From Anaerolineae bacterium (lineage in GTDB: Bacteria > Chloroflexota > Anaerolineae > B4-G1 > SLSP01): a stretch of 26,513 bases of DNA. This document shows positions 1 through 26,513 of this stretch, one piece after another. The position numbers were made by a program, and so were the translations under genes. A model generated the notes under the pieces. That model ran no database searches. It was not told where the DNA came from and was given only the letters and a program-made list of their open reading frames with translations. Every line of letters starts with the position of its first letter. Position 1 is the stretch's first letter. The stretch lies in assembly GCA_016927095.1 (NCBI GenBank), contig JAFGNI010000633.1, positions 1 through 26,513 of the forward strand, read 5' to 3'.

Positions 1-54
1 GCCGCCTGACGGCGGTTCGCCGCCTGACGGCGGTTCGCCGCCTGACGACGGCTT
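1..54 (+). repeat. 18-nt tandem palindromic repeat (PPDGGS)
   Basis: Three consecutive 18-nt units lie at 1-18, 19-36 and 37-54; the third has diverged. Each unit contains CCGCC-TGAC-GGCGG, a perfect 5-bp hairpin with a 4-nt loop. They encode PPDGGS, PPDGGS and PPDDGF. The array may extend left of the window. It differs in sequence from the main repeat family but is the same kind of object: a small palindrome with a period divisible by three, inside a coding region. Confidence 0.85.
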
Positions 55-163
55 TGACGCTATCTCCGCGCAGGTTGCTGGCGCCGCAAGCGAGGAGCGC
101 AGCGCAGCCCGTGATGGCGCTGAGAACGGGGCGGGTACACATCACCGGGTGGATACGCAATGA
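2..163 (+). CDS. 3' end of an upstream operon gene (partial)
   Basis: An open frame runs from the left edge to a TGA at 161-163, giving 53 visible residues. It begins with two and a half copies of a PPDGGS hexapeptide, continues with an Ala/Glu-rich stretch, and ends with a GTHHR peptide encoded by one of the palindromic repeats just before the stop. The stop overlaps the ATG of the next gene (ATGA, 160-163), which is the same coupling seen at other junctions in this operon. No domain can be assigned from the tail alone. The repeat content and position make it likely to be another member of the GAF receptor set, but that is inference. Its 5' part lies outside the window. Confidence 0.7.
   Translation, partial: PPDGGSPPDGGSPPDDGFDAISAQVAGAASEERSAARDGAENGAGTHHRVDTQ
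133..149 (+). repeat. short palindromic element, imperfect stem, at gene junction
   Basis: The loop ACACATC is flanked by GGT and ACC, with imperfect outer pairs. It encodes GTHHR at the end of the upstream gene and finishes 10 nt before the start codon at 160. Confidence 0.7.
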
Positions 164-3021
164 AGCGTGATGTGTCGCAGACTGTGGCAGTACACCCCAC
201 TGCTCCGGAAGTGCGATCCGCCAGAATCAGGCGGTTGGTCTCTGCTATGGCCGTTTTCGCGATCCTGGCATCTGCCGCCAATGTGGCTCTGTACGTGGTG
301 ACCGGGGCTTGGCAGCACGTCGGTGGCGTCGTGATCGTCGCGGTCATGCTGGTTGTCGCATGGTATGTCAAGCAACTCGTCGATTGGGGGCGCAATCGGG
401 CGGCTGAGGCCTGGACAGTCGCGGCGCCGCTGATTCTCATCGCACTCACTTCGCTGCTCTGGCAGGGCGTTGCACTGGCGTTGGCTCTGATGGCCTTTGG
501 TGTTGGCGTTCTATTTGCCGTGTTGATGCTCCGACCTGAGCGCCGTGCTCCAGCCGTGTTGGTGAGTGCGGCGGTTGGTATCACGATATGGCTCACAGGC
601 TCCGTCAGCTTTCCCTGGGATCGCTTTGATGCAGGTGGTCACGCGATCAATGACACGATCTTGCGCATACTGAGTATCGGGGCCCTCGGCGTTTTGGTGT
701 GGCGCCTCGTGGTGGGCTACCGCCGGCTCATCGCCATCCGGTCGCGCCTGGTGGTCACTTTCATTGCGGTAGTGATTGCGGTAGCGCTGGCTGTAAGCCT
801 GACATCCATTCTCCTGGGCGTTAGTACCACCCAGCAGAGGACCCTCGACCAGCTGTACACAGCGGTGGTCCTCAAGTCGCGGGCGGTCGACACGTGGCTC
901 GACGACTTGCGTTTTGCCCTGGAGTCGTTGGTCGTTGATGAGTACGAACATGAGCGCGTGCAAGCCGTGCTGCTCCGTAACCAGTCCGATGAGTACCGGG
1001 CATCGGCAGCTCAGGAACTGCGGATTCGCTTCAGCACCCTGATCGAACGAACCCGGTGGTTCACCGAAATTCTCCTCATCGATTCGAACGGAGAGGTGGT
1101 GCTATCTACCAACCCCAACAACGAAGGGCGTAACGTGGCGAGTAGTGCCTACTTCCAGGAAGGCTTGCAGGATTTCTACGTGAATCCGCCGCGTTATGAC
1201 CCGCTTGTTGATGGCATCACCATCATTGTGGCTCAGCCGCTGCGGACAGTAAACGTGCCCGACGCAGTCGGCGAGACTGCTCCGTCTGATGAGACCACAT
1301 ATGGCGTTATGGCGGCGCGAACTGATATGGGCCAACTGAACGTCATCGCGTCGACAGGGCAGATTGGGGACAGCGGGACAACAGACTTTGTGAGCACGGA
1401 CTACTTGCTGCTAACCGGACGCTCGGTGGCTGGCGGGTATATCCCTGTTCAGAGCGAGGCCATCGAGTCTGCTTTGAACCGAGTCATGGGGATTCGACGG
1501 GGCATCTATTCAAGCCATCGAGGCGTCAGGGTCTCGGGTGCCTATATGTGGTTGCCTCGTCTCCAGGTCGCGCTCTTGATGGAGCAAGCGCAGAGCGAGG
1601 TACTGTCAGCCGCCATCACCACCTCTCTGGCAAACGCGGGTGTGGCACTCTTGGCGGTGGTTGTGGCTGTGACGATTGCGATTGCGTTTGCCAACAGCAT
1701 CGGCCAACCGCTCTCCGATCTGGCGGCGACGGCGACGCAGGTCGCGGGTGGAGATCTTGATCTGGTGGCAGAGGTCGTGCGGGACGATGAGGTCGGCGCT
1801 GTGGCGCGGGCTTTCAATGCGATGACCGCGCAGCTACGTGATCTGATTGTGGGCCTTGAGGAACGCGTGGAAGAGCGTACCCGGGGGTTGCAGGCCGTGG
1901 CTGAGGTCTCCAGGGCGACCACCTCCGTGCTTGATTTGGATCGACTTCTGCCTCAGGTTGTGAACTTGGCCCAACAGCGCTTCGGCCTCTACTACGTGGG
2001 CCTCTTCTTGACGGATGATGCCGGTATACATCACCGGAGTGCCGGTATACATCACCAGGATCGTGAGTATGCGGTTCTTAGGGCGGGCACGGGCGCCGCC
2101 GGTCGAGAGATGCTGGCTCAGGGATGGGCGCTGGCGGTTGGTGGTCAATCGATGATCGGGCAGTGCGTCGCCACGGGTAAGGCCGTGATCAAGCAACAGG
2201 CGGGTGATGAGGTCGTGCGTTTCGAGAATCCGTGGCTTCCGGACACGCGCTCGGAGTTAGCCCTACCGCTCCGCTACGGTGGCAATGTCATCGGCGCCAT
2301 GACAGTCCAGAGCACCGAGTCCCGGGCCTTCGATGAGACTGCCATCGCCGTCTTGCAGAACCTTGCGGATCAGGTGGCGGTTGCCGTGCAGAATGCGCGC
2401 CTGTTCGCAGAGACGCAGGCTGCCCTAGACCGTGTTCGCCGCGCACAGCGGCGGTACGAACGCCAGGCGTGGTCTGAGTATCTCAAGTCCCTACCTCACG
2501 CTAGAACGAGTGGGTCCGTACACGCGCCCGGTGCAGTCGGCGCCACGGCTGGGACCGTAGTCTACGAGCAGCCGGGGGGCACCGTCGAGCGGCAGGCTCC
2601 GGATACGCGCATCCTTTCGGAGATCCAGGCGCCAGAGGTCCAGGCTGCTCTCGCGTCCGGACAACCGGTGTCGATCGATCACCAAATCCTGGTGCCGATT
2701 ATGCAATCCGGTCAGATCGTTGGAACCGTGGGGGTTCTACGGGACACCGCCTGGTCCCAAGAGGATGTGACGCTGGTTCAGAACCTCGTTGAACAGCTAG
2801 CTCTCGCTGCAGAGAACCAGCGACTTCTCGATGTCACTCAACGGCGTGAGGCGGCTGAACGCCTGACGCGTGAGGTCACGATGCGTATGCGTGAGCCTGT
2901 CGAATTGGAGGATGTCCTCAGAACCGCATCGGAGGAGATACGCGCGGCCTTGAACTGCGATTGGGTTGTTGTTCGGATGGCTGGTGGCCATGCAACAGAG
3001 GAGGACGAGCATGTGGCATAG
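160..3021 (+). CDS. membrane sensor: 7 TM, dCache-like domain, HAMP, GAF domains, no output domain
   Basis: The protein has 953 residues. Hydrophobic segments at about 28-48, 54-70, 85-104, 106-124, 131-149, 169-187 and 196-221 form a membrane module. A roughly 260-residue extracytoplasmic region follows, with double-Cache features (ILLIDSNGEVVLSTN near 304-318). Then come a further TM at 492-511, a HAMP linker at 512-565 and a short coiled coil. A well-formed GAF lies at about 585-750 and a degenerate GAF-like unit at 765-890. The C-terminus stops at residue 953 after only the first helix and strand of another GAF (895-940). There is no kinase, cyclase or DNA-binding domain, so a receptor role is inferred. 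Palindromic repeats encode the peptides near 10-14, 364-372, 622-633 and 787-797. The start overlaps the previous stop (ATGA), and the ribosome site (GGTGG at 148-152) is weak. Confidence 0.9.
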   Translation: MKRDVSQTVAVHPTAPEVRSARIRRLVSAMAVFAILASAANVALYVVTGAWQHVGGVVIVAVMLVVAWYVKQLVDWGRNRAAEAWTVAAPLILIALTSLLWQGVALALALMAFGVGVLFAVLMLRPERRAPAVLVSAAVGITIWLTGSVSFPWDRFDAGGHAINDTILRILSIGALGVLVWRLVVGYRRLIAIRSRLVVTFIAVVIAVALAVSLTSILLGVSTTQQRTLDQLYTAVVLKSRAVDTWLDDLRFALESLVVDEYEHERVQAVLLRNQSDEYRASAAQELRIRFSTLIERTRWFTEILLIDSNGEVVLSTNPNNEGRNVASSAYFQEGLQDFYVNPPRYDPLVDGITIIVAQPLRTVNVPDAVGETAPSDETTYGVMAARTDMGQLNVIASTGQIGDSGTTDFVSTDYLLLTGRSVAGGYIPVQSEAIESALNRVMGIRRGIYSSHRGVRVSGAYMWLPRLQVALLMEQAQSEVLSAAITTSLANAGVALLAVVVAVTIAIAFANSIGQPLSDLAATATQVAGGDLDLVAEVVRDDEVGAVARAFNAMTAQLRDLIVGLEERVEERTRGLQAVAEVSRATTSVLDLDRLLPQVVNLAQQRFGLYYVGLFLTDDAGIHHRSAGIHHQDREYAVLRAGTGAAGREMLAQGWALAVGGQSMIGQCVATGKAVIKQQAGDEVVRFENPWLPDTRSELALPLRYGGNVIGAMTVQSTESRAFDETAIAVLQNLADQVAVAVQNARLFAETQAALDRVRRAQRRYERQAWSEYLKSLPHARTSGSVHAPGAVGATAGTVVYEQPGGTVERQAPDTRILSEIQAPEVQAALASGQPVSIDHQILVPIMQSGQIVGTVGVLRDTAWSQEDVTLVQNLVEQLALAAENQRLLDVTQRREAAERLTREVTMRMREPVELEDVLRTASEEIRAALNCDWVVVRMAGGHATEEDEHVA
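187..203 (+). repeat. short palindromic element, GCAGT/ACTGC class
   Basis: GCAGT (187-191), loop ACACCCC and ACTGC (199-203) give a perfect 5-bp stem. It encodes AVHPTA in the cytoplasmic N-terminal tail of the sensor. Confidence 0.85.
1246..1280 (+). repeat. composite (long-form) palindromic element
   Basis: This 35-nt copy has outer arms ACAGT (1246-1250) and ACTGC (1276-1280). Between them are AAAC and an inner palindrome with CCGAC (1259-1263), loop GCA and GTCGG (1267-1271). It encodes VNVPDAVGETA in the extracytoplasmic Cache-like domain. Confidence 0.8.
2020..2058 (+). repeat. two tandem short palindromic elements, 21-nt period
   Basis: The first copy has GCCGGT at 2020-2025, loop ATACATC and ACCGG at 2033-2037. 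The second copy begins 21 nt later at 2041, and its right arm has decayed to ACCAG. They encode AGIHHRSAGIHHQ in a GAF loop where homologous GAF units in this operon have only a few residues. Confidence 0.9.
2515..2549 (+). repeat. composite palindromic element
   Basis: Outer arms TCCGT (2515-2519) and ACGGC (2545-2549) pair over four bases, CCGT with ACGG. They enclose ACAC and a 19-nt inner module (2524-2542). The element encodes VHAPGAVGATA in the linker before the degenerate second GAF. GGTCC and GGACC on either side could extend the stem. Confidence 0.75.
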
Positions 3022-4891
3022 CCTGCTACGTTGGTTCTCGCTGCCTACCATGCCGGTACACATCACCGGTGAGGGGGAACCGGAGCGGACTCACAATGCC
3101 CGACTGCTCAATGCTTTCTTGCTGCTAAGCCTCGTCGCTGTCCTGGTCTACACGCTGGGAAGCATCATAGTTGGCGATGGAGTAACTGTAGGTGTCTCCA
3201 TGGGCCTTGGCACCTTCACTGTTCTAGCCTTCGTCGCGTTAGTGTTGCTGCGTCAGGGCTATGTCAAAGCGGTGGGTGTGTTTGTGGTTCTGCTCATGTG
3301 GTCCTTCTGCACCTACCTTGTTCTTCGATTTGGCGGCATTCATGATGAGGCCGTCCCGGGCTTCTTTCTCGTCACCGCAGCCGCAGGTCTTATTCTGGGT
3401 TGCAGGGGTGTTCTGGGCTTCTCGGTCCTGGGGGGCGTTGCGCTGGTGTTAGCCTATTACCTCGAGCGTGCAGGCCGGCTGAATACCACGGATCTGCTTC
3501 CCTCTGATCCCCGCGATCTTGTCGCTGTCCTCGTCCTTCTGGGGTTGATGGGTTTCTTCGTCCAGTATGCCGTCCGGCGATTGCAGGCGATGGCGGCGCT
3601 GGCTCAACAGAACGTGGATGCGTTTTCCGGTGCCAAACGCGCCCTGAAGGCCAGCCAGGATGCCCTGAACAGAGAGCGAGAACGCCTGCTTGGGAAGCTC
3701 CAGGCGTCGATGAGTGTGGTGCAAGCTGCGACCGCGGCGGTAGACACCACCGCTGCGGCGGTAGACACCACCGCTGCGGCGGCAGACGTCACCGCTAGTG
3801 TGCCGGCTGCGCCGGTTGGTGAACGTGCTGGAGAGGAGGTGGCAAGCTCTGGCCAAGGGCCCTGGCAGCATCTGTTTGATCGGGTTGCTGCTGCGATTGC
3901 CAGCGAATTTGGCTGTGACTACGTTGCCATCTTCTGGATCGACCAAGCGGCTGGCGTCGTCACGCGGCGAGCGGTGTCGGGTTCGGCGGCGACCGGACAT
4001 CATGCGCCGGCACACATCATCGCACTGCGGATCGCTGAGGGATTGGCAGGTTTGGTCGCTGCCGATGGCGAGCCCAGGCTGGCAGGAGATGTGACACTCG
4101 ATCCGGATTTCGTGGCCGCGCCTGAATTGCCAAACGCGCGCAGCGAGATGGCTGTGCCGATTGTCTTCAGAGGAGAGATCGCTGGGGTGCTGGATGTGCA
4201 GAGCACGCGGTTGCACGCTTTCGATGAAGAGGATCGGGTTGTGCTGCAGGCGTTGATGGCGCATCTGTCGCAAGCGATTGACAATGCGCAACTCCTGCAG
4301 GACCTGCGGACCGAGCTCCGGGCTGCGGAACAGGCCTACCAGGACATCGTGCGCGCGGATTGGCGGCGGTTGTTGCGTGACGAGCGCGGCCTTGGTTACG
4401 TCAGCACGGGACAGACGACATTGGCGGTAAACACCACCGCGGCGACGGATAGGGCTCAGCTAGACTTGACGGCCCCTGGCTATGAGATGACTGAGACCGC
4501 CGCCCGGTCCATGGTTCGCGTGCCGGTGGAGCTGGCGGGGCAGGTCATTGCCGAGATCCAAGCCCACCTGCCTCCTGAAGCCGGAGGCTGGACCGAAGAG
4601 CGCATGGCGATGCTAGAGACTCTGTCGGCGCAATTGTCCCAGGCGATGGAGCGCGCCCGCCTGTACCGTGAGACGCAGCGTCGCGCGACGCGGGAGCGCG
4701 TATTGCGTGAGATCTCGGATGAGATGGGGAGAGCCTCCGATCTTTCGTCGTTGATGCGCATTACCGTCGATGCGTTGAACCGGTCCCTGGGTGGGTCGCG
4801 CCTCTACGTGCGGCTGGTCTCGGAGGAAGATACGCATGCGGTTGCCAGGGATGGCAGTGGTTCTGAGGGAGTGACCTCAAATGGGCGGTAG
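3011..4891 (+). CDS. membrane GAF sensor: 6 TM module plus GAF domains, no output domain
   Basis: I chose the ATG at 3011 because a strong ribosome site (GAGGAGG, 2998-3004) sits 6 nt upstream. An earlier in-frame start at 2966 would overlap the previous gene much further. The product has 626 residues. Six hydrophobic segments lie at about 33-54, 57-80, 86-105, 117-130, 132-151 and 168-187, and the module is similar to those of the genes at 7917 and 9944. A coiled-coil linker (190-240) is followed by a repeat-encoded Ala/Thr stretch (243-262), a GAF at about 285-430 and a degenerate GAF-like unit at 440-555. The C-terminus ends after the first part of another GAF (560-603). It overlaps the upstream gene by 11 bp and the downstream gene by 11 bp. 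A receptor or scaffold for the shared kinase is inferred; no enzymatic domain is visible. Confidence 0.9.
   Translation: MWHSLLRWFSLPTMPVHITGEGEPERTHNARLLNAFLLLSLVAVLVYTLGSIIVGDGVTVGVSMGLGTFTVLAFVALVLLRQGYVKAVGVFVVLLMWSFCTYLVLRFGGIHDEAVPGFFLVTAAAGLILGCRGVLGFSVLGGVALVLAYYLERAGRLNTTDLLPSDPRDLVAVLVLLGLMGFFVQYAVRRLQAMAALAQQNVDAFSGAKRALKASQDALNRERERLLGKLQASMSVVQAATAAVDTTAAAVDTTAAAADVTASVPAAPVGERAGEEVASSGQGPWQHLFDRVAAAIASEFGCDYVAIFWIDQAAGVVTRRAVSGSAATGHHAPAHIIALRIAEGLAGLVAADGEPRLAGDVTLDPDFVAAPELPNARSEMAVPIVFRGEIAGVLDVQSTRLHAFDEEDRVVLQALMAHLSQAIDNAQLLQDLRTELRAAEQAYQDIVRADWRRLLRDERGLGYVSTGQTTLAVNTTAATDRAQLDLTAPGYEMTETAARSMVRVPVELAGQVIAEIQAHLPPEAGGWTEERMAMLETLSAQLSQAMERARLYRETQRRATRERVLREISDEMGRASDLSSLMRITVDALNRSLGGSRLYVRLVSEEDTHAVARDGSGSEGVTSNGR
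3052..3070 (+). repeat. short palindromic element, perfect GCCGGT/ACCGGT class
   Basis: GCCGGT (3052-3057), loop ACACATC and ACCGGT (3065-3070) pair over five bases. It encodes PVHITG near the N-terminus, about 40 nt after the start codon. Confidence 0.9.
3737..3795 (+). repeat. three tandem short palindromic elements, 21-nt period
   Basis: Copies start at 3737, 3758 and 3779. The first two are GCGGT / AGACACC / ACCGC and the third is GCGGC / AGACGTC / ACCGC. They encode AAVDTTA, AAVDTTA and AAADVTA in the linker between the coiled coil and the GAF domain. Confidence 0.95.
4424..4440 (+). repeat. short palindromic element
   Basis: GCGGT, loop AAACACC and ACCGC give a perfect stem. It encodes AVNTTAA within the degenerate second GAF. 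A decayed relative (GCCGGC / ACACATC / ATCGC) lies at 4006-4023 in the preceding GAF. Confidence 0.85.
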
Positions 4892-7800
4892 AGCGCACCC
4901 ACCTGGCGGCTCCCCGGTGGCGCATGCCATCGCTGGGGCAACCTATCGCTACGCCCGGCCGACCTTGGCGCTCATAGTTTCGGAGCTGGCGCCTGCCTAC
5001 GAGGAGCCACTCTGGACCAGCGTGTCGGCTGCGGCGGAAGCTGCCGGTGTGAATCTGTTGTGCTTCGTCGGTGGGCAGCTGGCGGTACACACCACCGCTC
5101 CGGCGGTACACACCACCGCTCCGGCGTCGGAGTCGCTTCTTGCGAGCGCGAGAAACGCAATCTATGAATTCGTCAGGCCCGGCATCGTTGACGCCGCTGT
5201 CGTTGTTACGTCGTCGATAGGCGTTGGCGTCCCGCTGGATGAACTCCAGGCACGGGTTTTGCAGCTAACTCGCCGCGCAGATGAGCCCCGCCGTGTGCGT
5301 GGGTCCCTCCCGGTGGTCAGTCTTGGCGTAGCCCTCGAAGGCGTTCCCAGTGTCGTCGCCGACAGTGTGTCGGGGATGCGAGAAGCAGTGACGCACTTGG
5401 TCGAGCGCCACAACTGCCGTCGCATCGCGTTTATCCGCAGCCCAGAGGGGCAGTGCACACCGGAAGAGCTGCGCCCCGGAGGGCATATCCTTCTATCAGC
5501 GCACGAGCGTTATGATGCCTATCGACAGGCTCTGGAAAACGTGGGTATTGCGCTGGACCCTGATCTGGTTGTGACAGAAGATTCTGTGTCTGGCGTCAGT
5601 CCCATCGTCGAGTTGCTGGACCATCGGGGTGTCAACCTCGATGCAATCATGGTTGCCAACGACGCGATGGCATTCCCGGTGATCGAGGAGCTCCGGCGTC
5701 GAGGCCTGCAGGTACCCCAAGATGTGCGTGTTGTTGGATTCGATGATATGTTCGAGAGCCGGTTCTCTGTGCCGTCGCTGACGACAGTCCGACAGCCGCT
5801 TGCGGCCATGGGACGCCAAGCAACGGAAATGGCGCTGGCGATGCTGCGTGGCGAGACCGTGGAGAGTGTCAAGATCCCGACAAACTTGACCGTCCGCGAA
5901 TCGTGTGGGTGCCCGCCAGAGCAGATGGTCACCGCCGACACGATGACCAGGACGGTAAACACTACCGCTGCGGCGGTACACACCACCGCTGCGGATGAGA
6001 TCCCGCGTCGCCTGGAGGCATCACAACGTGAGGCCGTGGTTCGCGATGCTGGGCTGCGGATTCTAGGTGAGTCGGAACCCGATGGTGTGGTGGCTGCACT
6101 CGCTGATGGACTGCCCAGAATTGGGGTAGAACGCGCCTTGGTGGTGCTCTATGAGGACGATGCGTATCTGGGCGGTGGTGCTTCTACATCCCCATCTGCC
6201 AACGGACCTACATCGCTGAAAGCAACCCCACCTAAGGGTTCGGACCGCGCACGGTCAGCTACGGTGGTGCTGGCGTTCCTGTATCCGGAGGATGTTTCAG
6301 ATCAAGGTCTGGTGGTAGACGATGGCACTAAACATCACCGCGGGGCGCCATCGCGACGCTTCGACGGCGCAGCTTTTGTCCCTCCCGAGTTCCTTCCCTC
6401 TGACCGGCGCTTCAGCTTCGTCGTAGAGCCGCTCACGGCAGCGGAGAGCCGTGCGGGTGCGGGTGCCGGTGCCGGTATACATCACCGGACACATCACCGG
6501 ACACACCAACGGCTCCTTGGCTATGTCTTGTTTGAGCCCGGACCTCTCGATGGCGTCTCCTACGATGCGCTGCGTGGCTACCTCAGCTCGGCGTTGCATG
6601 CCGCGCTGTTCTCGGAGTCGATGCGCCGGCGCGCGGAACAGCTGCAGGCCACGGTAGAGGCGGTCGGCAGTATACGCCACTGTTTCGGCAGCGCGCTCTA
6701 TGGTGGCAGCAGCGAGGTTGACGGCGGTGCCGCACCAGACCGGTTGGCCCAGCATATCGTGGACACCCTGCAACGTCGTCTAGGGGTGGACTTCGCTGGC
6801 ATCTTCCTGGTGGAGGAGCAGGGGGCCACCTACTGGACTGGCACTGGCGAGGTGGGTGCTCGAATGCGCGCGGATGGCCTCCGGCTCCGGATTGGCGGTA
6901 GCTCCGCTGTGGGACAGGCTGCTCTCACCCAGCGAGCCCAGTTTGTGAGCGATCAAGACTTGGCCCGAGCAGACTTGGGTTTTCCGTCAGGCTCGAGTAC
7001 TGGTGTCGGTTCGAGAGAGACTGTCCGCGATCAACAGAACGGGACGAGCTATCCTATCCGCGTGGGCGATCGGTATTTGCCAGACACTCGGGCGGAGTTG
7101 GCTCTACCTCTGCTGGGTCGGCAAGGCTTGTTAGGTGTCCTGAGCCTGAGAAGTACCGTTCCGGGCGCCATCCGCCGGTCAGACATCGATGGACTACAGG
7201 TACTAGCGGACCAAGTGGCAGGAGCGATTGAGAATGCTGAACAGCTGAAAGAATCGCAAGCCGCGGTTCGTGAGCTGCGGGCGGCGCAGCGCCGGTATCA
7301 GCAGCAGGCCTGGTCCGATTACCTAGCCGCCGTGCGCATCCCAGGATATGAGCTCGGCGGGAACGACGACTCGCCCTTACCTGACGAAACTGTCGCGCGT
7401 GAGGTCGAAAGGGCGCTTTCCGAAGAGAGACCGGTGGTGTTGGGACCCGACGATGATCCAGATTGGGCCGGTACACTTCACCGGGCCGGCACACATCACC
7501 GGGATGCGTCTGCGTTGGTGGTTCCCATCAACTACAGTGGGGCTCCGATTGGGGCGCTTGGCATCCATGACGATGCTAGCCGCAGTTGGACGGAAGATGA
7601 AGTCTCACTTGTGACCGCGGTCGTCGAGCGGATGGGGCTGGCGGCCGAGAACCTGAGGCTGCTCGATGAGACGCAACGTCGCGTTGCTACTGAGCGGCTG
7701 ACGCAAGCCATCACAGCGCGTATGCGCCAGACGTTGGACATTGGCCAGGTGCTGCAGGCCGCAGTACGCGGATTCGCGGAAGCCTTCGATGCTGAGGAAG

Positions 7801-7913
7801 TGGCAATCCGCCTAACACCCCCGACGGACTTCGGCGGTACACACCACCCCTGCGGTCAAAGCGCCCGATTTGGTCGGCAACATGGCCTGTCGGGCGAGGA
7901 TGAGGAGTTGTAG
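4881..7913 (+). CDS. soluble LacI-type sugar-binding domain fused to GAF domains
   Basis: The protein has 1010 residues. Residues about 25-342 match the periplasmic-binding fold of LacI/GalR regulators. Diagnostic stretches are LDAIMVANDAMAFPVIEEL, VRVVGFDDMFESRF, LTTVRQPLAAMG and a closing TVRESCGC. The usual N-terminal helix-turn-helix is absent, and there is no signal peptide or TM, so it should sense a cytoplasmic ligand. A weak GAF-like unit at 373-584, a clearer GAF at 592-793 and a degenerate unit at 797-930 follow. The C-terminus ends soon after the start of another GAF. Palindromic repeats fill a surface loop of the binding domain (68-84) and linkers near 357-371, 475-483, 531-543 and 861-873. 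The start has GAGGGAG at 4865-4871 and overlaps the upstream stop by 11 bp. The ligand is unknown, and DNA binding is unlikely without the HTH. Confidence 0.9.
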   Translation: MGGRAHPPGGSPVAHAIAGATYRYARPTLALIVSELAPAYEEPLWTSVSAAAEAAGVNLLCFVGGQLAVHTTAPAVHTTAPASESLLASARNAIYEFVRPGIVDAAVVVTSSIGVGVPLDELQARVLQLTRRADEPRRVRGSLPVVSLGVALEGVPSVVADSVSGMREAVTHLVERHNCRRIAFIRSPEGQCTPEELRPGGHILLSAHERYDAYRQALENVGIALDPDLVVTEDSVSGVSPIVELLDHRGVNLDAIMVANDAMAFPVIEELRRRGLQVPQDVRVVGFDDMFESRFSVPSLTTVRQPLAAMGRQATEMALAMLRGETVESVKIPTNLTVRESCGCPPEQMVTADTMTRTVNTTAAAVHTTAADEIPRRLEASQREAVVRDAGLRILGESEPDGVVAALADGLPRIGVERALVVLYEDDAYLGGGASTSPSANGPTSLKATPPKGSDRARSATVVLAFLYPEDVSDQGLVVDDGTKHHRGAPSRRFDGAAFVPPEFLPSDRRFSFVVEPLTAAESRAGAGAGAGIHHRTHHRTHQRLLGYVLFEPGPLDGVSYDALRGYLSSALHAALFSESMRRRAEQLQATVEAVGSIRHCFGSALYGGSSEVDGGAAPDRLAQHIVDTLQRRLGVDFAGIFLVEEQGATYWTGTGEVGARMRADGLRLRIGGSSAVGQAALTQRAQFVSDQDLARADLGFPSGSSTGVGSRETVRDQQNGTSYPIRVGDRYLPDTRAELALPLLGRQGLLGVLSLRSTVPGAIRRSDIDGLQVLADQVAGAIENAEQLKESQAAVRELRAAQRRYQQQAWSDYLAAVRIPGYELGGNDDSPLPDETVAREVERALSEERPVVLGPDDDPDWAGTLHRAGTHHRDASALVVPINYSGAPIGALGIHDDASRSWTEDEVSLVTAVVERMGLAAENLRLLDETQRRVATERLTQAITARMRQTLDIGQVLQAAVRGFAEAFDAEEVAIRLTPPTDFGGTHHPCGQSARFGRQHGLSGEDEEL
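5082..5119 (+). repeat. two tandem short palindromic elements, 21-nt period
   Basis: Two identical copies (GCGGT / ACACACC / ACCGC) start at 5082 and 5103. They encode AVHTTAPAVHTTAP in a loop of the LacI-type binding domain. Confidence 0.95.
5952..5989 (+). repeat. two tandem short palindromic elements, 21-nt period
   Basis: The first copy is ACGGT / AAACACT / ACCGC at 5952. The second is GCGGT / ACACACC / ACCGC at 5973. They encode TVNTTAAAVHTTAA in the linker between the LacI-type domain and the first GAF-like unit. A decayed copy, read KHHRG, lies near 6324-6345. Confidence 0.9.
6471..6512 (+). repeat. short palindromic element with partial tandem duplications
   Basis: A GCCGGT / ATACATC / ACCGG copy (6471-6488) is followed by a 12-nt partial duplication (acacatcaccgg) and a further diverged one. 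They encode GIHHRTHHRTHQR. A small Gly/Ala-rich repeat (AGAGAG) precedes it. Confidence 0.85.
6667..6683 (+). repeat. short palindromic element, GCAGT class
   Basis: GCAGT, loop ATACGCC and ACTGT form a stem whose outer pair is a G-U wobble. It encodes GSIRHCFG at the start of the main GAF. Confidence 0.7.
7467..7502 (+). repeat. two abutting short palindromic elements
   Basis: GCCGGT / ACACTTC / ACCGG at 7467-7484 is followed directly by GCCGGC / ACACATC / ACCGG at 7485-7502, an 18-nt period. They encode AGTLHRAGTHHR in a GAF loop. Confidence 0.9.
7834..7878 (+). repeat. short element plus decayed composite element
   Basis: GCGGT / ACACACC / ACCCC at 7834 is followed by GCGGT at 7852 and a diverged inner module (CCGAT, TTG, GTCGG) at 7861-7878. 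They encode the end of the LacI-GAF protein, GGTHH and APDLVG-like residues in shifted reading. Confidence 0.65.
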
Positions 7914-7916
7914 CCC

Positions 7917-9947
7917 ATGATTGACCAGATCAGGCGTTTGTTTGTTGGTCCTGAGTTCCAAGATCCTGAGAAGACTCGTGTCGCACGGCTTTTGACAGTG
8001 ATCCTCTGGTTTGCTCTCCTTACTGCTGCGACTGCGCTGATACTGTCCACCACGTCCTTAGGGGATGTGCTCTTCCCCGGCGAGCGTGCGTTACCTACTG
8101 GACTCTCTGCCGGCCTGCTCGTTGTAACCGTGCTTCTCCAATGGGTGGTCCATCGCGGTTGCCGGCACACATCACCGGTGCGGGTACGGATTGCCGCGGG
8201 CGTGCTCTTGATCACGCTCTGGTTAGTTGTGACGCTCTGGCTTTGGCTTGCCTCAGGCATCAGTGGCAGTTGGCTTGTCTATGCATACCCGCTGATTCTG
8301 GTCTTCGCCGGCATGCTGCTGGGTGGGCAAAGCGCGGCGGCCTTCATGGTATTGAGCATCGTGGGGATGGTCGGCGCTTACATAGCTGAACGCTCGGGTC
8401 AGTTGTCGACAGATCTTTCTCCCACTTCGTTGGCCGACCTTGGCCTGGTGTCGTTCTTGCTCACCGTATTGACCGTGGTCTTGATACGTGGACAGCGCAA
8501 TATGATGCAGGCCGTGCGTGCCGCGCGCCAGAGCGCGGCGGAAAACATCACCGCGTCGGAGGGTGAGCGGATCAGCTGTCAGCTTGAGACAGTGCAGGCT
8601 TCCGTAGAGCATCGCGTGGCTGAGCGTACGAAAGAGCTGTCTGTTACGATGACTGCACTTCAGGCAGTGGCCGAGATCGGACGTGCCGCGGTATCCGCTG
8701 AGGGGGTGGATGCGCTGGTCTCAGGTGTCGCGCCTCTGATCGCTGACCGGTTTGGATGCTACCACGTAGGCATCTATCTGGTGGATGACAGTGGCGGTAC
8801 ACACCACCGCGTGGGTGATGAGCGCAGCGACTGCGCAGTGCTCAAGGCTCGGGGCGGGCCGGGCGGTGAGGGCGTGCCGGACCTGGGCTACGAGATACCG
8901 GCGGTACACACTACCGCTATGGAGGATGGGTCGGTGATCACCGAGGCCGTCCAAGACCAAGCTCTTAAGCTGGCATTTGGCAGCGACGTGCCGCGGACCG
9001 CGGTTGCGCTGGCGCAGGATGCGCTTTCCACCCACAGCGCCAGATTGCCGGAGACGGCGGTTGAGGTTGTGATTCCTCTAGTGGCTGGTGATGCCGGTGC
9101 CGGTTCAGATCAACGGATACATCGCGGGGCGGCTATTGGGGTTGTGGATATGCACATCGCCGACCTAAGCACTTTCTACCAACAGAGCCTGGAGCCGCTC
9201 AGGATCATGGCCGATCAGCTCGCTGTAGCGGTTGTGGCTGCGCGTCGCCTTGAGCAGAGTCAGTCAGCGATCCAGGCTGAGCGCGACACCCACACGCAAA
9301 TCGACCGCGAGGGCTGGGTCCGCCTTGTCGAGTCGGGTGTCGTCCCGGGATACCGATTCCATGGTCATCGTGTCGAGCCAATCGGTGATCTGTGGTACCC
9401 AGAGATGCGGGCCGCATTGCTCCTGGACTCTCGCGTTGTCACATCTGTGGCAGATGCCATCGTATCCAGGCCGCCGCCGGATCCTACGATCGGCGATGAA
9501 CTCGAGAATGTGGACGATGTCGACGTTGAGGTCGGGGTATCGGATGAGGAGCGGGTGGTTTCCACATCCGGGGCGGTCGCCGCAGTGCCGCTGCGGGTCC
9601 GTGACCAGACCATCGGCGTACTTCACGTCAAGAAGCGACATGAGGCGGGTGACTGGAATGCGCGCGAGCTTGAGCTGCTGGATAGCCTGAAGGACCAGCT
9701 GGAGGCTGCATTGGAGAGCGCCAGGCTCTATCGTGAGACACAACAGGCTGCGGTCCAACAGCGGACGATCGCAGAGGTGAGTTCCCACATCCGTGAAGAG
9801 GTGGATATTGAGTCCGTCTTGGCCCGCGCGCTGGCGGAACTGGGCGGTGCACTGGCTGCCGATCAGGGCGCTGTGCTGCTAACTCTCGAGGACGCGCCCG
9901 ATGCAGGCGATGCCGGTACACATCACCGGGGAGAGGAGACCTCATGA
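7917..9947 (+). CDS. membrane GAF sensor: 6 TM module plus GAF domains, no output domain
   Basis: The protein has 676 residues and its start lies 3 nt after the previous stop, with GAGGAG at 7902-7907. Hydrophobic segments at about 24-46, 64-79, 91-112, 119-137, 140-157 and 170-192 form a module paralogous to the proteins at 3011 and 9944. All three share a charged lead-in followed by R-x-ALL-like residues before TM1. A coiled coil (195-245) leads to a GAF at about 250-445 (CYHVGIYLVDDSGG), a degenerate GAF-like unit to about 610, and a truncated GAF start at the C-terminus. The last residues before the stop are repeat-encoded (GTHHRG). A palindrome read in the third frame (RHTSPV) fills the basic loop between TM2 and TM3. 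No output domain is visible; a role as a receptor acting through the shared kinase is inferred. Confidence 0.9.
   Translation: MIDQIRRLFVGPEFQDPEKTRVARLLTVILWFALLTAATALILSTTSLGDVLFPGERALPTGLSAGLLVVTVLLQWVVHRGCRHTSPVRVRIAAGVLLITLWLVVTLWLWLASGISGSWLVYAYPLILVFAGMLLGGQSAAAFMVLSIVGMVGAYIAERSGQLSTDLSPTSLADLGLVSFLLTVLTVVLIRGQRNMMQAVRAARQSAAENITASEGERISCQLETVQASVEHRVAERTKELSVTMTALQAVAEIGRAAVSAEGVDALVSGVAPLIADRFGCYHVGIYLVDDSGGTHHRVGDERSDCAVLKARGGPGGEGVPDLGYEIPAVHTTAMEDGSVITEAVQDQALKLAFGSDVPRTAVALAQDALSTHSARLPETAVEVVIPLVAGDAGAGSDQRIHRGAAIGVVDMHIADLSTFYQQSLEPLRIMADQLAVAVVAARRLEQSQSAIQAERDTHTQIDREGWVRLVESGVVPGYRFHGHRVEPIGDLWYPEMRAALLLDSRVVTSVADAIVSRPPPDPTIGDELENVDDVDVEVGVSDEERVVSTSGAVAAVPLRVRDQTIGVLHVKKRHEAGDWNARELELLDSLKDQLEAALESARLYRETQQAAVQQRTIAEVSSHIREEVDIESVLARALAELGGALAADQGAVLLTLEDAPDAGDAGTHHRGEETS
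8161..8179 (+). repeat. short palindromic element read in the third frame
   Basis: GCCGGC, loop ACACATC and ACCGGT keep a CCGG/CCGG pairing. Here the frame gives CRHTSPV, unlike the GTHHR and VHIT readings elsewhere. It lies in a cytoplasmic-type loop between two TM helices. Confidence 0.9.
8538..8554 (+). repeat. short palindromic element in the post-TM linker
   Basis: GCGGA, loop AAACATC and ACCGC pair over four bases. It encodes AENITAS in the cytoplasmic linker after the last TM. Confidence 0.75.
8794..8810 (+). repeat. short palindromic element in GAF loop
   Basis: GCGGT / ACACACC / ACCGC gives a perfect stem. It encodes GGTHHRVG in the LVDDSG loop, where the homologous GAF of the kinase at 17980-18003 reads LVDDSGQWAV without an insertion. 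Confidence 0.9.
8901..8917 (+). repeat. short palindromic element
   Basis: GCGGT / ACACACT / ACCGC gives a perfect stem. It encodes AVHTTA, a different frame from the copy 107 nt upstream in the same gene. Confidence 0.9.
9912..9929 (+). repeat. short palindromic element next to a ribosome binding site
   Basis: GCCGGT (9912-9917), loop ACACATC and ACCGG (9925-9929) form a stem that ends 3 nt before the GAGGAG (9933-9938) of the next gene. It encodes AGTHHRG four residues from the stop. Confidence 0.9.
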
Positions 9948-11797
9948 CACCCTCCAGCGGTGGTATGGCGGAGCGACGTGGGCGCCGCCGGTACACGTCA
10001 CCGGACACACCACCGCACGCGATGGGCGCCCGGCAAGTACGTCTGAGTGGGAGTCCGTTGCCTAGGGAGTTCGCGCCCGACACAGTCAGCGACGCACCCG
10101 ATGAGGAGGCCCGCCGCACCGCGCTGCTCAACACCTTCTCCACGATCGGCATCTTTGTGGCCTCTTTTTTGGTCATTCTGGCAGAGATAGGCCGGCAGCG
10201 TGGCTACTTTGGATCACCGCGCCAGGCCCACCTGACGACGCTCTTCCCCATTGTCTTCATCGCGCTCTCTGTTGTTGTGCTACTTCTATGCCGGCGCGGA
10301 AGGCGGCAGGACACGCCACTGCCTCGGTTGATCGCACGACTCTATGTGTGGTCGACCGCCCTCATTGTGGTGGCGGCTGCTGCGCTGTTCAATGGTTACC
10401 GGTCGGCGACCTGGCTAGTTGTCCTTTGGCCTATCGTGCTTGCCGGCGGTCTGTTGCAGCCCAGAGCCTCTCTCGGTGTTGGCCTTGGGGCCTTCGCCGT
10501 CTACGTTGTTGTGATAGTTCTAGAGCTGGCGGGTCTCTACACGCCGCCTATGCCTACTTCAGCGGACAGTTTCCCGTTTTTCGCGCTGTCGTTTGGCTGG
10601 CTGATGGCGATCATGGTGGTCGCTCTTGTTGACACTATCAAAGGTAGAAGCCTGCATCGTGCTCTGACCGTGCTTCGGACGACATCTGAGGATCTCGAGC
10701 TGGCGCGTCAGGACCTAACCCAACGGGTTGAGGATCGCACGGCAAGACTGCAAGACCGTGCTGAGCAACTTCGCGTGATCGCCGAGCTGGGACAGGTTGC
10801 GGCATCGATCCAGGATCTGGAGACATTGCTGCCTCGAGCCGCTGCACTGATCTCGGAGCGCTTGGGTTTCTACCATGTTGGCATCTTCTTGCTCGATCCG
10901 ACGCGGCAGTGGGCTGTCCTTCGGGCGGCATCCTCCCAGGGCGGTGCCAAAATGCTGGCCCGCGACCATCGGCTTCGCGTCGGGCAACAGGGCATTGTGG
11001 GTTATGTTGCTGAGATGGGCACCCCGCGCTTTGCCTTCAACGTGGGTGCGGATGGTGTGTGGTTCAGCAATCCAGATCTGCCAGCGACGAAGTCCGAGAT
11101 TGCACTGCCTTTGACCGTGGCGGAACGCGTCATCGGCGTGCTTGATATCCAGACACTGACGCCCTCAGCCTTCACCGAAGACGATATTGGCACGCTCCGC
11201 ATCCTGGCTGACAGCATCGCAGTCGCGATTCACAACGCACAGCTCCTACAGGAGACGCGGCAGACTCTTGCACGCTTGGAGCGCTATCAGGAGGAAGATG
11301 CCGTGCGTGCTTGGCGTCAGGCGCTGTCACGACGGAGGATGCAGATTGGTTATGCTTACAGCGACGGCGCGGTGGCGGCGTCTCCTCAGAACGCTGAGCT
11401 GAGCAAGCATCTTGGGCGTGTGCAGACCGTCACTCGCCAGACAACAGACGATGGACGTCACGTGCTGTTGGCACCAATCCATGTCTCGGGGGCTCAGCTT
11501 GGCATTCTTTCCTTCGAGTCTGCTTCAGCCTGGAGTGATGAGGCAGTTCAGTTGGTCGAGACGGTCGTGGGACAGCTGGACCTGGCCCTTACCAATGCCC
11601 GGCTGCTGGAGGAGACCCGCTTGCGGGCCGCGCACGAGGCGGCTAGAGGTGAGATCGTGGGCCGGCTCCGCGCGTTGACGAGCACAGATGCTATCCTGCG
11701 TAACGCTGCTGAGGAAGTGGGGCGCGCGTTACAGGTCGAGCGCAGCCGGATTCAGCTGGTCCATGGCGGCAAACACCACCGCTTGGGCGATGAGTGA
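9944..11797 (+). CDS. membrane GAF sensor: 6 TM module plus GAF domains, no output domain
   Basis: The protein has 617 residues. It starts at an ATGA overlap with the previous stop, with GAGGAG at 9933-9938. The N-terminal tail (1-60) is basic and partly repeat-encoded (RRRYTSPDTPP). A six-helix membrane module follows at about 65-240, related to the proteins at 3011 and 7917. After it come a coiled coil (240-280) and a well-formed GAF at about 280-440 (FYHVGIFLLDPTRQWAVLRAASS), then a degenerate unit with the conserved W linker at 445-560. A truncated GAF start at 570-610 ends in a repeat-encoded GGKHHR. Its main GAF has no palindrome in the DPTRQW loop, so it serves as an empty-site reference for the paralogues. 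No output domain is visible. The stop overlaps a small ORF (TGATG). Confidence 0.9.
   Translation: MTPSSGGMAERRGRRRYTSPDTPPHAMGARQVRLSGSPLPREFAPDTVSDAPDEEARRTALLNTFSTIGIFVASFLVILAEIGRQRGYFGSPRQAHLTTLFPIVFIALSVVVLLLCRRGRRQDTPLPRLIARLYVWSTALIVVAAAALFNGYRSATWLVVLWPIVLAGGLLQPRASLGVGLGAFAVYVVVIVLELAGLYTPPMPTSADSFPFFALSFGWLMAIMVVALVDTIKGRSLHRALTVLRTTSEDLELARQDLTQRVEDRTARLQDRAEQLRVIAELGQVAASIQDLETLLPRAAALISERLGFYHVGIFLLDPTRQWAVLRAASSQGGAKMLARDHRLRVGQQGIVGYVAEMGTPRFAFNVGADGVWFSNPDLPATKSEIALPLTVAERVIGVLDIQTLTPSAFTEDDIGTLRILADSIAVAIHNAQLLQETRQTLARLERYQEEDAVRAWRQALSRRRMQIGYAYSDGAVAASPQNAELSKHLGRVQTVTRQTTDDGRHVLLAPIHVSGAQLGILSFESASAWSDEAVQLVETVVGQLDLALTNARLLEETRLRAAHEAARGEIVGRLRALTSTDAILRNAAEEVGRALQVERSRIQLVHGGKHHRLGDE
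9987..10004 (+). repeat. short palindromic element read in the third frame
   Basis: GCCGGT, loop ACACGTC and ACCGG are followed by a partial duplication (acacaccaccgc, 10005-10016). It encodes RYTSPDTPP 43 nt after the start codon. Confidence 0.85.
11766..11782 (+). repeat. short palindromic element near gene end
   Basis: GCGGC, loop AAACACC and ACCGC pair over four bases. It encodes GGKHHR, five residues before the stop at 11795-11797. Confidence 0.8.
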
Positions 11798-12000
11798 TGG
11801 CGATCATCGTGTGGGACGCGGGCAGTACACGCCACTGCACTGGCAGTACACCCCACTGCACGGGCAGTACATCCCACTGCGCCGGTGGTACATACCACCG
11901 CTGGAATTCGGGATACTTGGCTCTGGTCTTGGAGCTTCAGTTGCCTTTGCGCGTCGACGAAGCTGTTGAGACCATATTCCCTCAGAGAGGTCACCCGTAA
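11797..12000 (+). CDS. small translationally coupled ORF of unknown function
   Basis: This 67-residue ORF fills the only apparent gap between two receptor genes. Its ATG overlaps the upstream TGA (TGATG), and its TAA overlaps the downstream ATG (TAATG). That pattern fits ribosome passage through a real cistron. A GTG at 11794 is an alternative start. About 40% of it is four tandem palindromes encoding GSTRHCT, GSTPHCT, GSTSHCA and GGTYHRW. The C-terminal part (LELQLPLRVDEAVETIF) loosely recalls the late strand of a GAF domain (ELALPLRV), so it may be a remnant of one. There is no signal peptide or TM. It could equally be an untranslated spacer that happens to be open; I do not recognise a homologue. 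Confidence 0.45.
   Translation: MAIIVWDAGSTRHCTGSTPHCTGSTSHCAGGTYHRWNSGYLALVLELQLPLRVDEAVETIFPQRGHP
11822..11901 (+). repeat. four tandem short palindromic elements, 21-nt period
   Basis: Copies start at 11822, 11843, 11864 and 11885. The first three have GCAGT/ACTGC stems with loops ACACGCC, ACACCCC and ACATCCC. The fourth is a GGTGGT/ACCACC variant. Arm sequence differs from the common GCGGT/ACCGC class while pairing is kept. Confidence 0.95.
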
Positions 12001-15000
12001 TGCGTAGAGGGCTTCGTCTGGGCGGGCGCGTGTTCCTGCTGGTGGCGGGGATATCGTTACTAGTGGTCACGCTGCTGCTCTTGCTGGGACAGCAGCATCG
12101 GGAGGCCTACCTTGTGGTCGGGGAAGGCGCTAACTCGGTCAAGCCATCGCCGCTTCCCCTGATCATCACCGGCCTTACGGCTGCTGCTGGCATTGCTACG
12201 CTCGTCAGCTTGGGTCTGTATTTGCTGGCGCTCCGCTCTCTCAACCGTCTCGCTGAGGGTGCGGCCATGATTGGAAGCGGTGACCTGACACATCGCATCG
12301 TGCTTGACCGCGAAGACGAGCTTGGGCTGGTGGCCCAGGTTCTCAATGATATGGCTGAACGTGTCAGCCTCCTGGTGTCGGGGCTGGAGCAGCGTGTTAA
12401 GGAGCGTACCGCTGCATGGGAGCGGCGCGCTGCGCAGTTGGAGGCGGCCAACCTCGTCGGTCAGGTGGTAGCTCGCCAGCGAAATGTGAACGCCCTCCTC
12501 GATGCTGCGGTGAACGCAATCTCCGACAGCTTCGGCTTCTATCACGTGGGCATCTACATCCTAGATGACAACCGTGAGTGGGCGATTCTCCGGGCGGCTT
12601 CCTCTGAGGGCGGCAAGCGTATGCTCAACCGAGGCCATCGTCTCCAAGTAGGCGGCAGGTCACGCCACTGCTTCGTTGGTGTTGTCGAGACTGTGGCCAC
12701 GAGCGGGCGGCCGCGCATTGCCTTCAATGAGGGACAGGACGCGGTCTGGTTCCAGAATCCGGATCTCCCCCGGACCCAGGCGGAGATTGCCCTGCCGCTG
12801 ATGGCCGAGTGTGGCGTCGTCGGAGTCTTGGACATCCACACCGATCGCCCCGTTGCCGACGACGGCGGTACACATCACCGCTCGAGCTTCACCGATGATG
12901 ACATCGGGACGCTGCAGTTGGTGGCAGATCAGCTGGCGACCGCACTCACTAGCGTGCGAGGCATCGAGACGATCGAGGCGAAGCTGGAGGAACTGCAGGC
13001 CCTTCAGGTTGACTACTCGCGCCGAGGGTGGGCACGCGTGGCGCGCCGTATGCGCCCGATGGCTTACGAATACGACCGGGTCGAAACGACGCCGGTGCCC
13101 CCACTGCCGGTCCCTGACGATCTCGCCGAGGGCCGCACGCCACACAAGATCGTGATGGATGGGGGCATGCCCGTCGTCTTGGACGCATTGCGCGTCGGTG
13201 GTCGAACGCTGGGCTTCTTGGGGCTCTCCGATCCGCAGCGTGTCTGGTCGGATGAAGAACTCGCTCTGGTGGATAGCGTAGGTGAGCAGGTCGCACTTGC
13301 ACTCGAAAATGCGCGTCTGTTTGAGGACACTCAGAGCAATGAGCGGCAGCAGTATCTCATCAGCAGTGTACTTCAGGTGGCTTCCAACCCCGACTTCAGC
13401 GCTGAACACGTGCTCAGGGAGATTGCGAGCATACTGGCGCAGGGCCTCGACATGGTCGTGGTCATCTTCACTTTCCCATATCCCGGACGCCCGGTCGTGC
13501 GCTCCCATGCCGTGGTCGATCCAGATGGACAGCAGTTGACGCTATTTGAGGAGGATCTTGTCCTCTCTCGGGAGCACTACATCTTCTTTCAGGGCCTGGA
13601 GACGGCCGATCTTGGACCTATGGGCCCGCTGTTGGGATCGCACTGGGAGCCAGGTACTGGACTGGTTGCTCCGGATGGGGCGTCGTCCAGTTCGCAGCTA
13701 GGTCAGGTTTCGTGGTTACGGACGGAGGCGCTTGCGGACCGCTATGATCTGGAACGCGTCCTCTATGTGCCGATGCGGAGCGCGGGGGCCCGAGCGGACT
13801 CGGGGGGCCGAAGTGGTTTCATCGGTTTTATCCAGCGTGCGGCGTCACCACCGCTCGATCCCGACACCCGCGACTTGGCTCAGAGTCTGGCGAGCCAGGT
13901 TGCTGTCGTGCTGGAGAACCTCAATCTCACCCAGGAGACGCGCCAGCGCTCGGAGGAGTTGCGCAAGCTCTACAGAATCTCACTAGACCTGAGCGAGCAG
14001 CTCGCCCCCGACGATGTCCTGAATCGCATTGTGGAGCAGGGCGCTTTGCTACTCGCGGCTGATGCCGCCAACCTCTGGATCTACCAAGCTCGCCCGAACT
14101 GCGGTTCGCAAACGAGCTCGACTGAGGTGCTGCAACTGGCTTACGAGTACCAGGGCGGCGCCGAAGGACATTTGGGCTATACATCCCGGGGCGACGGGGG
14201 GCTTGCCGGTGCGGCCCTTGCTGGACGCCAGACGATTTTCGTCGATGACTACGCCAGTTGGGAGGGACACATTCCCGAACTCGTGAGTCCTCGCTTTCAT
14301 GGGATGATGGCCGTACCATTGGTGGGCCGATTTGGGCCTTTGGGCGTCTTCGTTGCACTCTCTGAACAGGCGGGTGCCTTCGGGGAGCGCGAGGCAGGAC
14401 TGGCTGATCTCTTTTCTGCACAGGCTGCGACCGCACTCGAGAATGCTCGACTCAATGAGGACGCTCAGCGACGTGCTGAGGAGTTCTCGCAGCTCTATGA
14501 AGCCGGAATCGATCTGATCACGATCCTCGACGCTGAAGAGCTGCTGAAGCGAGCGGCGGATTGGGCGCGAGAGATCTTTGACGCTGAGCGAGCGGTTGTC
14601 CTCCTGCAGGATCCCCGGTCGGAAACGTTCGTACAGGGCATCAGCGCTAGCGATCCTGCATATATGCTGCTTGAGGAGGATGGTACAGATCATCGGGGCG
14701 GTGAACATCACCGCGGCGGTGGTTCGGTTGAGACCGAGGCGGTAAACATCACCGCGGCGGTAGACGCGCCGGACCCAGTCGGCGTCGGTACCATCCGAAC
14801 CCGCGAGAGTTTGCTCGTGGCCGACAACCGCGATTCATCGTTTCCTGGCGCGGTACGTCTGGTTGATGTGGGTCTGCTATCTCAGATGGGCACGCCGCTG
14901 CGTATCGGCGATGAGGTGCTGGGTGCTCTCTTCGTCGATGGCGCAGAGCCCGGGCAGTTCAGCGAGGGGGATGTCGCACTGCTGGAGTTCCTTGCGGCCC

Positions 15001-16517
15001 AGGTCTCATCGGCGCTTCAGAACTCGATCCAATTCGGTCAGACCGGGGAAGCTCTTGCCGTGGTTGGCCGGCAGGCACGCTATCAGACCAACATCTCCCA
15101 AGCCGTGGCCCTTCTGAACGATCGTGGCACGGCTGCGACCGTGGACGTGCTTCGACTGCTGAGTGATGCCGCCGAAGCCCCTATGATCATCTATTACGAG
15201 GCTGCGGGCAACCAGGATCAGCCAGCTTGGCGGCTCAAGGAATCCTGGGTAGTGGAGGAACGCTCGCCCAGCGACAGCGATCCCCATCGTCACCTAGATG
15301 ACGGCTCGCTGCAGTTGCTGGATCCCGCTCGCCTGGCTACCTGGCGCCAGATGCTGGTTGAGAACGGGCAAGCGATGGCTACGTGCGACAACCTCGCCCA
15401 GGACAACCTCGCCCAGGACAGCGTCTCCCAGGATGACCTCCCCCTTGACGAGTGGGCAGCTCTCTTCCCCTTCGAGTCTGGTGCTGTGTTGGGGCTTGGT
15501 GTGCCAGGGCAGGCTGAGATTCCCGGTTTCTTAGCCCTGTTCCGAGACACGGTGGAACTCTGGCATGAGCAGGAGATTGTTGCGCTTCAGACCGTAGCGG
15601 CTGCCCTCTCCAATACCCTTGCTCGTGAGACGCTCTTCCAGCAGGTGCAGGATACACTACGGGAGACGGAGGCACTCTACCGTGGTGGCGCTGCCCTGAG
15701 CGAGGCCAGTACCTATGAAGGCATTCTCGAGGTGCTCTTGGCTCACTCGGTGCTGGGTCGTGAAGTTCGGACCGCCACCGTGCTCCTCTTCGACCGACCG
15801 TGGAACGGCGAGCAGCGACCGGCGTACGCGGAGGTTGTGGCTCAGGGCGGTATGCACCGCCGCGGCGAGGAGCCGGAGGCGGAACTGCGCCGACGCTACC
15901 GGTTGGATGGGTTCCCCATGACGTTGCAGGTCATGCAGGATGGATCACCGGTCTTTGTGGAGGATCTCGAAACCGACACCATCCTAGACCGTCGCGCTCA
16001 CGCTTTGTTCGGTCGCGTGATGGGCGCCAGAAGCGTTGTGCTCATGCCGCTGATCGTGGGTGGTCAGCGGATCGGCTTCATTCACGCAGGATACGCATAT
16101 CCACAAGCCTTCTCCGAGGCAGAGCGCCGGCGACTGGTCAGCCTCGTGCAGCAGGCAGCCATTGTTGTGCTCAACATCCGCCAACTTCGCGCTACTGAGG
16201 CCCGCGTGCGCCGGGAGCAGTTGATCCGGCAGATCACCGGGCGAATCCAAGAGGCGCCAGATGTGGATGGTGTTCTGCAGACTGCCGTGCGGGAGATTGG
16301 ACGCGCTCTGGGCACGTCGCGCAATCGCATTCAGTTTGGACCGCGTGGTCACGGAGGTCCCCAGGAGCCGAAGGCGGCTGACATCGCCGGTACACTTCAC
16401 CGGACCGCGGCGGCAGACGCGCCCGACGCAGTCGGCGCCACCGCTGTGCAGCCATCGTCAGGCTCGAACGACACGATGGCTCCGACCGATCCAAGTGCGG
16501 ATGTTGACCATGATTGA
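12000..16517 (+). CDS. membrane sensor: 2 TM, HAMP and about seven GAF domains, no output domain
   Basis: The protein has 1505 residues; GAGAGG at 11985-11990 precedes the start. TM1 at about 9-30 and TM2 at 52-74 flank a short 20-residue external segment, so it is unlikely to bind a large external ligand. HAMP lies at 76-131 (GSGDLTHRIVLDREDELG). GAF or GAF-like units follow at about 145-325, 330-445, 450-645, 650-815, 820-1010, 1015-1215 and 1225-1395, and a truncated GAF start at 1400-1445. The C-terminal tail (1450-1505) is low-complexity and repeat-encoded. A short DNLAQ repeat lies in the sixth unit. It has no kinase or effector domain even though it is the second largest protein here. 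It overlaps the hybrid kinase gene by 8 bp, so direct partnership with that kinase is a reasonable inference. Confidence 0.9.
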   Translation: MRRGLRLGGRVFLLVAGISLLVVTLLLLLGQQHREAYLVVGEGANSVKPSPLPLIITGLTAAAGIATLVSLGLYLLALRSLNRLAEGAAMIGSGDLTHRIVLDREDELGLVAQVLNDMAERVSLLVSGLEQRVKERTAAWERRAAQLEAANLVGQVVARQRNVNALLDAAVNAISDSFGFYHVGIYILDDNREWAILRAASSEGGKRMLNRGHRLQVGGRSRHCFVGVVETVATSGRPRIAFNEGQDAVWFQNPDLPRTQAEIALPLMAECGVVGVLDIHTDRPVADDGGTHHRSSFTDDDIGTLQLVADQLATALTSVRGIETIEAKLEELQALQVDYSRRGWARVARRMRPMAYEYDRVETTPVPPLPVPDDLAEGRTPHKIVMDGGMPVVLDALRVGGRTLGFLGLSDPQRVWSDEELALVDSVGEQVALALENARLFEDTQSNERQQYLISSVLQVASNPDFSAEHVLREIASILAQGLDMVVVIFTFPYPGRPVVRSHAVVDPDGQQLTLFEEDLVLSREHYIFFQGLETADLGPMGPLLGSHWEPGTGLVAPDGASSSSQLGQVSWLRTEALADRYDLERVLYVPMRSAGARADSGGRSGFIGFIQRAASPPLDPDTRDLAQSLASQVAVVLENLNLTQETRQRSEELRKLYRISLDLSEQLAPDDVLNRIVEQGALLLAADAANLWIYQARPNCGSQTSSTEVLQLAYEYQGGAEGHLGYTSRGDGGLAGAALAGRQTIFVDDYASWEGHIPELVSPRFHGMMAVPLVGRFGPLGVFVALSEQAGAFGEREAGLADLFSAQAATALENARLNEDAQRRAEEFSQLYEAGIDLITILDAEELLKRAADWAREIFDAERAVVLLQDPRSETFVQGISASDPAYMLLEEDGTDHRGGEHHRGGGSVETEAVNITAAVDAPDPVGVGTIRTRESLLVADNRDSSFPGAVRLVDVGLLSQMGTPLRIGDEVLGALFVDGAEPGQFSEGDVALLEFLAAQVSSALQNSIQFGQTGEALAVVGRQARYQTNISQAVALLNDRGTAATVDVLRLLSDAAEAPMIIYYEAAGNQDQPAWRLKESWVVEERSPSDSDPHRHLDDGSLQLLDPARLATWRQMLVENGQAMATCDNLAQDNLAQDSVSQDDLPLDEWAALFPFESGAVLGLGVPGQAEIPGFLALFRDTVELWHEQEIVALQTVAAALSNTLARETLFQQVQDTLRETEALYRGGAALSEASTYEGILEVLLAHSVLGREVRTATVLLFDRPWNGEQRPAYAEVVAQGGMHRRGEEPEAELRRRYRLDGFPMTLQVMQDGSPVFVEDLETDTILDRRAHALFGRVMGARSVVLMPLIVGGQRIGFIHAGYAYPQAFSEAERRRLVSLVQQAAIVVLNIRQLRATEARVRREQLIRQITGRIQEAPDVDGVLQTAVREIGRALGTSRNRIQFGPRGHGGPQEPKAADIAGTLHRTAAADAPDAVGATAVQPSSGSNDTMAPTDPSADVDHD
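12865..12881 (+). repeat. short palindromic element in GAF loop
   Basis: GCGGT / ACACATC / ACCGC gives a perfect stem. It encodes GGTHHRSS between the DIHTDRP strand and the FTDDDIGTL helix. The paralogue at 9944 reads DIQTLTPSAFTEDDIGTL there without an insertion. A poorly paired relative lies at 12655-12671. Confidence 0.9.
14698..14791 (+). repeat. cluster of two short and one composite palindromic elements
   Basis: Short copies are at 14698-14714 (loop GAACATC) and 14739-14755 (loop AAACATC), both with GCGGT/ACCGC arms. A composite copy starts at 14757 with GCGGT, AGAC and an inner module (14766-14784); its right outer arm is lost. The first is read GGEHHRG and the second AVNITAA, so two frames occur within 40 nt. 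Confidence 0.85.
15391..15436 (+). repeat. 15-nt tandem repeat encoding DNLAQ
   Basis: Two identical 15-nt units encode DNLAQ and are followed by a third diverged unit (DSVSQ) and a trace of a fourth (DDLPL). It is not palindromic and is probably simple slippage in a loop of a GAF-like domain. Confidence 0.75.
15847..15863 (+). repeat. variant short palindromic element
   Basis: GCGGT, loop ATGCACC and GCCGC pair over four bases. It encodes GGMHRRG in a GAF loop and is diverged from the family. Confidence 0.55.
16386..16444 (+). repeat. short element followed by an intact composite element
   Basis: A GCCGGT / ACACTTC / ACCGG copy lies at 16386-16403. A 35-nt composite lies at 16410-16444: GCGGC, AGAC, inner module GCGCCCGACGCAGTCGGCG (16419-16437), CC and ACCGC. 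This is the clearest long form in the window. It lies in the C-terminal tail, 65 nt before the start of the kinase gene. Confidence 0.95.
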
Positions 16518-19500
16518 AATCGGGCATACGAAGCCAGCGACGTCAGGTAATGCTATGCACGTTGCCGAGACAGATTTGACCGAAGAGCTGCTCCGGGATG
16601 CTGAGCGCCGCGCGACGCGTCTGCAGGCAGCGGCTGAGATCTCGCGTGCTGCGACGTCGCAACTCAACCTAGAAGAGCTGTTATCGGAGTCAGTGGAGCT
16701 GATCCGAGCCCGGTTTGATCTGTACTACGTCGGCATCTTCTTGCTTGACGGCGGCGGTAGACCTGACCGCGAGGGACAGTGGGCGGTGCTGCGGGCCGGA
16801 ACTGGAGAGCCGGGGCGCCAGATGCTGGCGGCCCATCACAGATTGCGCCTTGGCGGCGATTCGATGATCGGTCAGTGCGTCGCCACTGGTGAGGCTCGGA
16901 TTGCACTGGATGTGGCTGAAGCAGGCGCGCGATTCGAGAATCCGGTGCTGCCGAAGACCCAATCGGAGATGGCGCTTCCGCTCACCAGTCGCAATCGTGT
17001 GCTGGGTGCGATGACGATCCAGTCGGAGGAGCCTGCTGCGTTCTCTGATGAAGACATCACCGTACTCCAGACGATGGCGGACCAGCTTGCTAACGCTATC
17101 CAGAACGCGCTCCTCTTCGAAGGTATGAACCAGGCTGTGCGCGAGAATGAGCTTCTCTCCAACATCAGCGCCAGGATTGGCGCGGCTGAGACAGTCGAGG
17201 ATCTCGTTTCTGCTTCCCTGGATGTAGCGGTCTTCCTCAAGCTGGACAGTGTTTCCCTATCCGTCTTCACCCGCTGGGATGAGTCCGGGCAGCCGTTGAC
17301 TGCCGAGGTCTATGAGGTCACTACCCGATCTGATACCGCCGGTACACATCCCCACTCGCTCCCGGTACACGGCTTCATACGGCCGGTCGATCGAGCGCTC
17401 TATCTCTGGTATGCACAACGCGCTCGTCGCGATGCAGTGCGAATCGTACGTATCCCAGACGTCCGCGATACAGAAGGCGTGCCCGACGCGGTCGGCGACG
17501 CGCCTGACGCAGCCCACGATATGCCTGACGCGGTTCGGAGCGAGATGCTGGCGCGTGGCCATCGCAGTGTGATTGTGGCACCGTTGACAATCCGTGGTCG
17601 AGACCGTGGCATCCTTGTGCTGGCCGGTGGCGGAGCCTGGGATGATGCGCCCGACGCAGTCGGCGATGTGCCCGACGCAGTCGGCGATGCGCCTGACGCA
17701 GCTGGCGATGCGCCCGACGCAGTCGGCGGTGCGCGCGAACGTGCGCCCTCAGAAGGGAAGGTGCAGGTCTTCGTGCGGACGTTGGTCGATCAGGTTGTCG
17801 CGGCTCTAGACCGCCAGTTTTTGGTGGCGGAGTTGAGTCATCGGGCCACGAATCTCCAAAGGGCTTCGGAGGTCTCCCGCGTCACATCATCCTACCTGGA
17901 CCAGCAGCAACTCCTGGATGAGGGAGCCGAACTGATTTTGGAGCGGTTCGATCTGGCATTTGTAGGCATCTTCCTGGTCGATGATTCCGGCCAATGGGCG
18001 GTGCTCCAATCCAGTGCCGGCGCCGTCGCGGGGGATGAGAAACACGATGCGCTGCAAGTGGGTTACCGGTTACCCATCACCGACGCATCTCGCATCGGGC
18101 GCAGCATCTCACGGCGGGACGTGGTCACAGGCCCAGTAGCGCATGGACCAGCCGGTGCCGGCACCACGGCAGTCCACATCACTGCTACGGCAGTACACAC
18201 CCCTGCTACGGCAGTCCACACCCCTGCTTCGACAGTCCACACCACTGCTTCGACAGTCCACGCGCCCGACGCAGCCGGCGCCATTGCTGATCGCGCTGAG
18301 GCTGTGTTTCCGCTGATTAGCCAGGGACGGATTATTGGCGCGATCATGGTCCAGTCGGACGCGGTTTCCGGTCTCTCTGAGGGTGACTTGGCGATCTTCT
18401 CCACACTAGCGGCTCAGTTAGCCAACGCAATTGCGAACGCCCAGCTCTATGAGATGTCTCAGCTGAACCTCCAGGAGCTGCAACGGCTGCAGCAACGCTA
18501 CGCCCTGGAGATGTGGGATGACTATGTAGCGCGCCAAGATATCTTGGGCTACGCCTACGATCTGAACGAGATCACACCACTGACGGCGGCGGTAGACGCG
18601 CACGACGGAGTCGGCGTCACGGCGGTGGCAAACGCGCCCGATCTGGTCGGCGCCTCCGCTGGCGCCTTGAGCCAGACGCTTGAGATCCGCGGCGAGCCGG
18701 TGGGTATGATGAGCTTTGAGGAACCGGGCACGCCAATGGCTTGGTCGGAGGACCAGGGCGGTGAAGATCACCGCTTGTCGGTGCTGGAGGCCGTGCGCGA
18801 GCAACTTGAGTTGGCGTTGGAGAATCGGTTGCTGATCGACCGTTCACAGCGTGCTCTCCGCGAGGCTCGGCAGCGAGAGTCAGAACTGGGCTTTCTACAG
18901 GAGGTCTCGGCTCTGCTGAACACCACGAGCGATGTAGTAGCATCCCGCGGCGAATTCTATCGCCAGCTCAAGAGCTTCCTGCCGCTAAGCCAGCTAACGC
19001 TCACAGGATACGACAGTGATTCGGGTCGCCTCACCTGGTTGGCAAGTGAAGGTGATCGTGCGACGGTTCACCGCGGCGGTGGACATCACCGCTACGGGGA
19101 CGGGGCCTCCGATCTTGAGGGCTCGGGGTTTGACTGGGCCATAGCGAATCAGTCGGTTGTTGTGGAGGATGATCTGAGGGTCGATTCCCGCTTCTCTGAG
19201 GATGTGCGTTTGGTGGCTGCTGGCGTAGCGTCGCGCGTCATTCTCCCGTTGCGGCTGGGATACCGTACGATGGGTGCTTTGGAGCTCGCCAGTGATGAAC
19301 CGGCTGCCTTCACAAGACCTGGCCTGAGGCCAATCCTCCAACAGGTCGCGTCCCAGGTAGCATCGGCGATGGAGCGGGGAAATCTGCTCCGCGTGGCGCA
19401 ATCCAGTGCTGAGGAATCCCGGCGACTCTATGAGGTGACCAGCGATCTGGCTGAGGCTGCGGATGCCTCCGACATCTTGGATGCGATTGCGCGCCACGCA

Positions 19501-22500
19501 CTTCCTGTGGGCGGCGGTATACACCACCGCGGCGGCGGCAGACATCACCGCACGGCTCGAGCGGAAATCGGGCTTTTCGTGGTTGACCCTGAGACTGGCA
19601 TGGAGCAGGAGTGGCTTGAGATCGTGGCAGTGCACGACACTGCTTCGGCGGTGCACGACACTGCTTCGGCAGTACACGCGCCCGACGCAGCCGGCGGTCC
19701 CTTGCCCAGCCAACAGGCCTCTTCCGAGATGGATTCGCTCCATTTGGGTGCCCGACTGCGCATCTCCGAAGTACCTGCGTTGCAGCTGTTGGGTGACCAG
19801 CAGATGGCGATCTCGGAGGACATTGCGAGTGATCCTGGTCTGAGCCCAGAGGTGCGAGCGTCCTATCTTGCCCAAGGGGTATGCGCGCTTGTGGTTCTGT
19901 CGCTCTCCACTGGGATGGGCACATATGATCGCATAGGCATACTGCAGATCCGATTCGCCAGTCCCTACCGTGTGACAGAGGAGGATCGCCGACTCTATCG
20001 CACGATCTCCGAGCAGGCTGCCGTGGTGCTTGCTAACCGGCAGCTCTTCCAAGAGTCGCAGTCCAGGATCATGCGTCAGGCGGTCGCCGTGGAGTTGGCC
20101 AACCTGACGACGTCGTTGTCGGAGCGAGAGGGGCTGCTCGAGACCTCGGTGGAATTTTTGCGGGATCGTTTCGATCTCTACTTCGCCGGCATCTTCCTTG
20201 CCGATGACCTGCGCCAATGGGCGGTCTTGCAAGCCGGGAGTGGCGACGTGGGCGAGCGCTTGATGCTGATGGGGCATCGTGTCCAAGTGGACGGCAAGAC
20301 GATGGTTGGGCGTTGTCTCGAGCGCCGGTCCCGTATCTTGTCGCTAGATATTGACCGTGCGACCGCTGTGTTGGAGAACCCGCTTTTGCCAGAGACGCGT
20401 TCCGCCGTGGTATTCCCCCTAGTCAGTCGTGGGCAGACGAACGGTGCCATCACGCTCCAGAGCACGCAGCGATTCGCCTTCACGCAAGAGGACTTAGGCA
20501 CACTGGAGCTGATGGTCAACCAGCTCGCTAACGTGATCGAGAGCACCAATCTCTACGAGCGCTCCCAGGCCTCGTTGGCCGAAACGAGGATGCTTTATCG
20601 GATTGCCCAGCAGATCACCGATGCCAGGGAGGCAGATGCGGTGCTACAGGCGGCTGTCGAAGGTATCTCCCAACGAGCCGAACCTGACTGGGTGATTGCT
20701 GGTCTGTTGGAGCCCCGGCAGAATCCCACCTCGCTACGCATCTCCGCCTCCTGGAGCCGCGATGGCGTGCCTTTCCCCCGCGAAAGCTTGTCGCTGGAGA
20801 GCATCCGGCACTTCTACGATGTCCTGCGCTCCGATGAACGGTTTGTCACCCCGAACATCACTCAGGATCCTATGGTTGACGACCTCATCCAGCGGATCTA
20901 CAGCGACCTCGGGCTCCGGGCTACGGCAGCCTTCCAGCTCAGCGTGCGTTCACAGCAGTATGGCACGATCATGGTCCATAGCCAGACTGCGCGGGAGTTC
21001 TCCACCGCTGAACTGAGCTTCTACGAGAACGTGGCGCGCCAAGCCTTTGTGGCACTTGAGAACATCAGCTTGGTCGAGACAACGCGGGAACAGGCCGAGC
21101 GACGAGATATCCTCAATGAGGTGTTGCAGACCGCGTCGAGTTCGCTGGAGCAGTCACACATTCTCCAGGATGTCTCTCAGGTTATCGCCCGCCGTTTGGC
21201 TATGCCCGTGCTTGTCTGGGAGTGGCATGGGATATCCGCTCTGCCGGTGGCGGCTCACGATGCCGGAGGCGCTGTCCTGGCTACCCCGGATGACCAGGGC
21301 GGTCAACATCACTGCTTCCAGCTCCAAGGTCCGGCCATGGAACGCATTCACAGCGCGCTCCTCACTCACCAGCCGATGGATATTGCATTTGGCAGTCAAG
21401 GAAAGCTTGTCGGGCTGCGCACTGAGCCAGCATCTGACTTGGTGGATGGATATGCCGTACCTCTCGTTGCGCGTGATGAGGTCTATGGTGTGATGGTGCT
21501 GGGGAGACAGATGGGCCATGAACGGATCGACGAGCCGGAGCGGGAGTTCATGCGCACAGCGGGCGCTAATGTCGCCGTGGCTTTGGAGACCGCCACCCTT
21601 TACTTGGATGCTCAAGAGACGGCAGAGAAGCTCAAGGAAGTCGACGAGCTGAAAAATCAGTTCATGGCCAATATGTCGCATGAGCTGCGAACCCCGTTGA
21701 ACTCGATCATCGGTTTCTCTCGGGTGATGCTGAAGGGCATAGATGGTCCTCTGACCGAGATGCAGGAGACGGATCTTGGCGCCATCTACGAGAGTGGGCG
21801 CCATCTCTTGAATCTGATCAACGATATTCTCGACATCTCCAAGATCAACGCCGGCAAGATGGAGGTCATCTTCGAGCCCGTCGATCTGAAGTCCATGATC
21901 CAAAGTTCTATGTCGACGGCAATGGGCTTCGTCAAAGACAAGCCGGTTAGGTTGCTTACAGATGTGCCGGACGATCTGCCCCTGGTCGTGGCGGACTCGC
22001 GCCGTATCCGGCAGGTGCTGATCAACCTGCTTGGCAATGCGGGCAAGTTCACCGATGAGGGTTTCATCAAAGTCTCGGTATCTTCCGATGACTATCAGGT
22101 GCTCGTGAGCGTCCAGGATACCGGCATCGGTATTCCTCCCGACCGCATCCACGCTGTCTTTGAGCAGTTCGAGCAGGTAGATTCGAGCTCCAGTCGCCGC
22201 TATCAGGGCACCGGGCTTGGCGTTCCGCTGAGTCGCGAGTTCGTGCGTCTCCATGGCGGCGACATGTGGATCCAAAAGAGCATCGTGGGAGAGGGGACGA
22301 CCTTCTGCTTCTCCTTGCCCATTGGCGGCCCTGACTCGGTGCAGGAGAGCCTGCCGCTGCGGGATGCAGCTCAGGGTCGGATCGTGCTGGTTGTCGACGA
22401 CGACGAAGCAGTGATCACGCTTTTCCGCCGGTATCTTGAAAGGCAAGGCTACAAGGTCTTTGGCTTGACTCGAGGGGATCGGGTCATTGAGGAGGCGGTA

Positions 22501-23127
22501 CGGCTCAGGCCCTATGCCATCACCCTTGACGTGCTGATGCCGGGGCGCGACGGCTGGACGGTGATCCAGGAGCTCAAGTCGAACCCCGAGACGCGCGATA
22601 TCCCCATCATCATCTGCTCTATCCTTGGTGAGCAAGATCGTGGTATCAGCATGGGTGTTACCGGCTACCTGATCAAACCCATCTCGGAGCAGGCGTTGCT
22701 TGAGACCCTGGCCCGTCTTGGCGAGGAGGGCGGACACGTGCTCGTCGTTGATGACAATCCGGACGACCGCAAGCTGCTACGACGCATTCTGGAGAGTGCT
22801 GGCTACGATGTGTGGGAGGCGGCGGGTGGTGCGGAGGCCATCGAGCGGATCAATGATAGCGCACCGAGCCTCGTTGTGCTCGACCTGATGATGCCCGAGG
22901 TCGACGGCTTTGCTGTCCTTGAGCAGCTAAAACGAGACCACGCGACGCGCAGTATTCCCGTGGTTGTTGTGACAGCCAGGGAGCTGACCCGTGACGAGCG
23001 TGCGCGCCTTCAGCAACAGGTAGAGTCTCTGCTTCAGAAGGGACTCTTCGATCAGGAGCAACTCCTGAGTGACGTTGCCGCTGCATTGAGCCGTCTCCGA
23101 CGGGACGAGTATGCTTTCGCTGCTTGA
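16510..23127 (+). CDS. hybrid histidine kinase with about nine GAF units and two receiver domains
   Basis: I use the ATG at 16510 (2205 residues), which overlaps the previous stop by 8 bp. In-frame ATGs at 16501 and 16555 are alternatives, and the ribosome site is weak for all. There is no TM or signal peptide. GAF or GAF-like units lie at about 35-205, 210-440, 440-650, 655-780, 785-955, 960-1180, 1183-1350, 1358-1525 and 1530-1700. HisKA has the phospho-acceptor His at 1724 (MANMSHELRTPLNSIIGF). The HATPase has an N-box (INLLGNAGKF near 1838), DTGIGI and GTGLGVPLS. Receiver 1 has Asp2007 (LDVLMPGRDGW) and YLIKP. Receiver 2 has Asp2125 (LDLMMPEVDG) but lacks the usual K-P step. It is the only kinase in the operon and is likely the common output of the upstream receptors. 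Palindromes lie only in the GAF region, none in the kinase or receivers. Confidence 0.95.
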   Translation: MIEIGHTKPATSGNAMHVAETDLTEELLRDAERRATRLQAAAEISRAATSQLNLEELLSESVELIRARFDLYYVGIFLLDGGGRPDREGQWAVLRAGTGEPGRQMLAAHHRLRLGGDSMIGQCVATGEARIALDVAEAGARFENPVLPKTQSEMALPLTSRNRVLGAMTIQSEEPAAFSDEDITVLQTMADQLANAIQNALLFEGMNQAVRENELLSNISARIGAAETVEDLVSASLDVAVFLKLDSVSLSVFTRWDESGQPLTAEVYEVTTRSDTAGTHPHSLPVHGFIRPVDRALYLWYAQRARRDAVRIVRIPDVRDTEGVPDAVGDAPDAAHDMPDAVRSEMLARGHRSVIVAPLTIRGRDRGILVLAGGGAWDDAPDAVGDVPDAVGDAPDAAGDAPDAVGGARERAPSEGKVQVFVRTLVDQVVAALDRQFLVAELSHRATNLQRASEVSRVTSSYLDQQQLLDEGAELILERFDLAFVGIFLVDDSGQWAVLQSSAGAVAGDEKHDALQVGYRLPITDASRIGRSISRRDVVTGPVAHGPAGAGTTAVHITATAVHTPATAVHTPASTVHTTASTVHAPDAAGAIADRAEAVFPLISQGRIIGAIMVQSDAVSGLSEGDLAIFSTLAAQLANAIANAQLYEMSQLNLQELQRLQQRYALEMWDDYVARQDILGYAYDLNEITPLTAAVDAHDGVGVTAVANAPDLVGASAGALSQTLEIRGEPVGMMSFEEPGTPMAWSEDQGGEDHRLSVLEAVREQLELALENRLLIDRSQRALREARQRESELGFLQEVSALLNTTSDVVASRGEFYRQLKSFLPLSQLTLTGYDSDSGRLTWLASEGDRATVHRGGGHHRYGDGASDLEGSGFDWAIANQSVVVEDDLRVDSRFSEDVRLVAAGVASRVILPLRLGYRTMGALELASDEPAAFTRPGLRPILQQVASQVASAMERGNLLRVAQSSAEESRRLYEVTSDLAEAADASDILDAIARHALPVGGGIHHRGGGRHHRTARAEIGLFVVDPETGMEQEWLEIVAVHDTASAVHDTASAVHAPDAAGGPLPSQQASSEMDSLHLGARLRISEVPALQLLGDQQMAISEDIASDPGLSPEVRASYLAQGVCALVVLSLSTGMGTYDRIGILQIRFASPYRVTEEDRRLYRTISEQAAVVLANRQLFQESQSRIMRQAVAVELANLTTSLSEREGLLETSVEFLRDRFDLYFAGIFLADDLRQWAVLQAGSGDVGERLMLMGHRVQVDGKTMVGRCLERRSRILSLDIDRATAVLENPLLPETRSAVVFPLVSRGQTNGAITLQSTQRFAFTQEDLGTLELMVNQLANVIESTNLYERSQASLAETRMLYRIAQQITDAREADAVLQAAVEGISQRAEPDWVIAGLLEPRQNPTSLRISASWSRDGVPFPRESLSLESIRHFYDVLRSDERFVTPNITQDPMVDDLIQRIYSDLGLRATAAFQLSVRSQQYGTIMVHSQTAREFSTAELSFYENVARQAFVALENISLVETTREQAERRDILNEVLQTASSSLEQSHILQDVSQVIARRLAMPVLVWEWHGISALPVAAHDAGGAVLATPDDQGGQHHCFQLQGPAMERIHSALLTHQPMDIAFGSQGKLVGLRTEPASDLVDGYAVPLVARDEVYGVMVLGRQMGHERIDEPEREFMRTAGANVAVALETATLYLDAQETAEKLKEVDELKNQFMANMSHELRTPLNSIIGFSRVMLKGIDGPLTEMQETDLGAIYESGRHLLNLINDILDISKINAGKMEVIFEPVDLKSMIQSSMSTAMGFVKDKPVRLLTDVPDDLPLVVADSRRIRQVLINLLGNAGKFTDEGFIKVSVSSDDYQVLVSVQDTGIGIPPDRIHAVFEQFEQVDSSSSRRYQGTGLGVPLSREFVRLHGGDMWIQKSIVGEGTTFCFSLPIGGPDSVQESLPLRDAAQGRIVLVVDDDEAVITLFRRYLERQGYKVFGLTRGDRVIEEAVRLRPYAITLDVLMPGRDGWTVIQELKSNPETRDIPIIICSILGEQDRGISMGVTGYLIKPISEQALLETLARLGEEGGHVLVVDDNPDDRKLLRRILESAGYDVWEAAGGAEAIERINDSAPSLVVLDLMMPEVDGFAVLEQLKRDHATRSIPVVVVTARELTRDERARLQQQVESLLQKGLFDQEQLLSDVAAALSRLRRDEYAFAA
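16754..16770 (+). repeat. short palindromic element, variant loop
   Basis: GCGGT, loop AGACCTG and ACCGC give a perfect stem. It encodes GGGRPDRE in the first GAF loop of the kinase, at the same position as the insertions at 2020 and 8794. Confidence 0.75.
17479..17539 (+). repeat. inner module as a free tandem array, 21-nt period
   Basis: Three copies of the CCGAC-type inner module start at 17479, 17500 and 17521, without the outer GCGGT/ACCGC arms. They encode VPDAVGD, APDAAHD and MPDAVRS; the second and third are decayed. A decayed outer-type copy lies just upstream near 17338. Confidence 0.85.
17647..17728 (+). repeat. inner module as a free tandem array of four, 21-nt period
   Basis: Copies start at 17647, 17668, 17689 and 17710. 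The first and last are identical (GCGCCCGACGCAGTCGGCG). They encode APDAVGD, VPDAVGD, APDAAGD and APDAVGG in a GAF loop of the kinase. Confidence 0.95.
18169..18287 (+). repeat. five-unit tandem array, four short elements and one composite
   Basis: Units start at 18169, 18190, 18211, 18232 and 18253, exactly 21 nt apart. Arms are of the GCAGT/ACTGC class with some CCTGC and ACAGT variants. The fifth unit carries the inner module (18262-18280) in its loop and closes with ATTGC. They encode AVHITAT, AVHTPAT, AVHTPAS, TVHTTAS and TVHAPDAAGAIA. Confidence 0.95.
18589..18659 (+). repeat. two tandem composite palindromic elements
   Basis: The first has GCGGT, AGAC, a diverged inner module and ACGGC (18619-18623). 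The second has GCGGT at 18622, AAAC, an inner module with CCGAT-CTG-GTCGG (18634-18652) and TCCGC. They encode AVDAHDGVGVTAVANAPDLV in the degenerate GAF-like linker unit. Confidence 0.8.
18758..18774 (+). repeat. short palindromic element
   Basis: GCGGT, loop GAAGATC and ACCGC give a perfect stem. It encodes GGEDHRL. Confidence 0.8.
19076..19092 (+). repeat. short palindromic element
   Basis: GCGGT, loop GGACATC and ACCGC give a perfect stem. A partial copy (cggttcaccg) lies directly upstream. Together they encode VHRGGGHHRYG in a GAF loop. Confidence 0.85.
19514..19551 (+). repeat. two tandem short palindromic elements, 21-nt period
   Basis: GCGGT / ATACACC / ACCGC at 19514 is followed by GCGGC / AGACATC / ACCGC at 19535. 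They encode GGIHHRGGGRHHRT in a GAF domain of the kinase. Confidence 0.9.
19627..19701 (+). repeat. three-unit tandem array ending in a composite element
   Basis: Units start at 19627, 19648 and 19669. The first is GCAGT / GCACGAC / ACTGC. The second is GCGGT / GCACGAC / ACTGC, a G-U wobble intermediate. The third carries the inner module (19678-19696) and has lost its right outer arm. They encode AVHDTAS, AVHDTAS and AVHAPDAAGG. Confidence 0.9.
21299..21315 (+). repeat. most distal short palindromic element
   Basis: GCGGT, loop CAACATC and ACTGC pair with one G-U wobble. It encodes GGQHHCF in the last GAF unit before HisKA. I see no copies to the right of this point. Confidence 0.75.
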
Positions 23128-23151
23128 CACGACTTTGTGATTGCGTAGAAT
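23124..23151 (+). promoter_or_regulatory. sigma-70-type promoter for the ferredoxin gene
   Basis: A perfect -35 box TTGACA (23124-23129) and a good -10 box TAGAAT (23146-23151) are 16 nt apart. The -35 overlaps the TGA stop of the kinase gene (23125-23127). Transcription would start near 23158, leaving a leader of about 60 nt. This is a prediction from consensus only. Confidence 0.65.
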
Positions 23152-23205
23152 GGAAAGTGATGTAGCATTTCACTACTGACAGCTGGTCTAGCTTATTTGT
23201 GCGAT

Positions 23206-23211
23206 AGGAGG
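23206..23211 (+). promoter_or_regulatory. ribosome binding site of the ferredoxin gene
   Basis: A consensus AGGAGG lies 7 nt before the ATG at 23219. It is stronger than most sites in the sensor operon and settles the start codon. Confidence 0.85.
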
Positions 23212-23218
23212 CAATGCC

Positions 23219-23485
23219 ATGGCTTATGTGATTACCCCGCTTTGTGAGCGCGCTGGTTTGTGCGTCGACGTTTGTCCAACAGACTCAATCCACTACGTGG
23301 AAGACGATAGCGATTGGCCGATCTACTATATCAACCCCGACACCTGCATTGACTGCGGCGCGTGCGCAGCCGAGTGCCCCAACGAAGCGATCTTTATGGA
23401 TATGGACGTTCCTGAGGCTTATGCTGACTACGAGGAGATCAACGCGAACTTCTACACCAGCGGGCCGGGAGCGGATCTAGTCTAG
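23219..23485 (+). CDS. small ferredoxin, 7-cysteine bacterial type
   Basis: An 88-residue electron carrier. The second half has a full cluster motif, C43-x2-C46-x2-C49-x3-C53-P. The first half has only C9, C15 and C19-P, with Ala12 where the second Cys of a [4Fe-4S] motif would be. Seven cysteines in this arrangement fit one [3Fe-4S] and one [4Fe-4S] cluster, as in seven-iron ferredoxins, although the spacing between C9 and C15 is shorter than usual there. A single-cluster or non-Cys-ligated protein is possible. The tail (60-88) is acidic. The gene has its own promoter and a terminator, so it appears monocistronic and not functionally tied to the sensor operon. Confidence 0.93.
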   Translation: MAYVITPLCERAGLCVDVCPTDSIHYVEDDSDWPIYYINPDTCIDCGACAAECPNEAIFMDMDVPEAYADYEEINANFYTSGPGADLV

Positions 23486-23514
23486 GCGGGTAGTCGATCT
23501 CTCATCACCACACA

Positions 23515-23564
23515 GACGAGGCCGGCAGCGGAGATAAAGCTCCGCCGCCGGCCTCGTCTTGTTG
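23515..23564. terminator. bidirectional rho-independent terminator
   Basis: A long hairpin pairs GACGAGGCCGGC (23515-23526) perfectly with 23547-23558. An inner 6-bp stem GCGGAG/CTCCGC (23528-23533 and 23540-23545) closes on the loop ATAAAG. A T-rich run (TTGTTG) follows on the + side. It lies between the convergent ferredoxin (+) and PHP (-) genes and is nearly symmetrical, so it can serve both. The T-tract is modest. Confidence 0.8.
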
Positions 23565-23572
23565 TGGGCCGC

Positions 23573-24634
23573 CTAGATGGCGTAGATGGGACTGGTGAAG
23601 ATCCAGCCCACCCTATGTCCGGCGAACCGCCGATAGACTTCCACGCGGTAGATGCCTGCCTCGACTGACGTGTACTTGAGTGATTCCCCCACAGTCCTCT
23701 GAATGACGCGACCGTCCCTCAGTAACCGGATCTCGCCGCGCGCCGGCAGAGATACGGTGAGGGTAATAGCCCCGAGCCGTCGCAGTTCCTCACCGGGGGT
23801 CGCCACGGCTGCGCCACTCTGTGCCACGCAGCGGAAGCCGCGTGTCGTGTGGGGAAGATCATAGCCAACCCAGGTGCGCCCCGCCTTGAGCGCCTCGTAG
23901 ATCAAGACTTTGTCCTCGGCGAGGTCGCCCGTCAGCGTCGAGGTGGTGAGGATGTGGGTGTTCACACACCGGAATAGGTATTCGTAAGGGAAGATGCGGC
24001 GCTTGATCGGCCCCATCGAGTATGAGGTGCCGTGCGCGTCAGCACCCCCCAGGGCACTGATCCGATAGCCTTGGCTGAGTAGCTCGTCCCATAGGCGCAG
24101 CGTAGCGCGGTAGGGACCACGGATACCGAGTTCTGGCTTCAGGGCGTAGACAAGGGCGACAGGCTTGGACCACAGCAAGCCCCTGAACTCCGACATGTAG
24201 TTCCACAGCTCGATGCCGTGGACACCGTCGGCTGGCCAGCTCGACCATGGGATGGCTGCCAGCTCCGGGGCGATGGGGCTGCCGCGCTCGATGGGATGCG
24301 CGATGTAACAGGCGCCGCCTTGCCGGCGAGCCGTCTGGATCAGGGTCTGGGTGCCGCCAAACGTATACGGCGCCAGGTCATGGTCGGTACCGTAGACCAA
24401 CAGGTGGTTGGCCTGCGGCTGCGCCCGCACGTTGTGCAGCTCTTCCCCAGAAAGGACAAGGACCTGGTTGCGGTATCCCTCAAGTCCTTCCGGTCGCACG
24501 TTGTGGTCTGTGACAATGACGAAGTTGAGCTTCGCGGCGCTTGCTGCTGCAGCGATCTGTCCGTAGGTTGCCTCACCGTCTGAATAGATGGAGTGGACGT
24601 GGGCGTTCCCTACATACTCTCGGTAGGTGTCCAT
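23573..24634 (-). CDS. PHP-domain metallohydrolase, CehA/McbA-like
   Basis: The protein has 353 residues from the ATG at 24634, with GGAG about 13 nt upstream. A GTG at 24712 would add 26 residues that show no family resemblance. PHP metal-binding motifs are visible: H12-x-H14 with SDG (18-20), VTDHN (41-45), GEELH (63-67), YIAHP and GGADAHG. These support a phosphoesterase-like or other metal-dependent hydrolase. The C-terminal 80 residues look like a beta-rich domain (GEIRLLRDGRVI, GIYRVEVYR), common in CehA/McbA-type proteins. The substrate cannot be read from sequence. It lies 87 nt after the pyrophosphatase-like gene and converges on the ferredoxin gene. Confidence 0.88.
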   Translation of the reverse strand: MDTYREYVGNAHVHSIYSDGEATYGQIAAAASAAKLNFVIVTDHNVRPEGLEGYRNQVLVLSGEELHNVRAQPQANHLLVYGTDHDLAPYTFGGTQTLIQTARRQGGACYIAHPIERGSPIAPELAAIPWSSWPADGVHGIELWNYMSEFRGLLWSKPVALVYALKPELGIRGPYRATLRLWDELLSQGYRISALGGADAHGTSYSMGPIKRRIFPYEYLFRCVNTHILTTSTLTGDLAEDKVLIYEALKAGRTWVGYDLPHTTRGFRCVAQSGAAVATPGEELRRLGAITLTVSLPARGEIRLLRDGRVIQRTVGESLKYTSVEAGIYRVEVYRRFAGHRVGWIFTSPIYAI

Positions 24635-24721
24635 GTGCAGTGTTGGCTCCAAGAATGATCTGGCGCATGCTGTCCCGATAGAGTGTTGCCTCCGGGCGAC
24701 AAGCGCTACCACGGCTTCGGT

Positions 24722-25081
24722 TCAAGGTTCTCTCAAGAGACCCCAGGCCTTCTGGCTGCCCTGGCTGTGGAATGCTATGATCTTTCCGAGATCCGTCTCC
24801 GTACAACCTAGCAGGATCTTGATCTCTGCATCGCGCTTGTCGGTGTCTACAGTACAGACGATGCCGGTCACCTCTTGAGAGTTGCTGCTGCTCACCCAGA
24901 CATCGATGCCTGCCTCGTCGCCTGACCGTGTATCTGCCAGGTAGCCATAGTCCAGCGGGTAGACCGCATCGGGATAGCGTGGGTGCCGCGAGCCCCTGGG
25001 ACGATCGATCACGAGGTTGGCGTCGCGGACCAAAGCTGCCAGGCTAGACCAGAATGCCTCCGACGGTGGTGGAATGACCAT
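24722..25081 (-). CDS. small inorganic-pyrophosphatase-like protein
   Basis: The protein has 119 residues from the ATG at 25081; a GTG at 25084 is possible. It begins 9 nt after the queA stop, so the two are likely co-transcribed. The family I pyrophosphatase signature is recognisable in IDRPRGSRHPRYP, YPLDYGYL and DVWV. The protein is much shorter than the usual 165-180 residues. The metal-binding DGDPxD segment is replaced by GDEAGID, so not all catalytic aspartates are kept. Small proteins like this are commonly annotated as inorganic pyrophosphatase in Chloroflexota. True hydrolysis of diphosphate is therefore uncertain, and a related phosphate-ester role is possible. Confidence 0.8.
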   Translation of the reverse strand: MVIPPPSEAFWSSLAALVRDANLVIDRPRGSRHPRYPDAVYPLDYGYLADTRSGDEAGIDVWVSSSNSQEVTGIVCTVDTDKRDAEIKILLGCTETDLGKIIAFHSQGSQKAWGLLREP

Positions 25082-25090
25082 CACGAAGCC

Positions 25091-26176
25091 CTAGATGATC
25101 AGCATCGCGTCACCGAACGAGAAGAAGCGGTAGCGTTCGGAAATTGCGGTCTCATAGGCTCGGCGGATGCGCTCCTCTCCGGCAAAGGCCATCACGAGCG
25201 CGAGCAGCGTGCTCTTCGGCAGGTGGAAATTGGTGATCAATGCGTCTACCACACGGAAGTCGAAGCCCGGCGTGATATAGAGATCGGTGAACCCCTCAAA
25301 TGGCGCTAGGGGACGCCAGGGACACGTGCCATCGCGTGTCTGGAGCAAGCCTTGGCGTGCCGCCGTCTCCAGGACCCGGACGCTGGTCGTGCCGACGGCA
25401 AAGACGCGCTTACCCATCAATCGCGTCAGATTGACCCTTTCAGCCGTGCTTGTACTCAGATGGCACCATTCCCGGTGGATCCTATGCTCCTCAATCCGGT
25501 CTTCAGTGATCGGACGGAAGGTATCCAACCCGACATGAAGCGTGACGAAATCGAGCCTCACACCTTTATCGCGTAGGTCCAGCATCAGCTCCGGCGTAAA
25601 GTGCAACCCAGCCGTGGGAGCTGCTGCGCTACCAGGCGTCCGTGCATAGATGGTCTGATAGCGTTCCGGATCTTGGATGGGACGGTGGATATAGGGTGGC
25701 AGCGGGACGTGTCCTACTTCGTCTAGGTGGCCCTCAACTGGTTCGGAGAACAACAACGTGCGCTCGCCGCGCTCGCCGACATCGACGATCTCAGCCGTCA
25801 CCTGTGAGGGCGCCTCGCTGTCGGAATTCGCCGGGGCCCGGCCTCGATCGAAGCGTATGACGGTGCCAGAACGGGTTCGTGCACCACCCACGAGGCCACG
25901 CCACAGCGTGCCCTCCAACTGCCGCAGCAGAAGTACCTCGACCCTGCCACCGCTGGGCTCCTTGTGTCCGTAGAGCCGGGCTGGAATCACGCGGCTCTCG
26001 TTGGCGACAAGGAGATCCCCCGCTACAGTGTAGTCACTGATATCGCGAAAGGTGCGGTGCTCGATCTGCCCGCTCTCCCGATGCATAACCAGGAGGCGCG
26101 ACTGGTCGCGTGGCTCGATGGGCTCCTGTGCAATGAGATCCTCAGGAAGCTCATAGTCTAGATCAGCGGTTCTCAT
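25091..26176 (-). CDS. queA: S-adenosylmethionine:tRNA ribosyltransferase-isomerase
   Basis: A 361-residue cytoplasmic enzyme of queuosine synthesis. It transfers and isomerises the ribosyl part of SAM onto preQ1 in tRNA, giving epoxyqueuosine. Family motifs occur in order: FDYxLPxxLIAQ-like (DYELPEDLIAQEP), RDQSRLLV, GDLLVANESRVIPARLYG, GSAAAPTAGLHFTPEL, VTLHVGLDTFRP, VFAVGTTSVRVLE and the C-terminal NFHLPKSTLLALVMAFAG with RYRFFSFGDAMLI. The length is close to the usual 340-360. The ATG at 26176 has only a weak ribosome site. The gene follows the GH1 gene by 68 nt with no clear terminator between, so partial read-through is possible. Confidence 0.97.
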   Translation of the reverse strand: MRTADLDYELPEDLIAQEPIEPRDQSRLLVMHRESGQIEHRTFRDISDYTVAGDLLVANESRVIPARLYGHKEPSGGRVEVLLLRQLEGTLWRGLVGGARTRSGTVIRFDRGRAPANSDSEAPSQVTAEIVDVGERGERTLLFSEPVEGHLDEVGHVPLPPYIHRPIQDPERYQTIYARTPGSAAAPTAGLHFTPELMLDLRDKGVRLDFVTLHVGLDTFRPITEDRIEEHRIHREWCHLSTSTAERVNLTRLMGKRVFAVGTTSVRVLETAARQGLLQTRDGTCPWRPLAPFEGFTDLYITPGFDFRVVDALITNFHLPKSTLLALVMAFAGEERIRRAYETAISERYRFFSFGDAMLII

Positions 26177-26244
26177 AGTCGGTTCCGTGTGATGCTCACC
26201 GTCGTTTCCGCCCTGACCGGCGATGGCGACCCATAGGATCTTTT

Positions 26245-26513
26245 CTATGCAGGCAGCAACTCACTTCGCAGCTCAGGCGCATAGGCCTCGATAAGTTCTG
26301 GTGTGATCGCGTTGCCCTTGGCAATCGCCGCATACAGATCTGCACTCGGACGCGGGGTTCTGATCTGGGTGTCCGGGTCAAGCTCGATGAGTCCGAATCG
26401 GAGGGTCCAGCCCTTGTCCCACTCGAAATTGTCCACCAAGGTCCAATGGTAGTAGCTCTTGACGGGGATGTTCTCCTGGAGTGCCTTCCATAGCTGATGA
26501 AGATGCAATAGCA
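26245..26513 (-). CDS. C-terminal end of a glycoside hydrolase family 1 beta-glycosidase (partial)
   Basis: Only the last 89 or so residues are in the window; the gene runs off the right edge. The stretch from HLHQLWKAL through SYYHWTLVDNFEWDKGW and LRFGLIELD to RTPRPSADLY matches the conserved end of GH1 enzymes. This includes the tryptophan and acidic residues that bind the sugar in subsite -1. The nucleophile and acid/base residues lie outside. No start codon is visible; a TTG at 26508 lies inside the domain. About 25 residues after the GH1 core (IAKGNAITPELIEAYAPE) form a modest extension. Confidence 0.93.
   Translation of the reverse strand, partial: LLHLHQLWKALQENIPVKSYYHWTLVDNFEWDKGWTLRFGLIELDPDTQIRTPRPSADLYAAIAKGNAITPELIEAYAPELRSELLPA

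Follow-up and report, generated by a model that had tools for sequence, protein, structure and literature searches.

This locus raises the question of whether a family of short palindromes lying inside protein-coding sequence has spread as nucleic acid or as peptide, and by what process. The window, that is, the whole stretch of DNA analyzed, comprises 26,513 nt (contig JAFGNI010000633.1 of assembly GCA_016927095.1, positions 1–26,513 of the forward strand, Anaerolineae bacterium). The hairpin copies sit within a sensor-gene cluster of this uncultured Chloroflexota bacterium (Table 1). A partial gene (2–163), cut by the left end of the window, is the eighth copy-bearing gene. The last 5.2 kb contain no catalogued copies (a rejected match at 25241 aside), which may reflect constraint or local confinement.

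The repeated unit, called A here, is GGCGGTNNACNNCACCGC, with CCGG and GCAG arm classes as variants. It is 18 nt (six codons) long and forms a hairpin with 5-bp arms around the loop NNACNNC. Scanning for 5-nt arms in which at least 4 positions pair, around a core near NNACNNC, returned 51 matches on the + strand and 8 on the − strand. Two + matches (2533 and 16428) were excluded as parts of a second module, B, a third (15988) because its loop lacks AC, and a fourth (25241, in QueA) because its arms, TGCGT/ACGGA, belong to no class, although the core letters are present; the last was not listed by the model of A at E up to 1. Five of the − matches coincide with symmetric + copies, and the other three are weak. 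The resulting catalogue contains 47 copies at 33 places (131–21315), all on the + strand, with 43 in eight genes and 4 between genes. The first-pass annotation of this DNA had placed more than 50 copies inside eight genes; for the named hairpin the count is 47 and exceeds 50 only when the 14 B modules are added, whereas the figure of eight genes stands if the left-cut gene is counted and does not cover the four intergenic copies (11821–11901).

The same annotation had described a palindrome family with a 7-nt NNACNNC loop, and this family is real. The seven complete genes hold 22 perfect copies, compared with a mean of 0.006 and a maximum of 1 in 1000 in-frame codon-order shuffles, and 39 matches to a looser pattern, compared with a mean of 0.43 and a maximum of 3. 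In the window, perfect copies number 24 on the + strand and 0 on the − strand. Hairpins with 5-bp arms and 7-nt loops number 61 versus 33.6 ± 5.6 in 100 shuffles. Arm covariation amounts to 22 two-sided cells versus 6.4 ± 1.8, is confined to two of the five pairs (three arm classes), and involves a number of covarying pairs not above that in shuffles. Loop position 6 is T in 11/11 CCGG copies and in 11/36 others (p = 4e-5, tandem copies counted apart), so arm and loop variants travel together in subfamilies, as expected of copies of copies. As single-stranded DNA, the four copies that were folded form the hairpin at −3.4 to −7.8 kcal/mol, and 20/200 shuffles match one of these four. Close neighbors are in direct orientation with a spacing of 18 or 21 nt, and none is inverted. 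A model built on the 47 copies (R1) recovers 46/47 of them in the window at E < 0.01, which is no independent test because the copies were its training set.

Module B is GYGCCCGACGCAGTCGGC. A PDAVG-type peptide is the reading of 11/12 B pattern matches, and A+B composites fold no better than shuffles.

Table 1. Sensor genes, copies of hairpin unit A, and copies of module B in the window
Feature	Position	Strand	Description
Gene 1	160–3021	+	dCache/HAMP/GAF sensor
Gene 2	3011–4891	+	GAF protein; ORF listed from 2966, start set at the ATG at 3011
Gene 3	4881–7913	+	LacI-type binding domain and GAF
Gene 4	7917–9947	+	GAF protein
Gene 5	9944–11797	+	GAF protein
Gene 6	12000–16517	+	HAMP, multi-GAF
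Gene 7	16531–23127	+	multi-GAF histidine kinase with receivers; start uncertain, ORF listed from 16261
A	131–148	+	partial gene upstream, C-terminus (AGTHHRV), frame 1; single mismatch in the arms
A, GCAG	186–203	+	N-terminus of gene 1, frame 0; no gap scored
Two A, CCGG, 21-nt spacing	2020–2058	+	gene 1 GAF loop, frame 1; missing from two orthologues, unlike stretch in P0122
A, CCGG	3052–3069	+	gene 2 N-terminus, frame 0
Three tandem A, 21 nt	3736–3795	+	gene 2, frame 0
A	4423–4440	+	gene 2, frame 0; GAC at −7
Two A	5081–5119	+	gene 3, frame 0; second is an insert versus homologues
Two A	5951–5989	+	gene 3, frame 0; no insert scored
A, CCGG	6471–6488	+	gene 3, frame 1; insert, then partial repeats
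A, GCAG	6666–6683	+	gene 3, frame 1; insert
Two abutting A, CCGG, 18-nt spacing	7467–7502	+	gene 3, frame 1
A	7833–7850	+	gene 3 C-terminus, frame 1
A, CCGG	8161–8178	+	gene 4, frame 2 (HTSP)
A	8537–8554	+	gene 4, frame 0
A	8793–8810	+	GAF loop in gene 4, frame 1; GAC at −7
A	8900–8917	+	gene 4, frame 0; GAT at −7
A, CCGG	9912–9929	+	gene 4 C-terminus, frame 1
A, CCGG	9987–10004	+	N-terminus of gene 5, frame 2 (YTSP); no insert scored
A, GCAG	10305–10322	+	gene 5, frame 2; six-residue insert versus 4 orthologues
A	11765–11782	+	gene 5 C-terminus, frame 1
Four tandem A, 21 nt	11821–11901	+	intergenic, genes 5/6; GAC at −7
A, GCAG	12654–12671	+	gene 6, frame 1; net six-residue gain versus 3/4 orthologues
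A	12864–12881	+	gene 6, frame 1; within 10-residue insert
A	14697–14714	+	gene 6, frame 1
A	14738–14755	+	gene 6, frame 0; insert, then A 5' half with module B
A, CCGG	16386–16403	+	gene 6 C-terminus, frame 1
A	16753–16770	+	first GAF loop in gene 7, frame 1; longer by six residues than the only orthologue covering the site without its own insert
Four tandem A, GCAG	18168–18248	+	gene 7, frame 0; insert
A	18757–18774	+	gene 7, frame 1; clean 18-nt insertion
A	19075–19092	+	gene 7, frame 1; no insert scored
Two A	19513–19551	+	gene 7, frame 1; 13-residue insert
Two A, first GCAG	19626–19664	+	gene 7, frame 0
A	21298–21315	+	gene 7, frame 1; GAC at −7
B in A-like hairpin (A+B composite)	1255–1272	+	gene 1; insert
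B in A-like hairpin	2524–2541	+	gene 1
B, diverged	7861–7878	+	gene 3; different reading frame
B following A 5' half	14766–14783	+	gene 6
B in A hairpin	16419–16436	+	gene 6
B	17479–17496	+	gene 7
Four tandem B, 21 nt	17647–17727	+	gene 7
B in diverged A-like hairpin	18262–18279	+	gene 7
Two consecutive A+B composites	18598–18651	+	gene 7; B at 18598 and 18634
B following A 5' half	19678–19695	+	gene 7

Comparison with orthologues, which covers genes 1, 3, 5, 6, and 7 (full-length homologues of genes 2 and 4 are only about 30% identical), indicates that many A copies are insertions. In these five of the seven genes, 83/223 element residues fall in alignment columns absent from every orthologue, compared with 326/6060 other residues (odds ratio 10.4, p = 2e-43). 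The remaining 140/223 element residues lie outside such columns, and no gap was scored at the copies at 186, 5951, 5972, 9987, and 19075. Of 24 inserts in the window, 42% have arms of 5 or more, compared with 15% for matched stretches (p = 0.03). The copy at 18757–18774 is a gain of exactly 18 nt between the codons CAG and TTG, which are adjacent in the related sequence G443. No target duplication is present there; it is the sole site whose flanking codons are identical in a relative, the others being too diverged to judge. P0122, the closest orthologue, carries a GIHHH motif at another site.

The A units share a flanking signature. At −7, three bases before the unit, GAY is found in 17/33 places, compared with 0–5 at the 17 other offsets in a scan independent of reading frame; this signature was identified after the fact, and 16/33 places lack it. 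By frame, GAY at −7 occurs in 7/11 frame-0 places (background 0.049), 9/18 frame-1 places (background 0.061), 0/3 frame-2 places, and the 1/1 intergenic place. Downstream, CGR at +19 in 14/33 places is also non-random. A role of GAY as target is suggested by the sequence comparison at a single site, 18757–18774, and GAY could instead be part of a longer element. GAY-type targets number 880 on the + strand and 799 on the − strand of the window, yet 33/33 A places are on the + strand; reversed copies, two of whose three frames would be open, were not found in the window.

When the copies were tabulated by position, as the first-pass annotation had advised, all three frames were occupied (19 copies in frame 0, 21 in frame 1, and 3 in frame 2) and 4 copies were intergenic. 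The example readings given there, namely GTHHR/GIHHR at 2020, 8794, 12865, and 19514, VHTT and its variants at 3052, 5082, and 8901, and YTSP/HTSP at 8161 and 9987, read as described. Counted as places, the frames (11:18:3 for frames 0:1:2) match the availability of GAY targets (12.8:15.9:3.2, p = 0.76). Frames 0 and 1 of the unit contain no stops. In frame 2, 8/47 forward copies carry one, so the scarcity of frame 2 may also be a matter of stops. Third codon positions are conserved against codon usage; codon 2 is NNA in 21/21 frame-1 copies, compared with 3.1 expected. Because copies occupy three frames and an intergenic array, conserve third positions, match their targets in frame usage, and are in many cases insertions relative to orthologues, the earlier proposal that the nucleic acid rather than the peptide is propagated is supported. 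From these results, we conclude that what was copied is a nucleic-acid unit, which is fixed in strand, selective in site, and similar to a miniature IS200/REP-type hairpin.

The family appears to be private. An exact tandem A pattern was present in 6 stretches among 84,980 genomes, five in other phyla and one in an Oscillochloris metagenome-assembled genome. These are treated as chance or local repeats, a reading that the Oscillochloris pair, which scores 24.7 bits with the model of A, does not fit cleanly. The single-copy pattern occurred at background level throughout, at most 9 times per genome in 400 Chloroflexota, at most 3 times in 48 genomes of the nearest order found, and, with a leading G, at most 2 times in 396 genomes of the class (these sets overlap and total 752 genomes). 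The model-based search of related Chloroflexota that had been called for was run with R1, which found at most 2 matches in any of the 48 nearest-order genomes (150 candidates scored per genome). Perfect copies were absent from twenty loci of 15 related genomes, and viral contigs, plasmids, and Rfam gave no match to the family. The presence of the same family in the relatives scanned was rejected, the Oscillochloris pair apart. The suggestion that the family may be new agrees with these counts and with the literature surveyed. Among 134 sensor-gene homologues and 119 QueA homologues, the strict frame-1 motif was found only in P0122, although a looser motif occurred 5 times.

Palindromes of another kind are present in the related genome G434, where 33% of 24 inserts have arms of 5 or more versus 12% of matched stretches. 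These palindromes, unrelated to A, are paired in 18/23 cases in a 40-kb GAF cluster, in 0/1 in 46 kb of the same contig, and in 4/14 in 207 kb of other contigs. They are weakly enriched in inserts (13/78 versus 334/3838, p = 0.024), and a GAY flank is absent from them. The best palindrome family in G434 (p = 1e-4, tandems joined) was rejected in view of the several thousand masks tested, and its ACGTAG loops are mostly one tandem array. A general rule of palindromic inserts in all relatives was also rejected, as 72 inserts of relatives, including those of G434, show no excess (p = 0.73).

The best explanation, to which we assign a probability of about 0.5, is that sensor genes already in place received 18-nt hairpin insertion units copied as nucleic acid. 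The folded hairpin and the conserved loop would be recognized as single-stranded DNA, and the unit would be inserted on one strand just after a short sequence, much as Y1/HUH transposases acting in trans do with IS200/IS605 and REP hairpins. Selection would then have retained copies in loops, linkers, and protein ends, and the 21-nt tandem arrays would have grown later through local duplication. A length divisible by three and the absence of stops in frames 0 and 1 would make most insertions tolerable. We put forward more tentatively the specific version in which an 18-nt element moves by single-strand, strand-fixed pasting selective for GAY-N3 sites and is adapted to life in genes, having whole codons and being stop-free in the two frames favored by the target site. 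No transposase domain was detected in the eleven window proteins scanned; Y1 transposases (Y1_Tnp) occur in 9/15 close genomes.

A process without a transposase, in which replication errors (hairpin-mediated template switching, slippage, and ectopic gene conversion) acted in a repetitive multi-GAF locus and one arm templated the other to uphold arm perfection, is possible but doubtful. The 21-nt tandem arrays resemble plain duplications, template switching creates and maintains paired hairpin arms according to excerpts of PMC8794818, the family was seen only in this GAF cluster, and G434 concentrates its own palindromes in a GAF cluster. However, 33 places share the conserved loop and the 18-nt unit in unrelated contexts, GAY at a fixed offset is unexpected from slippage, and the inserts of orthologues L098, L101, and L109 (7, 12, and 25, respectively) show no palindrome excess. 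It is improbable that the hairpins were selected as RNA elements of an operon mRNA, with roles in pausing, stability, or translation control that fixed their orientation. All catalogued copies do share the sense orientation of a single co-directional run of genes, but the four folded 18-mers are weak as RNA (−4.1 to −9.9 kcal/mol), and the most frequent form favors a different fold. The lack of matches in Rfam and of perfect copies in the related loci also counts against a role as RNA, which leaves the tandem arrays and the protein-loop placement unexplained.

Two further explanations have very little probability. A His-rich or AVHTTA linker repeat under peptide selection would account for the placement in loops, linkers, and ends and for the PDAVG-type reading of B. 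It is contradicted by the use of three frames and intergenic sequence, the conserved third positions, and the near-absence of the motif in homologues. Gradual accumulation of a recognition site (an uptake, methylation, or recombination signal) would fit a short conserved motif with strand polarity, but many copies are whole-unit insertions rather than point-mutated sites, and for these it is already contradicted by the insertion evidence.

Copying as an insertion unit invites comparison with known systems, as excerpts of the cited papers describe them. The REP elements tagged GTAG/CGTC (Di Nocera 2013, PMC3733652), GTAG repeats of which are reported in Chloroflexi, are, like A, short many-copy hairpins with stems from 5 bp, some of them lineage-private and some in genes. 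REP elements have a dedicated RAYT (Y1) transposase (RAYT/TnpA-REP; Quentin 2018, PMC6006769), are mostly extragenic, and predominantly form head-to-head or tail-to-tail dimers. In contrast, A is 18 nt long with a GAY-N3 signature, lacks the tag and any transposase among the window proteins scanned, lies in coding sequence in 43/47 cases (the window itself being mostly coding), and occurs in direct orientation only, without inverted dimers. Within 10 nt 5' of the 47 copies, GTAG was found 1 time and CGTC 0 times; within 10 nt 3', CTAC was found 0 times and GACG 2 times, and reversed tags occurred 1 to 4 times.

Rickettsia palindromic elements, the analogy favored in the first-pass annotation, are also palindromes in frame inside conserved protein genes (PMC2229807). 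The analogy holds for this in-frame insertion and breaks down for size and structure, as those elements are 105–146 bp with 12-bp terminal inverted repeats, whereas the whole A unit is 18 nt with 5-bp arms. The cyanobacterial SDR5 is another very small dispersed repeat with precise insertion at a short site, namely within HIP1 (GCGATCGC) (Elhai 2008, cited in PMC4390886); unlike this setting, the window contains 0 HIP1 sites. A belongs to none of the GTAG/CGTC REP, Rickettsia palindromic element, and SDR5 families. The target site duplication that is a criterion for MITEs is missing at 18757–18774. PARCEL is also palindromic DNA in coding repeats, thought to be mobilized, but is a 25-residue amphipathic tandem motif with a conserved peptide (PMC2996958), whereas A comprises six codons in any frame.

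The A unit is smaller than the sizes given for mobile repeats in the literature excerpts compared. If it moves, it would place the lower size limit for mobile DNA very low and provide a route by which proteins gain six-codon loops without frame disruption. The locus is also relevant to the ways in which coding sequence acquires palindromes. An exact length, a fixed strand, a site signature, and subfamilies open the mechanism to direct tests with short oligonucleotides. In IS608 and ISDra2, of the IS200/IS605 family, hairpins are recognized as single strands, a short target flanks the left end, and insertion occurs into one strand of the fork (PMC6006769). Those hairpins, of about 20–25 nt, are the paired ends of whole insertion sequences, whereas A is a single 18-nt hairpin standing alone, with no left and right ends flanking a cargo.

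The window holds a family of short hairpins that are copied as nucleic acid within a run of co-directional sensor genes. A loose hairpin scan returned 51 matches on the plus strand and 8 on the minus strand. Four of the 51 were excluded (two inside module B, a second 18-nt unit; one without AC; and one at 25241, in QueA, with foreign arms), leaving 47 18-nt copies, here called A copies, at 33 places, a place being a single copy or a tandem array. Their consensus is GGCGGTNNACNNCACCGC, or one of the arm variants CCGGT/ACCGG and GCAGT/ACTGC, each with a few departures. Perfect A copies number 24 on the plus strand and none on the minus strand; 22 of these lie in the seven complete genes, where 1000 in-frame codon-order shuffles gave 0.006 on average and never more than 1. 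Positions 21316-26513, which cover the kinase/receiver end of gene 7, a PHP-like gene, and QueA, have no catalogued A copy.

Gene features of the window
Feature	Coordinates	Strand
Further gene, cut by left end of window	2-163	
Co-directional sensor genes with GAF, HAMP, dCache, LacI-type, and kinase/receiver domains	160-23127	+
QueA	25091-26176	-

The window's source is a single metagenome contig of an Anaerolineae-like Chloroflexota. Its QueA matches the nearest named relatives, from Anaerolineae MAGs, at 74-75%, unnamed relatives reach 82%, and the best match among the genomes searched is in G445 (76%). Similar gene clusters are found on the same contig as QueA in two related genomes, G443 and G444.

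The arms of the A copies changed on both sides at 2 of 5 pairs, in 22 cells compared with 6.4 ± 1.8 in shuffles, and the number of such covarying pairs showed no excess over shuffles. The covariation is real, but it rests on three arm classes. When each tandem copy was counted apart, loop position 6 was T in all 11 CCGG copies and in 11 of the 36 other A copies (p = 4e-5), so arm class and loop vary together, as in families of copies.

The first-pass annotation proposed that the nucleic acid, and not the peptide, is propagated, and this claim is borne out. Tabulated across the window, 19 A copies are read in frame 0, 21 in frame 1, and 3 in frame 2, and 4 are intergenic. The third position of codon 2 is A in 21 of 21 frame-1 copies (3.1 expected from codon usage) and C in 19 of 19 frame-0 copies (10.0 expected). 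The conservation of these positions against codon usage, together with the use of all three frames and of intergenic sequence, indicates that the unit copied is nucleic acid.

Comparison with orthologues shows that many A copies are insertions. Of the 223 element residues in the five genes compared, 83 occupy alignment columns that are empty in every orthologue; the figure for other residues is 326 of 6060, which gives an odds ratio of 10.4 (p = 2e-43). Genes 2 and 4 had no close homologues. Four element inserts each gain six residues, with a number of covering orthologues that varies among them. Where G443 reads GAT CAG TTG, the window has GAC CAG, then 18 nt (18757-18774), then TTG, which is an insertion of exactly 18 nt without target duplication. 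For gene 1, the nearest orthologue is P0122, whose start is incomplete; it lacks both the insert at 1249 and the one at about 2520, has an unlike stretch at the 2020 site, and carries a GIHHH motif at another site. Among 134 sensor-gene homologues, the strict frame-1 motif occurred in P0122 alone, and a looser motif occurred 5 times in 253 scanned proteins, 119 of which were QueA homologues.

A site signature flanks the inserts. GAY occupies -7 to -5 at 17 of 33 places (0 to 5 at 17 other offsets scanned), and CGR is found at +19 at 14 of 33 (0 to 4 at 14 other offsets). GAY precedes 7 of 11 frame-0 places (background 0.049), 9 of 18 frame-1 places (background 0.061), none of the three frame-2 places, and the intergenic array. 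At the clean site, 18757-18774, GAY is also present in three of three orthologues, and there it is therefore target rather than cargo. Insertion that follows GAY would give a frame usage of 12.8:15.9:3.2, and 11:18:3 was observed (p = 0.76), whereas uniform usage is rejected (p = 0.005); selection on the peptide is therefore not needed to explain the frames. Frame 2 is also disfavored by a stop codon that 8 of the 47 copies would contain if read in it. All catalogued places are on the plus strand, although possible GAY targets number 880 on the plus and 799 on the minus strand. Reversed copies would contain a stop in 1, 23, and 0 of 47 cases in the three frames, and the few stops in two of these frames mean that stops alone do not explain the missing reversed copies. 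All copy-bearing genes run one way, so the strand does not separate replication from transcription.

Module B (GYGCCCGACGCAGTCGGC and variants) is present in fourteen copies. It follows an A-type 5' half in eight clear cases and one doubtful one. After the module comes a clear A-type 3' half in four of these cases and a partial one in two, forming composites; five further modules lie in another stretch of gene 7. Twelve B copies match the search patterns: 11 encode PDAVG-type peptides, and the other is in another frame. Neither of the two A+B composites that were folded did so better than shuffles.

Other palindromes and repeats were also seen. At window positions 1-50, where the truncated upstream gene ends, lies a palindromic 18-nt tandem repeat, GCCGCCTGACGGCGGTTC, read PPDGGS, a third palindromic unit of this length. 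The GAF cluster of the related genome G434 (L104 and L105; G434:C57:15001-55000) has its own family, CGNCA-N4-TGNCG, in which the middle pair covaries; its tandem copies are spaced by 15 and 18 nt, and the family is read in several frames. It is paired in 18 of 23 cases in the cluster, whereas the remainder of the contig gives 0 of 1 and 207 kb of other contigs 4 of 14. Long G434 ORFs also hold four GCGGA-N8-TCCGC palindromes in two frames (L104:10499, 16386, 18711, and 19570), which, with GTAG before one, may be GTAG-type REP sequences. A dense array in G427:C131 (L147:1297-1927) has ten copies of a 41-nt repeat with GCGGATCGCCAGATCCGC in about 630 nt, and a contig end in G444:C428 (L117:7790-7843) has an 18-nt tandem repeat of the ATCGGCAGACCGATTCTG type.

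The first-pass annotation also suggested that the family may be new. The exact tandem pattern matched 6 stretches across 84,980 genomes, none clearly of this family. No genome among 400 Chloroflexota had more than 9 matches to the single-copy pattern, and none of 48 from the nearest order had more than 3; with a leading G, the maximum was 2 in 396 genomes of the class, compared with 12 in the 26.5 kb of the window. A model search covered 48 genomes and found matches in 5 of them, at most two in each. Twenty loci from 15 related genomes contained no perfect A copy and no model match better than E = 0.55. Based on these background counts, and as far as the collections searched reach, the family appears private to an unsampled lineage. 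The closest resemblance among the outside stretches scored, in an Oscillochloris MAG (L006:682-728), has GCGGTAGACGCCACCGC twice, 30 nt apart, and scores 24.7 bits with R1, the model trained on the 47 A copies. No published description of the family was among the best literature matches (titles and abstract starts, with subscription literature mostly outside this scope).

Many A units are insertions, of exact length at one clean site; the catalogued units keep to one strand, have a site signature, and propagate at the nucleic acid level. We infer that the hairpin would be recognized as a single strand and pasted by an enzyme acting in trans; the main rival is local copying through replication errors. 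As candidates for such an enzyme, Y1/HUH genes are present in 9 of 15 close genomes; this establishes their availability but nothing further. G443, a relative with a syntenic sensor cluster, has a high number of Y1_Tnp matches (26), several with internal stops. The Y1/HUH family is the best-known model for such a process: as described in PMC6006769, these enzymes bind small hairpins, cleave at a site set by a short sequence beside the 5' foot of the hairpin, and act on the lagging-strand template.
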